Source of the DNA: Elusimicrobiota bacterium
GTDB taxonomy: Bacteria > Elusimicrobiota > Elusimicrobia > Elusimicrobiales > UBA9959
Reading direction: 5' to 3'
DNA length: 64,000 nt
Assembly: GCA_009773155.1 (NCBI GenBank)
Contig: WOVA01000005.1
Span: 1 to 64,000, forward strand
Shown here: one piece after another, positions 1 through 64,000 of the stretch
Layout of the letters: every line of letters starts with the position of its first letter
Position numbering within the stretch: the first letter of the stretch is position 1
Notes under the pieces: generated by a model
Seen by the model: only the letters and a program-made list of their open reading frames with translations
Database searches by the model: none
Told to the model about the DNA's origin: nothing
Translations under genes and position numbers: made by a program

Positions 1-1
1 G

Positions 2-61
2 CTATTCAAGAAACCGCTGGAACAGCGGCCACCGAGGCAGCAACAAAGCGGACATTTCTAA
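2..61 (+). pseudogene. Possible C-terminal end of an insertion-sequence transposase (cut by window start)
   Basis: An open frame enters from the left edge and ends at a TAA at 59-61, with last residues QQQSGHF. Its last codons lie in a 12-bp motif, CGGACATTTCTA (49-60), which recurs 25 bp further on (74-85). A transposase frame running into iterated terminal sequences is what the right end of an IS21- or IS481-like element looks like. Only 19 residues are visible, so the family cannot be named and this could be chance. Confidence 0.3.
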
Positions 62-85
62 TTGCCGCTACCCCGGACATTTCTA
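49..85 (+). repeat. Two direct copies of CGGACATTTCTA, 25 bp apart
   Basis: The 12-mer is exact at 49-60 and 74-85. It overlaps the end of the partial frame at the window start and stops just before the glycosyltransferase gene. Iterated terminal motifs are typical of IS21-type ends; here that is only an inference. Confidence 0.45.
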
Positions 86-110
86 TTTGCTTGCAACATA
101 CTGCGGTCAT

Positions 111-1415
111 ATGTCGGAAACTTTATTCTATTATCCTGCCCTGCTGCTGGCCAACCTGCTGCAGGCTTTCCTGTTCTTCACCGGCCTCTATTATCTTTTC
201 CTCAGTTTCCGCGGCCTGGGGCCGCGGCCGCGCCCGCCGGCCGACCCCGGCCGGCGGGCGGTCTTCGCCGTCATGCTGCCGGCCTATAACGAGGAGAAGG
301 TCATCGCCTACTGCCTCGAGAGCCTGGTGAAGATGGATTACCCGCCGGAGCGCTTCGACGTGTGGCTGGTGGCCGATCACTGCACCGACGCCACCGCGGC
401 CCTGGGCGAGGCGGCCGGCGTGAAGGTGCTGCGCTACGGCCACGCCGACGGGCCGGAACAGGGCGGCATTGCCCGCAGTCGGTGCCCGGAGTTCTGCGAC
501 GGGCCGGCCGGCAAGGCGCACGCGCTGGCCTGGGCCGCCGGCAAGGTCATGGCCGCCCGCCGCTACGACGCCTTCTGTTACTTCGACGCCGACTCGCTGG
601 CCCACCCCGGCTTCCTGACCGCGATGAACGCCCGCCTGGCGGCCGGGGACAAGGCGGTGCAGGGCCGGCAGCTCTCCAAGAACAAGCGCGAAGGGATACT
701 GCCGCGCATACTGGCCGCGGGCCACTGCATAACCAACCGCTTCTTCCAGCGGCCCAAGTTGGCGCTGGGGCTCTCCGCCACGCTGCACGGCAAAGGCATG
801 TGCCTGGACGCCGCCACCGCGGCGGCCTTCCCGTGGGACGGGCACAGCCTGACCGAGGACCTGGAACTGCAGATGCGGCTGGCGCGCCACGGGGTGCGCA
901 TAGGCTGGTCGCACGAGGCGGTGGTCTACGACGAGGAGCCGGTGACGCTGCGGCAGTATGTCCGGCGCTGCGTGCGCTGGACCCGCGGCGCGCTGGATAC
1001 GGCCCGCAAGCACCTGTGGGGGCTCTGGAAAAGGGCCCTGCTCAAGAAGGACCCGCGCGCCTTCGAGGCCTGGCTTTACTGCGCCCAGGCCTACAAGTTC
1101 GCCGTCATTTTGCTAACCGCCGCCCTTATTTATTACACTAGGGACGGCTTCAACCTCATAGTATGGTTCTACGGGGTTCTGCCCGGCGCGCAGGCCGCGA
1201 TGAAGGCGCTGGCGCTGATGCCGCTGCTGATATATCCTTCCGCCGCCATACTGCTGGAGGAGGAGGGGTGGGACATTTTCGCGGCCTATTTCCTGCAGCC
1301 GGTCCTTGCCGCGCTGCGGCTGCCCATATTCGCCGCGGGCCTGCTGAGGGGCCGGGACTGGTGGGGCAGGACCGAGCACTCCAGCCAGGTGGCAATTTCG
1401 GAACTGGCGGAATGA
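111..1415 (+). CDS. Membrane glycosyltransferase, family 2 (cellulose-synthase-like)
   Basis: A 434-residue processive-type GT-A glycosyltransferase that would use a nucleotide sugar at the inner membrane. Visible parts are an N-terminal membrane helix (about 5-30), the nucleotide-binding start AVMLPAYNEEKVI, the DxD motif in CYFDADS (about 160), the TEDLELQ motif, an RRCVRWTRG motif equivalent to Q/RxxRW, and C-terminal membrane helices (about 335-420). I prefer ATG 111 over an upstream in-frame TTG at 87, because the upstream stretch overlaps insertion-sequence-like DNA. Residues about 114-133 (GPEQGGIARSRCPEFCDGPA) are encoded by a copy of the dispersed palindromic repeat, placed in the loop before the conserved GKAHAL segment. 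Acceptor and sugar cannot be told from sequence. Confidence 0.88.
   Translation: MSETLFYYPALLLANLLQAFLFFTGLYYLFLSFRGLGPRPRPPADPGRRAVFAVMLPAYNEEKVIAYCLESLVKMDYPPERFDVWLVADHCTDATAALGEAAGVKVLRYGHADGPEQGGIARSRCPEFCDGPAGKAHALAWAAGKVMAARRYDAFCYFDADSLAHPGFLTAMNARLAAGDKAVQGRQLSKNKREGILPRILAAGHCITNRFFQRPKLALGLSATLHGKGMCLDAATAAAFPWDGHSLTEDLELQMRLARHGVRIGWSHEAVVYDEEPVTLRQYVRRCVRWTRGALDTARKHLWGLWKRALLKKDPRAFEAWLYCAQAYKFAVILLTAALIYYTRDGFNLIVWFYGVLPGAQAAMKALALMPLLIYPSAAILLEEEGWDIFAAYFLQPVLAALRLPIFAAGLLRGRDWWGRTEHSSQVAISELAE
451..509 (+). repeat. In-frame palindromic repeat, copy 1 (forward)
   Basis: About 59 bp inside the glycosyltransferase gene. It begins GGCCGGAACAGGGCGGCATT and ends in CGGGCCGGCC; inner arms GGGC/GCCC are also visible. 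It matches the copies at 8627, 13671, 53472, 61391 and 63319 in order and spacing. It keeps the reading frame open. Confidence 0.85.
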
Positions 1416-1437
1416 AAGCCTTAGACGGAGGAAGAAC

Positions 1438-2040
1438 ATGAAGAAGATCCTGTTGCCGGCCGCCGCTGTCGCCGCGGTCCTGATAACCGCGGCCTTCGCC
1501 GCCGACCTCAACATCCCCGATGAACCCGGCGCCTTCAATATCCCCAGGCCCGAGGCCCGCGGCGTCATAGCCGACCTGGGGATCCGCCTGAAGCTGAGCG
1601 CCAAGCAGGAGGAGCGCATCTCCGGGGCCATACAGAAACAGACCAGGGAGTTCGACTCCATCTTCAAGGAATACGAGCGCGCGGCCGCCGAGGAGAAGAA
1701 GTGGCGCTACCAGATGAACGAACACCGCTACAAGCTTTCGCTCATAAGCAAGGGCATCCCGGACCTGGTCCGGGAATACCTCGACGTGGAGCAGCGCGAG
1801 GCTTTCGATACCCTGCTCGACGAAAGGCGCAAGCCTGTCGCCGAAGTTAAGAAGGACGCCGCCCCCGCGCAGGAGAAGCCGGCCGAGCTGAAGCCGGCGC
1901 CTAAAAAGAAGGTCCTGGTGCGCAGGAAGAAAGCCCCGGCCAAGGCCCGGCCCGCCCCGGCCGCGCCCGTCGCTCCGGAACCGGCCGACGAAGCGCCAAT
2001 GCAGGACGAGGAGTACGACGACCTGGGGTCCTATCCCTGA
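1438..2040 (+). CDS. Small exported Spy/CpxP-like helical protein with Lys/Ala/Pro tail
   Basis: 200 residues. A signal peptide (about 1-21, ending AFA) is followed by a helical region. Two segments, LKLSAKQEERI (about 50) and YLDVEQREAF (about 115), resemble the paired LTxxQ motifs of periplasmic Spy/CpxP-type proteins. The last 70 residues are a low-complexity tail rich in K, A and P, ending in an acidic EEYDDLGSYP. A GGAGGAAG ribosome-binding site precedes the start. It lies 22 bp after the glycosyltransferase and is probably cotranscribed with it. The Spy-like assignment rests on motif spacing alone; function is unknown. Confidence 0.72.
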   Translation: MKKILLPAAAVAAVLITAAFAADLNIPDEPGAFNIPRPEARGVIADLGIRLKLSAKQEERISGAIQKQTREFDSIFKEYERAAAEEKKWRYQMNEHRYKLSLISKGIPDLVREYLDVEQREAFDTLLDERRKPVAEVKKDAAPAQEKPAELKPAPKKKVLVRRKKAPAKARPAPAAPVAPEPADEAPMQDEEYDDLGSYP

Positions 2041-2144
2041 CGGTCCTTTTGCCCGGATTTGAGCCGGATTTGCGTTTTCTTTGCGGTTCGGGGGGTAAAC
2101 TATCGCGTGTCCCGGCCCCCGGCCCGGCGCGCGGAGTGATATGA

Positions 2145-4760
2145 ATGCCTAAGACCGTTTTCGGAAAAAAAACCGGCGTTACGCTGGTGGAACTGCTGGT
2201 GGCCATGACCGTCATCACCATCGGCGTCGTGGCCGGCATGGGCGCTTTCAGGTACATCAATGAGGCGCTGGCCCAGTCCCGCCTCAGGACCATCGCGACC
2301 AACCTGGCCCAGGAGAAAATGGAGGTACTCAAGAACAAGTCCTATTTCCAGCTCCTGGTCACTACCGCGCCGGCCGTAAGCACCGGCTACGATCCCAACT
2401 TCCTTTACGATACCGCGAGTTATCCACCCGAGTATATAACCCTTTGGGGTATGCCTCCCCTTACCCGCGCCGTGAACGTGGATTACGCCTCGGTCTCCGG
2501 GACCACCGTCTCCACGGTGCCCTACAGCGCCAGCGACCCGGGTATGAAGCGGATAACGGTGTATGTCTACTGGACTGACCGCGGCAAGCCGCATAAGACG
2601 CAGATAGACAGCTATTATCAGAACCCGGACGCGGCCACACTGAGCGCCGGTTTTAACGGCACGGTGACCGAGGGTGGTGTGCCGGCCCAGGGGGTGCTGG
2701 TCCAGGTGGTGGGCGCTCCCAAATGGCGCGGCTATTCCAACGCCTCCGGCAACTACAGTTTCCAGGTGGCGCCCGGCACCTATACGCTGAGCTGCTCATC
2801 CGCCGGCTATTACGCCCAGACCACTCCCACGGCCCTTCCGGTCACGCAGGGGGTCTATACGGCCAGGAATTTCTCCATAGTAAAGATCGGCACCGGGACC
2901 ATAGCTTCCAACCATGTCTATGCGGAGAATCCGGGCCTGGTCATAAGCCAGGTGGTGGCCTCTACCGTCCAGGCCGGCGGGTTCGACGCGCAGTATATCG
3001 AGCTCTTCAACCCGACCTCCCGCCCGGTGAATATCGGTGTGTCGCCCGGGGTGCGCGAAGTGCGCCTTAATTACACCAGCAGATACGCGAGCCAGCTCTG
3101 TACCGATATACCGCTGGTCTATGTCTCCACCTTCGTGCCGTCGCGCGCGCATTACCTGATCGCGAATACGCCTTCCTTCACGGTCGGGGGCGTCGCCTAT
3201 AGCGCCGACGCCTATTATACGGATACGACCACCTGCGTGAGTAGCCCGGTCGGTTTTGCGTGGACACCGCCCTCCGCCAAGCCGATCCTGATGTACGATC
3301 AGAGCGGCACCGTCTGGCTTACGAATAATTCGGGCGGCACCATAGACGCGGTCGGCTGGCGGCACGGCACCGACGCCCCGTCCAATTGCGAGACCTCGTG
3401 CATCGCGACGCCGGCCGGCCTCAAGCGAGAGGACCAGATTGTCCGTTTATCGGAACCCTGCTCGCCCGGGAACACATACGGACGGGCCTATGACAGCGGA
3501 AATAATGTCAACGATTTTTATTACAACCTCGGCAACGCTGCGGCCGGCCTGGCCTATGTCCCGTTCAATAAGGCCTCCGGCGCCAGGACGGTGAGAGCCG
3601 GGGTGCCGGCCACCGGGGCTTATATCCTCGCCGACGACGGCATGTCCTCCGCGGTGCGGTCCTCCACCGGCTCGATGGCCGGCGCCCAGGGCCAGGTCTG
3701 TCCCGTTTCCTCTTTCACGCTGGTCGGCGTGGCCACCGGCACCTGGAACCTGACGGCGGTGCACGGCGGCTATATGACCATCATCGCCAGCGTGGCCGTG
3801 ACCCAGAACGCCGTCATCCGCGTGCCCAACGCCTCCACCTTCCCGGCCTGGCCCGCGGCCGGCCTCTACTATACGGTGATAGCTTCCACCTATTCCGGCG
3901 GCCTGGCGACCGGCTTCGTCTACGGAGCGGGGAGCAACTATTGGACCAGGCTACCCGGCCAGACCGTCTGTTCCACCGACGGCAATTCCATTACGACCGA
4001 TTCGCAGGGGTGGTATTTTCTGTCGGTCTCCACGGGGACGGCGGTCATCACCGGCAACTGCGGCCTGGTGGACGGCAATTACAGCACCGACAGCGCCGCG
4101 GTCACGATAAACCAGGGGGAGGTGACCAGCGTGCCCGACCTGCACCTGCCCGGCGGCGGTTACATAAGAGGCTATATCACCTCCGGCACCGGCGCGCTGC
4201 CCAATATCCCGGTCACGGCGAAGCTCGGCGGCAATACTTATTCCGACACCAGCGATATAACCGGGCACTTCAATATCTTCGCCGCCACCTCCACGCTGGG
4301 CTACGAGATAGAGCCGGAACTGGATTCTCTGCAAAGCTTCATTTCGGCGCCGACCACGCCGCTGATCTCGTCGGTGACGGTGCCGGGCGCCACGGTCTTC
4401 GCCGGCACCATCACGGTGATAGGAGCCATGGGGACCGTCACCGGCGCCGTTTCCTTCAATGGCGCGCCGATAACCACGGGCGTGCTGATAGTGGCCAGCA
4501 CCGCGACCGTGCCCCACCCTCTTCCCGTCATAAGCGCCTCCGCCGCGGGGGCGGGCACCATCTATTATTCCGCGTCCAGCAAGTCGGACGGCACCTATGC
4601 GCTGGAGGTCCGCTCCAGCACCTCGGCCGCCTACAATCTGCGGGCTTTCTACCCGGTGGTGGACGACCTCAGCGGCACGGTGAGCTACACCAGCAAGACC
4701 AGCGCGGGCGTAGCGGTGGGGGCCGGCGCGACGGTCCTGAGGGATTTCTCATGGCCGTAA
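2145..4760 (+). CDS. PilV-like minor prepilin with very large C-terminal region
   Basis: 871 residues, several times the size of a normal minor pilin. The start has a class III prepilin signal: KKTG followed by VTLVELLVAM, with Glu at mature position 5. Residues about 165-250 look like a carboxypeptidase-regulatory-type beta-sandwich (FNGTVTEGGVPAQGVLVQVV). About 265-430 resembles a lamin-tail-like domain (AQYIELFNPTSRPVNIG). Further Ser/Thr-rich beta repeats (for example PGGGYIRGYITSGTGALPNI) follow. It probably sits at or near the tip of a type IV pilus or type II pseudopilus and would carry binding domains outside the cell. It is the first gene of a tightly packed trio; the next gene starts inside its last 10 bases. 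Confidence 0.85.
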   Translation: MPKTVFGKKTGVTLVELLVAMTVITIGVVAGMGAFRYINEALAQSRLRTIATNLAQEKMEVLKNKSYFQLLVTTAPAVSTGYDPNFLYDTASYPPEYITLWGMPPLTRAVNVDYASVSGTTVSTVPYSASDPGMKRITVYVYWTDRGKPHKTQIDSYYQNPDAATLSAGFNGTVTEGGVPAQGVLVQVVGAPKWRGYSNASGNYSFQVAPGTYTLSCSSAGYYAQTTPTALPVTQGVYTARNFSIVKIGTGTIASNHVYAENPGLVISQVVASTVQAGGFDAQYIELFNPTSRPVNIGVSPGVREVRLNYTSRYASQLCTDIPLVYVSTFVPSRAHYLIANTPSFTVGGVAYSADAYYTDTTTCVSSPVGFAWTPPSAKPILMYDQSGTVWLTNNSGGTIDAVGWRHGTDAPSNCETSCIATPAGLKREDQIVRLSEPCSPGNTYGRAYDSGNNVNDFYYNLGNAAAGLAYVPFNKASGARTVRAGVPATGAYILADDGMSSAVRSSTGSMAGAQGQVCPVSSFTLVGVATGTWNLTAVHGGYMTIIASVAVTQNAVIRVPNASTFPAWPAAGLYYTVIASTYSGGLATGFVYGAGSNYWTRLPGQTVCSTDGNSITTDSQGWYFLSVSTGTAVITGNCGLVDGNYSTDSAAVTINQGEVTSVPDLHLPGGGYIRGYITSGTGALPNIPVTAKLGGNTYSDTSDITGHFNIFAATSTLGYEIEPELDSLQSFISAPTTPLISSVTVPGATVFAGTITVIGAMGTVTGAVSFNGAPITTGVLIVASTATVPHPLPVISASAAGAGTIYYSASSKSDGTYALEVRSSTSAAYNLRAFYPVVDDLSGTVSYTSKTSAGVAVGAGATVLRDFSWP

Positions 4761-5245
4761 AGCGCCGCCGCGGCTATACGCTGATGGAGCTCATGCTCGT
4801 GACCGCGATACTCGGCATCATCGGCGGCATGGGCGGCAGTATGCTGCTCCAGGTGACTAATTTCTGGCGGCTGACCACCGCGCGCAACGCCATACAGCGC
4901 GACGTGCGCACCAGCCTGGACCTTATAAACCGGTTCACGCGCCAGGGGGTGAGCTCCACTTTCGTGATCGACGCCGCCTCCGGCCAGCCGCCCGCCTCCC
5001 GCATCACCTTCACCAGCGTGCAGGGCGAGACCGTCTCTTTCTACCAGAGCGGCAAGAGGCTCTACATGAGCCGCGCCGGCAGCAACAGCATGCTCTCCGA
5101 GCACCTGGCCTATATCGCTTTCACCTACCCGCGGACCGACGACCCCTCTCTTATCTCGGTGGCCATCACCGCGCAGTCCCCCACGTTCCGCGGCGGCAAA
5201 AAAGCCCTGCAGCTGTCGGTGCAGAAAGTGAGGATAATGAACTGA
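4751..5245 (+). CDS. PilW-like minor prepilin
   Basis: 164 residues. The prepilin motif is RRRG followed by YTLMELMLVTAILGI, with Glu at mature position 5 and one hydrophobic helix; the rest is a small globular pilin-type domain. I chose ATG 4751, which overlaps the end of the PilV-like gene and directly precedes the basic leader, although the frame is open much further upstream. The stop overlaps the next start as TGATG. PilW-type proteins are minor subunits in priming and tip complexes; the role here is inferred from the gene order. Confidence 0.85.
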   Translation: MAVKRRRGYTLMELMLVTAILGIIGGMGGSMLLQVTNFWRLTTARNAIQRDVRTSLDLINRFTRQGVSSTFVIDAASGQPPASRITFTSVQGETVSFYQSGKRLYMSRAGSNSMLSEHLAYIAFTYPRTDDPSLISVAITAQSPTFRGGKKALQLSVQKVRIMN

Positions 5246-6528
5246 TGAAACAGAGGAAAGGACAGCTGATGGTGATGGCCCTGGTGCTGCTGGTGGTGCT
5301 GGCCATCATAGTGCCGGTGATGGTCACCTATGTGCGCAACGAGGCCAACTGGAGCGTCAAGCAGGGGCAGAGCTCCAACGCCCTGCAGCTGGCCGAGGCC
5401 GCGCTGGACCGGGGCTTTCAGAAGGTCATAGAGTCCACCGCCACCTGGAAGGCGCTGCAGGCGGGCCAGACCTTCCCCGGTTTCGTACTCGACACCGCCT
5501 ATACCGAACTGCCCGGCGGCTCCTACGCGGTAGCGGTCACCAGCGGGCCCCATACCGGCGAGGTCACCATCGTGGGTGTCGGCCGCGACAGGATGAACCG
5601 CGAGGTCCGCGCGCTGAAAGCGGTGTATCTCAACGATGTCCTCAGCGAGATCACCATACAGGCCGATAACGGCGTCACGATGAGCGGAAACAATGTTCAG
5701 GTTGAATGGGGCGCCGTGGCCAGTCCGAAGGACGTGGACATAAACGGCAAGATTCATCCCTCCTTCTGGAGCGCCGCCAATATAAAGAATTCCGATAGCG
5801 TCGTTCACCGCGACAATAACGGCCCCACGCCGCCCAACTGCGATTCCCCCAACTGCTGGTGGTGGCATTCCTATTATACCGACCTGCCTCCCTCCCCGCA
5901 GATAGATTTCGCGGCCTACCGCAGTTCCGCCATCGCCTCCGGCAACGATCCCTGCGGCCGGCCCTATTACCAGCCGGGGAATTTCAGCAACAACTGCACC
6001 TCCAATACCGGCAAGCCTTATTTTATCGAGGGGAACTGGACCAATTTTCGCAGCGCCGTAGCTGGCGCCATTATAGTGATGGGCAACCTCACCTTCCAGA
6101 ATGGCGTTCCTCTCCAGCTCGGCGCCAGGAACGCCAGGGTCCCGCCCAAGGCCTGGAAGCAGTATTGCAATAACTGGAGTCATTATCTCGACGATTATGA
6201 CCCGGGGCTCAAGATCCCGACGCCTCCGCCTGCCTGTTTCGGCGACATCAACACCTCTTATGCGCCGACCGGCCTGACCAAGAGTATAAACCCTGCCATA
6301 CATGGCTTCGTCTACGTGGGCGGCAACTTCACTCCGCCAACTGGCGGCGGCAGCGCGGACCTGATTCACGGCTCCATTATGGTCAAAGGTGCGGCCAATA
6401 TTACTACAAATTCGCAGTGCAGAATCTATTACGACCCCCAGGTCGCGGCCAATATCATGACGATAGGGCTTAATCTCTCCAGGAAGTCATGGGAGGCCAT
6501 AGTCCTGCCCTGGCCGTCGGGGCTGTAA
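5245..6528 (+). CDS. PilX-like minor pilin
   Basis: 427 residues. A short basic leader (MKQRKG) and a hydrophobic helix (QLMVMALVLLVVLAIIVPVM) lack Glu at position 5, as in PilX/GspK-like subunits, and are followed by a long polar exterior. The outer part has Asn- and Gly-rich beta-strand-like runs (ITIQADNGVTMSGNNVQVEW; IIVMGNLTFQNGVPLQ) and about eight Cys, so disulfides are possible. The paralogue at 16290 shares this organisation. The C-terminus (IYYDPQVAANIMTIGLNLS) looks complete, so the mobile element that begins 4 bp after the stop did not truncate it. Confidence 0.8.
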   Translation: MKQRKGQLMVMALVLLVVLAIIVPVMVTYVRNEANWSVKQGQSSNALQLAEAALDRGFQKVIESTATWKALQAGQTFPGFVLDTAYTELPGGSYAVAVTSGPHTGEVTIVGVGRDRMNREVRALKAVYLNDVLSEITIQADNGVTMSGNNVQVEWGAVASPKDVDINGKIHPSFWSAANIKNSDSVVHRDNNGPTPPNCDSPNCWWWHSYYTDLPPSPQIDFAAYRSSAIASGNDPCGRPYYQPGNFSNNCTSNTGKPYFIEGNWTNFRSAVAGAIIVMGNLTFQNGVPLQLGARNARVPPKAWKQYCNNWSHYLDDYDPGLKIPTPPPACFGDINTSYAPTGLTKSINPAIHGFVYVGGNFTPPTGGGSADLIHGSIMVKGAANITTNSQCRIYYDPQVAANIMTIGLNLSRKSWEAIVLPWPSGL

Positions 6529-6532
6529 GTAA

Positions 6533-6557
6533 GGGGACGTTGATGAAAAGATGACTA
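6533..6557 (+). repeat. Left inverted repeat of element 1
   Basis: Begins GGGGACGTTGATG and continues AAAAGATGACTA. Its reverse complement occurs at 8200-8224 with one mismatch, at the tenth base. Confidence 0.85.
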
Positions 6558-6565
6558 GAGTTTAA

Positions 6566-6571
6566 TAAAAT
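6566..6571 (+). promoter_or_regulatory. Candidate -10 (TAAAAT) for a leaderless transposase mRNA
   Basis: TAAAAT ends exactly 6 nt before the transposase ATG at 6578, and no Shine-Dalgarno lies in between. Transcription would start at or next to the ATG. No clear -35 is seen. Three other genes in the window show the same 6-nt spacing. Confidence 0.45.
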
Positions 6572-6577
6572 ATTCGT

Positions 6578-7561
6578 ATGCCCCGACACGCCAGACTAGA
6601 CATCGCCGGACAGCTCTATCATGTGATAGCCCGCGGCATTGAGCGCAGAAAAATCTTTGCGGAAGAAGAAGATTACCTGGATTTTCTTGCCCGGTTAAAA
6701 AGGGCATTGGATAAAACAGGCTGTAAATGCCTGGCGTGGTGTCTGATGCCGAATCATTTTCACCTTCTAATTCTGCGCGGCAAACATCCGCTTGCCGAGT
6801 TGATGCGGCGATTGATGACCGGCTACGCTGTCGCGTTCAATATCCGGCATAAAAGAGCGGGGCATCTTTTCCAAAACAGGTACAAGGCTGTGCTTTGCGA
6901 AGCCGAACAATACCTTCTTGGGCTTGTGGCCTACATCCATTTAAATCCGCTACGCGCAAAATTAGTGAGGGATTTAAAAGGATTGGAGCGATATAGGTGG
7001 TGCGGCCACGGCGGCCTGCTCGGAACAAAAGTAGATGGAATTATCGCGGCCGAATGTGTTCTTGAGCATTTCGGCGGCAATATTCATGAAGCGCTGAAAA
7101 AGTACGGGGAGTTCATGCTTGACAGGCTGAAGACAGGCCAGGCCGGAGAATATTCCGGCGGGGGATTAATAAAAAGCATGGGCGGCATGAAAAGCGTTTT
7201 AACGTCCCGGCGCGCCGGTGAAAAAGAAGCGTATGACGAGCGGGTGCTGGGAAGCGGGAATTTTGTGGAATCCGTATTGAAATCGGCGGGGGAGAAAATC
7301 GCGGACAAGAATAAGACCCGCGAAGAAGTTATGGAAGAAGTGGTCGGAATTACAGGAATCGGCAGGGAAGAGATTGTGCGCCCGAGCCGTAAGAGCGGCC
7401 CGGCACGCGCGCGCGCGATATACTGCCATTTATGCCGCGAGACAGCCGGGATCAGGACATCCGATTTGATGCGGGAGTTGAAAATGACGCAAAGCGGTAT
7501 AGCGCGGCTGACTGCCAGGGGCCGGGATTTGGCCGGAAAATATGAAAATAAAAAAATTTAG
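6578..7561 (+). CDS. Y1 (REP-associated / IS200-like) transposase with C-terminal helix-turn-helix domain
   Basis: 327 residues. The N-terminal HUH single-strand nuclease domain shows LYHVIARG, the metal-binding MPNHFHLL motif (HFH) and the catalytic-tyrosine helix in VAYIHLNPLRAKLV, as in RAYT/TnpA_REP proteins. The last about 100 residues (GITGIGREEIVRP, then RARAIYCHLCRE) look like a DnaA-C-type helix-turn-helix, which the shorter transposase at 47154 lacks. HUH enzymes of this family nick and join single-stranded hairpin DNA. The last 20 bases overlap the next gene. Confidence 0.88.
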   Translation: MPRHARLDIAGQLYHVIARGIERRKIFAEEEDYLDFLARLKRALDKTGCKCLAWCLMPNHFHLLILRGKHPLAELMRRLMTGYAVAFNIRHKRAGHLFQNRYKAVLCEAEQYLLGLVAYIHLNPLRAKLVRDLKGLERYRWCGHGGLLGTKVDGIIAAECVLEHFGGNIHEALKKYGEFMLDRLKTGQAGEYSGGGLIKSMGGMKSVLTSRRAGEKEAYDERVLGSGNFVESVLKSAGEKIADKNKTREEVMEEVVGITGIGREEIVRPSRKSGPARARAIYCHLCRETAGIRTSDLMRELKMTQSGIARLTARGRDLAGKYENKKI

Positions 7562-7760
7562 AGGCAAAGATGGCCGCGATTGGATTTGCGGCACGGGAAC
7601 GCCTGAAGAAGTGGACCTATTAAATATTGAAAAAGATTTTGATACCGCTTTGGACGTCTTACAATCCATAAGAAAGACCCATAATCACTTGTTCGGCCGG
7701 ACTGAATCCCCGCTTATGGACAGGAGCGTTTATGGAAAACGAGAGAACACGGGAAGATGA
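7542..7760 (+). CDS. Small protein of unknown function, cargo of element 1
   Basis: 72 residues, not recognised. It overlaps the transposase stop by 20 bp and the nucleotidyltransferase start by 29 bp, which suggests translational coupling. It opens with a basic segment (MKIKKFRGKDGRDWICGTGT) followed by an acidic, probably helical part (PEEVDLLNIEKDFDTALDVL). Small helical proteins next to nucleotidyltransferases can be antitoxin partners; that is only a positional guess here. Confidence 0.5.
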   Translation: MKIKKFRGKDGRDWICGTGTPEEVDLLNIEKDFDTALDVLQSIRKTHNHLFGRTESPLMDRSVYGKRENTGR

Positions 7761-8202
7761 TTATAAAGAATTCGCCGCTTTGCTGAACAAGCACGGCGTG
7801 GACTATTTGATCGTGGGCGCGTATGCCGTGATTTATCATACAAATATCCCGCGCGACACCAAAGATATCGATTTTTGGATCCGGCCGACGGCGGACAACG
7901 CCGAAAAATGCGCGGAGGCTGTCAGGGAATTCTGCGGGATAGAGGTGAAGAAGGAGGACCTGCTGGAAGATAAAATATTTTTTATCGGCCGGGAACCGCA
8001 CCGGCTGGACATATTTAATTCGCAGGGCGCGCTCGATTTTGAAAAAGCCTGGGCGAAAAAAGAAGACGGGAGATTGCGCGATGTGAGCGTCCATTACATA
8101 GCCCGCGGAGATCTGGTGCGACTGAAGCGGTATTTCAACCGGGAACAGGACCGCAAAGATGTGACGCGTCTATCCAGGAACCGGGGGAAGCCCCGTGGTT
8201 AG
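7732..8202 (+). CDS. Nucleotidyltransferase (AbiEii/MNT-like), cargo of element 1
   Basis: 156 residues with a minimal nucleotidyltransferase fold: VDYLIVGAYAVIYH supplies the glycine-containing helix start, and TKDIDFWI is the metal-binding DxD. The C-terminal LVRLKRYFNREQDRKDVTRL is the usual tail of this group. Such enzymes move an NMP to a target and often act as toxins or in phage defence; the target here is unknown. Its TAG stop (8200-8202) lies within the right inverted repeat, so the gene belongs to the element. Confidence 0.78.
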   Translation: MENERTREDDYKEFAALLNKHGVDYLIVGAYAVIYHTNIPRDTKDIDFWIRPTADNAEKCAEAVREFCGIEVKKEDLLEDKIFFIGREPHRLDIFNSQGALDFEKAWAKKEDGRLRDVSVHYIARGDLVRLKRYFNREQDRKDVTRLSRNRGKPRG

Positions 8203-9031
8203 TCATCTATTCATCAACGTCCCCCCTATCGTCCCCTCTGTGGGCTTTTCGTTCGCCTCTCCTTCTTTTGCCGCGGCGATGTCGCGGCGATACGCCGCTT
8301 TCCGCTCGCCGCGCGGCGTGCCGGCGTTCGCGATAAAGACCGGCGGCCCGGCCCGGCCGCCCTTCAGCCCCGTCGTCCTGTACGGCCCTCCGATAAGAGG
8401 GGGCCGCGGAGATTTTGAATTCAGCTTCGACGCGGTCTCCGGGAGTGGGAGGGCCGTGGTTTCCCCCCGTGCGCAGAGTTTCGATTCTTTCCTGAGAACG
8501 CTCTGCTCCGCCCTGCTCAATAAAGGGGGCGGCGCCCTGCTCCACGCCTGCGGCCTGGCCGTGGCCGGGAAGGCGCATGTTTTCATCGGGCGTTCCGGGG
8601 CGGGCAAGTCCACGCTGGCCCGCCTCGCCGCTCGCAGTGCTCGCGGCACCGGCAGCGGACAATGCCGCCCTGTTCCGGCCGCGGCGGCGGGGGTGGAGGT
8701 CATAAGCGACGAGATAGTGCCGCTGCGCCGCGAGCGCGGGCGTTTCTATGTTTACGGCTCGCCTTTCTGGGGCGAGATGCGTTCGGCCGGCCGGCCGCTG
8801 CGGCTGCCGCTGGGGGGGATATACGTCCTGCGCAAGGGACGGCAGAATTCGCTGTCCCCAGCGCCGGCTTCGGGCTTCATCCCGCTGTTCCTGCGCTGCT
8901 GCCTGAACTTCTCCAAAGAGCCCGCCGCCGCGGCCGCTCTGCTCAAGACCGCCGGGGCCGCGGCCGGCCTGTATAAAGGCGGGTTCTGTTTCACCAAAAA
9001 AGACTCCTCGTTCCTGAGGTTGCTGAAATGA
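8195..9031 (+). CDS. HPr-kinase-like peptide kinase of a RiPP locus
   Basis: 278 residues. GGALLHACGLAVAGKAHVF leads into a Walker A motif (IGRSGAGKST, about 131-140), then VISDEIVPLRRERGRFYVYG and GSPFWGE, the pattern of HprK-related kinases in peptide-modification loci; some of those phosphorylate the C-terminal Ser of a lasso-type precursor. The true sugar-linked hprK is elsewhere (53134). Residues about 145-163 come from an in-frame palindromic repeat just after the P-loop. The start is uncertain: GTG 8195 lies at the right inverted repeat of element 1, so the first 10 residues are element sequence; ATG 8281 is an alternative. Confidence 0.72.
   Translation: MVSHLFINVPPIVPSVGFSFASPSFAAAMSRRYAAFRSPRGVPAFAIKTGGPARPPFSPVVLYGPPIRGGRGDFEFSFDAVSGSGRAVVSPRAQSFDSFLRTLCSALLNKGGGALLHACGLAVAGKAHVFIGRSGAGKSTLARLAARSARGTGSGQCRPVPAAAAGVEVISDEIVPLRRERGRFYVYGSPFWGEMRSAGRPLRLPLGGIYVLRKGRQNSLSPAPASGFIPLFLRCCLNFSKEPAAAAALLKTAGAAAGLYKGGFCFTKKDSSFLRLLK
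8200..8224 (-). repeat. Right inverted repeat of element 1
   Basis: Reads TAGTCATCTATTCATC followed by AACGTCCCC on the plus strand. Its first three bases are the stop codon of the nucleotidyltransferase. In the frame of the kinase gene the repeat encodes SHLFINVP. Confidence 0.85.
8627..8683 (-). repeat. In-frame palindromic repeat, copy 2 (reverse)
   Basis: The reverse complement reads GGCCGGAACAGGGCGGCATT, then GTCCGCTGCCGGTGCC and GCGAGCACTGCGAGCGGC, close to the copy at 61391. In the kinase it encodes RSARGTGSGQCRPVP, directly behind the P-loop helix. Confidence 0.85.
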
Positions 9032-9033
9032 TT

Positions 9034-9039
9034 TATAAT
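9034..9039 (+). promoter_or_regulatory. Candidate -10 (TATAAT), leaderless start of the pqqD-like gene
   Basis: A perfect TATAAT overlapping the kinase stop region ends 6 nt before ATG 9046. The -35 position holds only TTCCTG, a weak match. The spacing favours a transcript starting at the ATG. Confidence 0.4.
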
Positions 9040-9045
9040 CAAGGG

Positions 9046-9303
9046 ATGGGGTACAAGCCTAAAAAGGGACTGGCGCACAGGGAAATAGACGGCGCCGTCT
9101 ACATAGTGGACGCGGCCGGCTCGCGCCTGCACCGGCTCAACGAAACGGGGTCTTTTATCTGGAAGTCCCTGGCCGCCGGCAGGTCCTCCCGCGCCATCGC
9201 CGGGGCGCTGGCGGCCGAGTTCGAGGTGGAGGTGCCCGCCGCGGAGGCGGACGCGGGAAGGTTCATCCGGGAGCTTGAAAAGGCCGGGCTCCTGGAAAAA
9301 TAA
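9046..9303 (+). CDS. PqqD-like peptide chaperone (RiPP recognition element)
   Basis: 85 residues, the typical PqqD length. LAHREIDGAVYIVDAAGSRL, then HRLNETGSFIW and a helical end (FIRELEKAGLLEK) match the winged-helix PqqD family, which binds leader peptides and hands them to radical SAM enzymes. ATG 9046 is preferred over the upstream start at 9028, because the upstream codons contain the TATAAT box. It sits between the kinase gene and the precursor gene, as expected for a peptide-modification locus. Confidence 0.85.
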   Translation: MGYKPKKGLAHREIDGAVYIVDAAGSRLHRLNETGSFIWKSLAAGRSSRAIAGALAAEFEVEVPAAEADAGRFIRELEKAGLLEK

Positions 9304-9317
9304 AGCGGCTGGATATC

Positions 9318-9455
9318 ATGAAGAAAAAGAAAAAATATTCGAAGCCGGAAATAAAGAGCGAGAAGGTCTTCGAGACCGCGGCGCTGGCCTGCGGCAAATG
9401 CCAGACCGGCCCCACGGGCCAGTCGGCCTGCAAATCGCTGAAGCGGTACTCCTGA
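9318..9455 (+). CDS. Probable RiPP precursor peptide, 45 residues
   Basis: A short gene between the pqqD-like and S26-like genes, only 1 base before the latter. The basic leader MKKKKKYSKPEIKSEKVF is followed by ETAALACGKC and a core with Gly, Thr, Ser and a third Cys, ending KRYS. Cys are at 25, 28 and 38. The leader (YSKPEIKSEKVFE) reads like a recognition sequence for a PqqD domain. A C-terminal Ser is notable beside an HprK-like kinase, because related kinases modify a terminal Ser. The radical SAM enzyme could act on the Cys or neighbouring residues. The product class is unknown to me. Confidence 0.72.
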   Translation: MKKKKKYSKPEIKSEKVFETAALACGKCQTGPTGQSACKSLKRYS

Positions 9456-9456
9456 G

Positions 9457-9825
9457 ATGTCCCGCCGCGGCGCCGTGAAAGCCTTCCGGCTGGAGGGGAG
9501 CAGCATGCTCCCTCTTTTCCGCGCGGGCGACACGGCGCTGGTCTCTTCTTCCAGGCTGCGGCGCGGCGATTGCGCCGTATACCGCGCCGGCGGCCGCGCG
9601 CTGCTGCACCGCGTCGCCGGCTTCGCCGGCGGCAGGGCGGTGCTGCGCGACGACGGCTGGGAACTGCCGCCGCACGCCGTACACCCCCGTCAGATCCTCG
9701 GCCGTGTCGTATCGCGTAACCCCCTTAAGAGCGGACTGGCGGGCTACGCCTGGTTCCTTTCCCGCGGCCTGCTGAAATGGCTGAGAAAAACCCGTCCTCG
9801 CGGGACTGAACCGGACCGCTCCTGA
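9457..9825 (+). CDS. S26/S24-like peptidase with Ser-His signature, RiPP locus
   Basis: 122 residues. FRLEGSSMLPLFRAGDTALV is the catalytic-Ser segment of signal-peptidase-like proteins. GDCAVYR and ALLHRVAGF follow; where bacterial LepB has Lys, this protein shows His (LLHRV), as in Sec11-type enzymes, and RDDGW could give the Asp. Near the C-terminus a hydrophobic stretch (GYAWFLSRGLLKWL) may touch the membrane. It probably removes a leader or assists export of the modified peptide. The last 16 codons run into a displaced copy of the radical SAM gene start (9773-9814), so the native C-terminus may differ. Confidence 0.65.
   Translation: MSRRGAVKAFRLEGSSMLPLFRAGDTALVSSSRLRRGDCAVYRAGGRALLHRVAGFAGGRAVLRDDGWELPPHAVHPRQILGRVVSRNPLKSGLAGYAWFLSRGLLKWLRKTRPRGTEPDRS
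9773..9814 (+). repeat. Duplicated start of the radical SAM gene, copy A (without MITE)
   Basis: TGAAATGGCT followed by GAGAAAAACCCGTCC and TCGCGGGACTGAACCGG. Read from ATG 9777 it would give MAEKNP and then, with one C restored, VLAGLNR, the start of the radical SAM protein now at 11238. The same order recurs at 11077-11086 plus 11248-11279, split there by the MITE. Weaker similarity continues to about 9830. Confidence 0.75.
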
Positions 9826-9897
9826 AAAGAACGTCCAGACCCCGGACGATCCCCGCCGTCCCCGGTCGGGGCAACATGGATATAGTGAATATGGTAT

Positions 9898-9927
9898 TTG
9901 TTATATCATGATAAAGTAAAGTACAAT
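9898..9927 (+). promoter_or_regulatory. Promoter with palindromic operator for the AAA ATPase gene
   Basis: TTGTTA (9898-9903), 18 bp, TACAAT (9922-9927); the -10 ends 6 nt before ATG 9934, so the mRNA is probably leaderless. The spacer begins with the perfect palindrome TATCATGATA (9904-9913), a possible operator. The stretch is markedly AT-rich compared with both sides. Confidence 0.5.
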
Positions 9928-9933
9928 TCTCCG

Positions 9934-11076
9934 ATGTATCAAAGAATCCAGAAACTGGAGTTATCAAAAACCGAAACCTGTTTTTTGCTTGGTCCGCGCC
10001 AGACCGGAAAAAGCACGCTCCTGAAAAACCTTTTCCCGGAGTCGAAATATTACGATCTTCTGCTTTCCGAAGAGTATGAACGTTTCGGCAAAAAACCGGC
10101 TCTCCTGCGCGAAGAGCTGCTGGCCGCGCCGCCCGGAGCTCCGGTCCTGATCGACGAGATCCAGCTCGTTCCGGCCCTGCTCAACGAGGTTCAGTGGCTG
10201 ATCGTGAATAAAAATATCCGGTTCATCCTGTGCGGTTCCAGCGCCAGGAAATTAAGGCGGGCGGGGGCCAATCTTTTGGGCGGCCGCGCCGTTCATTATG
10301 AGCTCTTTCCGCTGGTTTCCCGGGAGATACAAGGGTTCGACCTTCATAAGGCGTTGAACAGCGGCCTGCTCCCCCGGCATTATTCGGCCGTCCGGCCCGG
10401 CAGGCTTATCCACGCCTATATAGGCGATTACCTTAAAGAGGAGATCTCGGCGGAAGCCGTTTCGCGGAGCGTCCCCGTCTTTTCACGCTTCCTTGAAGCG
10501 GCGGCTTTCAGTAACGGCGAGGTGGTCAATTACAACAACATCGCTTCGGATTGCGGCGTCAGCGGCCCGACTATCAAAAATTATTTTCAGATCCTTTCCG
10601 ACACGCTGCTCGGCGGCTTTGTGCCGTCCTTTCGGAAAAAACCCAAGCGCCGCGTTATACTGGCCCCGAAGTTCTATTTTTTCGACCTTTCCCTTCCCAA
10701 TTTCCTCCTGAAGCGGACCGAGGTGGCCCCGGGCAACGAGGTTTTCGGCAAAGCCTTCGAACATTTCATCTTCCAGGAAATAAGAGCCCACAGCCATTAT
10801 TCGGGCCTGGAGTATGAGACGGCCTATTGGCGCACGGCGTCGCGGCTGGAAGTGGATTTTGTCCTGGGCGGCGGCGCCGCCGCCATAGAGATAAAAGGCG
10901 TTAAGGAAGTTCTCCCCGGCCACCTCAGGGGTCTCAGGGCCTTCGGAGAGGAATATCCGGCCGCGCGGCGGATAGCGGTTTCATTGGACGCCGCCCCGCG
11001 CCTTGTCGACGGGATAGAGATCCTGCCGTGGAAGATATTTCTGGAGAAGCTGTGGTCCGGGGGAATTCTCCGATAA
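9934..11076 (+). CDS. AAA ATPase with DUF4143 (inserted accessory gene)
   Basis: 380 residues. FLLGPRQTGKSTLL is the Walker A, and VLIDEIQLVPALLNEVQWLI the Walker B with the DEIQ box. FILCGSSARKLRRAGANLLG is the arginine/sensor region, and the second half is the DUF4143 nuclease-like part with EVDFVLGGG and AIEIKG. Members are widespread accessory genes of unclear role. I start at ATG 9934, which fits the leaderless promoter. The gene lies between two copies of the radical SAM gene start and interrupts an otherwise compact RiPP locus, so it was probably inserted. Confidence 0.85.
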   Translation: MYQRIQKLELSKTETCFLLGPRQTGKSTLLKNLFPESKYYDLLLSEEYERFGKKPALLREELLAAPPGAPVLIDEIQLVPALLNEVQWLIVNKNIRFILCGSSARKLRRAGANLLGGRAVHYELFPLVSREIQGFDLHKALNSGLLPRHYSAVRPGRLIHAYIGDYLKEEISAEAVSRSVPVFSRFLEAAAFSNGEVVNYNNIASDCGVSGPTIKNYFQILSDTLLGGFVPSFRKKPKRRVILAPKFYFFDLSLPNFLLKRTEVAPGNEVFGKAFEHFIFQEIRAHSHYSGLEYETAYWRTASRLEVDFVLGGGAAAIEIKGVKEVLPGHLRGLRAFGEEYPAARRIAVSLDAAPRLVDGIEILPWKIFLEKLWSGGILR

Positions 11077-11085
11077 TGAAATGGC

Positions 11086-11247
11086 TAGAACCCATCCAAA
11101 AACCTTCTTGTTACGCGAAAACGCGGATTTTGAGCCGGATGCGAGGCGCGACGAACGAGCATACCGGTGGTCTGTGAGTGAGGAGCAACGAAGTAGGCGG
11201 CCAAAAACCGCGTTTGCAGGCGCGAGGAGGTTTTTGGATGGGTTCTA
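11086..11247. mobile_element. MITE-like element, about 160 bp, with perfect 20-bp inverted repeats
   Basis: Ends are perfect inverted repeats (11086-11105 and 11228-11247), the left reading TAGAACCCATCCAAAAACCT. The outermost TA on each side fits a TA target duplication, because the uninterrupted copy at 9773 has TG at that point. A second, inner pair (AAACGCGG with TTTT near 11119-11131 and its complement near 11199-11215) would extend a long hairpin. There is no coding gene inside. The right arm carries AGGAGG and an ATG that now start the radical SAM gene. Confidence 0.78.
11225..11240 (+). promoter_or_regulatory. Shine-Dalgarno and start codon supplied by the MITE right arm
   Basis: AGGAGG (11225-11230), 7 nt, ATG (11238-11240). 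Most of this lies in the right inverted repeat. It decides the start of the radical SAM gene and replaces the original ATGGCTGAG start still visible in copy A at 9777. Confidence 0.7.
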
Positions 11248-12254
11248 AGAAAAACCCCGTCCTCGCGGGACTGAACCGGCTCTCGCTGGAAAAGAATATC
11301 CCGCTCACCGCGGTCATAGAGCTGACGCGCCGCTGCCCGCTGTCCTGCCGCCATTGTTACCTGCCCGAGGCCCGCGGCCGCGCCCGGCCCGGCCGGGAAC
11401 TTTCCGCGCGGCAATGGCTGAAGATATTCCGTGAACTGGCCGGGCTGGGTTCCATGAACCTGGTCCTGACCGGCGGCGAGCCGCTGCTGCGTCCCGACCT
11501 GCCCGAAATAGCGGGTGGCGCCGCCTCCCTGGGCTTCGGCGTGACCGTATTCACCACCGGCCTGCCCGCGGCGCCGGCCCTGCTGCGCGCGCTGAAAAAA
11601 GCCGGCGTTTCCTCCTTCGAGCTGAGCCTCTACGGCCGCCCCGCCGTCCACGACGGGATAACCGGGCTGAAGGGTGCGCAGAAGAGGACGCTGGCGGCTG
11701 CCCGGCTGATGAAACGGCTGGGGTTCAGGGTGAAGCTGAAATGCCCGCTTATGCGCTCCAATGCGGGCGAAGCCGGCTATGTCATGCGCACGGCAAAAAA
11801 AGGCGGCTTCCGGTATTCTTTTGATATAGCGCTGGCTCCGGGGAATGATGGCGACAGGGCGGCGCTGAAGATGAAACTGTCGGCCGCCGAACTAAAAAAA
11901 TCGCTCAGGTTGCCGGCGCTGAGGCCGGAGCCGAACCCGGAGGGGGGAGCGGGCGACCTTATCTGCGGGGCCGGCCGCAACACCGTCGCCTTCGCGCCGG
12001 ACGGCACCGTCTATCCCTGTCTTCAATTGCCGCTGCCCCTGGGCAATGCCGTGAAAATCCCGCTTTCCCGGATCTGGAAAAACTCCGGGTGGCTGCGCTG
12101 GTGGCGCTCCCGGGGCCGCCGGCACATCGAAAAGTGCCGCTCCTGCCGCCTATGGGATAACTGCTCCCGCTGCCCGGGCCTGGCCCTGCTGGAGGACGGA
12201 GACCTCATGGGGCCCTCTTCACAGGCCTGCCGGGCCGCGGGACTGGTAAAATAG
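11238..12254 (+). CDS. Radical SAM/SPASM peptide-modifying enzyme
   Basis: 338 residues. LTRRCPLSCRHCYLPE holds the CxxxCxxC cluster for the [4Fe-4S]-SAM centre (about 33-40). The TIM-barrel motif VLTGGEPLLRPDL follows. The C-terminal SPASM region has Cys in ICGAGRNTV, VYPCLQLP, EKCRSCRLWDNCSRCPG and SQACRAAG for auxiliary clusters. It would modify the 45-residue precursor encoded upstream, delivered by the PqqD-like protein. The first residues (MGS) come from the MITE, and the rest of the start (KKNPVLAGLNR) is native. The last 59 bp of useful coding sequence are duplicated at 13015. Confidence 0.88.
   Translation: MGSKKNPVLAGLNRLSLEKNIPLTAVIELTRRCPLSCRHCYLPEARGRARPGRELSARQWLKIFRELAGLGSMNLVLTGGEPLLRPDLPEIAGGAASLGFGVTVFTTGLPAAPALLRALKKAGVSSFELSLYGRPAVHDGITGLKGAQKRTLAAARLMKRLGFRVKLKCPLMRSNAGEAGYVMRTAKKGGFRYSFDIALAPGNDGDRAALKMKLSAAELKKSLRLPALRPEPNPEGGAGDLICGAGRNTVAFAPDGTVYPCLQLPLPLGNAVKIPLSRIWKNSGWLRWWRSRGRRHIEKCRSCRLWDNCSRCPGLALLEDGDLMGPSSQACRAAGLVK
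12177..12235 (+). repeat. 59-bp direct repeat, copy 1 (in the radical SAM 3' end)
   Basis: Starts GGCCTGGCCCTGCTGGAGG and ends CAGGCCTGCCGGGC. It is identical to 13015-13073 over all 59 bases. The two copies enclose the AbrB-PIN module. Confidence 0.95.
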
Positions 12255-12281
12255 GGCGGCAGGCCGGAGCCGCAGCCCGTC

Positions 12282-12310
12282 TTGACAGGCGGGGTTTTAT
12301 GCTGTATCTT
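12282..12310 (+). promoter_or_regulatory. Sigma-70-type promoter of the toxin-antitoxin pair
   Basis: TTGACA (12282-12287), 17 bp, TATCTT (12305-12310), 30 bp before the antitoxin ATG. It is a strong -35 with a fair -10. Confidence 0.7.
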
Positions 12311-12330
12311 ATTAGTAAGACAAGTAAGAC
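12307..12330 (+). promoter_or_regulatory. Candidate operator over the -10 and start site
   Basis: The inverted repeat TCTTA/TAAGA (12307-12320, 4-nt centre) overlaps the -10. It is followed by two direct copies of GTAAGAC (12315-12321, 12324-12330), 9 bp apart. AbrB-type antitoxins usually repress their own operon, so this is a likely binding site. Confidence 0.45.
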
Positions 12331-12339
12331 GGAGGAATC

Positions 12340-12603
12340 ATGCAGAATCTGGATGTAACGCGGATGTCCATAAAAGGCCAGGTGGTTATTCCCGGCGATA
12401 TCCGGCAGGCCCTGGGGTTGGTGGCCGGAACGAAGTTCGTTGTCGCCGGCGAAGGGGATACTGTCATTCTAAGGAAGATCGGCCGGCCGGCGCTGGAAGA
12501 CGCCGACAGGCTCTTTGGAGCAGGCCGGAAGTTCGCGAGGCGGGCCGGGCTGAAGAAGTCGGACGTTAAAAAGACCATTCACCGGTCCCGCGCCGACAAA
12601 TGA
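12340..12603 (+). CDS. AbrB/SpoVT-type antitoxin
   Basis: 87 residues. The swapped-hairpin DNA-binding motif MSIKGQVVIPGDIRQALGL is followed by GTKFVVAGEGDTVILRKI, then a basic tail (LKKSDVKKTIHRSR) that probably wraps the toxin. GGAGG lies 4 bp before the ATG. The stop overlaps the toxin start (AAATGAGA), which is typical of a coupled toxin-antitoxin pair. The pair sits inside a 59-bp direct repeat and so looks like an inserted module. Confidence 0.87.
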   Translation: MQNLDVTRMSIKGQVVIPGDIRQALGLVAGTKFVVAGEGDTVILRKIGRPALEDADRLFGAGRKFARRAGLKKSDVKKTIHRSRADK

Positions 12604-13010
12604 GAATAGTCCTTGACGCCAATGTGGTGATTTCCGGGATCTTCTGGGGCGGGCCGCCGCAGCGAATACTAAAGAGCTGGCTTGAGGGAAAGCTGACGCT
12701 CGTTATGTCCGCCCGGATCCTGGCCGAATACCAGGACGTTCTCCGTAGAATGACTAAGGGCGGCCAGGGCGGCGAGATCTTCGCGAAGTGGAATCACTAT
12801 CTTACGGAGTTGAGCGAGTTTGTGGAACCCTTGCCGGTTGCCGTTGTCTGCCGCGACGCCGGGGACCAGAAGTACCTTGAAGCGGCCGTCGGCGGCCGGG
12901 TCCGGGCGCTGATCTCCGGAGATAAAGACCTGGCGGTTTTAAAAGTGATCGACGGAATCCCGATCCTGACTCCCAGGGCGTTTCTTTTGGGTCACAAAAC
13001 AGGGCGCTGA
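12600..13010 (+). CDS. PIN-domain toxin (COG1569-like)
   Basis: 136 residues. MRIVLDANVVISGIFWGGPP is the first acidic motif of PIN ribonucleases. Glu in ILAEYQDVL and Asp in CRDAGDQKYLEAA and ALISGDKDLAVLK supply the remaining metal ligands. It would cleave RNA when freed from the AbrB partner. Its stop is 5 bp before the second copy of the 59-bp direct repeat. Confidence 0.87.
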   Translation: MRIVLDANVVISGIFWGGPPQRILKSWLEGKLTLVMSARILAEYQDVLRRMTKGGQGGEIFAKWNHYLTELSEFVEPLPVAVVCRDAGDQKYLEAAVGGRVRALISGDKDLAVLKVIDGIPILTPRAFLLGHKTGR

Positions 13011-13014
13011 ACCC

Positions 13015-13073
13015 GGCCTGGCCCTGCTGGAGGACGGAGACCTCATGGGGCCCTCTTCACAGGCCTGCCGGGC
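13015..13073 (+). repeat. 59-bp direct repeat, copy 2
   Basis: Exact repeat of 12177-12235. It continues in the radical SAM frame as RCARARLRSGG and stops, whereas copy 1 continues as RAAGLVK. Which end is original cannot be told. Confidence 0.95.
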
Positions 13074-13130
13074 GGCCCGCTGCGCGCGCGCCCGGCTCCG
13101 TTCCGGGGGATGAAAAAAGAGCGAACGTCT

Positions 13131-13138
13131 GCTATACT
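13131..13138 (+). promoter_or_regulatory. Extended -10 promoter of the second pilin operon
   Basis: TCTGCTATACT gives an extended -10 (TG, one base, TATACT at 13133-13138) without a good -35. Transcription from here would start near 13145 and exclude the upstream ATG at 13110, which supports ATG 13158. Confidence 0.45.
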
Positions 13139-13157
13139 ATCGAGAGTGGTCAGGGGT

Positions 13158-15449
13158 ATGAAAAAAAACTACTTCCATGGTTTTCCCGGGGCAGCCGCGG
13201 CTTACGCGGCCGTCGGTCTTTTTATTTCGATTTCCCTGCTTTTCCTGGGGTTCTATTCCGGGGCCTCCGTTTTTATCCCCGGCGCCGAGTCCGTGCTCAC
13301 GCTGGAACTGGCGGCGGAACTGGAATCTTCGGCGTACTCCGGCCTCGCCCTGTCCGTCGTCCTGCTGGCCCCTTTCTCCGCCCTGTTCTTCTACCTGCTC
13401 GGCGGCGGCGGCTTTCCCGGAGGCGGCCGTCGCGCGCCTTGTTCCCCGGCGGAAAAGGCCGTCGCCGGTTCCGTCTTCTCCCTGTTCTCCCTTTTTCTCG
13501 GTTTCTACGCGGGGGCGCATATTTTCGCTTCCGCCTCGTACGAATTGCTGTCCCCCGGCCTTATAAAAGCCGTGCACGAGGCGGCAGTTTCCAGCCTCGC
13601 CTCTTATTCGGCGGCTTTCCTGCCGCTGTCGCTGCTTTTCTTCTACGCCCTGTCCCGGGGAGAAGCCGCTCCGGCCGGTCGCAGTGCTCCCGGCACCGAT
13701 TGCGGACAATGTCGCCCTGATCCGCGGGCCGCCGGTCCTTCCTTGCGGCCGGCGTCCCCGGGGCTAAGGACGGGTTTCGGCCTGGTGGAGGCCATGATCT
13801 CCATCTTCCTCCTGGCCGTGCTCAGCCTTTCCGTGGCCTACATGCACCGCTACCTGCAGCTGATGGCGGTGCGCACCATGGAGAACACCTCTTCCACGCG
13901 CCTGTCGGCCTCCATCTTCGATAAGCTCAAGAGCATAGAATACTATTACCTCTTTCCTTACGATTCGGCGCTGCCGGATTACGGTCTCGCCGGCACCTAC
14001 GGGCCTGTCACACAACAGCGCACGTCCTATCCCTACCGGGGTCTGCTCGACGAGATAACGGCCATCGCCGCCCGCTATTTCATAGACCGCTGGACGGTAG
14101 AGATGAAGTTCAAGATCAGGGACGTTTCCGACGTGACCGGGGACGGCCTGACCGGGGATCTGCGCGATTTTATCGACGCGGACGGCAACCTCGTCGACGA
14201 CTACGATCCCGCGATACGCTATTACAAGGCCAACGCCGACGCCGATTATTACGACACCTATGTCTCCACGACGTCGGGTAAAACGGTCAGCGAACTGCCG
14301 GACACCAATCTCAAGGAGGTCACGCTGCGGCTGTATAAGCGCGGGCGGCTGCTTCATTCCAGGACCGAGCTGATCTCGCTGGAGATGCTCAGCGGCATAG
14401 AGAGCCGGGCCAGCGGCGCCGAACTCAAAATGCTGGTGGAGGAACCGGCCAACGATACCTATCTTTACGACCTCATGGAGGCCGGCCGGGCGGCCGCTTT
14501 CGCCGCCGGCCTGGCCCGCCCTTATCCCCCGGAGGTCATAGCCTACCGTGCCGACGCCGGCCACCCGCTGCGGCTGAGGGGGGAGACCGCTCCGCTGGCG
14601 AACGCCGCCTTTTATGTCAATTCGATGACTTCGCCCTCCGATTCCCGCGCGGCCGACGCGTCCGGCCTCTTCAACTTCCAGTCTCTGCCCGTGACCTCGG
14701 TGCTGACGGAGGGGGAGAACCTTCTTTACGCCAAGGCCACCAAGGATTCGTATTATTCCCCGTTCGCGCAGAGGCGGGTGGTGCTGGATCTCAATCCCCC
14801 CGAAGTCTCCTCCCGCACCCCGTCCGGAGCGGTCCCCGACCTGATGCCCTATGTCGGCGCGGCGCTTTCCGACGCGCCGCTCTCCCCCGGCGCCGTCCCC
14901 TCCGGCGTCTGTCCGGAGACCGTCTCGCTGCGGGTGAACGGAGCTGAGGTCCCGTTCGACTACGACCAGGCCACGGGCAGACTTTCCTGGCGCGGGGCGG
15001 ACGGGCTGCCGAACAGGCTGGCCAGCGGCGCGTCCTACACCGTAGTAGCCGAGGGCGGCGACCGGGCCTGGTACAAGGTCGTTTCCACCTGGACCTTCAC
15101 GGTGGCAGTCTCGGACCCGGACAATTCCGCGCCTTCCGTCTCCAATATGGTCCCCCTTGGCGCCAACGCGGACCCGCTGCCGGAGATAGGCTGCCGGCTC
15201 TTTGATAACCAGTCCGGCATAGACCCGTACAGCATAGAGCTGCGCGTGGACGGGGTCCTGGTCGTCTCCTCCGGGACCATCTCCTCGCACTGGAACCCGG
15301 AAACCGGCGGGCTGTCCTATTATCCGCCGGCGCAGTTCGCTCCCGGCTCCGCGCATACGGTGGAGGTCCGCGCCAGCCACTGGGCGGCGGAACCGCCGGA
15401 TAAGAAAACCTCCGTCCAGTCGTGGAACTTTACGGTGAAATACTACTGA
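13158..15449 (+). CDS. Fusion of a four-helix membrane domain with a PilV-like minor prepilin
   Basis: 763 residues from ATG 13158 (779 from ATG 13110). Residues 1-165 form two related halves of two membrane helices (LFLGFYSGASVF and LFLGFYAGAHIF; SALFFYLLGGG and LLFFYALSRG), an internal duplication. Residues about 172-193 are the in-frame palindromic repeat. Then comes a complete prepilin motif, LRTG followed by FGLVEAMISIFLL, with Glu at mature position 5, in mid-protein. The large exterior (about 240-763) has beta-sandwich-like domains (ending VQSWNFTVKYY). First gene of the second trio. The fusion may be recent and mediated by the repeat. Confidence 0.75.
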   Translation: MKKNYFHGFPGAAAAYAAVGLFISISLLFLGFYSGASVFIPGAESVLTLELAAELESSAYSGLALSVVLLAPFSALFFYLLGGGGFPGGGRRAPCSPAEKAVAGSVFSLFSLFLGFYAGAHIFASASYELLSPGLIKAVHEAAVSSLASYSAAFLPLSLLFFYALSRGEAAPAGRSAPGTDCGQCRPDPRAAGPSLRPASPGLRTGFGLVEAMISIFLLAVLSLSVAYMHRYLQLMAVRTMENTSSTRLSASIFDKLKSIEYYYLFPYDSALPDYGLAGTYGPVTQQRTSYPYRGLLDEITAIAARYFIDRWTVEMKFKIRDVSDVTGDGLTGDLRDFIDADGNLVDDYDPAIRYYKANADADYYDTYVSTTSGKTVSELPDTNLKEVTLRLYKRGRLLHSRTELISLEMLSGIESRASGAELKMLVEEPANDTYLYDLMEAGRAAAFAAGLARPYPPEVIAYRADAGHPLRLRGETAPLANAAFYVNSMTSPSDSRAADASGLFNFQSLPVTSVLTEGENLLYAKATKDSYYSPFAQRRVVLDLNPPEVSSRTPSGAVPDLMPYVGAALSDAPLSPGAVPSGVCPETVSLRVNGAEVPFDYDQATGRLSWRGADGLPNRLASGASYTVVAEGGDRAWYKVVSTWTFTVAVSDPDNSAPSVSNMVPLGANADPLPEIGCRLFDNQSGIDPYSIELRVDGVLVVSSGTISSHWNPETGGLSYYPPAQFAPGSAHTVEVRASHWAAEPPDKKTSVQSWNFTVKYY
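13671..13735 (-). repeat. In-frame palindromic repeat, copy 3 (reverse)
   Basis: The reverse complement contains GATCAGGGCGACATTGTCC, GCAATCGGTGCC and GAGCACTGCGACCGGCCGG. It encodes GRSAPGTDCGQCRPDPRAAG, close in peptide and frame to copies 2 and 5. It lies exactly between the membrane domain and the prepilin domain. Confidence 0.88.
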
Positions 15450-15450
15450 T

Positions 15451-16293
15451 ATGAAGCGCAGGACGGGCGTCACGCTGGTCGAGCTGATGGTATACATGGC
15501 GGTTATGTCCATCGCCATCGCCGCCTTCGCCGGCTACTTCGGCGGTTTCATGAAGAGCGCCAAAGGCGCCGAGCACAAGATGCAGGCCGCGGCGGAACTG
15601 CGGCTGCTGTTCTCGCGGCTTTCCGACGGCCTCCACCCGGCCGTCGCCTTCACCGGCGTTTCGGCCTCTTCCGTAACGATCGTCTGCGGCTCGGAACAGG
15701 CGCCCTGGTACGGGCCGGACGCCGACTACGACGGCGACGGGATACCCAACCTTAAAGACACGGACGACGACGGCGACGCCGCGCAGCGCTTCTCGCTGCC
15801 GGCGGACCAGCAGTGGCGGGTGGGCTACGACCTGGAGGACGACGACGACGATAACGACGGGAACCGCGACTGCCTGATGTCGTTCTATTACGCGCCCGCC
15901 GAGCGGGCGGTATACCGCTCCGCCGTTTTCAACGCCGGGACGCCGGAGGTGACAAAGCTGGCGGTGAACATAAGCTCTTTCTCCTTCACGGCTTTCGGCT
16001 CCAAACGCGAGGACCTGGGCCGCAATATAGACCTGGGCGATGACGGCATGCCCGGCACCGCCGACGCCGGGGAGGGTGACGGTATAATAACCGCGCGCGA
16101 GATCGACTGGGTCCGGCCCGCCCAGGGCGGACACGGGAACCGCAGCGGCGCGGTGGACACCGTCGACGAACTCAAGTACGTGACCACGCTGGAGCTTTAC
16201 GCCGAATGCGACTATAATTCGGACGGCAGGCCGGACTCTTTTCTGCGCACCCATGTCTCGCCGCCGCTGGTCCCGCTGAGGAGGAGGAGATGA
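15451..16293 (+). CDS. PilW-like minor prepilin with Asp-rich calcium-type loops
   Basis: 280 residues. MKRRTG then VTLVELMVYMAVMSI is a perfect class III signal with Glu at position 5. DADYDGDGIPNLKDTDDDGD resembles thrombospondin type-3 calcium loops, and a second acid cluster (DLEDDDDDNDGNRD) and LGDDGMPGTADAGEGDG follow. Calcium binding would stiffen an extracellular minor pilin. The start is one base after the stop of the fusion gene, and the stop overlaps the next start. Confidence 0.85.
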   Translation: MKRRTGVTLVELMVYMAVMSIAIAAFAGYFGGFMKSAKGAEHKMQAAAELRLLFSRLSDGLHPAVAFTGVSASSVTIVCGSEQAPWYGPDADYDGDGIPNLKDTDDDGDAAQRFSLPADQQWRVGYDLEDDDDDNDGNRDCLMSFYYAPAERAVYRSAVFNAGTPEVTKLAVNISSFSFTAFGSKREDLGRNIDLGDDGMPGTADAGEGDGIITAREIDWVRPAQGGHGNRSGAVDTVDELKYVTTLELYAECDYNSDGRPDSFLRTHVSPPLVPLRRRR

Positions 16294-17579
16294 AGCTTCT
16301 CCGCTCGCGCCCCGGCCTGGGGCTGATCATGGTGATACTGGTCTCGCTTTTCCTGCTGCCGACCTTCATCTACCTTTCCTGGAACGCGGGGAACGCGCTG
16401 CGCCATTCCCTGCAGGAGCGCCGGCAGAGCGAGGCCGCCGCGCTGGCCTCGCAGGCGCTGGTCGACTATATGCGGCAGTTCTCGCAGGACTATTACTCCG
16501 GCCATTACGACGCGGCGTCGCTGGACAGGAACAGGGCCCTTTACGAGGCCGGCTTCACCGAGGTGAGCCACGAGGCCTATCCCGCCGCGCACGCGCTCTA
16601 CATCGAGGCCCGGGGCAGGTACGGCAAGGACCCCGCAGCCCCGCTGGCCGGGAAAAAGCTCTCCGCCGCCGTGCAGTTCATCTCGGACCTGACGGATTAC
16701 GGCACGCTGATAAACGGCGGCTTCACCATAAGCGCCAGCAATGTGACCTATTACGGTAAATGGTGGATAACTGGAAACCTCTCCATAACCGGCAGCAATG
16801 TCCGCTTCGCGGGCGGGCCGCTCATAGTCGGCGGCAATCTCTCCGTCAGCGGGTCCAATGTCCGCGTGGACGGCGACCTCTATTACGGCGGCTCGCTGAG
16901 CGGCTCGCCGGCCGTGGACGGCACCGCCTATAACTTTTATCCCAGCGACCTGGTCTACCCGGTCATCAGGGAGGAATACTACAGGGCGAACTACGCCTAC
17001 CGGATAGCCGGGACCGACAGGGCGCTGCGCTTCGACGCGCATCCCTCTTCTTCCACGTTCAGCATAATCGGCACGACGATAACCGTCCCGGTGGTGGAGA
17101 GCGGGATGATAGTGCTGGGAGAGAACGTCAATCTGACGGTATACGGCACGGTGCGCGGTCGCGTGACGGTGGCAACTACCAATACCGGCGGCTCCAAGGG
17201 CAGGATCACGGTCGGCCAGTCCTCGGCCGAATCCAACCTCCTCTACTATAACCCGCTGACCGGCGGGACTACCACCTCGGCGGCGCTGGGCAGCTCGATC
17301 GCTCTTATCGCCTCCAACGGCATAACGCTGCAGGGCAAGACCTCTACCCCCGCCCAGGACCATACCGTCTGCGGCGTGTTCTTCAACCGCAGTTCGGCGA
17401 ACATAAGCGCCAGCGGCGGTTCGACCCGGCGCCTCTCCATCCACGGCACCCGCAATAAACCGATAAGCACCAGCGGTTTCGGCGGCGGCACCACGATGAC
17501 CTACGACACCGGCCTCAACTCCAATCCTCCGCCGGGCCTGCCGGAGCGGCCGGTGCTGGTCACCTGGTATATGAGATGA
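16290..17579 (+). CDS. PilX-like minor pilin, second copy
   Basis: 429 residues. The leader MKLLRSRPG and one helix (LGLIMVILVSLFLLPTFIYL) lack Glu at position 5, as in PilX/GspK types. A helical stalk (LQERRQSEAAALASQALVDY) leads to iterated strands (TISASNVTYYGKWWITGNL, SITGSNVRFAGGPLIVGGNL, SVSGSNVRVDGDLYYGGSL), a beta-helix-like run with a period of about 20 residues. It is paralogous in layout to the gene at 5245. It overlaps both neighbours by 4 bp. Confidence 0.8.
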   Translation: MKLLRSRPGLGLIMVILVSLFLLPTFIYLSWNAGNALRHSLQERRQSEAAALASQALVDYMRQFSQDYYSGHYDAASLDRNRALYEAGFTEVSHEAYPAAHALYIEARGRYGKDPAAPLAGKKLSAAVQFISDLTDYGTLINGGFTISASNVTYYGKWWITGNLSITGSNVRFAGGPLIVGGNLSVSGSNVRVDGDLYYGGSLSGSPAVDGTAYNFYPSDLVYPVIREEYYRANYAYRIAGTDRALRFDAHPSSSTFSIIGTTITVPVVESGMIVLGENVNLTVYGTVRGRVTVATTNTGGSKGRITVGQSSAESNLLYYNPLTGGTTTSAALGSSIALIASNGITLQGKTSTPAQDHTVCGVFFNRSSANISASGGSTRRLSIHGTRNKPISTSGFGGGTTMTYDTGLNSNPPPGLPERPVLVTWYMR

Positions 17580-18175
17580 CAGGCGCGGGAAAGCCTGCCA
17601 TCGAAGAGTTGCTCGAGGCCGGGCGCCGGAGCCTGGCCCGGGGCGACGCCGACGCGGCCATCCATCATTTTAACAGGGCGCTTAAGTCGTCGCCGGTTTC
17701 CCCGGAAGCCCGCGCCGGTCTTTACGGCGCTTTCATGCTGAAAGGCGACGCCGGGCAGAAACAGTTCTATGTCCTGGCCATGGAGGCGGCGAGGCTTTCG
17801 GGCGGCGCCGGCGCGGCGGAAAGCGCGGCGCTGGACAGGCTGCTTACCGCCGGCTTTAAGGCCGGGCGCCTGGACGAACTCGCCCGCGAGTTCAGGGCGC
17901 GGGCCGGCAAAGACCCCTCCGCCGCCCTGTTCCTCAAGAGGATATACGCCATGTCCCTGCTGGCGGCGGAGAACGCCCCCCGCGCCTCCGACTACAGGCC
18001 AAATCTGTTCATAAGAGTGTTCTTCGACTGCCTGCTGCTGCCCGCCTCCTGCGCGGCGATAGTGGCCTCGGTCGCGATACCCCGGGCCAGGCCGGCCTTC
18101 GGTTTTGGAGTCTTCCTGTTCGCCTGCTACGCGGTCTACAGGGCGGCGCTCATGCTGCTGCGAAGATACAGGTAA
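17576..18175 (+). CDS. TPR-containing membrane protein
   Basis: 199 residues. Residues about 10-45 (GRRSLARGDADAAIHHFNRA) are a tetratricopeptide motif. Two membrane helices occur near the C-terminus (VFFDCLLLPASCAAIVASVAI and FGFGVFLFACYAVYRAALML), with a basic end (LLRRYR). It overlaps the PilX-like stop by 4 bp and closes the operon. It may be a scaffold or assembly factor for the minor pilins; that is positional inference. Confidence 0.7.
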   Translation: MTGAGKPAIEELLEAGRRSLARGDADAAIHHFNRALKSSPVSPEARAGLYGAFMLKGDAGQKQFYVLAMEAARLSGGAGAAESAALDRLLTAGFKAGRLDELAREFRARAGKDPSAALFLKRIYAMSLLAAENAPRASDYRPNLFIRVFFDCLLLPASCAAIVASVAIPRARPAFGFGVFLFACYAVYRAALMLLRRYR

Positions 18176-18185
18176 CGCCGGGCTA

Positions 18186-18213
18186 TTGACAGCGGGCCGG
18201 GGCCTGCTATACT
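18186..18213 (+). promoter_or_regulatory. Strong sigma-70-type promoter before the rrf2-giant gene operon
   Basis: TTGACA (18186-18191), 16 bp, TATACT (18208-18213), with TG placed for an extended -10. This is the best promoter in the window. Transcription should begin near 18220, about 127 nt before the Rrf2-like ATG. Confidence 0.75.
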
Positions 18214-18232
18214 ATAAATAGAATCAAAAACG

Positions 18233-18260
18233 GCACCCCGCCGCGGGGGTGCTGTATTTT
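18233..18260 (+). terminator. Terminator-like hairpin within the leader (possible attenuator)
   Basis: GCACCCC (18233-18239) pairs with GGGGTGC (18246-18252) across a 6-nt loop, followed by TGTATTTTT. It lies only about 13 nt after the predicted start site of the strong promoter. It may end the upstream pilin operon, attenuate the downstream operon, or release a very short RNA. An A-run before the stem makes it potentially two-way. Confidence 0.6.
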
Positions 18261-18346
18261 TGAGCGGACATCGGACATGGTTTATCCAATGCCCGCGCAG
18301 GTGCCGCATCGAGAGCTGTGCTCGTCAGGCGGCCAATGGGGGATTT

Positions 18347-18775
18347 ATGCCCGTTAAAATGAACCGCACCCTCGCCTACGGTCTGGCCTGTCTGCATTAC
18401 CTTGACAATAACGGATCCAGGGAATGGCTGCGGGTTTCGGAGATTTCGCGCCGGCAGAACCTGCCTCCCGCCTACTGCAATAAAGTGCTGCAGGCGCTTG
18501 TGCATGCCGCTCTGGTGGACTCACAGAAAGGCAAAGGCTACCGTCTGCGCAAGGACCTTGACGACATAAACGTGTGGGAGCTGATGGAGGCGCTTACTTT
18601 CAACCACGCCCCGGAAACAGGCAGGAAAGAGCTGACGATAAAGCTTTACGAAACCCTGCGCGAAGAAGTGAATCACTGGCTGGTGGGCCTGACCGTGCGC
18701 GACATCGTGGAGATGATGAAGGAAGAGGAAAGGCGCAAAAACACGGAAGCACGGGGAAGAGGAGTGGCGGAATAA
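18347..18775 (+). CDS. Rrf2-family-like transcription regulator
   Basis: 142 residues. NRTLAYGLACLHYLD, VSEISRRQNLPPAYCNKVLQ (winged helix, Rrf2 recognition helix) and GKGYRLRKDLDDINVWELME (wing and linker) match Rrf2 proteins. The usual triple-Cys iron-sulfur motif is absent, so it probably senses something else. ATG 18347 has GGGGGA just upstream; the frame is open from 18260 but that part includes the leader hairpin. It directly abuts the nucleotidyltransferase gene and lies in the operon of the giant gene, so it may control it. Confidence 0.8.
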   Translation: MPVKMNRTLAYGLACLHYLDNNGSREWLRVSEISRRQNLPPAYCNKVLQALVHAALVDSQKGKGYRLRKDLDDINVWELMEALTFNHAPETGRKELTIKLYETLREEVNHWLVGLTVRDIVEMMKEEERRKNTEARGRGVAE

Positions 18776-19354
18776 ATGGATTTTGAAATCGTTTTAAAGA
18801 TCATTCTTAAGGAATTTCAGAGGCAAAATGTCCGTTACGGCCTTATAGGAGGGTTCGCGCTGGGCGCTTTGGGCGTGCACAGGGCTACAATAGACCTTGA
18901 TTTTCTTGTCAACATGGACGATATGCCGAAAGCGGACGCGATTATGAGGGCCAGGGGATATCAATGCGCCTATAAGAGCGAGAATGTTTCGCAATACGTG
19001 TCTCCGGCAAAGGTTTTCGGCGAAGTTGATTTTCTGCACGCTTTCAGGGAAATATCCGTGGGCATGCTTGAAAGGGCCAAAGAGCTGGATATTTTTGACG
19101 GGAAATTAAAAATAAAAGTTTTAGCGCCGGAAGATATTATAGGGTTGAAACTTCAGGCTTCTGTGAATAATCCGGACAGAGCGGCCAGGGAATATTCGGA
19201 TATGGAAGCCTTAATGGAGCGCTACGGCAATAAACTGGACTGGTGGCGGCTGGAAGAGTACTTTTCCCTGTTTGAGCGGGCGGAAAAATTCGCCGAACTG
19301 AGAACAAGATATAACAAGGAACAGGGAGGAGGGATGAGAATGGGGAAGGGATGA
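18776..19354 (+). CDS. Nucleotidyltransferase (AbiEii-like)
   Basis: 192 residues. VRYGLIGGFALGALGVHRATID followed by LDFLV gives the glycine motif and metal-binding DxD (TIDLDFLV). EVDFLHAFREISV supplies a later Asp, and IKVLAPEDIIGLKLQASVNN is the conserved tail motif. Starts immediately after the rrf2-like stop. The last residues (KEQGGGMRMGKG) are coded by a short purine-rich duplication (19331-19366). It pairs with the small gene downstream; possible toxin or RNA-modifying enzyme, target unknown. Confidence 0.8.
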   Translation: MDFEIVLKIILKEFQRQNVRYGLIGGFALGALGVHRATIDLDFLVNMDDMPKADAIMRARGYQCAYKSENVSQYVSPAKVFGEVDFLHAFREISVGMLERAKELDIFDGKLKIKVLAPEDIIGLKLQASVNNPDRAAREYSDMEALMERYGNKLDWWRLEEYFSLFERAEKFAELRTRYNKEQGGGMRMGKG

Positions 19355-19370
19355 GGATGGGACAGGGCTG

Positions 19371-19583
19371 ATGAATAAAAGCGAGAAAAAAGAGCTAAAG
19401 GAACTGGCGCTCTCCATGGCGTTTCGTTCGGATATGGATAAAGCGGCCAGGGCTCGCTCAAGCCGGTCAGAGCGGGAGATCCCTCTGGATGAATTTGTCA
19501 GTTTCCTCAACGCCTACAACGGTTTTGTCAATCATCAACCCAGGCAGTTCCGGAAAATTGAAGGCGGAAAATGGCGGGCATAG
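19371..19583 (+). CDS. Small protein paired with the nucleotidyltransferase
   Basis: 70 residues: MNKSEKKELKELALSMAF, a basic middle, then EIPLDEFVSFLNAYNGFVNH and a basic C-terminus. I do not recognise a named family. It follows the nucleotidyltransferase by 16 bp and overlaps the giant gene start by 13 bp, so it is part of the same transcription unit and could couple translation of the giant gene. An antitoxin-like role is possible but unproven. Confidence 0.62.
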   Translation: MNKSEKKELKELALSMAFRSDMDKAARARSSRSEREIPLDEFVSFLNAYNGFVNHQPRQFRKIEGGKWRA

Positions 19584-22500
19584 TGGGACAGGGAATCAGG
19601 GAAGGGGGAGGGCGATTTACATCGCCCGCTGCAGTTATTTTTCTATTTTTATCCTTTATTCTGTATCCTTTAACTTTTCTTCACGCCGAGACGCGCATAA
19701 AAACGGTGGAGTATAACTTCGGCGGCTATTACAGCGCCACCGACATCGCTTCCGGCGCCACCCGGCAGATCTCCGCCCGGCGGGTTAAGCTGCCGGAGAA
19801 CGGCAAGACCATCCGCAGCGCCTGGCTGGAATTCGAGGGGCTGGCCGTCTCCGCCGCCGATATCAGCGCCCTGTACCTCTATTTTGACGCGGCTTCCACC
19901 GCCACCACCGCCCGCCTTACCACCGGCATATACACCGACCATACCGGCGAATCCATACGGCTTTTCGCCAGGGCGGACGTTACCGCCGCCGTGAGCGGCC
20001 AGCTGGCGAACCTGGCCGCCGGAGTTGATTTCGCCGCCGCGGTGCGCATCACCGGGCCCGCCTCCAACATGCACACGGCGAAGCTCTATATCACTTACGA
20101 GTACGACGACCAGTCGCCTGTGCAGGTGAAAACGGTGCGCTTCCCCCTGTATTCGGACTACGCCGCTCTCATAGCGGCTTTTACCACGCAGCAGGCGGCC
20201 GGTACTATACCGATGCAGTACCTGGCCGGCGTGGCCGACACCACCGGCTTCGCTTTGCAGCAGCAATGGTTTGAAATACGCGCCTACAGGCAGTCAGCGG
20301 CCTCCACCACCGACGGTTCTATTCGTCTGAACATAGGCGGCGGAACTAATGAACAGATTATGAACCTGGACGGGAGCCTGATTGATACTTACGACTTCCG
20401 CTACCTGTCCTCCACCACCGTGGTGCCGGGCTTCTCCACCGGCACCCTGCAGACGGTGAACCTGATCACCACGCAGAACCCGCTGAATCTGCTTTCCGGC
20501 GAGGTGGTGCTGACCTATGAGTTCTCCCCGGCCTCGCCGGCAAAGACGCAGACGGTGCGGCAGTACCTCGGCCAGGCCGAACTCGCCGCGGCCAACTCGG
20601 CGCTGTCCGCGCCGGTCCGGCTGAGGGAGGAAGGGATAACCCTCAGGCGGGTCTATGCCAGGATATTCGGCAGCTTTGACTCGGCCACCGCGGACGCGCT
20701 GCCGGTGGATTCCTCCATAGGCGCCAGCCTGGTAGCGCAGCGAAGTTACAGCATCAGGTCGCAGGCACTCCAAATCTCGGGCTACCAGTTCTTCCACGAT
20801 ATGACCGCCGCCATAGGCGGCTGGACCAACGGGGAACTGGCCCGCTCCACGGTGACGGCCGCCTCCAATGCGGGCGGCGCCACCGGCGCGCATGGCGCCG
20901 AGCTGATACTGACCTACGACTATACCAATGACGCCGCCCATACTTCACATTATCTGGTCTTCGGCGGAAACACTACCAGCACCACCAAGCCCTACGGCTA
21001 TACCGCGCCGCTGTACTATCCGGAGACGGCCGGCAGTTCTAAAACGGTCACAGGAGCGTACCTGGCGGCCGACCTGCTGAACAATACCGCTACCCAGGAC
21101 TTCAGCACTACCGTAAATTTCAACGGGAACTCTCCCCTTACCGTGAACCATCGTACCGTAGGCGAGGCCAACCTGGTGCGGCAGTTCTACCAGAACCTGC
21201 CGCAGGTCTCCACCCTGCCGGCTGCCGTCGTCTTTAATTACACGCTCAGCCCCACTGACGGTTCGTTGGGCGGCCAGGCGGCGATCTCCTACCTTTATGT
21301 GCCGCCGCCCAAGCTGGTTGTTTCGCTGACTCAGCGGGCTAATGGTTCAACGCTCGTCACAGGTTCCTATACCAATGCCAGGGAGATAGCGCTGGAAGGT
21401 GTCGTTTCCAGTTCTATGAGCGCGGATAACCTGGCCTTGGTACTGGAAATAAAGCCGTCAGCCTCCGCCTTTGACGGCCTGAACCTGACCACCGGGACTT
21501 TCAGCGGCTATTCCGGCACGCCGCTGACCGTCAGTTTAAGTTCTTCCGGCCTGACTTCGGGTACGGTATATAAATGGCGGGCCCGCGCCGCCGGCGACGG
21601 CGGTCCCGGCGGCTGGACCGCTTTTACCGACCCGTCTTTCGCCGTGGACTATTCCAGTCCCCCCGCTCCGGCCATGGCCGCCATAAACCCGGCCCATAAC
21701 GCCAACCTGAACATAACGGCCTTCCCCTTAGCCTGGGAAGCCGTGGCCGATATAGACGGTTCCGGCCTGAAGAACTACGAGTTGCAGGTGGCCACCTCCG
21801 CCGACTATGCTACGCTGTCCTTCAGCTCCGCGCCGCTGACCGCTTCGGCGCAGATCTCCGGCCTGACGCAGAAATATTATTACTGGCGCGTCCGGGCGCT
21901 GGACAATGCCGGCAATACCGGCCTCTGGTCAGTTGAAAGGAATTTCCGGGTGGACCTTTCCACGCCCACGGCCGTGAGCAATATGGGTTCCGGCGACCAA
22001 AGCTGGCGCAAGGCCAATAACGGAGTTTACGACGTGGATTTCGCCGACCTGGGCGATTCGCTGATAAAGCAGGTGGAGGTCAAAGTTACATCCGGCGCGG
22101 CGCAGACCGGCACGATCTTCTCAGACTGGACGCCGGCGTTGACCGCTGTGAACGCCGTCTCTTATTCCGCCGATTGGCCGCTGCCGGCCGGAGTATGGGA
22201 CCTTATGCAGAGCTGGACCACCAATTTTGTGTCGGTGCGGGTTACGGACTATTCCTCCAATACCTACACTTTGGCCGACGCCTTCAGGGTTTTTAAGGAC
22301 ACCGTGGCGCCGACTTTCGTCAATAGCGAGGCAGGCGGCGATAATACCTGGCGCAAGACGGGCCGCAGCTACAATGTAGACTTCGCCGACACATATTCTA
22401 AATTGGCCGGCGCTAAATACGAGGCCTGGACCGGCGCGGGGAAGACCGGTACGCAGAAAAAAGCCCTGACGGCCATCCCCGGAGTTTCAGGGGCTTCCTA

Positions 22501-25500
22501 CGACACCGACTGGGGCGTGGACTTCGCCGCGCTGGAGGACAGCGCGACCAACTATGTTTCCATAGAACTCTATGACGTGGCCGGCAATACGGCCACCATC
22601 ACCGACGCCTTCTACATTAAAAAGGACACCACGCCGCCGTCCAATGTCAACGGCGAGGCCGGGGGGGATAATACCTGGCGCAAGGCGGGCCGGAATTATA
22701 ATGTGGACTTCGCCGACGCGGGCTCGGGGCTGAACGGCGCCAAATACGCGGCGCGCACCGGGCCGAATTACACCGGCTCGCTCAAGATCGCTTCCACCAC
22801 GATAGCGGGGGTAAGCGGGGGTTCGTTCAATACCGACTGGGGCGTGGACTTCGCCGCGCTGGAGGACAGCGCGACCAACTATGTTTCCATAGAACTCTAT
22901 GACGTGGCGGGCAATACGGCGACCATCACCGACGCTTTCTACATTAAAAAGGACACCACGCCGCCGTCCAATGTCAACGGCGAGGCCGGGGGGGATAATA
23001 CCTGGCGCAAGGCGGCCAAGGCCGGCGGTTATAACGTGGACTTCGCCGACGGCGGCTCTCTGCTGGCCGGGGCGGCCTATGAGGCCTGGACCGGCGCGGG
23101 GAAGACCGGTGCGCAGAAAAAAGCCCTAACGGCCATCCCGGGGGTTTCAGGGGCTTCCTACGACGCCGACTGGGGCGTGGACTTCGCCGCGCTGGCCGAC
23201 GAGAGCACGAACTATCTCTCGGTGGAAGTTTACGACGTGGCCGGGAACACCTCCACCATCACCGACGCTTTCAGGGTCAGAAAAGACACCACGTCCCCGC
23301 GAATAACGGATCTTCAGACCGGCGACGATGTCTGGCGCAACTCGCCCGGAACCGCTTATAATGTGGATTTCAACGATCCTATCCTGTTAGAGCATGCGCA
23401 ATATGCCATCTGGTCGGCCCAGGGCAGGACCGGGACCCTGCGCAAAGACTGGACCTTCATAACCGGCTCGCCCATAAACGCGGCCTCATACACGACGGAC
23501 TGGCCGGTGGATTTCTCCGCTCTGGCGGAGGGGCAGACCACCAACTATGTTTCGGTGCGGGCCTGGGACGTGGCCGGCAGCACCGCCGTCCTTGACGACG
23601 TGTTCTACGTACAGAAAGACGTCACCCTGCCGGCGATAACCGACAACCAGGCCGGCGACGATACCTGGCGCAGGTCTTCCGGCACGGTTTATAATGTGGA
23701 CTTCGCGGACGCGGGCGGCTCGCTCTTGCAGAAGGTTCAGGTTAAGATTACAACAGGTTCAGCGCAGACCGGAACCCTGATAACCGACTGGGCCGACATC
23801 ATAACCGGCATTAATTCCGGCTCTTATACCGCCGACTGGCCCCTGACCTCCGACCTCTGGTCACTGCTGCCGGGCGGCCGCTCATATGTCTCCGTGCGAG
23901 CTTACGATTATGCGGGGAACAGCCAATCGCAAACCGATGTCTTTTACGTTCAGAAAGACACGCAGGCCCCGACGATGACCGACAACCAAAGCGGCGACGA
24001 TGCCTGGCGCAAGGACGCTGCAACGCTTTACAATGTGGATTTCGCAGACGCGGGCGGCTCTCTGCTGGCGAAGTTCCAGGTGCGCGCTTCCACTAGTAGC
24101 GGCGCGGCCGGGCCGTTCAGCCCCGACTGGACCGACAATCTCACCGGTATAAATTCCGCCTCCTATACCGCTGACTGGCCGCTGACCCCCGGTATCTGGG
24201 ACCTGCTCCGGAGCGGCACGAATTACGTTTCTGCGCGGGTTTTTGACAATGCCGGCTCTTCAACCGGGGTTACGGATGTTTTTTATGTCAAAAAGGACAC
24301 CTCAGCTCCGACGATAACAGACAACCAGGCCGGCGACGACACCTGGCGCAGGTTCGGCGGCACGGTCTATAATGTGGACTTCGCCGATCCAGGCGCGGGA
24401 CTTTCCGGGGCGAAGTATGAGGCCTGGACCGGAACCGGCAGGACCGGGACGCGGCTGATATCCCCGACGGCCATAACAGGGGTTTCCGGCGCCTCATTCA
24501 CCAATGACTGGTCCGTGGATTTTACGCTGCTGGCGCAGGGCACGAACTATATTTCAGTGGAGGCTTATGACGCGCTGGCCTCCACGGCCTCGGTTGCCGA
24601 TGTCTTTTATGTCAGGAAAGACAATGCCGCCCCGGTTATAACCGACAACCAGGCCGGCGATCTGACCTGGCGCAATGCCGCCGGGACGGTTTACAATGTT
24701 GATTTTGCGGACCTGAATTCGGGGCTCACCACCGCGCAGTACAAAATTACAACAGGGGTCGGACTAACCGGCGCGCTCAGAAAAGACTGGACCGACATCG
24801 TTTCATCGGTGAACGGTATCCCTTCATATCAGACAGACTGGCAGATAGATTTTAATTCCCTCGTAAGCGGAGATACGAACTATATTTCTGTAAGGGCCTA
24901 TGACCTCGCCGGCAATTTAGCGCAGGTGAATGACGTATTCTTCGTCCTGAAGGATACAGTCGCGCCGACAATCGCAAATAATGCCCCGGCGGCTTATGGG
25001 CCCTATGCGCTTGATCCGGGCAGTGTTCTGGACGTGGATTTTTTTGATACCGGCGGTTCAAGACTGAATAATGTCCAGTACAGCGTTTCTTCAGGGCCGG
25101 CTCAGACAGGTACCATCCTCAAGGATTGGACAAATATCGCCTTAAACATCGGCGCCACATATTACACCCAGAACTGGGGAGTTGATTTCTCGGCTTTGGT
25201 CAAAGAACCGGCCACGAATTATGTCTCTGTCCGGGCTTTTGATCATGCCGGCTCGTCCAGCGTTACAATAGACGCTTTTAAGATCTTCCGTTCTTCTTCC
25301 AACGCGCCCGAGGTTTTTGATTATCAAAGCGGTGATGATGTCTGGAGAAATTCATCTGGCACGGTTTACAATGTGGATTTCTCGTCAAATTCGGATTATG
25401 CCCTAAGCTGGTTTGAGGCGCAGGCCTGGTCCCAGACAGGCCAGTTGGGGGATCTGCTCGTTAACTGGACGACTGTACAGACAAATCTTAACGTGGCTCT

Positions 25501-28500
25501 GTATACCACCGACTGGGCTCTGCCGCAGACATTTTTCAACCAGATGAGGGAGGGAATAAATTATATTTCGCTCAGGGTTTACGATTCCTCCGTGCCGGTG
25601 GCGAATATAAGCTCAAGGCAGGAGGTTTTTTATGTCAAAAAAGACACTTCTCCGCCCTCGGTACCGGCTCTTCTGGCCCCCGCCGATAATGCCGCTATAA
25701 AATACGCGAATGTGAGTTTTGACTGGGGTGATTCAAACGGCCTGGAGTCGGGAACTTCAAATTATGAGCTGCTGGTCGCGACCTCCTCCGATTTTACAAC
25801 GATAACAGCAAGTTCAGGCCCGGTTATAAGCCAGGCTTCAATACCGGGACTGGCTGAAAATCCTTATTACTGGCGCGTCAGGGCAAAAGACAATGCCGGC
25901 AATTTTTCCGTTTATTCATCAACAAGATTTTTCAGGATTGACCTAAGCACGCCGACCATTAATAACCTGCAGGGCAACGCCACCCATTATCTGACGGCGA
26001 ACACCGGGCTCTATAACGTCGATTTCGCCGACTCCGGCGGCTCGCTGCTGGACAAGGCTCAGGTCAGGCTGACTTCGGGCCCCGCCCAGACCGGCACGCT
26101 GCTGGCGGACTGGACCGACGCCGTGACCGGGATCAACGCCCTTTCCTATACAGCCGACTGGGGCCTGCCCGCCTCGGTCTGGAACGCGCTGCCTTCCGGC
26201 CCCACAGGCTATGTCTCGGTGAAGGTCTTTGACCGGGCCGGCAATTATCTGGTCCAGAGCGACGTCTTCACGGTCTGGAAGGACACGGCGCCGCCTTACG
26301 CCGTAGACAACCAGCCTGGCGACGATGTCTGGCGCGGCGCGGATCCGGGCGCGATATATGACGTGGATTTCTACGACCTGGAGTCGCTGCTGACCACGGC
26401 CCAATACCGCCTGTATTCCGGCGCGGGCCAGACCGGCATACTGCGCAAGGACTGGACCAACATCGTTTCCCTGCCCGGCGGAACCAGCCAATATTTGCTT
26501 AACTGGGGCGTTGATTTCGCCGCCGCGGCGGAAGGTTTCAACTATGCCAGCGTCAGGCTTTTTGACAAGGCCGGGCTGTCCACCACAACGGCGGACCTGT
26601 TCTATGTGAAAAAAGACACCACGCCGCCCTCTATAACCGACAACCAAAGCGGCGACGCGGTCTGGCGCGGCGCCCCAGGCACGGCCTATAACGTGGATTT
26701 CGCGGACCTGGCCTCCGGGCTTACCACGGTGCAGTACAAGGTGACTACGGAAGCCGCCGAGGCCGGTACTCTGGTGAAAGACTGGACTTTGATAGTTCCG
26801 AACCTGAACGGGCAGAATTCCTATACTACGGACTGGACTCTGGATTTTGCCGCGCTCCTGGAGAGCGTCACAAACTATATTTCGGTGAGGGCTTATGATG
26901 GATTGGGCCGTGGGACAACGGTGCAGGATGTTTTCTATGTCAGGAAAGACGTTACGCTGCCGGCCATTACGGACAATCAAAGCGGCGACGATGTCTGGCG
27001 TAATGCCGATACGGCCTCCTATGCCGTGAGTTTCGCCGACGCCGGCGGCTCGCTGCTGGACAGGGCGCAGGTGAAGATAACCTCCGGCCCAGCCCAGTCG
27101 GGGACGCTGGTCTCGGATTGGACCGACCGGCTGACAGGCATAAACGCCGCCTCCTATACCGCGCCGTGGCAGCTCGGCTCCGCGCTCTGGAATCTGCTGC
27201 CCGAAGGGCAGAGTTATGTGTCGGTGCGCGTCTACGACGGGGCTGCCAATGTGAGTTCGCTCACGGACGCTTTCTATGTAAGGAAGGATACCAGCGCGCC
27301 TTCCATAACCGACAATCAGGCCGGCGACGACGCCTGGCGCGCCGCCAATACCGGCTCCTACAATGTGGATTTCGCCGACACAGGCGGCTCATTGCTGCAG
27401 AAAGTGCAGGTTAAGATAACCACAGGCGCGGCGCAGACAGGGACGCTGATTACCGACTGGGCCGATAATCTCACCGGTATAAATTCCGCCTCCTATACCT
27501 CCGACTGGCCGCTGGCTACAGGTTACTGGGACCTGCTGCAGTCGGGCACAAATTATGTTTCGGTGCGGGTTTTTGACAATGCGGGCTCTTCAACAACGCT
27601 GACCGACGCTTTCTATGTGCGCAAGGACACGCAGGCCCCGAGTATAACCGATGGCCAGAGCGGCGACAGCGTCTGGCGTAATACGAACTCCGGTCTTTAT
27701 AATGTGGATTTCGCCGACGCCGGCGGCTCGCTGCTCTCTAAATTCCAGGTCAGGGCGTCCACAAACACCGGCGGGGCCGCGCCGTATGTGTTTGACTGGG
27801 CCGATAATCTCACCGGCATGAATTCCGCCTCTTATACTGCCGACTGGCCGCTGCTTGCCGCTTACTGGTCGCTGCTGTTACCCGGCACAAACTACATTTC
27901 CGTGCGCGCATACGATAATGCCGGCTCTGCTGCCGCCCTGGCCGACGCTTTCTATGTTTTGAAGGACACGCAGAATCCGTCCGGTTTTGCCGTCTCGCCG
28001 GACTACGCCGGAACGCTGAATTTTAATGTCGCCTATTCAACTTCGGACGCGGGGCCCTCCGGTGTGGATTATGTCAGGCTGTATTACACCATGAACACGG
28101 CCGCGCCCTATACCTGGACGCAGTTCGGGACCACTTTCAATTCCAGCCCCATAGCCTTCACCGCGCCCTCGGCCGGCACGGCGGGCTTCAGGATAGTCGC
28201 CTATGACCGGGCCGGCAATACTGATGAAGCGGCCCCGCCGGCCGCCGAAACCGCGCCGGAGGATTCCACGGTCATAGACCTAAGCGCCCCGGCCATAACC
28301 GACAACCAAAGCGGCGACGATACCTGGCGTAATTCGGCCGGGACAGTCTACAATGTTGATTTCTCGGCCCCAGGCGCCTCCCCGCTGGACACGGCGCAGT
28401 ACAAGGCGACTGCCGGACCCGGCCAGACAGGGGATGTCCTGAAAGACTGGGCCACTATAGCCGCCAATATAAACTCTGCCAATTACACGATAGACTGGCC

Positions 28501-31500
28501 GGTGGATTTTGCCGCGCTGAAGTCCAGCTTCAACTATGTCTCGGCGCGGGTCTGGACCATGGCCGGTACCACCACCACGGCCAATGACGTTTTCTACGTG
28601 AAGAAAGACACCTCAGTCCCGTCAATTATAGACAATCAGGCCGGTGATAATGTCTGGCGCAGGGCGGCGGGAACGCTTTACAACGTGGACTTCCAGGACA
28701 CGCTGTCGCTGCTGGCCAATGTGCAGTATTCGGCTTCGTCGGTGGCCGCGTCCGCCTCGGGAAATATTGTGCCCTGGACCAATATCGCCGCCGGTATTTC
28801 CGCCGAAAATTATACCGCCGACTGGGCCGTGGATTTTGCCGCGCTGGGCAGCGGCCCCACCAATTATATCTCGGCGCGCGCTTATGACCTGGCCGGTAAT
28901 ATATCGGTAAGCACGGATGTTTTCCATGTGCTCAAGGATACCGTGGCTCCGACGATAATCGTCAATCAGCCGGGCGACTCGGTCTGGCGCGCCGCCAATA
29001 CCGGCGTCTATAACGTGGACTTCGCCGACGCCGGCGGTTCGCTGCTCTCGGCCTTCCAGGTGCGGGCCTCCAGCGGGCCCGGCCTGACCGGCACGCTGGC
29101 CTTTGACTGGTCCAATCTCGTTACGGGCATAAATTCCGCTTCTTATACCGGTGACTGGTCATTAACCGCCGATCATTGGTCGCTGCTGTTGCCGGGCACA
29201 AATTATATCTCGGTGCGGGTATGGGACAATGCCGGCACTACCGTAACGCTTAACGACGCTTTCTATGTCCTCAAGGACGTAGCCGGGCCGGTTATAACCG
29301 ACAACCAGCCGGGTGACGACGTCTGGCGTAGCGCCGCCGACGCTCTTTATAATGTGGATTTCAACGACCCGCTTTCGGGTTTGTCGGCTCTCTACGCCAA
29401 AGTCCACAGCGAATTGAATCAAGGGGGTATATTACTGGCCGATTGGGCGCTGGTAACGGCTTTGAGCGGGAATTCACATACCGCGGACTGGCCGCTGACC
29501 TCTTCACTATTTACCGCCATGGCGGAAGGCGTCAATCATGTTTCACTGCGGGTTCACGACGCCGTCAACAACCAAGCCACGCTGGTTGACGCGTTCTATG
29601 TCAAAAAAGACATTACCGGCCCGACAATAACCGATAATCAGGCCGGCGACGCGGTCTGGCGTTCTACTTACGGCGCGCTCTATAACGTGGACTTCGCCGA
29701 CAGCCTGTCGCTTCTTTCCAGATTCCAGATACGGGCGTCCAGCGGGCCCAATTATACCGGAACGCAGGCGATGGGTTGGACCGACGTAGTTACGGGCATA
29801 AATTCCGCCTCCTATACTGCCGACTGGCCGCTGGCCGCCGGCCACTGGGCGCTGCTGCTGCCCGGCACCAACTATATTTCCGTGCGCGCTTTTGACAATG
29901 CCGCCGCTTCTACCACGCTGGCCGATGTTTTCTATGTGCTCAAGGACACCGTCGCGCCGGCGGCAATAGCGAACCTCACCGCCGGGACCGGCTCCGAAGG
30001 AGAAATCACGCTTTCCTGGACCGCTTCCGGCGACGACGGTTCTTCCGGGACGGCTTCCGCCTACATAGTAAAGGTTTCGTCCATCGTGGCTATAGATGCC
30101 GGCAATTTTGACGCGGCTCCGGCTTATGCGCAGAACTGGCAGCCGGCCGCCGCGGGGCTTACCGAGAACGGTTCGTTGACAGGTTTACAGGCCGATGCTA
30201 TTTACTATGTCGCGATAAAGGTCCGGGATAAGGCCGGCAATCTCTCTACCATCTCCAATCTGCCTTCGGCCCGGACCGGCGCCGATATCACCCCGCCGGG
30301 GGCTATAACAACACTTGCCGCAGCCACCGGGGCCTTTGAGGGCCAGGTGGATCTCTCCTGGACCGCCGTTGGAGATAACGGGGTGGCCGTCGGCACCGCC
30401 ACCGCCTACCTGGTGCGTTATCGCACCGACCAGGCCATTACCACACTGGCTCTCTGGGACGGCGCGCAGGTATATACCCAGAGCTGGCAGCCGCTGGGGG
30501 CAGGCGAGGCCGAGGTGAAAACGATAAGCGGCCTTGTGCCGGGCACGGTTTATTACTGGGCCATCAGGGCCGTGGACGAGGTGAACAATACCGGGGGGCT
30601 TTCCAACAGCCCTTCCGCCCCCGCCCAGACCGCCGGCGCCGTGGGCGGTATTATGCAGTTCGGCGTCAGTACCAGCTACGATGTGCCATATATAAGGAAA
30701 TGGTCGCCGCCGGACTTCGGCTCTGCCCAGACCGGGGTGAAAACCAATGCCGCCGGAACTTCGCAGATACGACATGCGGTGATGAAAGCCTCCGGGCTGC
30801 GCAATGAGAAGCTGTCCGGCCTGCTCTCCTCCGACGGCGTGCTGCAGATACAGCGCTATAACGGAACTACGGATATCTGGACCAATGAATGGAGCGTAAC
30901 GGATATAGGCGCTACGAATTCCATTTACCGCGGTTTTGATATCGCCTATGAACAGAATTCCGGCCGGGCTATGGTCCTCTACAACGGCGCGACGGCCGGC
31001 CAGTTGAAATACAATATCTGGAACGGCTCCTCCTGGAGCGGGGCCGTAACACTGACCAGCGGCACGGCCAATGCCTCGCTGTGGGTGCGGCTGGAGCCCA
31101 AACCCAATTCCGACGAGCTGATGGCCGTCGTCCTTAAAGCGACCTCCCTTGAAATCTACGCGATGCGCTGGACTTCAACCACCTGGAAAGACGACAATCA
31201 GATAGTCGCCAGCGCGGGCTCCAGCGCCAAGCAGAATTATGATGTCGCCTGGGAAAAAACCCTGGGACGCTGCCTGGTGACATATAACGGCGGCACGCTC
31301 GGCAGGGCGGACACCAAGATATGGGACGGCGCCGCCTGGTCGGCATATACGTCCAATTATTTCGCCTTTCAGGGCGGCAACGGCGCCGCGCAGTGGATAC
31401 GGCTGATTTCCGACCCCACTCCCAACTCCAATAAGATAGGCGCCGCGTCCGTGGACAGCGCCGCCGACTGGAACGCCTCCATCTGGGACAATGGCTGGAC

Positions 31501-34500
31501 CGCCCAGGCCACTGAAAACACCTCGGTCAGGAATGTAGCCAACCAGGCGTGCACCATAGACGCCGCCTGGGAATCGCAGAGCGGCAAGCTGGTGGTGGTT
31601 TCCGCAAGCGGCGGTTCCGCGGTGCGCTATTCCAGCTGGACAGTTTCCGGCGGCTGGGGATCCACGCTGGCCGCGGCTCCGACTGTTACCGGTTGGTCCA
31701 GTACCGTAAATGGCGTCAGACTGGAATCCGATCCGAACACCAATTCGCTGATGATGACGGCAGCCTCCATCAACAATGACCTGCGCTCGGCCACCTGGGG
31801 CGGCTCAATCTTCTCGCTATACGCTTCCGCCCATACCACGGCCATCTCGGCCAACGCTTATATGCCTTTTGACTTCGCCCTGCACAGGCATGATACCTCG
31901 CCGCCCACGGTGACCGACAATCAGGCCGGCGACGATACCTGGCGGTCTGCCAATACCGGCCTCTACGATGTGGACGCCAATGATACCGGCGGCTCGGGGC
32001 TGAAAGAGATACAGATAAAGGTCCATACCGGCGCGGGCCAGACCGGCACGCTGATACTTGATTGGTCGGTACAGGTTTCCACCGCCGGGGTTAATTCCTA
32101 CACGGCCAACTGGGCGCTGGCGGCCAGTACCTGGACCGCCCTGCGCGAAGGCTTTAACTATGTTTCGGTGCGGGCCATGGACGGCGCGCTGAATGTCTCA
32201 GCGCTGCCCGCCATAGACGCTTTCTATGTCAAAAAGGACACCACCCCGCCGTCGGTACCGTCGCTCCTGTCGCCGGCGGATAATGCCGCTGTGCCGACGC
32301 AGTCCCCGGTATTTGACTGGTCCGACTCTTCCGACGGGACTTCCGGAGTGGCCGGCTATGCCCTGCAGGTCTCCACCTCCGACGATTTTACCGCGCTGTC
32401 GTTCAGCTCCTCGCCCTCCGTTTCCCAGGCTTCGGCCTCTGGCCTGGCCAGCGGTAAATATTTCTGGCGCGCCCGCGCGCTGGACGCCGCCGGCAACTAC
32501 TCAATCTATTCCTCCACTTTCGCGGTCTTCGTGGACACCGCGCCGCCGGTCATAACCGACAACCAAAACGGCGACGACGCATGGCGCAATTCCTCCGGCA
32601 CGGTCTACAACGTGGATTTCGCGGATTCCGGCGGGTCAAGACTCCAGAGCGTCCGCTACGCCGTCTATTCTTCCACCGGCAGGACCGGCACGGAACTGGT
32701 GTCGTTCGCGGCCGGCCTTATAGCCGACAATATAGCCAGCGATTTATATACCACAGACTGGCCCCTTTCCCAGGCCAACTGGGACCTGCTGGCCAACGGC
32801 ACTAATTATGTCTCCGTCAGGGCCGCCGACAGAGCCGGCAATACTGCAACTCTGGACGATGCCTTTTACATAAGGAAAGACATCACCGCCCCGACCATAA
32901 CCGACAACCAGCCGGGCGACGATGTCTGGCGCAAAGACAATTCCGCGGTTTATAATGTGGACTTCGCCGATTCCGGCGGCTCGCTGTTAAAGCAGGTTGA
33001 GATAAAGATAACGACAGGTACAGGGCAGACGGGGACTGTGTTACTGGACTGGACCCCGCAATTAACCGGCATTAACTCCGCCTCTTATACCCCGGATTGG
33101 AGCCTCGGAGCTTCAACCTTCAGCCTGCTGCAGGCGGGCACAAATTATGTATCGGTCCGGGTTTCCGACAATGCGGGCTCTACAACTACGCTGGCCGACG
33201 TTTTCTATGTGCGTAAGGACACCGCGCCGCCATCCGCTCCTTCGCTTGTCTCTCCGGCCGACGGCGCGTTCTCTAATTTGGCTGGACCGCTCTTTGACTG
33301 GACCGACGCGGCCGACGCGCTTAGCGGGTTGTCCGGTTATGAGATATACATCGGCACCGACGCGTTCTTCTCCGTCTTCACCGCCAGCGCCGCTCCGGCC
33401 GCTTCGCAGTACCAGGCCGCCGGACTTGGGTCGGCCGCCTGGTACTGGAAAGCGCGCGCCCGCGACAATGCAGGCAATTACTCGGTTTATTCCTCCACCT
33501 ATGCTGTAGTTATAGATACAGCCCCGCCTACTGTCGTGGACAACCAGCCCGGCGACGATGTCTGGCGCAATTCCCCCGGCACGGTTTACAATGTGGACTT
33601 CGCCGACACGGGCGGCTCGCTGCTCAATACTGTTGAATACTCCGCCTGGAGCGCGCCGGGGCTGGGCGGGACAAACCTCATCCCCTGGGCCAATATCGCA
33701 AGTCCACCTGTCAACTCATCGTCTTATCAACTTGATTGGCCTGTTGACTTCGCCCTGCTCGCTGGCGGCACCAATTATGTCTCGGCCAGGGCCTCCGACA
33801 GGGCGCAGAGTACGACCACGGTACTGGACGTTTTCTATGTCAGGAAAGATGTCACCGCCCCGACGATAACCGACAATCAGGCCGGCGACGACGTTTGGAG
33901 AGCCGCCAATACCGGTATTTATAATGTGGATTTCAGCGATTCCGGCGGCTCCCGGCTCAGTAAATTCCAGTTAAAGATAACGACGGGCGCGGCTCAGACC
34001 GGGACCGTTGTCCTGGACTGGACGGATAAGGTCACCGCCATAAACTCGGACTCTTATACAACGGATTGGGGCCTGACCTTTGACCAGTGGACATTGCTTA
34101 ACCAGGGAACTTCTTATATTTCGGTGAAAGTTTTTGACGGGGCGCAGAACCAGACTGCCCTTTCCGACGCTTTTTATGTGCGCAAAGACACATCTGCGCC
34201 GACCATAACCGACAATCAGAGCGGGGACGACACCTGGCGCGCCGCCAATACCGGGACTTACAATGTGGACTTCGCCGATACCGGCGGCTCGGCCCTGGCC
34301 TGGTTCCAGGTAAGGGTCACTACCGGCGCTTTGCAGACAGGGACGCTTATAGCCGACTGGACCACCGTGATATCCGGCATAAATGCCAATACCTACACCA
34401 CCGACTGGGCTCTGCCGGCGGCGGTATTTGACGCCATGCAGAGCGGCCTGAACTATGTCTCGGTGCGGGTCTATGACAATGCCGGACTCACGCAAAATCT

Positions 34501-37500
34501 GACGGATGTTTTCTATGTAAAAAAGTCTACTATTGCCCCGCGCGTGATAGACAACCAGGCCGGCGATGATGCCTGGCGCAACGGCCCCGGTACGCTTTAC
34601 GACGTGGATTTTGAGGATGCCGGGACCTCGCTGCTGGATACGGCGCAGTATAAAGTAACCTCCGGGCCCGGCCAGAGCGGCAGCCTCCTCAAGGACTGGA
34701 CCACCATAGCCGCCGGTATAAACGCTTCCGCCTATACCGCAAACTGGTCCGTGGATTTCGCGGCTCTGGCCGAAAACGGGACGAACTATGTTTCCGCGCG
34801 CGTCTGGGACAAGGCCGGGGCCACCACCACGGTGTCGGATGTTTTCTATATACGCAAGGATGTGACGCTGCCGGGCATAACCGACAATCAGGCCGGTGAT
34901 AATACTTGGCGCAATACGAACTCCGGTCTTTATAATGTGGACTTCGCCGATTCCGGCGGTTCGCTGCTGGCGAAGTTCCAGGTGCGCGCCTCCACCAACA
35001 CCGGCGCGGCCGGGCCATTCAGCCCAGATTGGACCGACAATGTCACGCTTATCAACTTATCGTCTTATCAACTTGACTGGCCACTGACCTCCGGTATCTG
35101 GGACCTGCTCCGGAGCGGGACTAATTACATTTCCGTGCGGGTCTTTGACAATGCGGGCAACGTTTCCTCGCTGACGGACGCGTTCTATGTGCGTAAAGAC
35201 ACCTCCGCCCCCTCCGTACCCGCGCTGCTTTCGCCGGCGGACCTTGCCGTCAGGAACACGCTGACCCCGCTTTTTGACTGGGCCGACGCTTCCGACGCCG
35301 TATCCGGGATTTCGGGCTATGAGATACTGGTTTCTACCCGCGACGACGCTTCCGTCATCGCTTCCTCCGGCGCGCCAACCGCCTCGCAGTTCACGGCGTC
35401 TCTTTCCCTGTCGGCCACGCATTACTGGGCCGTCAGGGCCAAAGACCAGGCGGGCAATTACTCGGCATATACTTCAACCTATGCCGTCCTGATAGATACC
35501 ATAGCCCCGACCATAACGGATAACCAGCCGGGTGAATTTTCCTGGCGCAAAACCGACGGCGGCGCGATTTACAATATTGACTTTGAGGACGCGCTCTCAA
35601 AACTGGACACCCTCCAGTATTCGGCCTGGACCGCCCCGGGGCAGACTGGGGCGAATCCGATACCCTGGACGAATATAACAAATCCACCTGTCAACTCATC
35701 GTCTTATCAGCTTGACTGGTCCGTCAACTTCAACCTGCTCGCGGCCGGGACTAACTACATCTCGGCCAGGGCCTGGGATATAGCGGGCACGACAAGAACG
35801 CTCGCCGACGCTTTCACCGTGCTCAAGGACACCTTCGCCCCGACCATAACCGATAACCAGGCCGGCGACAATATCTGGCGCAATTCCAATTCGGGGGTTT
35901 ATGATGTGGACTTCGGCGACTTGCTGTCGGGCCTGGCCACGGCGCAGTATTACATCAGTTCGGGAACTTTAATGACGGGAACCAAGGTTGCCGGCTGGAC
36001 CGATATTTTCACGAACCTGAACCAGCCGTCTTATACCGCCAACTGGCCGCTGACCGCCGGCGACTGGGGCTTGCTCCCCGAGGGAACATCTTATATCACC
36101 GTCCGGGTCTTTGACGTTCTGGCCCAGGGCGCGACTTCCTACGACGTGTTTTATGTCAGGAAGGACACCACAACCCCGACCGTAACTGATAATCAGGCGA
36201 ATATAGCGCTGGCGCAGACGCAGTCCGATGTTTCCGCCATGAATGTGGACTTTTTTGATACCGGCGGCTCGCTGCTCAATAACGCGCAGTACACCGCCTG
36301 GGCCGGGCCGAATTTTACAACAGGGGAAGTGATACCCTGGACCAATATAGCTTCCGGTATTTCATCGGCGGCTTATACTACCGACTGGCCCGTAAATTTC
36401 ACCGCGCTGACCAACCTGGCTACCTCATATATCTCGGTCAGGGCCTACGACTTCGCCGGGAGCGTAATGGTTTCAACCGATGTATTCAGCGTATACAAAA
36501 ATGCCTCCGCCCCGGCCATTATAAACAATCAGACAGGCGACGATGCCTGGCGCTCCGCCAATACCGGGATTTACAATGTGGATTTCCAGTCCCAGTCCGG
36601 CCAGAACCTGGATAAATTCCAGGTCCGCGCCTCCACCAATACCTCCGGCGGGCCGTATAATCCGGATTGGACCGATGTGGTGGTCAATATCGGCGCGGCG
36701 GGGTATACGACCGACTGGGCTTTACCGGCCGGCGTCTTCACCGCCCTGGCCGCCGGTCGCAACCACATCTCGGTGCGGGTTTTTGACCTGGTGCCCAGCT
36801 CGGCCACCCTTGACAATGCTTTCTATGTGCAGAAAGACACCTCCGCGCCCACCATAATCGACAACCAGCCCGGCGACCTGGTCTGGCGCGCCGCGGCGGG
36901 GACGGTTTATAATGTGGATTTCCTGGACTCGCTGTCGGGCCTGGCCACGGTGCAGTATAAAGTCATGTCCGACGCGGGCCAGACCGGGACGCTGCTGAAG
37001 GACTGGACCAATATAGCCGCCCTGACCCCCGGCCAGGCCGCCTATACCGCCGACTGGGCGGTGGACTTCGCCGCCCTTTCCGAGGCCGTCACCAACTACG
37101 CTTCGGTGCGCGCCTATGACCTGCTGGGCCAAAGCGCGGCGCTTAATGATGTTTTCATCGTGCTCAAGGACACCACGCCGCCTTCGGTGCCGGCCCTTTC
37201 CTCGCCGGCGGATAAGGCCCTGTATTCCACCTCCGCTGTTTCTTTTGACTGGACCGATTCCACCGACCTGCGCTCCGGGACCTCCGGCTACGCGCTGCAG
37301 GTCTCCACTTACGCTGATTTCCAGACCGTGGCCTACTCTTCTTCGCCGGTCGTTTCATCGGCTTCGTTTGGCAGCGTAGCCGACGGGATATATTACTGGC
37401 GCGTCAGGGCGGCGGACGCGGCTTCCAATTATTCGGCCTGGACCGCCACGCGGACATTTGTGGTGGATGTTTCAAGTCCCATAATCATCAATAACCAGGC

Positions 37501-40500
37501 CAGCCCCACGCCTTGGTATATTACCGACCCCGGCGCGGTCTTTGACGTGGACTTCCGCGACCTTTCCAGCGGACTCACCTCGGTGCAATACAGAATAAAC
37601 TCTCTGCCGGCCGGAGGCGGGGATTTGCTTAAAGACTGGACCGTGATAAGCCATACGCCGGACGGGCTGGCATTATATGACGCGGCCTGGGGTGTGGATT
37701 TCGCGGCCACAAGGGACGGCTTAAACTATGTTTCCGTCCGGGCTTTTGACAGGGTGAATCTCTCCTCTACGGCGGCCGACGCCTTCATAATAAGGAAAGA
37801 CACCAGCCCCCCTACGATTACGGATAATCAGGCCGGGGACGATGTCTGGCGTAATGCCGGCGGGACGCTTTACAATGTGGACTTCGCCGATGCCGGTATA
37901 GGGGTCAGCACGGCGCAATACCGCATAACCTCCCTGCCAACCGGGGCGGGTACGGTACTAAAGGACTGGACGAATATCTTCACCGGCCAGTCCTACGCCT
38001 CCTATACGACCGACTGGGCCGTGGATTTCTTCGCCCTTGCGGAAACGGCCACCAACTATGTCTCGGTGCGGGCCTGGGACGCTCTCGGTTCCTCGCGCGC
38101 GGCGGCGGACGTCTTCTATATTCTCAAGGATGTCACCAATCCTTCCATAGCCGACAACCAGCCGGACACGGTCTGGCTCAACGCCGACCCAGGCGCGGTC
38201 TTTGACGTGGACTTTGCCGATCTGGGCGGCGCGAGGCTCTCAAAGTTCCAGACCAAGGTGACCACCGGCCCAACGCAGACCGGCACTACGGTCTGGGACT
38301 GGACCGACAGGATAACCGCGATTAACGCCACTTATTATACCCTGGCGTGGGGGCTGGACTTCGCCGCCATGCCGGAAGGCCCTAACCATGTTTCAGTGCG
38401 GGTTTATGACAATGCGGCCAACTCCGCCGCGCAGACCGATGTCTTCGCCGTGCGCAAGGACACCACGCCGCCGACAATAACAGATAATCAGCCGGGCGAC
38501 GATACCTGGCGCGGAGCCAACACCGGGACATATAATGTGGATTTCGCCGATACCGGCGGTTCCCTGTTGCAGAAATTCCAGGTGAAAGCCTCCAGCGGCC
38601 AGAACCAGAGCGGGACGGTCTTCTTTGACTGGACCGACCTGGTCCTGGGCATAAACTCAGCTTCTTATACCACCGACTGGGCGCTGACCGCCGAGCTCTG
38701 GGACCTGCTGCCCAGCGGCACCAATTATATCTCAGTGCGGGCCTTTGACAATGCGGGCTCAAGCAGGACGCTCTCCGATGTCTTTTATATAAGGAAGGAC
38801 ACCCAGAGCGTGACCATAACCGACAATCAGGCCGGCGACGCTGCCTGGCGCAATGCTGTCGGTACGCTTTATGATGTGGACGCTTCGGCCAACGGCTCCT
38901 CGCTTCTGGACAGGCTGGAGGTCAGGACTTCCACCGCGCCCGGCAATACCGGACCTTTCACCGCGGATTGGACCGCCGCGGTTTCCAATATAAACGCCGG
39001 CACATATACGGCTGACTGGAGCCTGCCCGGCTCCGTATTTGATTCCATGCTCAGCGCCGCCACCAATTATGTCTCGGTACGGGTTTTCAACCAGGCGCAG
39101 AATTTTGCCGTTCTGGCGGATGCCTTCTATGTAAAAAAGGATACTGTGCCGGCGGTGATAACAAACAATATACCCGGCGGCGACCAAGCCTGGCGTAATT
39201 CCTCCGGCACGGTTTACAACGTGGACTTCTCCGACGCCGGCGGTTCGCTATTGCAGAAGGTTCAGGTTAAGATTACGACAGGTTCAGCGCAGACCGGAAC
39301 ATTGATTGCCGACTGGGCCGACAACCTCACCGGTATAAATTCCGCCTCTTATACCGATGACTGGCCGCTGGCTGCCGGTTACTGGGATCTGTTGCGGGAG
39401 GGCACAAACTATGTCTCGCTGCGCGTCTACGACATAGCCGGCAATATCACAGCGGAGACTGACGCTTTCAGGGTGTTCAAGGACACTACCGCGCCCTCTG
39501 TGACCGACAACCAGGCCGGCGATACCGTCTGGCGCAATTCCAATTCAGGCGTCTATAACGTGGATTTCGCGGACACCGGCAATTCCCTGTTAAGTAAATT
39601 CCAGGTCCGCGCCTCCACGAACACCGGCACGGGCGGCCCCTTCTCGCCGGACTGGACCGACAATATCACCGGCATAAATTCCGCTTCTTATACTGGTGAC
39701 TGGCAACTGGCGACTGGGGTTTGGGACCTGCTCCAGAGCGGGACTAATTATATTTCCGTGCGCGTCTACGACAATGCCGGCAATATGACGACTTTCGGCT
39801 CCCAGCCTTTCTATGTGCTCAAGGACACCACAGCCCCGAGTTTCGTCAACGGGGTTGCGGGCGGCGATCTGAACTGGCGCAATTCCTCCGGCACGCTTTA
39901 CAATGTGGATGCTCTGGACTCCGGCGGCTCGCTGCTGTCGGCTTATCAGCTCAAGATCACGACAGGGGCCGCGCAGACCGGAACCGTGATAACGGACTGG
40001 GCCGATATCGCCGCAAACATCGGCGCTTCTTCGTATCTCTCCGACTGGGCGCTGACTGCCGGTCAATGGTCCCTGCTGCAGGAGGGGACCAGCTATGTTT
40101 CAGTCAGGGCCTGGGACAATGCCGGCTCCACCGGTACGCTCATTGACGCCTTCAGGATATTCAAGGACACCACGCCGCCTTCCGCCGTCGACAACCAGGC
40201 GGGGGAATTTGACTGGCGCAATACGAACACGGGGCTGTACAATGTTGATTTCGCCGACACCGGCGGCTCGCTGTTGTCCAAATTCCAGCTCAGGGCTTCC
40301 ACGTCTACCGGCGGCGCCGCCCCGTTCTCGCCCGATTGGACTGACAATATCGCCGGTATTAACGCGGCTTCGTATACCGCGGACTGGGCGCTTACGGCCG
40401 GGATCTGGAATTCCCTGGCCGATAGCGCCACGAACTATATTTCCGTCCGGGTCTTTGACTATGCCGGCTCTTCGTTCACGCTGACGGACGCTTTCAATAT

Positions 40501-43500
40501 AATGAAAGACACCACCACGCCGACGATAATAGATAATCAGTCCGGGGACGATATCTGGCGCTCTGCTTCCGGCACACCGTATAATGTTGATTTCGCCGAT
40601 TACGGCTCAAGGCTTTCAAGCGCGGCTTACGCCGCTTATACCGGTCCAAACAAGACGGGAAGCGCCGTAATCGTTTCTTCGCGGATTTTCACTTCCACCG
40701 GCGCGCTCACTTATACAAATGACTGGCCGGCGGATTTCAGCAATCTTGTGCAGGGCTTCAATTATATTTCAATAACAGCCTGGGACCTTGCCGGCAACAC
40801 CTCGCAATACCTGGACGCTTTTTACATCAAAAAAGACACCGCGCCCCCCGTTATAACCGACCTGCAGACCGGCGCCACCACCTGGTACCGGCTGAATCCC
40901 GGCCCTGTTTTCAACGTGGATTTCGCGGACGCCGGTATAGGGCTTTCCAGCGCCGCTTATGAGGCCTGGACCGGCGCGGGCAAAACAGGGACGAATGTTA
41001 TAGTCTCCTCGCAGATATTCAGCGGCGCCCCGCGGGCTTCCTATACCGCCGACTGGGGACTGACTGACGCGGCTTTCACGCTGCTGGCCGCGGGGACCAA
41101 CTACATAAGCGTCACGGCCTGGGACGCCCTGAACTATTCCTCAACCTCCGTTGACGTGTTCTACATATTAAAAGACACCGTGCCGCCCTCGGCCATATCC
41201 TCGCTTTCCGCCGTCACGCCGTCAGCCGCCGCCGATGAAGGGAAGCTTAATGTCTACTGGAACGCTCCCGGCGACGACGGGCTGACCGGCTCGGCCAGCT
41301 ACTACATGATACGCTATAATACCGGCGCCATCGACGACGCCAATTTCAACTCCGTGTCGGTATTCGTCTCCACGCTGGTTCCGAAAATTTCCGGTACCGG
41401 CGAAGGCGTTATTATAACCGGTCTCACCGCGTCCGTCACGTATTACGCCGCGGTCAAGGCAGTGGACAAAGCCGGCAATATCGGCGCATTGTCTAATATG
41501 ACCTCGTCTTATGCCGGACTGGACCTGACGCCGCCGGGAGCGGTCTCCGATCTCTCCGGGCTGCAGGGCGATTTCCAGGGTCAGATAAAGCTTTATTGGA
41601 CCGCGCCGGGCGATGGCGCGTCCGGCGATCCCAATATCGGCACGGCCACCAGCTATACAGTGCGTTATGCCACTTTCCCTGTGACCGAATCTAATTTCAG
41701 CGCGCCGGAAGTTTCCACTTATACCCAGACCTGGGTGCCGCTGGTTTATGGTTCGGCCGAGGCCAGGGTTATGGAAGGACTTAGCCCCGGAACCAGCTAT
41801 TCCATAGCCCTGAAAGCTGTGGACGAGGCCGGCAATATAGGCCCGATATCCAATGTAATAGTGGGCACCGCCGCTCCAGCCGGGGCCGCCGCCGGTATGC
41901 TGGTTTATGGCGACACGGCTTCCTCCTCACTTAAATATCAGACCTGGGCCCCGCCCAACTGGAGCGCCGAGGCCGACAGCCTTATAACCGGCTCCGTAAT
42001 ACGCTGGTCGGTTCTTAAATCCGTGCCGCTGGTGGCCAATCAAAAACTGGCCGGTCTGCTGTATTCCGACAATTCAATGAAAGTCCTGAGGTGGAACGGC
42101 GGAGCTTCCACCTGGTCGGATATAACGCCCTCTCCCGCGCCCACGCCCGGCGGCTCTCTCACACGCCGGTTTGATCTGGCCGCCGAAAACGCCAGCGGCA
42201 GGATGATGGTCGCCTATTACAATGGCGCACTCGGTGCGATTACTTACGCGGTCTATTCCGCCACAGCCTCGGCCTGGGCGGTTAACCCGGTTTCGCTGCC
42301 GCTGGCCTCTCTGACAGGCAGCGTCAACTGGGTGCGCCTTAAGGCGATGCCCGGCACCAACAGAATACTGCTTACTGTCCTGGACGCCAATTCCGATATT
42401 TCAGCCGCTGTCTGGAACGGTTCGGCGTGGATAGACAATGTCAATCTTACGCTCACGGCCTCCATAGCCACAAGGGAAAGTTTTGACGCGGCCTGGGAGA
42501 CTTTGACCGGCGACGCTTTGGCGCTGTGGGGCGAGGGAACCAATACCAGTTACCGTAAATGGTATTCCACAGGGACCTGGGCCGACGCCGCTGCGGCCGG
42601 CCCGGCCATAGCCGCCGCGGCCGGCGCCAACTGGATACGGCTCTGTTCGGACCCGATTTCCAACCGGATAGGCTTCACCTCACTGGACGGAGATATTGAC
42701 TGGAATGTTTCGGTCTGGCGGCCGGCCGGTACTGAGGGCTGGTCCGGTCTGCCCGCCGAAGATACGGCCATGAGCGGTACCGCCTACAGGATGACCGACT
42801 GCGCCTGGGAGTCCAAATCCGGCAAGCTGCTGATCGCGGCTATTGATGACCTTGGAACCACCGACAACCGGTTCGACTGGATAACCTGGTCGGCCGGGAC
42901 CTGGAACCCGGCCAGCCCGTCGGTGGCCGGGGCCAACGGTAATACCGTTTTCACCGGCAGTATAACCTGGACATCGCTGATACCTGATCCGAACACCAAT
43001 AATATAACTTTCCTGGGCGTGGACACAGCCAATGATGTCAGGAGCACGGTCTGGAACGGCACGGCCTGGGCGGCCTCGGACGCTTCGTCCAATAAGTTGC
43101 ACGAGCAGGAGGGGACGGACCATAACTATGAGTTTGCCGCCGCCGATTTTGACCGCCATGACAATGTGCCGCCTACCGTTACGGACAACCAGGCCGGCGA
43201 TGATAACTGGCGCAATGCCAGCGCAACCTACGATGTGGACGCCACCGATTCCGGCGGTTCGCGACTGGCCCGTATACAGACCAAACTGCATACGGCCACG
43301 GGATTTGGCGGGACACTTATACAGGACTGGACCGACCAGGTGACGGGCATAAACCTGGATTCCTACACCACCAATTGGCCGCTGACAGCTGGTACATTCA
43401 ACCTGCTGCCGCAGGGCTGGTCATACGTGTCAGTGCGGGCGCTGGATAATGTGGGCAATATCTCCGTTGCCATAGTGGACGCTTTCTATGTTAAAAAAGA

Positions 43501-46500
43501 CACCACGGCCCCTACGATAATCAATAATCTTGCCGCGGGCTTTGACCAGACCTGGCGAAAATCCGACGCCGGGGCCATATATAATGTTGATTTCGCCGAC
43601 TCGGGCGGCGCGCAGATCTCGTCCATCACTTATTCGGCCTGGACCGGGGCGGCCGGGACCGGGACGAATTCCATAGCCAATGCCATAATTTCATCCGGTA
43701 CAAGTGTGGGGAATTCATATACCGCCGACTGGGGCGTGAACTTTGGCCTGCTGGCCCACGGCACCAATTATATCACCGTGCGCGTCTGGGATTGGGCTGC
43801 CTCAAGTTCCACGCTGGCCGACGCCTTCAAGGTGCTCAAGGATACGCAAGTCCCGTCTGATATCACCGCGCTTGCGGCTTCCCCGGGCCCTGTCAGGGGC
43901 TCGGTAAAGCTGGATTGGCCGGCGCCCGGCGACGACGGAACGGCAAACAATAATACGCAGGGCGGGTACATCATAAAGTCTGCCACTTACAATATAACAG
44001 CGGCGCTGTTTGATTCGGCCAGTACTTACGCGCAGACCTGGGTCCCGCAGAACGCCGGGATCACGGAGTCCAGGGTACTCTATGGGTTTGAGGTCGGCAA
44101 GACCCACTATTTTGCCGTGAAGACATTCGACAAGGCGGGCAGTACTTCAGCCATCTCCAATGTGCCGTCCAGCCTGCCGCAGACCGCCAATGTCTATATC
44201 AACGAGGTCTATCCCACCGGCGCGGCCGCGGCCGACGACTGGGTGGAGTTCTATAACAATACCTCCAGCACTTTCAGCCTGGCCGGCTGGACGCTGGTCT
44301 ATAACCAGGGCACAATAGACCTGCCCAGCAATGAAGTGACGGTGTGGACCGGCGCCAGTGTGGACAGGAGCAGCGTGAACGCCCATTTCACGGCCCCTGT
44401 GTCGGCCGATCTTAACGGCGCGCAGAGCTACCATGTGATACTAAAGGACAATAACGGAAACATCATAGACAGGGTGCAGTGGCCGGTCTTATCTTCCGGC
44501 CAGTCCTTCGCCAGGATAGCGGACGGTAACGCCGATTTCTTTGAGGTGGACCCGACGCCGACCAGAAACTACGCCAATGCCATAACCACCCACCCGGTCA
44601 AGCTCAATGAAATCGCCTACGGGACGCTTTCTTCGGAGTTCGTCGAGCTTTACAATACCGGCCAATCCACGCCCGCGCTCTCCGGCTATTCGCTCAGGAA
44701 TTTCAATGCGGTAAGATTCCGGTTTACGCGTAATATATACGCCGGGAACTATTCCCTGCTGGCATTCTCTTCCGTCAGCGATGATCTGCTGTCCTGGCAG
44801 TCCGCCTTCGGTACCGCTGGGCTCGCCGCCGCCGGAGATTACCTGGCGCTGGAAAACCCAGCCGGCCAGACTGTGGACAGAGTAACCTGGCAGAGCGGGA
44901 CCAGTTACAGCCTGTATAATTACAAAGCCGGGGTTGTAGCCGCCGCCGATGTCGCCCCTGCCGGCGCCGCCAATTCCATAGGCCGGCGGCCTTCCGAAGG
45001 AGCGGATACAGGCTCCGATGCCAATGATTTCGCCGCCATGTCCGCCGCCACGCCGATGTCCAGAAATAACGGCGCCGGCTCCGGCGCGGTTAATACGCTT
45101 TCATATCCGGCGGGCAACCAGATACTGCCGCGGAAATTCCCGCTGCGGCTGACGCTCGGCGCCGATTCCTCCGGCGGGACCGCGGATAACCTGGTATTTA
45201 TCCGTACCGGCGGCTCCGCCGATAATTATTCGCCCCATATATACAGGCTGGGCGATATCGGGTTTAATCTGGCCGCCCTCTCCGCGCAGTCCACGGTGCA
45301 GATAGGAGTTTCGTTTAACGACCAGGACGGCCGTCCCCTCGTCCATAACGCCGTTTACAGGCTTATCCTGAACACCGACACCGGCACGGCCTCGGCCCCG
45401 CAGATAACGCTGGCCACGGTAACCTATGACTCCAGCATCCACACTACGTACGCGCATGACAGTTCACCGCGAAGGATCAATGAAAGCGTCAGGGACGATA
45501 TTATCAGGTTCACGGTTTCAAATAACAGTCCTTCGGGCTACAATTCAGTTGAAATAGCCACGGTCGCCGTTAAATTGCTGGACTCTAATCTGGGTGCGCT
45601 GACCACTCTCCAGGCGCAGAATATGTTCAGCGCCATTATGATCGCCAGAGATTCCGTTTCGGGCTCCACAGGCATATACGAGTCAGGCATAGACATAGGC
45701 ACCATAGCCTATGTGGCCAGCGGCTCAATTTCCCTGGACGCGAATGGCGTTCAGCTGATCCCGGTCCCTTCTCCGGGCAGCGCGAACTCTTCAATAACCG
45801 CTTTTTCCACAGGGACATTCTTTATAGTGGCGCAGATACAGCCGAACGGTGCGGCCCAGACCCCGAACACTTTCAGGATAGCCTTCCAACCGCAGTCCGA
45901 CATGGTCGTGCAGGACGGGCCCAGCGATCAGCCGCAGGACACCGGCGCTTCTTCCCAGGTGCAGACGGCCTCTTCCACGATAATCACCCCGGCAAAACCG
46001 CCGGCCGGAACAAGCTGGCCTTATGATGCCGGGGTTGCGGCCGGTGTTGAAACCGTCATCGGCGGTTACAGCGGTCCCGCTTTGAGCACTTCGGCTTATT
46101 ATTCCATGGGAATAGACGGGCGCGTGAGGGCGTTTAATTACAGCGGGGGATTGAAATGGACATTTGAAACTTCGCCGCTGTCTCCGATCCGGTCCGCGCC
46201 GTGGGTTGAAGAGGAGGGCGGCGGGGTTTTTATATATTTCGCCGACGATAACGGCGACGTCTATAAAATCAGGGACAATAATACGGGCGTCGCCCAGACC
46301 TGGAAGAGAAGCCTTGGCGCGCAGATACGCTCGGGTATTGTAACGTCCGGAACCAGGGTTTATTTCGGGGCGTCGAACAACAGGACCTGGTGCGTGAATA
46401 AAGCCGACGGCCTGGACTGCGCCGGCTGGCTTTTCGACGCCGGAATAAACGCGGCCGTATCCGGCACGCTTTCCCTGGACGATTATACGCCGGGGGTGAA

Positions 46501-47107
46501 TTCCGGCTGGGTGGGACTTGAGAACGGCAAGGTGGTCAGGATCAAAACAGCGGACGGCACGGTCCAGGCGGACGGCTTTACCACCGGCGCCGCCGTCAGG
46601 TCCTCCCCGTTCGTGGACGCGGGCTGGGGCGGCGCGAATAATAATCTCTATGCGACCTCCACCGACGGCAAACTCTATGCAAGAACGGCGGCCAACCTGA
46701 ACACGCTGCCGGCGAACTGGGCCGATTTTACCACCAGTCCGCTTAGCCCCATTCATTCGTCTCCATGGATAGCCACCATGCTGGGTAAGAAATACGCGTT
46801 TTTCGGCGACGATAGCGGAACTCTTTATAAAGTTGACGCTTCCAGCGGCGTCTTTATCTGGAAATACCAGGCCCAGGGCGCCATAAGAACGATGCCGGTA
46901 GTATTCGGCGGCTTCGTTTATTTCGGAACGCTTGACGGCTATATGTACGCGCTCGACGCCAATACCGGGGGTTTAAGGAACGGCTGGCCGGTTTCCCTTG
47001 GCGGCGCGGTGAAGGGTGAACTGATGCTGGAAATAATGACTGCCGGACAGGATGTCCTGCTAGTCGGCGCCAGCGACGGAAAAACCTACATGCTGGCGAT
47101 AGAGTAA
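19571..47107 (+). CDS. Giant secreted repeat protein, 9178 residues
   Basis: One uninterrupted 27.5-kb frame. A signal peptide (about 1-41, end FLHAETR) precedes four related beta modules (about 45-575; ends LYITYEYD, VVLTYEF, LILTYDY) and FN3-like domains (580-790). From about 800 to 8090 I count about 48 copies of a roughly 110-residue repeat: DNQAGDDxWR, then YNVDFAD, SLL, QTGTL, DWT, NYVSVR, DAFYVxKD. FN3 and propeller-like sets interrupt it at about 3460-4110 and 7200-7860. Two lamin-tail-like domains (about 8207-8450) and a PQQ-type propeller (about 8814-9178) end it. A surface adhesin, predation factor or sheath is possible. No sorting domain is seen at its C-terminus. The start overlaps the preceding small gene. 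Confidence 0.9.
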   Translation: MAGIVGQGIREGGGRFTSPAAVIFLFLSFILYPLTFLHAETRIKTVEYNFGGYYSATDIASGATRQISARRVKLPENGKTIRSAWLEFEGLAVSAADISALYLYFDAASTATTARLTTGIYTDHTGESIRLFARADVTAAVSGQLANLAAGVDFAAAVRITGPASNMHTAKLYITYEYDDQSPVQVKTVRFPLYSDYAALIAAFTTQQAAGTIPMQYLAGVADTTGFALQQQWFEIRAYRQSAASTTDGSIRLNIGGGTNEQIMNLDGSLIDTYDFRYLSSTTVVPGFSTGTLQTVNLITTQNPLNLLSGEVVLTYEFSPASPAKTQTVRQYLGQAELAAANSALSAPVRLREEGITLRRVYARIFGSFDSATADALPVDSSIGASLVAQRSYSIRSQALQISGYQFFHDMTAAIGGWTNGELARSTVTAASNAGGATGAHGAELILTYDYTNDAAHTSHYLVFGGNTTSTTKPYGYTAPLYYPETAGSSKTVTGAYLAADLLNNTATQDFSTTVNFNGNSPLTVNHRTVGEANLVRQFYQNLPQVSTLPAAVVFNYTLSPTDGSLGGQAAISYLYVPPPKLVVSLTQRANGSTLVTGSYTNAREIALEGVVSSSMSADNLALVLEIKPSASAFDGLNLTTGTFSGYSGTPLTVSLSSSGLTSGTVYKWRARAAGDGGPGGWTAFTDPSFAVDYSSPPAPAMAAINPAHNANLNITAFPLAWEAVADIDGSGLKNYELQVATSADYATLSFSSAPLTASAQISGLTQKYYYWRVRALDNAGNTGLWSVERNFRVDLSTPTAVSNMGSGDQSWRKANNGVYDVDFADLGDSLIKQVEVKVTSGAAQTGTIFSDWTPALTAVNAVSYSADWPLPAGVWDLMQSWTTNFVSVRVTDYSSNTYTLADAFRVFKDTVAPTFVNSEAGGDNTWRKTGRSYNVDFADTYSKLAGAKYEAWTGAGKTGTQKKALTAIPGVSGASYDTDWGVDFAALEDSATNYVSIELYDVAGNTATITDAFYIKKDTTPPSNVNGEAGGDNTWRKAGRNYNVDFADAGSGLNGAKYAARTGPNYTGSLKIASTTIAGVSGGSFNTDWGVDFAALEDSATNYVSIELYDVAGNTATITDAFYIKKDTTPPSNVNGEAGGDNTWRKAAKAGGYNVDFADGGSLLAGAAYEAWTGAGKTGAQKKALTAIPGVSGASYDADWGVDFAALADESTNYLSVEVYDVAGNTSTITDAFRVRKDTTSPRITDLQTGDDVWRNSPGTAYNVDFNDPILLEHAQYAIWSAQGRTGTLRKDWTFITGSPINAASYTTDWPVDFSALAEGQTTNYVSVRAWDVAGSTAVLDDVFYVQKDVTLPAITDNQAGDDTWRRSSGTVYNVDFADAGGSLLQKVQVKITTGSAQTGTLITDWADIITGINSGSYTADWPLTSDLWSLLPGGRSYVSVRAYDYAGNSQSQTDVFYVQKDTQAPTMTDNQSGDDAWRKDAATLYNVDFADAGGSLLAKFQVRASTSSGAAGPFSPDWTDNLTGINSASYTADWPLTPGIWDLLRSGTNYVSARVFDNAGSSTGVTDVFYVKKDTSAPTITDNQAGDDTWRRFGGTVYNVDFADPGAGLSGAKYEAWTGTGRTGTRLISPTAITGVSGASFTNDWSVDFTLLAQGTNYISVEAYDALASTASVADVFYVRKDNAAPVITDNQAGDLTWRNAAGTVYNVDFADLNSGLTTAQYKITTGVGLTGALRKDWTDIVSSVNGIPSYQTDWQIDFNSLVSGDTNYISVRAYDLAGNLAQVNDVFFVLKDTVAPTIANNAPAAYGPYALDPGSVLDVDFFDTGGSRLNNVQYSVSSGPAQTGTILKDWTNIALNIGATYYTQNWGVDFSALVKEPATNYVSVRAFDHAGSSSVTIDAFKIFRSSSNAPEVFDYQSGDDVWRNSSGTVYNVDFSSNSDYALSWFEAQAWSQTGQLGDLLVNWTTVQTNLNVALYTTDWALPQTFFNQMREGINYISLRVYDSSVPVANISSRQEVFYVKKDTSPPSVPALLAPADNAAIKYANVSFDWGDSNGLESGTSNYELLVATSSDFTTITASSGPVISQASIPGLAENPYYWRVRAKDNAGNFSVYSSTRFFRIDLSTPTINNLQGNATHYLTANTGLYNVDFADSGGSLLDKAQVRLTSGPAQTGTLLADWTDAVTGINALSYTADWGLPASVWNALPSGPTGYVSVKVFDRAGNYLVQSDVFTVWKDTAPPYAVDNQPGDDVWRGADPGAIYDVDFYDLESLLTTAQYRLYSGAGQTGILRKDWTNIVSLPGGTSQYLLNWGVDFAAAAEGFNYASVRLFDKAGLSTTTADLFYVKKDTTPPSITDNQSGDAVWRGAPGTAYNVDFADLASGLTTVQYKVTTEAAEAGTLVKDWTLIVPNLNGQNSYTTDWTLDFAALLESVTNYISVRAYDGLGRGTTVQDVFYVRKDVTLPAITDNQSGDDVWRNADTASYAVSFADAGGSLLDRAQVKITSGPAQSGTLVSDWTDRLTGINAASYTAPWQLGSALWNLLPEGQSYVSVRVYDGAANVSSLTDAFYVRKDTSAPSITDNQAGDDAWRAANTGSYNVDFADTGGSLLQKVQVKITTGAAQTGTLITDWADNLTGINSASYTSDWPLATGYWDLLQSGTNYVSVRVFDNAGSSTTLTDAFYVRKDTQAPSITDGQSGDSVWRNTNSGLYNVDFADAGGSLLSKFQVRASTNTGGAAPYVFDWADNLTGMNSASYTADWPLLAAYWSLLLPGTNYISVRAYDNAGSAAALADAFYVLKDTQNPSGFAVSPDYAGTLNFNVAYSTSDAGPSGVDYVRLYYTMNTAAPYTWTQFGTTFNSSPIAFTAPSAGTAGFRIVAYDRAGNTDEAAPPAAETAPEDSTVIDLSAPAITDNQSGDDTWRNSAGTVYNVDFSAPGASPLDTAQYKATAGPGQTGDVLKDWATIAANINSANYTIDWPVDFAALKSSFNYVSARVWTMAGTTTTANDVFYVKKDTSVPSIIDNQAGDNVWRRAAGTLYNVDFQDTLSLLANVQYSASSVAASASGNIVPWTNIAAGISAENYTADWAVDFAALGSGPTNYISARAYDLAGNISVSTDVFHVLKDTVAPTIIVNQPGDSVWRAANTGVYNVDFADAGGSLLSAFQVRASSGPGLTGTLAFDWSNLVTGINSASYTGDWSLTADHWSLLLPGTNYISVRVWDNAGTTVTLNDAFYVLKDVAGPVITDNQPGDDVWRSAADALYNVDFNDPLSGLSALYAKVHSELNQGGILLADWALVTALSGNSHTADWPLTSSLFTAMAEGVNHVSLRVHDAVNNQATLVDAFYVKKDITGPTITDNQAGDAVWRSTYGALYNVDFADSLSLLSRFQIRASSGPNYTGTQAMGWTDVVTGINSASYTADWPLAAGHWALLLPGTNYISVRAFDNAAASTTLADVFYVLKDTVAPAAIANLTAGTGSEGEITLSWTASGDDGSSGTASAYIVKVSSIVAIDAGNFDAAPAYAQNWQPAAAGLTENGSLTGLQADAIYYVAIKVRDKAGNLSTISNLPSARTGADITPPGAITTLAAATGAFEGQVDLSWTAVGDNGVAVGTATAYLVRYRTDQAITTLALWDGAQVYTQSWQPLGAGEAEVKTISGLVPGTVYYWAIRAVDEVNNTGGLSNSPSAPAQTAGAVGGIMQFGVSTSYDVPYIRKWSPPDFGSAQTGVKTNAAGTSQIRHAVMKASGLRNEKLSGLLSSDGVLQIQRYNGTTDIWTNEWSVTDIGATNSIYRGFDIAYEQNSGRAMVLYNGATAGQLKYNIWNGSSWSGAVTLTSGTANASLWVRLEPKPNSDELMAVVLKATSLEIYAMRWTSTTWKDDNQIVASAGSSAKQNYDVAWEKTLGRCLVTYNGGTLGRADTKIWDGAAWSAYTSNYFAFQGGNGAAQWIRLISDPTPNSNKIGAASVDSAADWNASIWDNGWTAQATENTSVRNVANQACTIDAAWESQSGKLVVVSASGGSAVRYSSWTVSGGWGSTLAAAPTVTGWSSTVNGVRLESDPNTNSLMMTAASINNDLRSATWGGSIFSLYASAHTTAISANAYMPFDFALHRHDTSPPTVTDNQAGDDTWRSANTGLYDVDANDTGGSGLKEIQIKVHTGAGQTGTLILDWSVQVSTAGVNSYTANWALAASTWTALREGFNYVSVRAMDGALNVSALPAIDAFYVKKDTTPPSVPSLLSPADNAAVPTQSPVFDWSDSSDGTSGVAGYALQVSTSDDFTALSFSSSPSVSQASASGLASGKYFWRARALDAAGNYSIYSSTFAVFVDTAPPVITDNQNGDDAWRNSSGTVYNVDFADSGGSRLQSVRYAVYSSTGRTGTELVSFAAGLIADNIASDLYTTDWPLSQANWDLLANGTNYVSVRAADRAGNTATLDDAFYIRKDITAPTITDNQPGDDVWRKDNSAVYNVDFADSGGSLLKQVEIKITTGTGQTGTVLLDWTPQLTGINSASYTPDWSLGASTFSLLQAGTNYVSVRVSDNAGSTTTLADVFYVRKDTAPPSAPSLVSPADGAFSNLAGPLFDWTDAADALSGLSGYEIYIGTDAFFSVFTASAAPAASQYQAAGLGSAAWYWKARARDNAGNYSVYSSTYAVVIDTAPPTVVDNQPGDDVWRNSPGTVYNVDFADTGGSLLNTVEYSAWSAPGLGGTNLIPWANIASPPVNSSSYQLDWPVDFALLAGGTNYVSARASDRAQSTTTVLDVFYVRKDVTAPTITDNQAGDDVWRAANTGIYNVDFSDSGGSRLSKFQLKITTGAAQTGTVVLDWTDKVTAINSDSYTTDWGLTFDQWTLLNQGTSYISVKVFDGAQNQTALSDAFYVRKDTSAPTITDNQSGDDTWRAANTGTYNVDFADTGGSALAWFQVRVTTGALQTGTLIADWTTVISGINANTYTTDWALPAAVFDAMQSGLNYVSVRVYDNAGLTQNLTDVFYVKKSTIAPRVIDNQAGDDAWRNGPGTLYDVDFEDAGTSLLDTAQYKVTSGPGQSGSLLKDWTTIAAGINASAYTANWSVDFAALAENGTNYVSARVWDKAGATTTVSDVFYIRKDVTLPGITDNQAGDNTWRNTNSGLYNVDFADSGGSLLAKFQVRASTNTGAAGPFSPDWTDNVTLINLSSYQLDWPLTSGIWDLLRSGTNYISVRVFDNAGNVSSLTDAFYVRKDTSAPSVPALLSPADLAVRNTLTPLFDWADASDAVSGISGYEILVSTRDDASVIASSGAPTASQFTASLSLSATHYWAVRAKDQAGNYSAYTSTYAVLIDTIAPTITDNQPGEFSWRKTDGGAIYNIDFEDALSKLDTLQYSAWTAPGQTGANPIPWTNITNPPVNSSSYQLDWSVNFNLLAAGTNYISARAWDIAGTTRTLADAFTVLKDTFAPTITDNQAGDNIWRNSNSGVYDVDFGDLLSGLATAQYYISSGTLMTGTKVAGWTDIFTNLNQPSYTANWPLTAGDWGLLPEGTSYITVRVFDVLAQGATSYDVFYVRKDTTTPTVTDNQANIALAQTQSDVSAMNVDFFDTGGSLLNNAQYTAWAGPNFTTGEVIPWTNIASGISSAAYTTDWPVNFTALTNLATSYISVRAYDFAGSVMVSTDVFSVYKNASAPAIINNQTGDDAWRSANTGIYNVDFQSQSGQNLDKFQVRASTNTSGGPYNPDWTDVVVNIGAAGYTTDWALPAGVFTALAAGRNHISVRVFDLVPSSATLDNAFYVQKDTSAPTIIDNQPGDLVWRAAAGTVYNVDFLDSLSGLATVQYKVMSDAGQTGTLLKDWTNIAALTPGQAAYTADWAVDFAALSEAVTNYASVRAYDLLGQSAALNDVFIVLKDTTPPSVPALSSPADKALYSTSAVSFDWTDSTDLRSGTSGYALQVSTYADFQTVAYSSSPVVSSASFGSVADGIYYWRVRAADAASNYSAWTATRTFVVDVSSPIIINNQASPTPWYITDPGAVFDVDFRDLSSGLTSVQYRINSLPAGGGDLLKDWTVISHTPDGLALYDAAWGVDFAATRDGLNYVSVRAFDRVNLSSTAADAFIIRKDTSPPTITDNQAGDDVWRNAGGTLYNVDFADAGIGVSTAQYRITSLPTGAGTVLKDWTNIFTGQSYASYTTDWAVDFFALAETATNYVSVRAWDALGSSRAAADVFYILKDVTNPSIADNQPDTVWLNADPGAVFDVDFADLGGARLSKFQTKVTTGPTQTGTTVWDWTDRITAINATYYTLAWGLDFAAMPEGPNHVSVRVYDNAANSAAQTDVFAVRKDTTPPTITDNQPGDDTWRGANTGTYNVDFADTGGSLLQKFQVKASSGQNQSGTVFFDWTDLVLGINSASYTTDWALTAELWDLLPSGTNYISVRAFDNAGSSRTLSDVFYIRKDTQSVTITDNQAGDAAWRNAVGTLYDVDASANGSSLLDRLEVRTSTAPGNTGPFTADWTAAVSNINAGTYTADWSLPGSVFDSMLSAATNYVSVRVFNQAQNFAVLADAFYVKKDTVPAVITNNIPGGDQAWRNSSGTVYNVDFSDAGGSLLQKVQVKITTGSAQTGTLIADWADNLTGINSASYTDDWPLAAGYWDLLREGTNYVSLRVYDIAGNITAETDAFRVFKDTTAPSVTDNQAGDTVWRNSNSGVYNVDFADTGNSLLSKFQVRASTNTGTGGPFSPDWTDNITGINSASYTGDWQLATGVWDLLQSGTNYISVRVYDNAGNMTTFGSQPFYVLKDTTAPSFVNGVAGGDLNWRNSSGTLYNVDALDSGGSLLSAYQLKITTGAAQTGTVITDWADIAANIGASSYLSDWALTAGQWSLLQEGTSYVSVRAWDNAGSTGTLIDAFRIFKDTTPPSAVDNQAGEFDWRNTNTGLYNVDFADTGGSLLSKFQLRASTSTGGAAPFSPDWTDNIAGINAASYTADWALTAGIWNSLADSATNYISVRVFDYAGSSFTLTDAFNIMKDTTTPTIIDNQSGDDIWRSASGTPYNVDFADYGSRLSSAAYAAYTGPNKTGSAVIVSSRIFTSTGALTYTNDWPADFSNLVQGFNYISITAWDLAGNTSQYLDAFYIKKDTAPPVITDLQTGATTWYRLNPGPVFNVDFADAGIGLSSAAYEAWTGAGKTGTNVIVSSQIFSGAPRASYTADWGLTDAAFTLLAAGTNYISVTAWDALNYSSTSVDVFYILKDTVPPSAISSLSAVTPSAAADEGKLNVYWNAPGDDGLTGSASYYMIRYNTGAIDDANFNSVSVFVSTLVPKISGTGEGVIITGLTASVTYYAAVKAVDKAGNIGALSNMTSSYAGLDLTPPGAVSDLSGLQGDFQGQIKLYWTAPGDGASGDPNIGTATSYTVRYATFPVTESNFSAPEVSTYTQTWVPLVYGSAEARVMEGLSPGTSYSIALKAVDEAGNIGPISNVIVGTAAPAGAAAGMLVYGDTASSSLKYQTWAPPNWSAEADSLITGSVIRWSVLKSVPLVANQKLAGLLYSDNSMKVLRWNGGASTWSDITPSPAPTPGGSLTRRFDLAAENASGRMMVAYYNGALGAITYAVYSATASAWAVNPVSLPLASLTGSVNWVRLKAMPGTNRILLTVLDANSDISAAVWNGSAWIDNVNLTLTASIATRESFDAAWETLTGDALALWGEGTNTSYRKWYSTGTWADAAAAGPAIAAAAGANWIRLCSDPISNRIGFTSLDGDIDWNVSVWRPAGTEGWSGLPAEDTAMSGTAYRMTDCAWESKSGKLLIAAIDDLGTTDNRFDWITWSAGTWNPASPSVAGANGNTVFTGSITWTSLIPDPNTNNITFLGVDTANDVRSTVWNGTAWAASDASSNKLHEQEGTDHNYEFAAADFDRHDNVPPTVTDNQAGDDNWRNASATYDVDATDSGGSRLARIQTKLHTATGFGGTLIQDWTDQVTGINLDSYTTNWPLTAGTFNLLPQGWSYVSVRALDNVGNISVAIVDAFYVKKDTTAPTIINNLAAGFDQTWRKSDAGAIYNVDFADSGGAQISSITYSAWTGAAGTGTNSIANAIISSGTSVGNSYTADWGVNFGLLAHGTNYITVRVWDWAASSSTLADAFKVLKDTQVPSDITALAASPGPVRGSVKLDWPAPGDDGTANNNTQGGYIIKSATYNITAALFDSASTYAQTWVPQNAGITESRVLYGFEVGKTHYFAVKTFDKAGSTSAISNVPSSLPQTANVYINEVYPTGAAAADDWVEFYNNTSSTFSLAGWTLVYNQGTIDLPSNEVTVWTGASVDRSSVNAHFTAPVSADLNGAQSYHVILKDNNGNIIDRVQWPVLSSGQSFARIADGNADFFEVDPTPTRNYANAITTHPVKLNEIAYGTLSSEFVELYNTGQSTPALSGYSLRNFNAVRFRFTRNIYAGNYSLLAFSSVSDDLLSWQSAFGTAGLAAAGDYLALENPAGQTVDRVTWQSGTSYSLYNYKAGVVAAADVAPAGAANSIGRRPSEGADTGSDANDFAAMSAATPMSRNNGAGSGAVNTLSYPAGNQILPRKFPLRLTLGADSSGGTADNLVFIRTGGSADNYSPHIYRLGDIGFNLAALSAQSTVQIGVSFNDQDGRPLVHNAVYRLILNTDTGTASAPQITLATVTYDSSIHTTYAHDSSPRRINESVRDDIIRFTVSNNSPSGYNSVEIATVAVKLLDSNLGALTTLQAQNMFSAIMIARDSVSGSTGIYESGIDIGTIAYVASGSISLDANGVQLIPVPSPGSANSSITAFSTGTFFIVAQIQPNGAAQTPNTFRIAFQPQSDMVVQDGPSDQPQDTGASSQVQTASSTIITPAKPPAGTSWPYDAGVAAGVETVIGGYSGPALSTSAYYSMGIDGRVRAFNYSGGLKWTFETSPLSPIRSAPWVEEEGGGVFIYFADDNGDVYKIRDNNTGVAQTWKRSLGAQIRSGIVTSGTRVYFGASNNRTWCVNKADGLDCAGWLFDAGINAAVSGTLSLDDYTPGVNSGWVGLENGKVVRIKTADGTVQADGFTTGAAVRSSPFVDAGWGGANNNLYATSTDGKLYARTAANLNTLPANWADFTTSPLSPIHSSPWIATMLGKKYAFFGDDSGTLYKVDASSGVFIWKYQAQGAIRTMPVVFGGFVYFGTLDGYMYALDANTGGLRNGWPVSLGGAVKGELMLEIMTAGQDVLLVGASDGKTYMLAIE
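19653..19673 (+). repeat. Heptamer-related signal-peptide sequence, giant gene
   Basis: CCTTTAT at 19653-19659 and CCTTTAA at 19667-19673 encode part of SFILYPLTF in the signal peptide. The same heptamer is found in the signal peptides of the genes at 47819 and 50961. Confidence 0.5.
22502..23020 (+). repeat. Near-identical DNA repeats inside the giant gene, period 327 bp
   Basis: About 185 bp starting at 22505 recur almost unchanged at 22832 (shared start ACCGACTGGGGCGTGG), 327 bp (109 codons) apart. A block starting GAGGCCTGGACCGGCGCGGG near 22421 recurs near 23081. Such identity is far above that of other repeat units and points to recent unequal crossing over. Confidence 0.8.
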
Positions 47108-47110
47108 AAA

Positions 47111-47841
47111 AAAGGGGACAGGCTACTTTTAATGTAAAGGATGGACATAAGCAATGCCGAGAGTTGTTAGAGGACTAACTGACAGATCCATATGTCACAT
47201 TATCAACAGAGGTAATGGAAGGCAGGAAGTTTTTCACAAGGACAGGGATTATGAGGCATTCATAGAGATCATAAAGAAAGCAAAAGCAAGATATCCTGTA
47301 AAGATATTCGCATACTGTTTGATGCCAAACCATTTTCATATGGTTCTAACGCCAGAGCGAGGAGATGAGCTAAGCAGATGGATGCAGTGGTTGATGACGA
47401 GTCATGTCCGGCGTTATCACCGACACTACGGAAGTAGTGGTCATATATGGCAGGGGCGATTTAAGAGCTTCATCATACAGAGAGATGAACATTTGCTAAT
47501 GGCCTTGAGATATGTTGAAGGAAATCCCAAAAGGGCCGGATTGGTAGGCTCTGCTAAAGAATGGGCATGGTCATCACATAAAGAGAGGATAGGAGAGAAG
47601 AGAAATATTTTGCTGGATGAGATTCCAATAGAATTGCCGGGAGATTGGGAAAGGTATGTTGATGAGCCTTTAACCTTAAAGGAGATTGAGAAGGTTAGAC
47701 AGAGTGTAATAAGGCAGTCTCCTTATGGGAACTCTGAGTGGCAGATGCAGGTGTGCAAGGAACTTGGATTAGAATCAACCTTGAACCCAAAGGGTAGGCC
47801 GAGAAAGGAGCAAGAGGTATGAAAAGTAGCCTGTCCCCTTT
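47111..47841 (+). mobile_element. Second Y1-transposase element with perfect 20-bp GGGGAC-containing inverted repeats
   Basis: 731 bp between perfect inverted repeats at 47111-47130 (AAAGGGGACAGGCTACTTTT) and 47822-47841. It contains a single Y1 transposase gene, AT-rich relative to its surroundings. It begins 3 bp after the giant gene stop. The transposase stop touches the right repeat, and the next gene starts with an ATG overlapping that stop and reads through the repeat. Confidence 0.85.
47154..47822 (+). CDS. Y1 (REP-associated / IS200-like) transposase
   Basis: 222 residues. CHIINRGNGRQEVFHKDRDY, then CLMPNHFHMVL (HFH metal site), GHIWQGRFKSF, and ALRYVEGNPKRAGLV with the nucleophilic Tyr, are hallmarks of RAYT-type HUH transposases. 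It lacks the C-terminal helix-turn-helix of the copy at 6578. The C-terminus ends KGRPRKEQEV. Codon use is AT-rich (AGA, ATA, AAA), unlike the neighbours, consistent with recent arrival. Confidence 0.92.
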   Translation: MPRVVRGLTDRSICHIINRGNGRQEVFHKDRDYEAFIEIIKKAKARYPVKIFAYCLMPNHFHMVLTPERGDELSRWMQWLMTSHVRRYHRHYGSSGHIWQGRFKSFIIQRDEHLLMALRYVEGNPKRAGLVGSAKEWAWSSHKERIGEKRNILLDEIPIELPGDWERYVDEPLTLKEIEKVRQSVIRQSPYGNSEWQMQVCKELGLESTLNPKGRPRKEQEV

Positions 47842-50800
47842 ATTTATCGCTTTCGCCTTTAGCCTTTCTTCTGCGGCGGATTGGCCGATGTTCCGGGGCA
47901 ACGAGCGGCGGACCGGCTACGCGAGGGAGCAGGCGGCTCCGCCGCTAAGCCCCGCATGGGATTTCCAGATACAGGGGGATGTGGTCTCTTCACCGGCAGT
48001 ATATGAGGGGATAGTTTATGTCGGGGCGAGGTCGGGAAGCCTGTACGCTTTGGACGCCGGAACAGGGCAACTGCTCTGGGATTATTCCACCGACGGCTGG
48101 ATAGACGCGAGTCCCGCGGTTTCCAGCGGCACAGTTTATGTCACCAGCAGGGACGGTAATTTATACGCGTTCAACAGGCAGAGCGGCGGCCTCCTGTGGC
48201 GGGCGCCTCTCGGCGCCCCTTCGATCTCTTCCCCGCTTGTTTTCGGCGGGAAAGTTTATGCCGGAACGGGCGCGCCGGGCAACAGGCTGAAGGTGTTTGA
48301 TTCCACTACCGGAACGTTTCTCTGGGAATACAAGGCCAACCAGCCCGTAGATTCAACGCCCGCTACCGACGGGAGCGGGGTCTTTTTCGGTTCTAACGAC
48401 GGGAGAATGTACGCCCTGGACATGGAATCCCGCTCCGGGAAATGGGGCTCTTTGGGGCAGACCGTGGGAACTTTCGGCGTAATGACGGCGGCCGTTTCCA
48501 GCCTGGCGGTATACGCGGTCCCTTCCGGCAATACGGGGGAGTTGTATAAACTGGATCCCCCGACCGGAGGTCCGCTTGGCAAATACGAGCCTTACTCGGC
48601 GGGTTCCGGCCTGATGGAAACGGCCTCACCTGTTCTCACCGGGAACCGGATATACTATTCCGCCGGCAACTCTCCCCATACCCTGTACTGCCTGGATTCG
48701 GACAGTCTGGGCTTCATTTCAAGCGCTCCCGTGCTGGGAAATACCTCCGTGTTCGGCATGCCATCCTCCCCGGCCATGGCCGGCGCCGTTATTTACGCAG
48801 GGACAGCGGACGGACGGCTTGTCGCAGTGAGCAGTTCGGGAGCCGTCCTGCAGGAAATAATATTGCCTTCTTCCTCCCACTCCTCTCCCGCCGTGTCCAA
48901 CGGCCATGTTTTTATAGGAACTATGGGCGGGAGGCTCTGGGCCTACAAAGCCGCTAAGATCGCCGCTATTTCAGCCCCCCGGGAGTATGAACTGATTAAG
49001 GACACTATAACCATAAGAGGCTATATCAGAAATCCGGCACTCACCGGCTATAGTCTGGAATATGGCACTGGCGTGGATCCCTCCACCTGGACTTTCATAA
49101 GCTCGGCGGCGGCCACCACAGAAATTGAGAACGGTATACTCGGCTACTGGGGCACACAGAGTTCTCCCAACGGGCTCTACACTATCAGGCTTAATGTTTT
49201 TCCATCCCAGCAGGATAATTTCGCGCTGGCCACCGTCAGAGTCAATTATCCGCCGCTGCCGCCCACCGGTCTGACGGCCGCCGACGTGCTCAATGACGCC
49301 GGCAATAAGCTCCGGCTTGACTGGACGCCGTCGGCTTCCATGGGGGTAAGCGGCTACAGGATATACAGAAGTACGTACGGTGTTTTCAGCCTTCTTTCCG
49401 AAGTCAGTTCAACCACGGTTTCTTTCATTGATCCGGCCGCGCCGACCGGCGTACTCTTCACCTACCTGCTCAGGGCTTATGACGGTTATGTGGAATCGCT
49501 TGATTCAAACCGGGCCTCGGCCGCTTCGGTAAACGATAATCCGTCGGGCGACACTATCCCCCCGGCGGCGATAATGGATTTGAAGACGGCGCAGGGCGCA
49601 AAAGGCGGCGATATCGTTTTAACCTGGACCGCGCCGGGAGACGACGGTAATGTGGGTACGGCAGCCTACTACATCATAAGGCATTCAACAGACTCCGCTT
49701 TTGACTGGACCGGCAATTTTGACGGCGCGGTCCTGTGGAAAAGTTCCAGAGCGGTAACCGGGGCCGCCGGCACGGCCGAAACCGAGACGGTGACAGGCCT
49801 TTTCGGCGGCGTAACGTACTATTTTGCGATAAAAACAGCCGACGATATCCCGAATTTCAGTACGGCTCCCGCTACGGCCGCGGCCTGGGCCACGCTTGAT
49901 GTTATAGCGCCGGGCGCGCCTTCCGGGCTGACGGTTTCCGACACCCCGGGGGATCGTGGCGGCCGGCTGACGCTGGGCTGGACCCGCTCCCCGGACGACG
50001 GCGCGGGGGCAAACGACGTTTACGGCTACAAGGTTTACAGGAGCCAGGCCGCCGGCCAGTATATTTCCAGCGCGCCTTATGCCCTGACCGCCGCCGGGGA
50101 GACCGGCTACCTGGACGCGGCCGCGCCGGTAAATCTGAAGTTCTATTATATCGTGACGGCTTTCGACAGTAGCAATAATTCCGTGCCGTCGGCTGAAGCG
50201 GCCGGGATTTCAGCCGATAACTGGCGTTTCTTCGACGCCGCGCAGGGCGGCTCGGTGCGGCTGGCCGACGGCATGGAGGTAAACATACCGCGCAATGCCG
50301 TCAACCAGAACGACAATATAATGGTCACGCGGCTGAACCCCGCCACGTACCAGCCGCTATCCGTGAAGGCGAACACCCAGGTCCGGCCCACCGGCGTGGT
50401 CTACGAGATAAAATTCGAGAATCCCGGCACGAAGCTGACAGGAAAGGCCGCAATCACACTGCCCTACACCGACGCGGATATAGCCGGGCTGGACGAGGAG
50501 AACCTGAGGATATACAAGCTCGCGGGTCCGGAATGGAGGCTGCTCGACACCTCGGAAGTTCTGTCCGGAGCGAACAAAGTGCGGGCCGAGACCGATTCTT
50601 TCTCGGTGTTCGGCATCATGCAGTATGTGCCTTCGGGCGCGCTCATGACGGCGGGAGCGGTCTATACCTATCCCAATCCGGCCAGGGGCGACTCGCTGAC
50701 CTTCAAGTTCCACCTCTCGGATAAGGCCTCCGTTTCGATAGACGTTTATAACGCGGCGGGAGAGAAGGTGGCCGCGCTTTCCAGGCCTAACTGCCCGGCG

Positions 50801-50926
50801 GGCCTGACTTCGGAAATAGCCTGGGACATAAGGAAGATAGCCAGCGGGGTCTATGTCTACAGGGTCAGGGCGGAAAGCGCTTCCGGCGCCAAGACCGTCA
50901 CCAAGAAACTGGCGGTAATACATTAG
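47819..50926 (+). CDS. Secreted PQQ-propeller/FN3 protein with T9SS-like C-terminal domain
   Basis: 1035 residues. The signal peptide (about 1-20, FAFSLSSAADW) begins in the right inverted repeat of the mobile element: MKSSLSPL is transposon-end sequence. A PQQ-type beta-propeller (about 25-380; PMFRGNERRTGYA, repeated VVYVGARSGSLYALDAGTG-like strands) is followed by FN3-type domains (about 480-790) and a ZU5-like beta domain with IPRNAV (about 800-930). The last 90 residues (YPNPARGDSLTFKF; VYNAAGEKVAAL; ASGVYVYRVRAES) match FlgD-Ig/type-A sorting domains of type IX secretion substrates. The PorV-like gene follows 34 bp later. Confidence 0.82.
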   Translation: MKSSLSPLFIAFAFSLSSAADWPMFRGNERRTGYAREQAAPPLSPAWDFQIQGDVVSSPAVYEGIVYVGARSGSLYALDAGTGQLLWDYSTDGWIDASPAVSSGTVYVTSRDGNLYAFNRQSGGLLWRAPLGAPSISSPLVFGGKVYAGTGAPGNRLKVFDSTTGTFLWEYKANQPVDSTPATDGSGVFFGSNDGRMYALDMESRSGKWGSLGQTVGTFGVMTAAVSSLAVYAVPSGNTGELYKLDPPTGGPLGKYEPYSAGSGLMETASPVLTGNRIYYSAGNSPHTLYCLDSDSLGFISSAPVLGNTSVFGMPSSPAMAGAVIYAGTADGRLVAVSSSGAVLQEIILPSSSHSSPAVSNGHVFIGTMGGRLWAYKAAKIAAISAPREYELIKDTITIRGYIRNPALTGYSLEYGTGVDPSTWTFISSAAATTEIENGILGYWGTQSSPNGLYTIRLNVFPSQQDNFALATVRVNYPPLPPTGLTAADVLNDAGNKLRLDWTPSASMGVSGYRIYRSTYGVFSLLSEVSSTTVSFIDPAAPTGVLFTYLLRAYDGYVESLDSNRASAASVNDNPSGDTIPPAAIMDLKTAQGAKGGDIVLTWTAPGDDGNVGTAAYYIIRHSTDSAFDWTGNFDGAVLWKSSRAVTGAAGTAETETVTGLFGGVTYYFAIKTADDIPNFSTAPATAAAWATLDVIAPGAPSGLTVSDTPGDRGGRLTLGWTRSPDDGAGANDVYGYKVYRSQAAGQYISSAPYALTAAGETGYLDAAAPVNLKFYYIVTAFDSSNNSVPSAEAAGISADNWRFFDAAQGGSVRLADGMEVNIPRNAVNQNDNIMVTRLNPATYQPLSVKANTQVRPTGVVYEIKFENPGTKLTGKAAITLPYTDADIAGLDEENLRIYKLAGPEWRLLDTSEVLSGANKVRAETDSFSVFGIMQYVPSGALMTAGAVYTYPNPARGDSLTFKFHLSDKASVSIDVYNAAGEKVAALSRPNCPAGLTSEIAWDIRKIASGVYVYRVRAESASGAKTVTKKLAVIH
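47837..47869 (+). repeat. Heptamer-related signal-peptide sequence, propeller gene
   Basis: CCTTTAT (47837-47843), CCTTTAG (47856-47862), CCTTTCT (47863-47869) lie in the coding sequence of the signal peptide, next to the transposon right end. Confidence 0.5.
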
Positions 50927-50960
50927 GGGAAAGGCTAAGGGACGGAGATAGAGAAGATTT

Positions 50961-52529
50961 ATGAAGAATGTCCGCCAGTTGAGAAAATCAGAACAAAGCC
51001 CCAAAAGAGTTTTTGGGTCACGATTCTTTATTCCCGTGTTCTTAACCTTTATCCTTTATCCTTTAGCCTTTAGCCTTTCCGCCCACGCAGCGAAGATCCA
51101 CCCCGACGCGGGTTCCACTTCGGCGGCCTTTCTCAAGATAGGCGCCGGCGCGCGCGCCGTTTCCATGGGCGGGGCTTTCACGGCGGTAGCCGGCGATCCA
51201 TACGCCGTTTTCTGGAATCCGGCCGGGCTGGCCGTCCTGAAAGACCGCCACGCGAGCTTCACGCATAACGAGTATTTTCAGGAGCTGGGGCAGGAGATGC
51301 TGGTCTATACGATGGAGGGGGAGAAACTGCGGTTCCTGCGTTCCCCGGCGCTGAAAAAAGGGACCTGGGCGCTCGGGCTCAACTATTTTCACACGCCGAA
51401 AGACCTGGAGCGGCGCAGCGGCCGCTACGAAAGCGATCCCCTTTATCCCGTTTCTCCGGTGGAGGGGACTTTCAGGGCCTATGACCTGGCTTTTTCGCTG
51501 GGCTACGGCTATGCCTATAACGCCGATACCGGTGTCGGCGGCGCCGTCAAGTTCATCAGCCAGACCATAGACGACGAATCCGGTTCCACCGCGGCGCTGG
51601 ACCTGGGCGTGACGCGTTCTTTTAACTGGCTGGGCGGGCGGCTTTTTACCGCCGGGGCCGCGGTGCAGAATATGGGGCCCGGGGTGAAGTTCGTTTCCAG
51701 AAGGTACGATCTTCCCCTCACGCTGCGCGCCGGCCTGAGCCACCGCATTCCTGAAACAGGCGCCCTGCTGAGCTTCGACGTTTCCAAACCCGTGGATAAT
51801 TACCCGTTCTTCGCCTTAGGCCTCGAGCAGCAGCTCGCCGCCCGGCTGGCCCTGCGCGCCGGCTACCGCTACCGCCTGCACGGCAACGAACTCGGCGCCT
51901 GGTCGGGTTTCTCGGCCGGCATGGGCCTGGCCCTGGAGAGACTTTCTTTCGATTACGCTTTCACCCCGTTCGGCAATATGGGCAATTCGCACCGCTTCTC
52001 CATTTCGTTCAGGTTCGGCGGGAAAGAGCGCCCGAAACTCAGGACGGTCCGCGATACGGTGCCGGCTTCGGAGCGCCTGACGGCGGCCAGGCTTCACGCT
52101 TACGCGGTGACCGCCATGGCGCTCAGACTGTCTCCGTCGGGAGTGCAATACCGGCTGGACGGGATTTCGCCGGATTCTCCGGCGCCGAACCTGAGTTTCA
52201 GGATCCTGACCCGCGGAGAACCTCCGGCCGCTTTCATCGTGGCGGAAGGGGAACTTCCGGAGAAACTCTCCGCCACGCTTCCGGGCGGGCTTAAAGTCCG
52301 CTCTTCGCTTCAGCTGGTGGATGTGCCGGGCAATATACAGGGCGAGATCACGTTCAGGCTGGAATCAAAAAGGACGGCGGAGCCTGTGAAAATAGTATTC
52401 CTGTACCGCACACTGGACGGCTGGGAACGCGGGAAACTTGAACTAAAGAATGTAGACGCGGAATTCGCCTGGTTTGAGGCGGTAGTCCCGCAAAGCACTC
52501 ATTACGTGATAGCGGCGTTCGACCCTTGA
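50961..52529 (+). CDS. PorV/UPF0164-like outer-membrane barrel with extra C-terminal domain
   Basis: 522 residues. The signal peptide (about 1-43, ending SAHA) is followed by DAGSTSAAFLKIGAGARAVS, MGGAFTAVAGDPYAVFWNPA, the hallmark of PorV/PorQ and UPF0164 proteins, then beta strands up to about residue 350 (FSISFRFGG). The last 150 residues form a separate beta domain (PNLSFRILTR; W-E-R-GKLELKNVD; STHYVIAAFD) like the PGF-pre-PGF module. PorV carries T9SS substrates at the outer membrane; pairing with the upstream CTD protein suggests the same here. The signal peptide is coded by tandem heptamers. Confidence 0.82.
   Translation: MKNVRQLRKSEQSPKRVFGSRFFIPVFLTFILYPLAFSLSAHAAKIHPDAGSTSAAFLKIGAGARAVSMGGAFTAVAGDPYAVFWNPAGLAVLKDRHASFTHNEYFQELGQEMLVYTMEGEKLRFLRSPALKKGTWALGLNYFHTPKDLERRSGRYESDPLYPVSPVEGTFRAYDLAFSLGYGYAYNADTGVGGAVKFISQTIDDESGSTAALDLGVTRSFNWLGGRLFTAGAAVQNMGPGVKFVSRRYDLPLTLRAGLSHRIPETGALLSFDVSKPVDNYPFFALGLEQQLAARLALRAGYRYRLHGNELGAWSGFSAGMGLALERLSFDYAFTPFGNMGNSHRFSISFRFGGKERPKLRTVRDTVPASERLTAARLHAYAVTAMALRLSPSGVQYRLDGISPDSPAPNLSFRILTRGEPPAAFIVAEGELPEKLSATLPGGLKVRSSLQLVDVPGNIQGEITFRLESKRTAEPVKIVFLYRTLDGWERGKLELKNVDAEFAWFEAVVPQSTHYVIAAFDP
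51046..51080 (+). repeat. Five tandem 7-bp units in the signal-peptide codons
   Basis: CCTTTAT twice, CCTTTAG twice, then CCTTTCC, without gaps. Translated they give the hydrophobic core FILYPLAFSLS. A change of one unit would shift the frame of the porV-like gene. Confidence 0.8.
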
Positions 52530-52557
52530 TAGACGGGGTTCAAATTGATTTAATCTC

Positions 52558-52590
52558 TATATAACGGGACGCCATGCGCAGGGTGTCCCG
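52558..52590 (+). promoter_or_regulatory. Possible -10 and 5'-leader hairpin before hpf
   Basis: TATATAAC (52558-52565) could be a -10 with a poor -35. It is followed by a stem CGGGAC (52565-52570) with GTCCCG (52585-52590) around GCCATGCGCAGGGT. There is no T-run, so this is not a terminator; it may protect or regulate the hpf leader. Confidence 0.35.
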
Positions 52591-52611
52591 GAAGCGCCAA
52601 GGAGAAACAAG

Positions 52612-53133
52612 ATGAGAGTCCACATAGTAGCCAGGAAGATAAGGCTCACCCAGCCGATAAAGGAATTCATCGAGAGCAAGTTCGCCAAGCTCCAGGAATA
52701 TGTCGAGAACATAGTCTGGGCGCAGGCCATAGTCACCGTCGAGAAGAAGCTGCACACCGCCGAAGTGGTCGTGCACGTAGGCCACCAGACCATAAAGGCC
52801 GCGGCCTCCGCCACGGACCTCTATACCGCCATAGACCGCGTCATGGATAAAACGGAGTCGCAGATCAGGAAGTACAAGGAACGCCGCTCCGACCATCGCC
52901 CCCAGGAAGCCATCGACCTGCGCGAGATGACCGCCCTGGCCGGCCCCGAGATCCGCTTCTCCGTGGTCAAGGACGTCGCCGTGAAGCCGATGCGCCGCGA
53001 AGAGGCCGTCATCGAGATGGAGAAGCTCGGCTTCAACTTCTGGATGTTCGTGGACAAGGACTCGAAACAGACCCAGGTGGTCTTCAAGCGCCTCGACGCC
53101 AGCTACGGCATCCTTCAGCCCGTAAAGAGATAA
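52612..53133 (+). CDS. hpf: Long-form ribosome hibernation promoting factor
   Basis: 173 residues. The N-terminal domain (MRVHIVARKIRLTQPIKEFI; VEKKLHTAEVVVHV) binds the 30S subunit. The C-terminal dimerisation domain (KPMRREEAVIEMEKLGFNFW, FVDKDSKQTQVVFKR) identifies the long form that makes 100S disomes. Shine-Dalgarno AAGGAGA precedes the ATG. It heads the regulatory/PTS cluster, a linkage also known from rpoN-hpf-ptsN-rapZ loci, and tunes translation when nutrients fall. Confidence 0.93.
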   Translation: MRVHIVARKIRLTQPIKEFIESKFAKLQEYVENIVWAQAIVTVEKKLHTAEVVVHVGHQTIKAAASATDLYTAIDRVMDKTESQIRKYKERRSDHRPQEAIDLREMTALAGPEIRFSVVKDVAVKPMRREEAVIEMEKLGFNFWMFVDKDSKQTQVVFKRLDASYGILQPVKR

Positions 53134-54249
53134 ATGGCGCGGGAATCACGGGACGGAACAGGGCGGAGCTTGTCCTCGCCTTGCGGGGATTCGCCGCGAT
53201 CCGCGGCCGGTTCGCGCGAGCTGACGGTCAAGGACCTTCTCAAGCTTAAGGGCAGGATCTTCGGCCTCCGGCTCATACCGGGGACGGGGAAGCTCGTCCG
53301 CGCCGTCACCGTCAGCGAGATCAACCGTCCCGGCCTGGCCATCGCCGGCCACATGGAGCAGTTCCGCTCCGAGCGCATACAGATAATAGGACAGGGCGAG
53401 TACGCCTACTGCCTCAAGGCGCCGGCGCGCGAAGTAGAGGCCAACCTCACCAGGATGTTCGGCAACGCGGACGGAAAAGGGAGGCATTCGCCGCAGTCGG
53501 TGGCGCGAGTGCCGCGAGCGCCGCGACCGGCCATCCCCTGCGTCATAGTGACCGGCGGCCTCAAGCCGCTCGAGGTCATCAGGAAGGCCTGCCGCAAGGC
53601 CGGCATCCCGCTGCTCACCACCACGTTCGACACGTCCACGTTCATCCGCGAGCTGACGATGTTCCTCGACGATAAGCTGGCCGCCGTGGCGCACGTGCAC
53701 GGGGTGCTGGTCAGCGTCTACGGCCTGGGCGTCCTGATACAGGGCGATTCCGGCGTCGGCAAGTCGGAGTGCGCGCTGGAACTGCTCAAGCGCGGCCATA
53801 TCATGATCGCCGACGACGTGGTGGAGATCAAGCGCCGCATCGGCTACATGCTGGTCGGCCGCTCGCCCAGGAACATCCAGCATTACATGGAAGTCCGCGG
53901 CCTGGGCATCATCGACGTGGAACTGCTCTTCGGGGTGGGTTCCATCCTCGACCAGTCGATGGTGGAGATGCATGTGAAGCTCGAGAGCGTGGCCGGCGGA
54001 ATTCACACTCAGGGCTACGACCGCACGGGCCTCGAGAACACCGAGATAAGCATCCTGGACGTGCCGGTCCCCTCGCTGAGGCTCCCGGTCACCCCCGGCC
54101 GCAACCTGGCGGTGCTCATCGAGGTGGCCGCGCTCAACCAGCGCCTCAAGAACCAGGGCTACTTCGTCGCCAAGAAGTTCAACGAGAGCCTGATGAGGGA
54201 GATGAACCCGGGCCGGGGAAGAGTAAAGTCCGGCAAGGACGGAAAATGA
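53134..54249 (+). CDS. hprK: HPr kinase/phosphorylase with two repeat-derived insertions
   Basis: 371 residues against about 310-320 usual. The kinase domain is intact: AHVHGVLVSVYGLGVLIQGD, Walker A GDSGVGKS (about 203-211), ADDVVEIKRR and the signature MEVRGLGIIDVELLFG. The target Ser46 is present in the HPr at 57543. Residues about 6-26 (after MARESRDG) and about 113-133 (KGRHSPQSVARVPRAPRP) are encoded by palindromic repeat copies. They lie before and within the N-terminal domain, where family members are shorter. The start follows the hpf stop directly. The stop overlaps the rapZ start. Confidence 0.92.
   Translation: MARESRDGTGRSLSSPCGDSPRSAAGSRELTVKDLLKLKGRIFGLRLIPGTGKLVRAVTVSEINRPGLAIAGHMEQFRSERIQIIGQGEYAYCLKAPAREVEANLTRMFGNADGKGRHSPQSVARVPRAPRPAIPCVIVTGGLKPLEVIRKACRKAGIPLLTTTFDTSTFIRELTMFLDDKLAAVAHVHGVLVSVYGLGVLIQGDSGVGKSECALELLKRGHIMIADDVVEIKRRIGYMLVGRSPRNIQHYMEVRGLGIIDVELLFGVGSILDQSMVEMHVKLESVAGGIHTQGYDRTGLENTEISILDVPVPSLRLPVTPGRNLAVLIEVAALNQRLKNQGYFVAKKFNESLMREMNPGRGRVKSGKDGK
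53150..53210 (+). repeat. In-frame palindromic repeat, copy 7 (forward, degenerate)
   Basis: Begins GGACGGAACAGGGCGGAG and ends GATCCGCGGCCGG; the middle is diverged. It forms the N-terminal extension of HprK upstream of the family start RELTVKDLL. Confidence 0.5.
53472..53532 (+). repeat. In-frame palindromic repeat, copy 6 (forward)
   Basis: CGGAAAAGGGAGGCATTCGC, CGCAGTCGGTGGCGCGAG, TGCCGCGAGCGCCGCGACC then GGCC. It sits in the link between the N-terminal and kinase domains of HprK. Confidence 0.8.
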
Positions 54250-55097
54250 AAAAAGCCAAGGTCTTCATCGTCACCGGCATGTCTGGCGCCGGCAAAAGCC
54301 AGGCCCTCAAATGTTTCGAGGACCTGGGCTTCTACTGCGTGGACAACCTGCCCGTCGCGCTGATCCCCTGTTTCGCGGAGCAGCTTAAGACGAGCCGCCA
54401 CCTGCGTCAGACCGCGCTGGGCCTGGACGTGAGGGAGGGACGCTTTCTAAAGGGTTTCCCCGAGGCCTACGACGCCTTTAAAAAGCACGGCGTGGAACAC
54501 AAGACCATTTTTCTCGACGCCGACGACGCCACGCTGGTGCAGCGCTTTTCCGAGACCCGCCACCGCCACCCGCTGGGCAAGAACATCTCCCAGGCCGTGA
54601 AGGAGGAGCGCAGGCTGCTCAGCGGGATCAAGGCCAACGCCGACAAGGTCATAGACACCAGCAGGCTGACGCTGGGCGAGCTCAAGGAGATCATCAGCGC
54701 CGCCCTGGAGCTCCGGCGCTCCAGCGAGATGAAGATCTCCGTCATGTCCTTCGGTTATAAGCACGGCCTGCCGCTGGACGCCGACCTGGTCATGGATATG
54801 CGTTTCCTGCCCAATCCCAATTATGTGCCCAGGTTCAAGAAGCGCACCGGGCTCGACAAGCCGGTAGGCGACTACCTGCGCTCCAAGCCGGTGCTCAAGA
54901 CCTTCATGCGGGACTATATGGCCCAGATAAAACGCCTGGTGCCGCTCTACGTAAAAGAGGGCAAGTCCTACCTGACCATAGCGATAGGCTGCACCGGCGG
55001 CCGCCACCGCAGCGTCTTCATGGCGCACGCGCTGGCCGGAGAACTGAACGGGTCCGGGCTGTCCGTGTCCGAGCATCACCGGGACATACGCAAATAG
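54246..55097 (+). CDS. rapZ: RapZ/YvcJ-family nucleotide-binding RNase adaptor
   Basis: 283 residues. P-loop GMSGAGKS (11-18), LGFYCVDNLPVALIP, and the C-terminal RNA-binding-like part with GYKHGLPLDADLVMDMRFLP and IGCTGGRHRSV. It overlaps hprK by 4 bp (ATGA). RapZ relatives link amino-sugar or PTS state to RNA decay; the partner RNA in this organism is unknown. Confidence 0.93.
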   Translation: MKKAKVFIVTGMSGAGKSQALKCFEDLGFYCVDNLPVALIPCFAEQLKTSRHLRQTALGLDVREGRFLKGFPEAYDAFKKHGVEHKTIFLDADDATLVQRFSETRHRHPLGKNISQAVKEERRLLSGIKANADKVIDTSRLTLGELKEIISAALELRRSSEMKISVMSFGYKHGLPLDADLVMDMRFLPNPNYVPRFKKRTGLDKPVGDYLRSKPVLKTFMRDYMAQIKRLVPLYVKEGKSYLTIAIGCTGGRHRSVFMAHALAGELNGSGLSVSEHHRDIRK

Positions 55098-55098
55098 A

Positions 55099-55518
55099 AT
55101 GATAAGCATAGTAGTCGTCACCCACGGAGAATTCGGCGCCTATCTCATCGAGGCGGCCGAGACCATAGTCGGCGCCCAGGAAGAGGCGCTGCGCAATGTC
55201 AGCGTCTCGCCGAGGACTTCCCTCGACAAGGCCAGGGAGCTGGTGGAAGAGGCCGCGCGCGATTGCGCCAACCCGGAGGGCCTGGTGTTCCTGGTGGATA
55301 TGCCCGGCGGCACCCCGATGAACGTGGTCTTCCCCGTCGCCGCGGGAATAGAGAAGAGCGCCGTGATCTGCGGCGTGAACATTAACATGATGATCTCGGC
55401 CTTCGCTTACCGGGGCTCGCTGCCTTTCGCCGGGCTGACCGCCAAGATCATGGAGGACGGCAGGAAGGCCATCTGCGACGTCAAGAGCCTGCTCGCCGCC
55501 CGCAAGGGAGGAGCCTGA
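55099..55518 (+). CDS. PTS mannose-type EIIA
   Basis: 139 residues. VVVTHGEFGAYLIEAAETIV carries the phospho-accepting His-9, and FLVDMPGGTPMNVVF is typical of man-type IIA. It takes phosphate from HPr and passes it to EIIB, whose gene overlaps it by one base. Confidence 0.92.
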   Translation: MISIVVVTHGEFGAYLIEAAETIVGAQEEALRNVSVSPRTSLDKARELVEEAARDCANPEGLVFLVDMPGGTPMNVVFPVAAGIEKSAVICGVNINMMISAFAYRGSLPFAGLTAKIMEDGRKAICDVKSLLAARKGGA

Positions 55519-55994
55519 TGCCCGTATCTCTTTTCAGGGTGGACGACCGCCTCATACACGGACAGGTCGTGGAATCATGGGTCCCGCATCTCGGTGTCGG
55601 TGAGATAGTGGTGGCCTCCGACGAGATAGAGGGCGACGAGACGCGGCAGCTGCTGATGCGCTTCGCCGTTCCCGAGGGAGTGGACCTGAAGATCATGAGG
55701 CTGGACGCGGCGGCCGCCTATATCAGGGCCGGGGCCTCCGACCGCAGTACCCTGGTGCTGATCCCCGGGATACGCGAGATGGCCGCCCTCCTGGACCGCG
55801 GCGTCAGGCCGGCCTCCGTGAACATAGGCGGCATGCATTATTCCGCCGGCCGCAATATGTCCATAGGCAAGGCTATCTTCCTCAGCGACGAGGACTGCGC
55901 CGACCTGAAGAAACTGGCCGCCGCCGGCATAAAGCTGGAGGGCCGCGGCGTGCCTTCGGACAAGCCTTTCGACCTGATGGAGGCCATCGCCTGA
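55518..55994 (+). CDS. PTS mannose/sorbose-type EIIB
   Basis: 158 residues. FRVDDRLIHGQVVESWV contains His-14, which is phosphorylated by EIIA, and GGMHYSAGRNMSIGKAIFLS is a family signature. It hands phosphate to sugar carried by EIIC/EIID. Substrate cannot be assigned from sequence; mannose-type systems take several hexoses. Confidence 0.93.
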   Translation: MPVSLFRVDDRLIHGQVVESWVPHLGVGEIVVASDEIEGDETRQLLMRFAVPEGVDLKIMRLDAAAAYIRAGASDRSTLVLIPGIREMAALLDRGVRPASVNIGGMHYSAGRNMSIGKAIFLSDEDCADLKKLAAAGIKLEGRGVPSDKPFDLMEAIA

Positions 55995-56018
55995 CCGGCT
56001 CCGCCGGCCCGGCCCCGC

Positions 56019-56627
56019 ATGGACCCCTTCCTGTTCCTGGCCACCGCCGCCGCGGCGGGACTTCTTCAGCTGGACAATGTCCAGGCGCTGCAGTCCATGG
56101 TCTCGCGCCCGGTCTTCGCCTCGCTGATCTTCGGCCTCATCAACGGCTGCCCGGTGGAAGCCGCCAAGCTGGGCCTGCTCACGGAGCTCATCTATTCCGA
56201 GTACATGCCGATGGGGGGCACGCTGCCGCCGAACGGCATAGCCGCCTCCGCCGTGGGCGTGCTGGCCCTGTCCTCGGGCGCGATGAATCCAGGGCTGGCT
56301 TTTTTTACCGGGCTCGCCGCGGGACACTTTTACTCGGGGGCCGAATTCAGGCTCAGGACCGCGCGCTCCGGCTGGAACGCCGCTATCGACAGGGCCCTCT
56401 CCGCCGGCCGCCCGGCTTTCGGGCGCTGGATCGGCGCCTCGCTCGCCATGGAGGCCGCGGCCGTTTTCGTGTACGTGTCGCTCCTGGCGGGACTTATACT
56501 GGCGGTGCGCGCGGCCGGCTTCGATCCCGGCCCGCTGGCGCGGCCGTCCGAATTCGCCTACGGCTTCATGCCCTGGCTGGGCCTGAGCGCGCTTTATTTC
56601 AGGTTCAGGACGCAGACTCTAAAATAG
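56019..56627 (+). CDS. PTS mannose/sorbose-type EIIC, short
   Basis: 202 residues, against about 250-270 usual. LDNVQALQSMVSRPVFASL and the glycine-rich EYMPMGGTLPPNGIAASAVG are the conserved pore segments. Several hydrophobic helices follow, but the C-terminal helical region is reduced. It starts 24 bp after EIIB. It may be a short lineage form rather than a truncation, since no remnant frame follows. Confidence 0.82.
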   Translation: MDPFLFLATAAAAGLLQLDNVQALQSMVSRPVFASLIFGLINGCPVEAAKLGLLTELIYSEYMPMGGTLPPNGIAASAVGVLALSSGAMNPGLAFFTGLAAGHFYSGAEFRLRTARSGWNAAIDRALSAGRPAFGRWIGASLAMEAAAVFVYVSLLAGLILAVRAAGFDPGPLARPSEFAYGFMPWLGLSALYFRFRTQTLK

Positions 56628-56652
56628 CGAGGGTGAAAGGATATTCACGGTG

Positions 56653-57534
56653 ATGGAAGAAGGCAGGGAGAAGAAGGATGAGGGCGGCGGGCTGGACTTC
56701 AGCCTGCGGTTGTCCATGTTCCTGCGCTCCCTGCTTATACAGGCCGGCTGGAACTACCAGCGCATGCAGAACATCGGCTTCGTCTTCGCGCTCGCGCCGG
56801 CGCTGCGCAGGGCCTGGCCCGAGCCGGAGAAATTAGCCGCCGCCGCCGCGCGCCACGCCGCCACTTTCAATACGCAGCCGTACATGGCGGGGTTCATACT
56901 CGGCAATATCGCCAGGATGGAGGAACGGGCCGCGGCGGAAGGAGGCGGGGCCGCGGCCGCGGAGCGCATCATGAACGTGCGCCAGGCTCTCGCGTCCTCT
57001 CTGGCGTCCATCGGCGACCGGATATTCTGGGGCAGGCTGCGGCCGCTGACCGCGGAGGTCTGCATGCTGGTCTGGCTGGCCGCCGGGATGACCTGCTGGA
57101 TAATCCCGGGAGACTGCTCCGGCATCCCGGCCTGGGTGCTCTTCTCCGGCCCGGCGGTTTCCGTGATCTTTTATTCGGCGGTCGCCCTCTATATGCGCTG
57201 GACGGGGCTGGCCGTGGGCTACGCCTGCGGGGGCTCGAGCTCCTGCGGCCTGGACGCCTTCGACTGGTCCCGCCTCATCAAGAGGCTCAGCCTGGCGGGC
57301 CTGGTCGTCTGCGCCGCCTGCATAGCCGCCTCGCTCGTCCTCCTGCTCCGGCCTGAGGCGCCTTCCTCGGCGGGCTTCTGGGCGCGGCTGGCGGTGCCGG
57401 TGCTGGCCTTCGCCGCGCAGCGGGCGGCCCGGCGCGCGGGCAAGTCCATGCTTTTCACCGTTTCGGCCGTTTTTGTTTTTTCCGTCTCGGGCTGGGCCGC
57501 GCTCGGTATATTAAACTGGATGCGCGGAGCGTAG
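56653..57534 (+). CDS. PTS mannose/sorbose-type EIID
   Basis: 293 residues. LRSLLIQAGWNYQRMQNIGF is the EIID start motif, and FNTQPYMAGFILGNIARMEE is conserved. SIGDRIFWGRLRPLTAEVCM precedes the membrane helices of the second half. ATG 56653 is preferred to GTG 56650. EIID pairs with EIIC to form the permease. It includes a Cys pair in GGSSSCGLDAF not usual in the family. Confidence 0.85.
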   Translation: MEEGREKKDEGGGLDFSLRLSMFLRSLLIQAGWNYQRMQNIGFVFALAPALRRAWPEPEKLAAAAARHAATFNTQPYMAGFILGNIARMEERAAAEGGGAAAAERIMNVRQALASSLASIGDRIFWGRLRPLTAEVCMLVWLAAGMTCWIIPGDCSGIPAWVLFSGPAVSVIFYSAVALYMRWTGLAVGYACGGSSSCGLDAFDWSRLIKRLSLAGLVVCAACIAASLVLLLRPEAPSSAGFWARLAVPVLAFAAQRAARRAGKSMLFTVSAVFVFSVSGWAALGILNWMRGA

Positions 57535-57542
57535 GGGCCGTT

Positions 57543-57809
57543 ATGACAAAGAAAGACATCAGGGTCGTCAACACGCTGGGTATACACGCCAGGCCGGCCG
57601 GAATGATCGCCAACACGGCGGGGCGCTTCCAGAGCGACGTTAGGATAATCAAGGACGGCATGGAAGTCAACGCCAAGAGCATCATGGGCATCATGACGCT
57701 GGCGGCGGGCCGGAACACGGTCATAACGGTGACCGCCAGCGGGCCCGACGAGAAAGAGGCGGTGGCCGCCATAGAGGACGTCTTCGCCAGGAAATTCGAG
57801 GAGGAGTGA
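57543..57809 (+). CDS. ptsH: Phosphocarrier protein HPr
   Basis: 88 residues. NTLGIHARPA gives His-15, phosphorylated by EI. VNAKSIMGIM gives Ser-46 exactly at the site used by HPr kinase, whose gene is in the same cluster. It is therefore both a PTS relay and a regulatory protein. Confidence 0.95.
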   Translation: MTKKDIRVVNTLGIHARPAGMIANTAGRFQSDVRIIKDGMEVNAKSIMGIMTLAAGRNTVITVTASGPDEKEAVAAIEDVFARKFEEE

Positions 57810-57828
57810 GGGGGACGGGAACCGGATT

Positions 57829-59565
57829 ATGCTTATAAAAAAAGGAGTCGCGGCGAGCCTGGGCATAGCCATAGGCAAGGCCTACCTGATGGCCGAGGAT
57901 AATATCCTCGTCGAGCAGAAGGAGGTCCCCAGGGACAAGGTCAAGCTGGAGGTCAAGCGCTTCAAGGACGCGCTGGATAAGACCAAGGCGGACCTGGACG
58001 CCCTGCGCACCAAGATCCTCCACGTTCTGGGCCGGCAGCACGCCAAGCTGATAGATTCCCACCACCTGATACTGCAGGACCCCCTGATAACCAGGGAGGT
58101 CCCCAAGCTCATCGCGTCCAAGTTCTACAACGCCGAGTTCGCGCTCTCTGTCGTCCTGGACCAGGCGGAGCAGCAGTTCGAGAAGATAGACGACGAGTTC
58201 TTCCACGAGCGCAAGCACGACGTCTTCGACGTGGGCAAGAAGATACTCTCCAACCTGGTCAGCCGCGAGAAGGTCTCGCTCAAGGACCTCAAGGAGCACG
58301 TCGTCCTGGTCGCGCACAGCCTCTACCCGTCGGACACGCTGCATATCCGCGAGACCAGCAAGGTGCTCGGGTTCTGCATGGACCTCGGCTCCAAGTCCAG
58401 CCACACCGCCATCTTCGCCCAGAGCATGGGCATGCCGGCCGTGGTCGGACTGTCCGACATCAGCCGCCAGGTGGCTAGCGGCGACACTATCATAGTGGAC
58501 GGCGAGAAGGGCCTGGTCATCATCTCCCCGACGCAGGACCTCATCGACAGCTACCGCAAGCGGCGCGAGGAGCTGCAGAAGCAGGAGCATTTCTTCCACC
58601 GCCTGCGCGGCCTGCCGGCCACCACCCGGGACGGCCACAAGCTGGGCCTGATGGTGAACCTGGATTCCCCCGAAGACACGGCCGAGATGAACGCGGCCAA
58701 GGCGGAGGGCGTCGGCCTTTTCAGGACCGAGTTCCTCTACATGAACCGGGAGAGCATCCCGACCGAGGATGAGCAGACGGCGGCGTATGCCGCCGTAGCG
58801 AAGGCCGCGGCGGGCGCGCCCGTCACCATCCGCACGGCGGATATCGGCGGCGACCGCGCCACCCAACTGGGCATCAAGGGGCTCAAGGACGAGACCAACC
58901 CCTTCATGGGCTTCCGCGGCATACGGCTGTTCCTCAAATATCCGGACCTGCTCAGGACCCAGCTGCGGGCCATCTACCGCGCCAATACCGAGGGCAACGT
59001 CAAGATCATGATCCCCATGCTCTCCTCGCTGGAGGAGCTGCAGTCGGTCAAGCGGCTGGCCGCCGAGGCGGTGGCCGAACTCCAGGAAGAGGGGCGCGAG
59101 TTCAGGAAGGACGCCGAGATAGGCGTGATGATAGAGATCCCGGCCGCCGCGATCATACTGGATTCCCTGCTCAGCGAGATAGACTTCGTCTCCATCGGCA
59201 CCAACGACCTGGTCCAGTACACGCTGGCCGTGGACCGCATCAACCAGTACGTCTCCGAGCTCTACGACCCGTATCACCCGGCCGTGCTGCGGCTCATCAA
59301 CCTGGTGGTGCAGACCGCGCACAAGAAGGGCAAGCCGGTAAGCGTCTGCGGAGAGATGGCCTCCGACGCCTGGGCCATCCCGGTCCTGGCCGGGCTGGGA
59401 GTGGATATGCTTTCGGTGCCGCCCAAGCTTTACCTCAGGGTCAAGCATTCTGTCCGCTCCATGAATTTCGAGCGCTTCTCCCAGGTCTCGCAGCACCTGC
59501 TCAGCCTCGCGAGTTCGGAAGAGATACGCAAGGTCATCGAGGAGGAGCTCAAGAAGCATTCTTAA
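57829..59565 (+). CDS. ptsI: PTS enzyme I (phosphoenolpyruvate-protein phosphotransferase)
   Basis: 578 residues, the standard length. GSKSSHTAIFAQSMGMPAVV holds the phospho-His (about 192), and EGVGLFRTEFLYMNR, GFRGIRLFL and FVSIGTNDLVQYTLAVDR are the PEP-binding barrel motifs. It starts 19 bp after HPr and completes the phosphate chain PEP, EI, HPr, EIIA, EIIB. Confidence 0.95.
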   Translation: MLIKKGVAASLGIAIGKAYLMAEDNILVEQKEVPRDKVKLEVKRFKDALDKTKADLDALRTKILHVLGRQHAKLIDSHHLILQDPLITREVPKLIASKFYNAEFALSVVLDQAEQQFEKIDDEFFHERKHDVFDVGKKILSNLVSREKVSLKDLKEHVVLVAHSLYPSDTLHIRETSKVLGFCMDLGSKSSHTAIFAQSMGMPAVVGLSDISRQVASGDTIIVDGEKGLVIISPTQDLIDSYRKRREELQKQEHFFHRLRGLPATTRDGHKLGLMVNLDSPEDTAEMNAAKAEGVGLFRTEFLYMNRESIPTEDEQTAAYAAVAKAAAGAPVTIRTADIGGDRATQLGIKGLKDETNPFMGFRGIRLFLKYPDLLRTQLRAIYRANTEGNVKIMIPMLSSLEELQSVKRLAAEAVAELQEEGREFRKDAEIGVMIEIPAAAIILDSLLSEIDFVSIGTNDLVQYTLAVDRINQYVSELYDPYHPAVLRLINLVVQTAHKKGKPVSVCGEMASDAWAIPVLAGLGVDMLSVPPKLYLRVKHSVRSMNFERFSQVSQHLLSLASSEEIRKVIEEELKKHS

Positions 59566-59574
59566 GGCAACTTT

Positions 59575-61389
59575 ATGCGCATCAGGAATTTCTCCATCAT
59601 CGCCCACATCGACCACGGCAAATCCACGCTCGCCGACCGCTTCATACAGCTCACCCGGACGGTCCCGGACCGCCAGATGAAGGAGCAGTTCCTCGACGGC
59701 ATGGAGCTCGAGCGCGAGCGCGGCATCACGATAAAGGCCAAGGCCGTGCGGATGCGCTACGTCAGCGAGGCCGACGGCGAGGAGTATGTCCTCAACCTCA
59801 TCGACACCCCCGGCCACGTGGATTTCTCCTACGAGGTCTCCCGCGCGATGGCCGCCTGCGAGGGCGCCATCCTCCTGGTCGACGGCTCGCAGGGCGTGGA
59901 GGCCCAGACGCTGGCCCACGCGCACCTGGCGCAGTCGCTGGGCCTTACGATAATTCCCGTCATCAATAAGATCGACCTGGAGCACGCCGATCCCGACGCG
60001 GTGGAGGAGCAGATCTGGGAGGTGCTCAGGGACCCCGCCGACTCCTCCCGCATAAGCGCCAAGGACGGTCGCGGCGCCCGCGAAGTGCTGGAGCGGGTCA
60101 TAAAGGAGATACCGCCGCCTGCCGGCTCCCCCGATAAGCCGCTCAAGGCGCTGGTCTTCGATTCGCATTACGACGTCTATAAGGGCGTCATTATCTACAC
60201 CCGCGTCGTGGACGGCGAATTCCGGCCCGGCATGCAGGTCTCTTTCCACTCCACCGGCTCCGCCTACAAGGTGGAGGAGGTCGGCTACCTTAATCCCAAG
60301 ATGGAGAAATCCGGCTCCATCGCCGCGGGCGAGGTCGGCTATATCGTCACCGGCATCAGGGACATACACGAGATAAAGATGGGCGACACCATCTTTGAGA
60401 AGGCCCGCCCGATAGACGCGCCGCTGCCCGGCTACAAGGACGTGAACCCCGTCGTCTTCGCCGGGTTCTACCCGGTCAATACCACCGACTACACCGCGCT
60501 CAAGGCCGCCCTGGAGAAGCTGAGCCTCACCGACTCCTCTTTCAATTACCAGGGCGAGACCTCCAAGGCGCTGGGCTTCGGCTTCCGCATCGGCTTCATG
60601 GGCCTGCTGCACCTCGACATCATCCGCGAGCGCATAGAGCGCGAGTTCGACATCCCGCTTATCGCCACCAATCCCAACGTCATCTACAAGGTCAAGAGCA
60701 AGGTCCATTCCGCCTCCAGGGAGACGAAGCACACCGAGGTGAACAACCCGGCGGACTTCCCGCATTACGGCGACGTGATAGAGGTGATGGAGCCTTATGT
60801 CCGCGCCGACATCATAGCCCCCATGGAATACATGGAGGGGGTCATGAACCTCCTCAAGGAGAAGCGCGGCGAGCACGTGAAGATAGAGTACATCTCCACG
60901 ACCAGGGTCATAATAGAGTATTTCCTGCCGCTGAGCGAGATAATCCTCGACTTCTACGACAAGCTCAAGTCCGTGTCCAAGGGCTACGCTTCGTTCGACT
61001 ACGAGCCGGAGGATTACAGGGCCTCGGACATGGTCAAGATAGAGATCATGCTGCACGCCGAGCCGGTGGACGCCCTCTCGTTCATAGTCCACCGCTCCAG
61101 GTCGCTCTACGCCGCGCGCCTACTCTGCGAGAAACTCAAGGAACTCATCCCGAGGCATATGTTCGAGATAGCGGTGCAGGCGCAGGTCTGCGGCAGGATC
61201 ATCGCCCGCGAGACGATAGGCGCGATGCGCAAGGACGTGCTGGCCAAGTGCTACGGCGGCGACATCACCCGCAAGCGCAAGCTGCTGGAGAAGCAGAAGG
61301 AAGGCAAGCGCAAGATGAAATTGCTGGGCTCGGTGGAGATCCCCCAGCAGGCCTTCATGTCGCTGCTCAAGCTCAGCCAGGATCAGTAG
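59575..61389 (+). CDS. lepA: Elongation factor 4 (LepA)
   Basis: 604 residues. The GTPase motifs are AHIDHGKSTLADR (G1), LIDTPGHVDF (G3) and PVINKIDLEHA (G4); the family-specific C-terminal domain ends RKRKLLEKQKEGKRKMK. It is a ribosome-associated GTPase, 9 bp after ptsI. The stop is followed at once by a palindromic repeat. Confidence 0.96.
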   Translation: MRIRNFSIIAHIDHGKSTLADRFIQLTRTVPDRQMKEQFLDGMELERERGITIKAKAVRMRYVSEADGEEYVLNLIDTPGHVDFSYEVSRAMAACEGAILLVDGSQGVEAQTLAHAHLAQSLGLTIIPVINKIDLEHADPDAVEEQIWEVLRDPADSSRISAKDGRGAREVLERVIKEIPPPAGSPDKPLKALVFDSHYDVYKGVIIYTRVVDGEFRPGMQVSFHSTGSAYKVEEVGYLNPKMEKSGSIAAGEVGYIVTGIRDIHEIKMGDTIFEKARPIDAPLPGYKDVNPVVFAGFYPVNTTDYTALKAALEKLSLTDSSFNYQGETSKALGFGFRIGFMGLLHLDIIRERIEREFDIPLIATNPNVIYKVKSKVHSASRETKHTEVNNPADFPHYGDVIEVMEPYVRADIIAPMEYMEGVMNLLKEKRGEHVKIEYISTTRVIIEYFLPLSEIILDFYDKLKSVSKGYASFDYEPEDYRASDMVKIEIMLHAEPVDALSFIVHRSRSLYAARLLCEKLKELIPRHMFEIAVQAQVCGRIIARETIGAMRKDVLAKCYGGDITRKRKLLEKQKEGKRKMKLLGSVEIPQQAFMSLLKLSQDQ

Positions 61390-61390
61390 G

Positions 61391-61448
61391 CCGCCGGAAC
61401 AGGGCAGCATTGCCTGCTGTCGGTGCCGCGAGCACTGCGAGCGGCCGG
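61391..61448 (+). repeat. Palindromic repeat, copy 4 (forward), between lepA and lepB
   Basis: CCGCCGGAACAGGGCAGCAT, TGCCTGCTGTCGGTGCCGCG, AGCACTGCGAGCGGCCGG. It begins one base after the lepA stop and is the only copy seen outside a reading frame. It is the cleanest copy for a consensus. Confidence 0.88.
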
Positions 61449-61476
61449 CTCCCCCGGCGCAACGGAGACACACACG

Positions 61477-62451
61477 ATGGAAGAGAAACTTTTCTGGATA
61501 GGGCTGCTGGTGGGCCTGCATTATTACCTGACGCGGGTCTTCACGGAGAAGAAGAAGTTCGCCTCGGAACGCTTCTTCAGGGCCTGGCACGCCGTGTTCG
61601 TCGCCCTGATGGCCTTCATCGCCGCGCTGCTGCTGATAGTCACCGTGGACAACCGGAGCGGCGACGTGGTGACCTCCTCTCTGTTCAGCGCCCGCCAGGT
61701 GCTCTACGGCGCGGCCGCGGCCCTGGCCGGCTTCGCCTGGGGCTGGTGGCGCCGGCCGGCCGGCCAGCCCGGGACCGTCATAAAGGGGGACCTCGACTGG
61801 TCGGAGACGGTCTTCTCGGCGGTGCTGCTCGCCTCCGTCGTGATGTATCTTTTCGTGCAGGCCTTCAAGATTCCCTCCGGCTCGATGCGCACGACCTTCG
61901 TAGAAGGGGACCACCTGTTCGTCAACAAGATGCTCTACGGCCTCAGGCTCCCCTATACCGGTAAAAAGCTGCTCGCCTTCAAAAAGCCCGGCCGGCTGGA
62001 TATAGTCGTTTTCCAGTTCCCTTCATCCGACCCCTCCGAGATCCAGTGCGGGGGTCCGCAGTACGGGAAAGACTTCATAAAGCGGGTCGTCGGCCTGCCG
62101 GGCGAGACCGTGGAACTGCGCGACGGGGCGGTCTTTATAAACGGCGCGCCCCTGGCCGAGGAGGCCTATGTCCAATACACCGACGGCTTCCGCTATCCCC
62201 CGGCCCCCGGGGTGCAGCGGGCGGCTTACCAGGCCTACTGGGAGAAAGGGATGCTCGGCAAGATGTATTCCGACCATGTCCGCGATAATTTCGGCCCGGT
62301 GACCGTGCCCGCCGGGAGCTACCTGGTCATGGGCGACAACCGCGACCGCTCCTGCGACTCCCGCTACTGGGGCCCGGTGCCGGCCAGCCTGATAAAAGGA
62401 CGGGCCTGGTTCACCTACTGGCCGCCGTCGAGGATGTCCGTCCCGGAATGA
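61477..62451 (+). CDS. lepB: Signal peptidase I
   Basis: 324 residues. Membrane helices lie near 1-20, 38-58, 75-90 and 108-128. FKIPSGSMRTTFVEGDHLFV has the nucleophile Ser-136, KDFIKRVVGLPGE the general base Lys-202, and MGDNRDRSCDSRYWGPV is box E. ATG 61477 with GGAG upstream is chosen over in-frame ATG 61423, because the intervening DNA is repeat-derived. It cleaves Sec signal peptides such as those of the giant and propeller proteins. Confidence 0.94.
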   Translation: MEEKLFWIGLLVGLHYYLTRVFTEKKKFASERFFRAWHAVFVALMAFIAALLLIVTVDNRSGDVVTSSLFSARQVLYGAAAALAGFAWGWWRRPAGQPGTVIKGDLDWSETVFSAVLLASVVMYLFVQAFKIPSGSMRTTFVEGDHLFVNKMLYGLRLPYTGKKLLAFKKPGRLDIVVFQFPSSDPSEIQCGGPQYGKDFIKRVVGLPGETVELRDGAVFINGAPLAEEAYVQYTDGFRYPPAPGVQRAAYQAYWEKGMLGKMYSDHVRDNFGPVTVPAGSYLVMGDNRDRSCDSRYWGPVPASLIKGRAWFTYWPPSRMSVPE

Positions 62452-63440
62452 AAATAGCCTCGATGCTGTCCTCCGGCGGGAGGACCTTCTCTTTCGAGTT
62501 CTATCCTCCGAAGAAGGAGGAAGATATCCCCGCGCTGAAGTCCGCCATCTCCGAGCTCAGGGAGCTGGGCCCGGATTTCGTCTCCATAACGCTGTCACAG
62601 AAATATATGCCGACGTGGAATTTCGCCAGCATCTCCAATACGCTGGCGCTTAGCGGCGTGCTGCGGCACGAGTTTTCGCTGGAAGTCATGGCCCACCTTA
62701 CCACCGCTATAATCCGGGACCAGCAGACGCTGGAGGAGACTCTTAAACTCGTTAAAATACTGGGACTCGAGAACGTGCTGGCCCTAAGGGGGGACCTTGA
62801 CCCCGGCCGTGAAGGAGAGCGGGCCTTCGCCTATGCCTCCGACCTGGTGCCCGCGGTCAAGGAGGGAGGGGATTTCTGCGTGGGCGTCGCGGCCTACCCG
62901 GAGAAGCATCCCGAAGCCCCCAGCCTGGCGGAGGACGTGCGAAGGCTGAAACAGAAAATGGACGCCGGCGGGGAGTTCGCCATAACGCAGGTCTTCTTCG
63001 ACAATGCCGCTTTCTTCCGTTTCAGGGACGCCGCCGCCGCGGCCGGCGTGACGGCCCCGATCATCCCCGGGCTGATGCCGCTGACCAGCCTGCGTCAGCG
63101 CGATAATTTCGTCGCCGGCCAGGGCATCTCGGTGCCGGCCGCCCTCTCCGCCGGCCTGGAGAAGCACGGCGGGGATAAGGAAGCCCTCTTCGCCTTCGGC
63201 CTCGACTACGCCGTAAATCAGGCGGAGGAGCTGCTCGCCGCCGGGGTGCCGGGCCTGCATTTCTACACTTTCAACAAATCCAAAGCCACCCGCGAGGTCT
63301 TCAGCCGGCTGAACCCGGCCCGTCGCAGAGCTCGGAACAACGAGCCTCCGGCTCATCAAGTGCCGGGCGCTATGCCGCCCGGCCCGGGCACCGACTGCGG
63401 CAAAAGCCGCCCTGATCCGGCCCGGTCTAGATTGGTATAA
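62448..63440 (+). CDS. metF: Methylenetetrahydrofolate reductase with repeat-derived tail
   Basis: 330 residues against about 290 usual. TFSFEFYPPKKEEDI, the FAD-site segment VLALRGDLDPG, ITQVFFDNAAFFRF and IIPGLMPLTSLRQ identify MetF, which makes 5-methyltetrahydrofolate. The family part ends at about 290 (LHFYTFNKSKATREVFSRLN). Residues about 291-330 are encoded by a palindromic repeat with its own 51-bp insertion. It overlaps lepB by 4 bp. Its TAA stop forms part of the next promoter box. Confidence 0.93.
   Translation: MKIASMLSSGGRTFSFEFYPPKKEEDIPALKSAISELRELGPDFVSITLSQKYMPTWNFASISNTLALSGVLRHEFSLEVMAHLTTAIIRDQQTLEETLKLVKILGLENVLALRGDLDPGREGERAFAYASDLVPAVKEGGDFCVGVAAYPEKHPEAPSLAEDVRRLKQKMDAGGEFAITQVFFDNAAFFRFRDAAAAAGVTAPIIPGLMPLTSLRQRDNFVAGQGISVPAALSAGLEKHGGDKEALFAFGLDYAVNQAEELLAAGVPGLHFYTFNKSKATREVFSRLNPARRRARNNEPPAHQVPGAMPPGPGTDCGKSRPDPARSRLV
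63319..63420 (-). repeat. Palindromic repeat, copy 5 (reverse), split by a 51-bp hairpin insertion
   Basis: CCCGTCGCAGAGCTC, then 51 bp, then CGGGCACCGACTGCGG and CAAAAGCCGCCCTGATCCGG. The insertion (63334-63384) contains GAGCC/GGCTC and the 8-bp stem GCCGGGCG/CGCCCGGC. Both insertion and repeat keep the metF frame; 51 is a multiple of three. Confidence 0.75.
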
Positions 63441-63441
63441 T
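63433..63441 (+). promoter_or_regulatory. Extended -10 (TGGTATAAT) for a leaderless mRNA
   Basis: TG (63433-63434), one base, TATAAT (63436-63441), formed with the stop codon of metF. It ends 6 nt before ATG 63448. No Shine-Dalgarno lies between. Confidence 0.55.
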
Positions 63442-63447
63442 TCCCGC

Positions 63448-64000
63448 ATGGCTATATTCCACTCCCCCAAAGAAAGCGTGAAGGCGCTGATAGCCGTCCA
63501 GGAACTCGATCTCGAGCTGGACAAGCTCGCCGCGGGGCTGGCCGCCGTGCCGGCGAGGAAAGCCGCCGAAGAGGCCGCTTTCGAGGCTCAGAAAGGCGCG
63601 CTGGCCGCCGCCAAAGCCGAACTGATCCGCCTGCAGGTCGAGAAGAAGAGCAAAGAATTGCTGGCGGCCGAGAAGGAAGAGGAGATACGCAAGCATCAGC
63701 GGGACCTCAACCAGATAAAGAGCAACGAGGCCTACAAGGCCCTGGAGAACGAGATAGCCTTCGCCTCCAGGGAGAAGGACGAGGCCGAGACCGCCGTGCT
63801 CGAGCTGATGGAGCGGATAGACCGGGCGGCGGCCGCGGAGAAGGCCGAACAGGCCGCCGTGAACGCCCTGGCTTCCTCGCTAAAGGGCCGCCTGGCGGCC
63901 ATCGACGCCGAGGCCGCGGATATGGGTTCCCGCGCGGACGGGCTGCGCGCGCGGAGAGAGGCGCTCCTGGGCGGAATGTCGGCCGACCTGCTGGAGCGCT
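63448..64000 (+). CDS. C4-type zinc-ribbon/coiled-coil protein (partial, cut by window end)
   Basis: The frame is open from ATG 63448 through the window end (184 residues seen). It starts MAIFHSPKESVKALIAVQEL and DLELDKLAAGLAAVPARKAA, then a long coiled coil (QRDLNQIKSNEAYKALENEI; ASREKDEAETAVLELMERI). This is the N-terminal part of the CT398/zf-RING_7 group, whose zinc ribbon would lie beyond the window. The role of the family is not well known. A leaderless start from the TATAAT box is likely. Confidence 0.8.
   Translation, partial: MAIFHSPKESVKALIAVQELDLELDKLAAGLAAVPARKAAEEAAFEAQKGALAAAKAELIRLQVEKKSKELLAAEKEEEIRKHQRDLNQIKSNEAYKALENEIAFASREKDEAETAVLELMERIDRAAAAEKAEQAAVNALASSLKGRLAAIDAEAADMGSRADGLRARREALLGGMSADLLER

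Follow-up and report, generated by a model that had tools for sequence, protein, structure and literature searches.

What a protein of more than nine thousand residues might do for an uncultured bacterium of the phylum Elusimicrobiota is the question raised by the locus described here. The window, that is, the whole stretch of 64,000 nucleotides analysed, contains one open reading frame of 9,178 aa with no internal stops (19571-47107, plus strand), whose product is referred to below as the giant. A sequence-only reading had described it as one very long secreted protein carrying about 48 divergent copies of a repeat that could be matched to no named family, together with FN3, propeller-like, and lamin-tail-like inserts and a C-terminal PQQ-type propeller. 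Huge proteins are common in Elusimicrobiota (PMC11573180), and giant Ig-repeat adhesins are likewise already known; the giant is a concrete, conserved example of an Elusimicrobiota huge protein whose anatomy can be interpreted. We consider it likely that it is a cell-surface adhesive stalk with an interchangeable shaft.

Architecture of the giant protein

A profile built from the giant's own repeat retrieved 48 strong copies of 105–174 bits each, and the next best match reached 2.5 bits, which leaves no doubt about the count; it falls exactly on the earlier estimate. The unit is ~113 residues long, and the copies are arranged in nine blocks of 11, 6, 5, 1, 2, 5, 5, 11, and 2 (Table 1). They are rightly called divergent, because their mean column identity is 52%. 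Among the 48 copies, W76 and F111 are invariant, and the nearly invariant columns include D3, P7, W19, D30, D33, Y72, Y92, D99, D109, and D116; seven aspartates are conserved in 41–47 of the copies, two of the seven being located at domain borders. The coverage of ~7,300 residues previously given for the repeat is correct for the span including inserts (aa 793-8091) but not for the copies themselves, which total 5,529 aa and fill about 5,400 net, since neighbours overlap by 2–3 residues. Every one of the 48 repeat copies in the 2.76 Mb genome sits in the giant gene alone.

The inserts comprise six FN3-like or Ig-like units of 96–101 aa and two cassettes of ~650 aa, each with two FN3 units and a propeller. 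By eye, a signal-peptide-like stretch opens the N-terminus; it is followed by a conserved region resembling several beta-rich units, and no Pfam match was obtained for aa ~40-620. In the C-terminal 1,087 aa, Pfam and NCBIfam assigned lamin tail domains together with a PQQ/BamB-type propeller. The FN3, lamin-tail-like, and C-terminal PQQ-type parts of the sequence-only reading were confirmed by Pfam matches, and its propeller-like inserts by structure prediction.

Table 1. Coordinates of the giant's parts and of its neighbours in the window
Feature	Position	Strand	Basis or remark
Rrf2-type regulator, upstream, kept at locus	18260-18775	+	
Giant N-terminal part, aa 1-792	19571-21946	+	Signal-peptide-like aa ~1-40, then conserved region, then FN3-like units
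Ig-like repeats 1-11, aa 793-2025	21947-25645	+	Own profile
96-aa FN3-like insert (Ig_Rha78A_N)	25646-25933	+	Pfam and own profile
Ig-like repeats 12-17, aa 2122-2799	25934-27967	+	Own profile; repeats 15-17 (26942-27967) modelled
101-aa insert between repeats 17 and 18	27968-28270	+	Equal length in relatives
Ig-like repeats 18-22, aa 2901-3459	28271-29947	+	Own profile
Cassette A, aa 3460-4105, two FN3 units then ~420-aa propeller	29948-31885	+	Pfam fn3, AF2, Foldseek; modelled stretch 30620-31894
Ig-like repeat 23, aa 4106-4223	31886-32239	+	Own profile
96-aa FN3-like insert	32240-32527	+	Own profile spacing
Ig-like repeats 24-25, aa 4320-4550	32528-33220	+	Own profile
96-aa FN3-like insert	33221-33508	+	Own profile spacing
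Ig-like repeats 26-30, aa 4647-5210	33509-35200	+	Own profile
96-aa FN3-like insert	35201-35488	+	Own profile spacing
Ig-like repeats 31-35, aa 5307-5867	35489-37171	+	Own profile
96-aa FN3-like insert	37172-37459	+	Own profile spacing
Ig-like repeats 36-46, aa 5964-7202	37460-41176	+	Own profile
Cassette B, aa 7203-7861, two FN3 units and second lectin-like propeller (41867-43153)	41177-43153	+	
Ig-like repeats 47-48, aa 7862-8091	43154-43843	+	Own profile
Conserved C-terminal module, aa 8092-9178	43844-47107	+	FN3, lamin tail domains (best 44180-44482), uncharacterised stretch, PQQ/BamB-type propeller (best 46634-47095); without sorting tail
REP-associated tyrosine transposase (Y1), between giant and tail-bearing partner gene	47154-47822	+	Low-GC stretch; absent here in relatives examined
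Partner protein (1,035 aa) with signal peptide, PQQ propeller, and FN3 units, ending in a type IX-type C-terminal sorting tail (Por_Secre_tail)	47819-50926	+	Syntenic in relatives
PorV/PorQ-family outer-membrane protein, 522 aa	50961-52529	+	156.9 bits, cut-off 90; syntenic

Conservation of the frame in relatives

Six other genomes were found to have frames, whole or almost so, of about 9,400–10,500 codons. Two other genera of the same family contain whole giants of 9,394, 9,565, and 9,430 aa with 49, 50, and 50 copies (G109, G143, and G149, respectively), which bears out the claim of one very long repeat protein; G169, from another family of the class, has 9,487 aa and 49 copies, and G324 and G325, from elsewhere in the phylum, have 10,482 and at least 10,173 aa, respectively, with 58 copies each. 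In G141, 44 and 7 copies are distributed across two adjacent frames (L077/L078, G141:C69). The giant of G112 is interrupted, probably by an inserted element (L115, G112:C40).

The giants of G109, G143, and G149 align with that of the window end to end at 58–59% identity over about 9,090 columns, and the identity to G149 is even along the length. Within the family, insert lengths agree to within a few residues (96, 101, about 645, 96, 95–96, 96, 95–96, and about 651–662), the tail measures 1,071–1,089 aa, and differences in copy number are confined to the first repeat blocks. Reciprocal best repeats between the giant and those of G149, G143, and G109 formed collinear chains of 29–32 of 33–35, compared with a mean of 9 and a maximum of 14 in 2,000 shuffles, while the chains for G169 and G324 were no longer than those of shuffles; beyond the family, single repeats could not be paired one to one. 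For pairs among G143, G141, and G149, dN was 0.18–0.21 and dS 0.83–1.0 (Nei-Gojobori; dS nearing saturation), with similar values in nearly every 1,000-residue bin, indicating uniform purifying selection. Because relatives align end to end, carry 49–50 copies in order, and are under uniform purifying selection, the frame is not broken by assembly errors, a possibility that the sequence-only reading had raised against itself. It is unusual for tandem repeats to keep a nearly constant number across genera, and the constancy seen here suggests that the reach of the protein is under selection.

Using nine close repeats as the query, the repeat was detected in 81 of 341 genomes of the phylum. Most of the loci bearing it are titled Elusimicrobia, Elusimicrobiales, or Endomicrobia, and a few have titles that read Omnitrophota, Firestonebacteria, Caldiserica, or simply 'bacterium'. 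In viral contigs, phages, and plasmids, no relative was detected, and a phage or plasmid origin of the repeat is therefore unsupported. In many of the family's genomes, the repeat was also observed as two-copy pairs within further large proteins (L081/L082 in G123 and L079/L080 in G130).

Predicted folds of the repeat and the propellers

Modelling of two to three adjacent repeats had been suggested with the sequence-only reading, and the AF2 model of three of them (repeats 15–17, aa 2458-2799, 60 rows) showed Ig-like sandwiches with a pLDDT of 96.9. The best solved match found by Foldseek was BIg50-52 of SiiE (2yn5/2yn3, E 3e-10, 15–18% identity), and other matches included macroglobulin/complement domains, the RTX adhesin tetra-tandemer 6xi3, and mastigoneme and S-layer proteins. 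TM-scores against the solved matches were low (about 0.3) because inter-domain angles presumably differ. When the 48 repeats were scanned one by one against Pfam, the best E-values were 0.0045 (DUF7743) and, for a Big family, 0.0085 (Big_3_3), and none was a clear family member or above a curated cut-off; a 4,810-residue segment of the giant taken whole passed the Big_3_3 cut-off (33.5 vs 27 bits). A sequence-profile search of the PDB with the repeat yielded nothing significant, and a search of the genome for the PKD domain (PF18911) was negative. The repeat is thus predicted to be an Ig-like sandwich nearest the BIg domains of SiiE, and no new fold. That it matches no named family remains true over the Pfam cut-off for copies scanned singly; the alternative of a known Big/cadherin-like domain turned out to be right at the level of fold and not at that of sequence family.

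The model of cassette A (21 rows) had a pLDDT of 92 and a pTM of 0.92 and showed an all-beta propeller-like fold. Its first 15 Foldseek matches were PLL/PHL/BP39L lectins (E 2e-12 to 7e-10; TM about 0.65–0.70 of the lectin), and later matches included AofleA and AAL-type fucose lectins. Sequence-profile comparison of the cassette with solved lectins and the PDB returned nothing significant. Based on the predicted fold, the giant's two propellers are putative glycan binders.

Conservation of the locus and exchange of the shaft

The gene order Rrf2, giant, 1,035-aa tail protein, PorV-family protein, HPF, and HprK is kept, with local insertions, in G143, G141, and G112 (where the giant is broken), and the giant, tail protein, and PorV also occur together in G149, G109, G169, and G325. 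The same order was found in G120, which belongs to the window's genus, with a different large protein in place of the giant. In G120 and in four genomes of another genus (G140, G139, G126, and G124), the locus protein is about 3,450–4,565 aa long (lengths partial except in G120) and the repeat profile finds nothing in it; FN3 domains make up the alternative shaft in G120, the only one of these proteins scanned. The C-terminal ~1,000 aa are common to both locus forms at 45–48% identity, and the alternative form has one low-similarity propeller cassette. The N-terminal part, which is 58–60% identical in G141, G143, G149, and G109, is confined to the Ig-repeat form and has no match in the form found in G120.

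In the HPF and HprK trees, the window grouped with its genus. In the trees of the C-terminal module, the tail protein, and PorV, G120 clustered with the other FN3 forms (support 96–100), pairing with G124 for the first two, and the AU test for the C-terminal module rejected a grouping of the window with G120 (p 2e-38). The trees show that the locus was replaced from one lineage to another, independently of its flanks. That the shaft is replaced while the base stays is the strongest indication of a spacer role for the repeats, and the exchange of the shaft at one locus suggests that a surface trait has been swapped between lineages. Compared with the window, the G120 loci (L113/L114) present a surface-protein locus swapped between species that share a genus, with downstream genes that follow the species tree.

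Several other features of the window were noted. A second Y1 transposase lies in a low-GC stretch at 6578-7561, and no inverted repeats stood out directly beside either of the window's two transposases. Small nucleotidyltransferase, AAA/DUF4143, and PIN genes are located near pilin-like genes (7732-8202, 9898-11076, 12600-13010, and 18776-19354); the nucleotidyltransferase at 18776-19354 sits between Rrf2 and the giant and has no match in the relatives' loci examined. An 871-aa prepilin-type protein (2145-4760) contains a carboxypeptidase-regulatory domain and a weak lamin tail domain, and its homologue is kept upstream of the giant locus in several relatives.

Possible links to type IX-like export

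Neither a type IX sorting tail nor an RTX family was matched in the giant (Pfam, NCBIfam), no membrane anchor was obvious, with no transmembrane stretch evident by eye past the signal peptide, and no member of the ABC exporter, HlyD, or TolC families was among the window proteins scanned. A sorting-tail gene followed by a shuttle gene, as seen downstream of the giant, is the arrangement of type B substrates in Flavobacterium (PMC12618676). Across the genome, seven of nine tail-like C-termini are encoded directly upstream of a PorV-family gene, and the PorV family gave 16 matches, with eight proteins above the cut-off. The genome has another giant frame, of 8,413 codons (G000 C50:10458-35696, minus strand; L144/L145), which lacks the repeat, ends in a type IX-type sorting tail, and is followed by a PorV-family gene.

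A SprA/Sov-like protein of 1,804 aa (L141:6414-11828, G000:C10) was detected at an E-value of 1.9e-31, with 108 bits against a cut-off of 200, and its gene adjoins LptF/LptG-family genes on contig C10. The SprA/Sov model had matches in 292 of 341 genomes of the phylum, 0 of them above the curated cut-off, which suggests a divergent type IX-like translocon across Elusimicrobiota. GldL and GldM had no match in the genome, and control genomes gave none either; matches to the PorU model were confined to its C-terminal tail region. The giant is probably displayed with the aid of a type IX-like route, as judged from synteny, and the type IX-like partners may serve in its export and anchoring. The type IX system has been assigned to the Fibrobacteres-Bacteroidetes-Chlorobi group (PMC11205867). 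It is conceivable, although we hold this only tentatively, that the mode of surface display is unlike that of SiiE and RTX adhesins: divergent type IX-like machinery, with a SprA-like translocon, a PorV-family shuttle, and a tail-bearing partner, may place a tail-less giant, with a base and an interchangeable shaft of near-fixed domain number, on the cell surface in a phylum outside those known for such a system. Through the connection to PorV-family and SprA-like proteins, type IX-like export in Elusimicrobiota becomes testable.

Proposed function and alternative explanations

As an adhesive stalk, the giant would leave the cytoplasm by Sec export through its signal peptide. The 48 Ig-like domains would form a rod of, by analogy, roughly 0.2 μm; SiiE sandwiches measure 30–35 Å and RTX ones are longer (PMC7493085). 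At 3–4.5 nm per domain, about 0.2–0.3 μm is more likely than the several hundred nanometres first proposed. Calcium at the conserved aspartates, in and between domains, would probably stiffen the rod, by analogy with SiiE and RTX extenders, and the FN3-like units at fixed positions would act as joints. The two PLL-like propellers, if their fold is a guide, may grip glycans of adjacent cells or polymers. The base is likely to be the C-terminal end, which carries the lamin tail domains and PQQ-type propeller, because this module is kept in both locus forms; synteny points to the sorting-tail PQQ-propeller protein and the PorV-family outer-membrane protein as the operon partners on which it would dock. 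The N-terminal end is the likely tip because it differs between the forms. The shaft would then be a replaceable spacer, with either ~48–50 Ig-like repeats or shorter FN3 domains on one base.

The giant could instead form a structural coat, an S-layer-like or matrix layer in which the repeats are structural and constitute no ligand-reaching arm. The HPI S-layer protein of D. radiodurans and Chlamydomonas mastigonemes are indeed among the fold matches of the repeat, and a nearly fixed repeat count would fit; however, the gene is patchy, with the repeat in 81 of 341 genomes and a different shaft in several close relatives, and lectin-like propellers suit binding better than a lattice, so we regard a coat as improbable. 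Somewhat less probable still is a predatory or polymer-degrading giant that binds and opens prey walls, as proposed for Omnitrophota. Proteins over 5,000 aa are enriched in Elusimicrobiota (PMC11573180), and the radiation's giant proteins have been suggested to act in wall degradation or as weapons on the surface (PMC12057145, citing a preprint), but Pfam and NCBIfam revealed no hydrolase, protease, helicase, or toxin family in the giant, and by eye it has no evident membrane-spanning stretch past the signal peptide.

The operon with sorting-tail and PorV-family proteins and the SprA-like protein in the genome would also be expected of a gliding adhesin travelling along the surface, like SprB in Flavobacterium. 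The giant itself lacks the tail, however, and no GldL or GldM was matched, although the same was true of the controls; we consider this very unlikely. An artefact of assembly or frame has next to no probability: the genome comprises 93 contigs, and the frame is split in two in G141 and interrupted in G112, but the six genomes with whole or nearly whole frames, the collinear giants of the family, and the purifying selection throughout speak against it. The adhesive stalk with an interchangeable shaft is the reading we prefer.

Comparison with known systems

In the literature searched, we found no description of this family of repeats or of its nearly constant copy number, nor of the PLL-like propellers embedded in the giant, the pair of exchangeable shafts, or the tail/PorV pairing. 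The locus resembles those of type IX substrates with cognate shuttles (SprB/SprF and RemA/PorV) in that a sorting-tail gene is followed by a PorV-family gene (PMC12618676), and differs in that the tail is on the giant's neighbour, the SprA match is under the cut-off, and no motor was found. The predicted fold of the giant's cassettes matches that of the Photorhabdus PLL/PHL lectins and of AAL-type fucose lectins, whereas the giant's cassette is 12–15% identical to them and about 420 residues long, compared with 340–360 residues. To Pfam Big_3_3, Big_13, and DUF7743, the giant's repeat is weakly similar, with single copies under the cut-off.

The RTX adhesin extenders of MhLap and MpIBP are tandem beta-sandwiches, as in the giant, with 6xi3 among the best matches, and calcium was present in the linkers of all four solved structures (PMC7493085). 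MpIBP (MpAFP) has roughly 120 identical copies (PMC4083281), whereas the giant's repeats show 52% mean column identity and a near-fixed number, and the giant is without an RTX export signal. SiiE of Salmonella enterica, a type I-secreted protein, has 53 BIg domains, in each of which five conserved acidic residues bind two Ca2+ (PMC5466336). Unlike SiiE, the giant has embedded propellers, lamin tail domains, a PQQ-type propeller, and an operon with type IX-type partners, with no RTX or type I parts seen, and its sequence does not appear to place it in the type I-secreted family of SiiE. In common with SiiE, it has about 50 Ig-like domains in tandem, predicted to form a rod, and each domain has several conserved acidic residues; a SiiE-like way of working is well supported.
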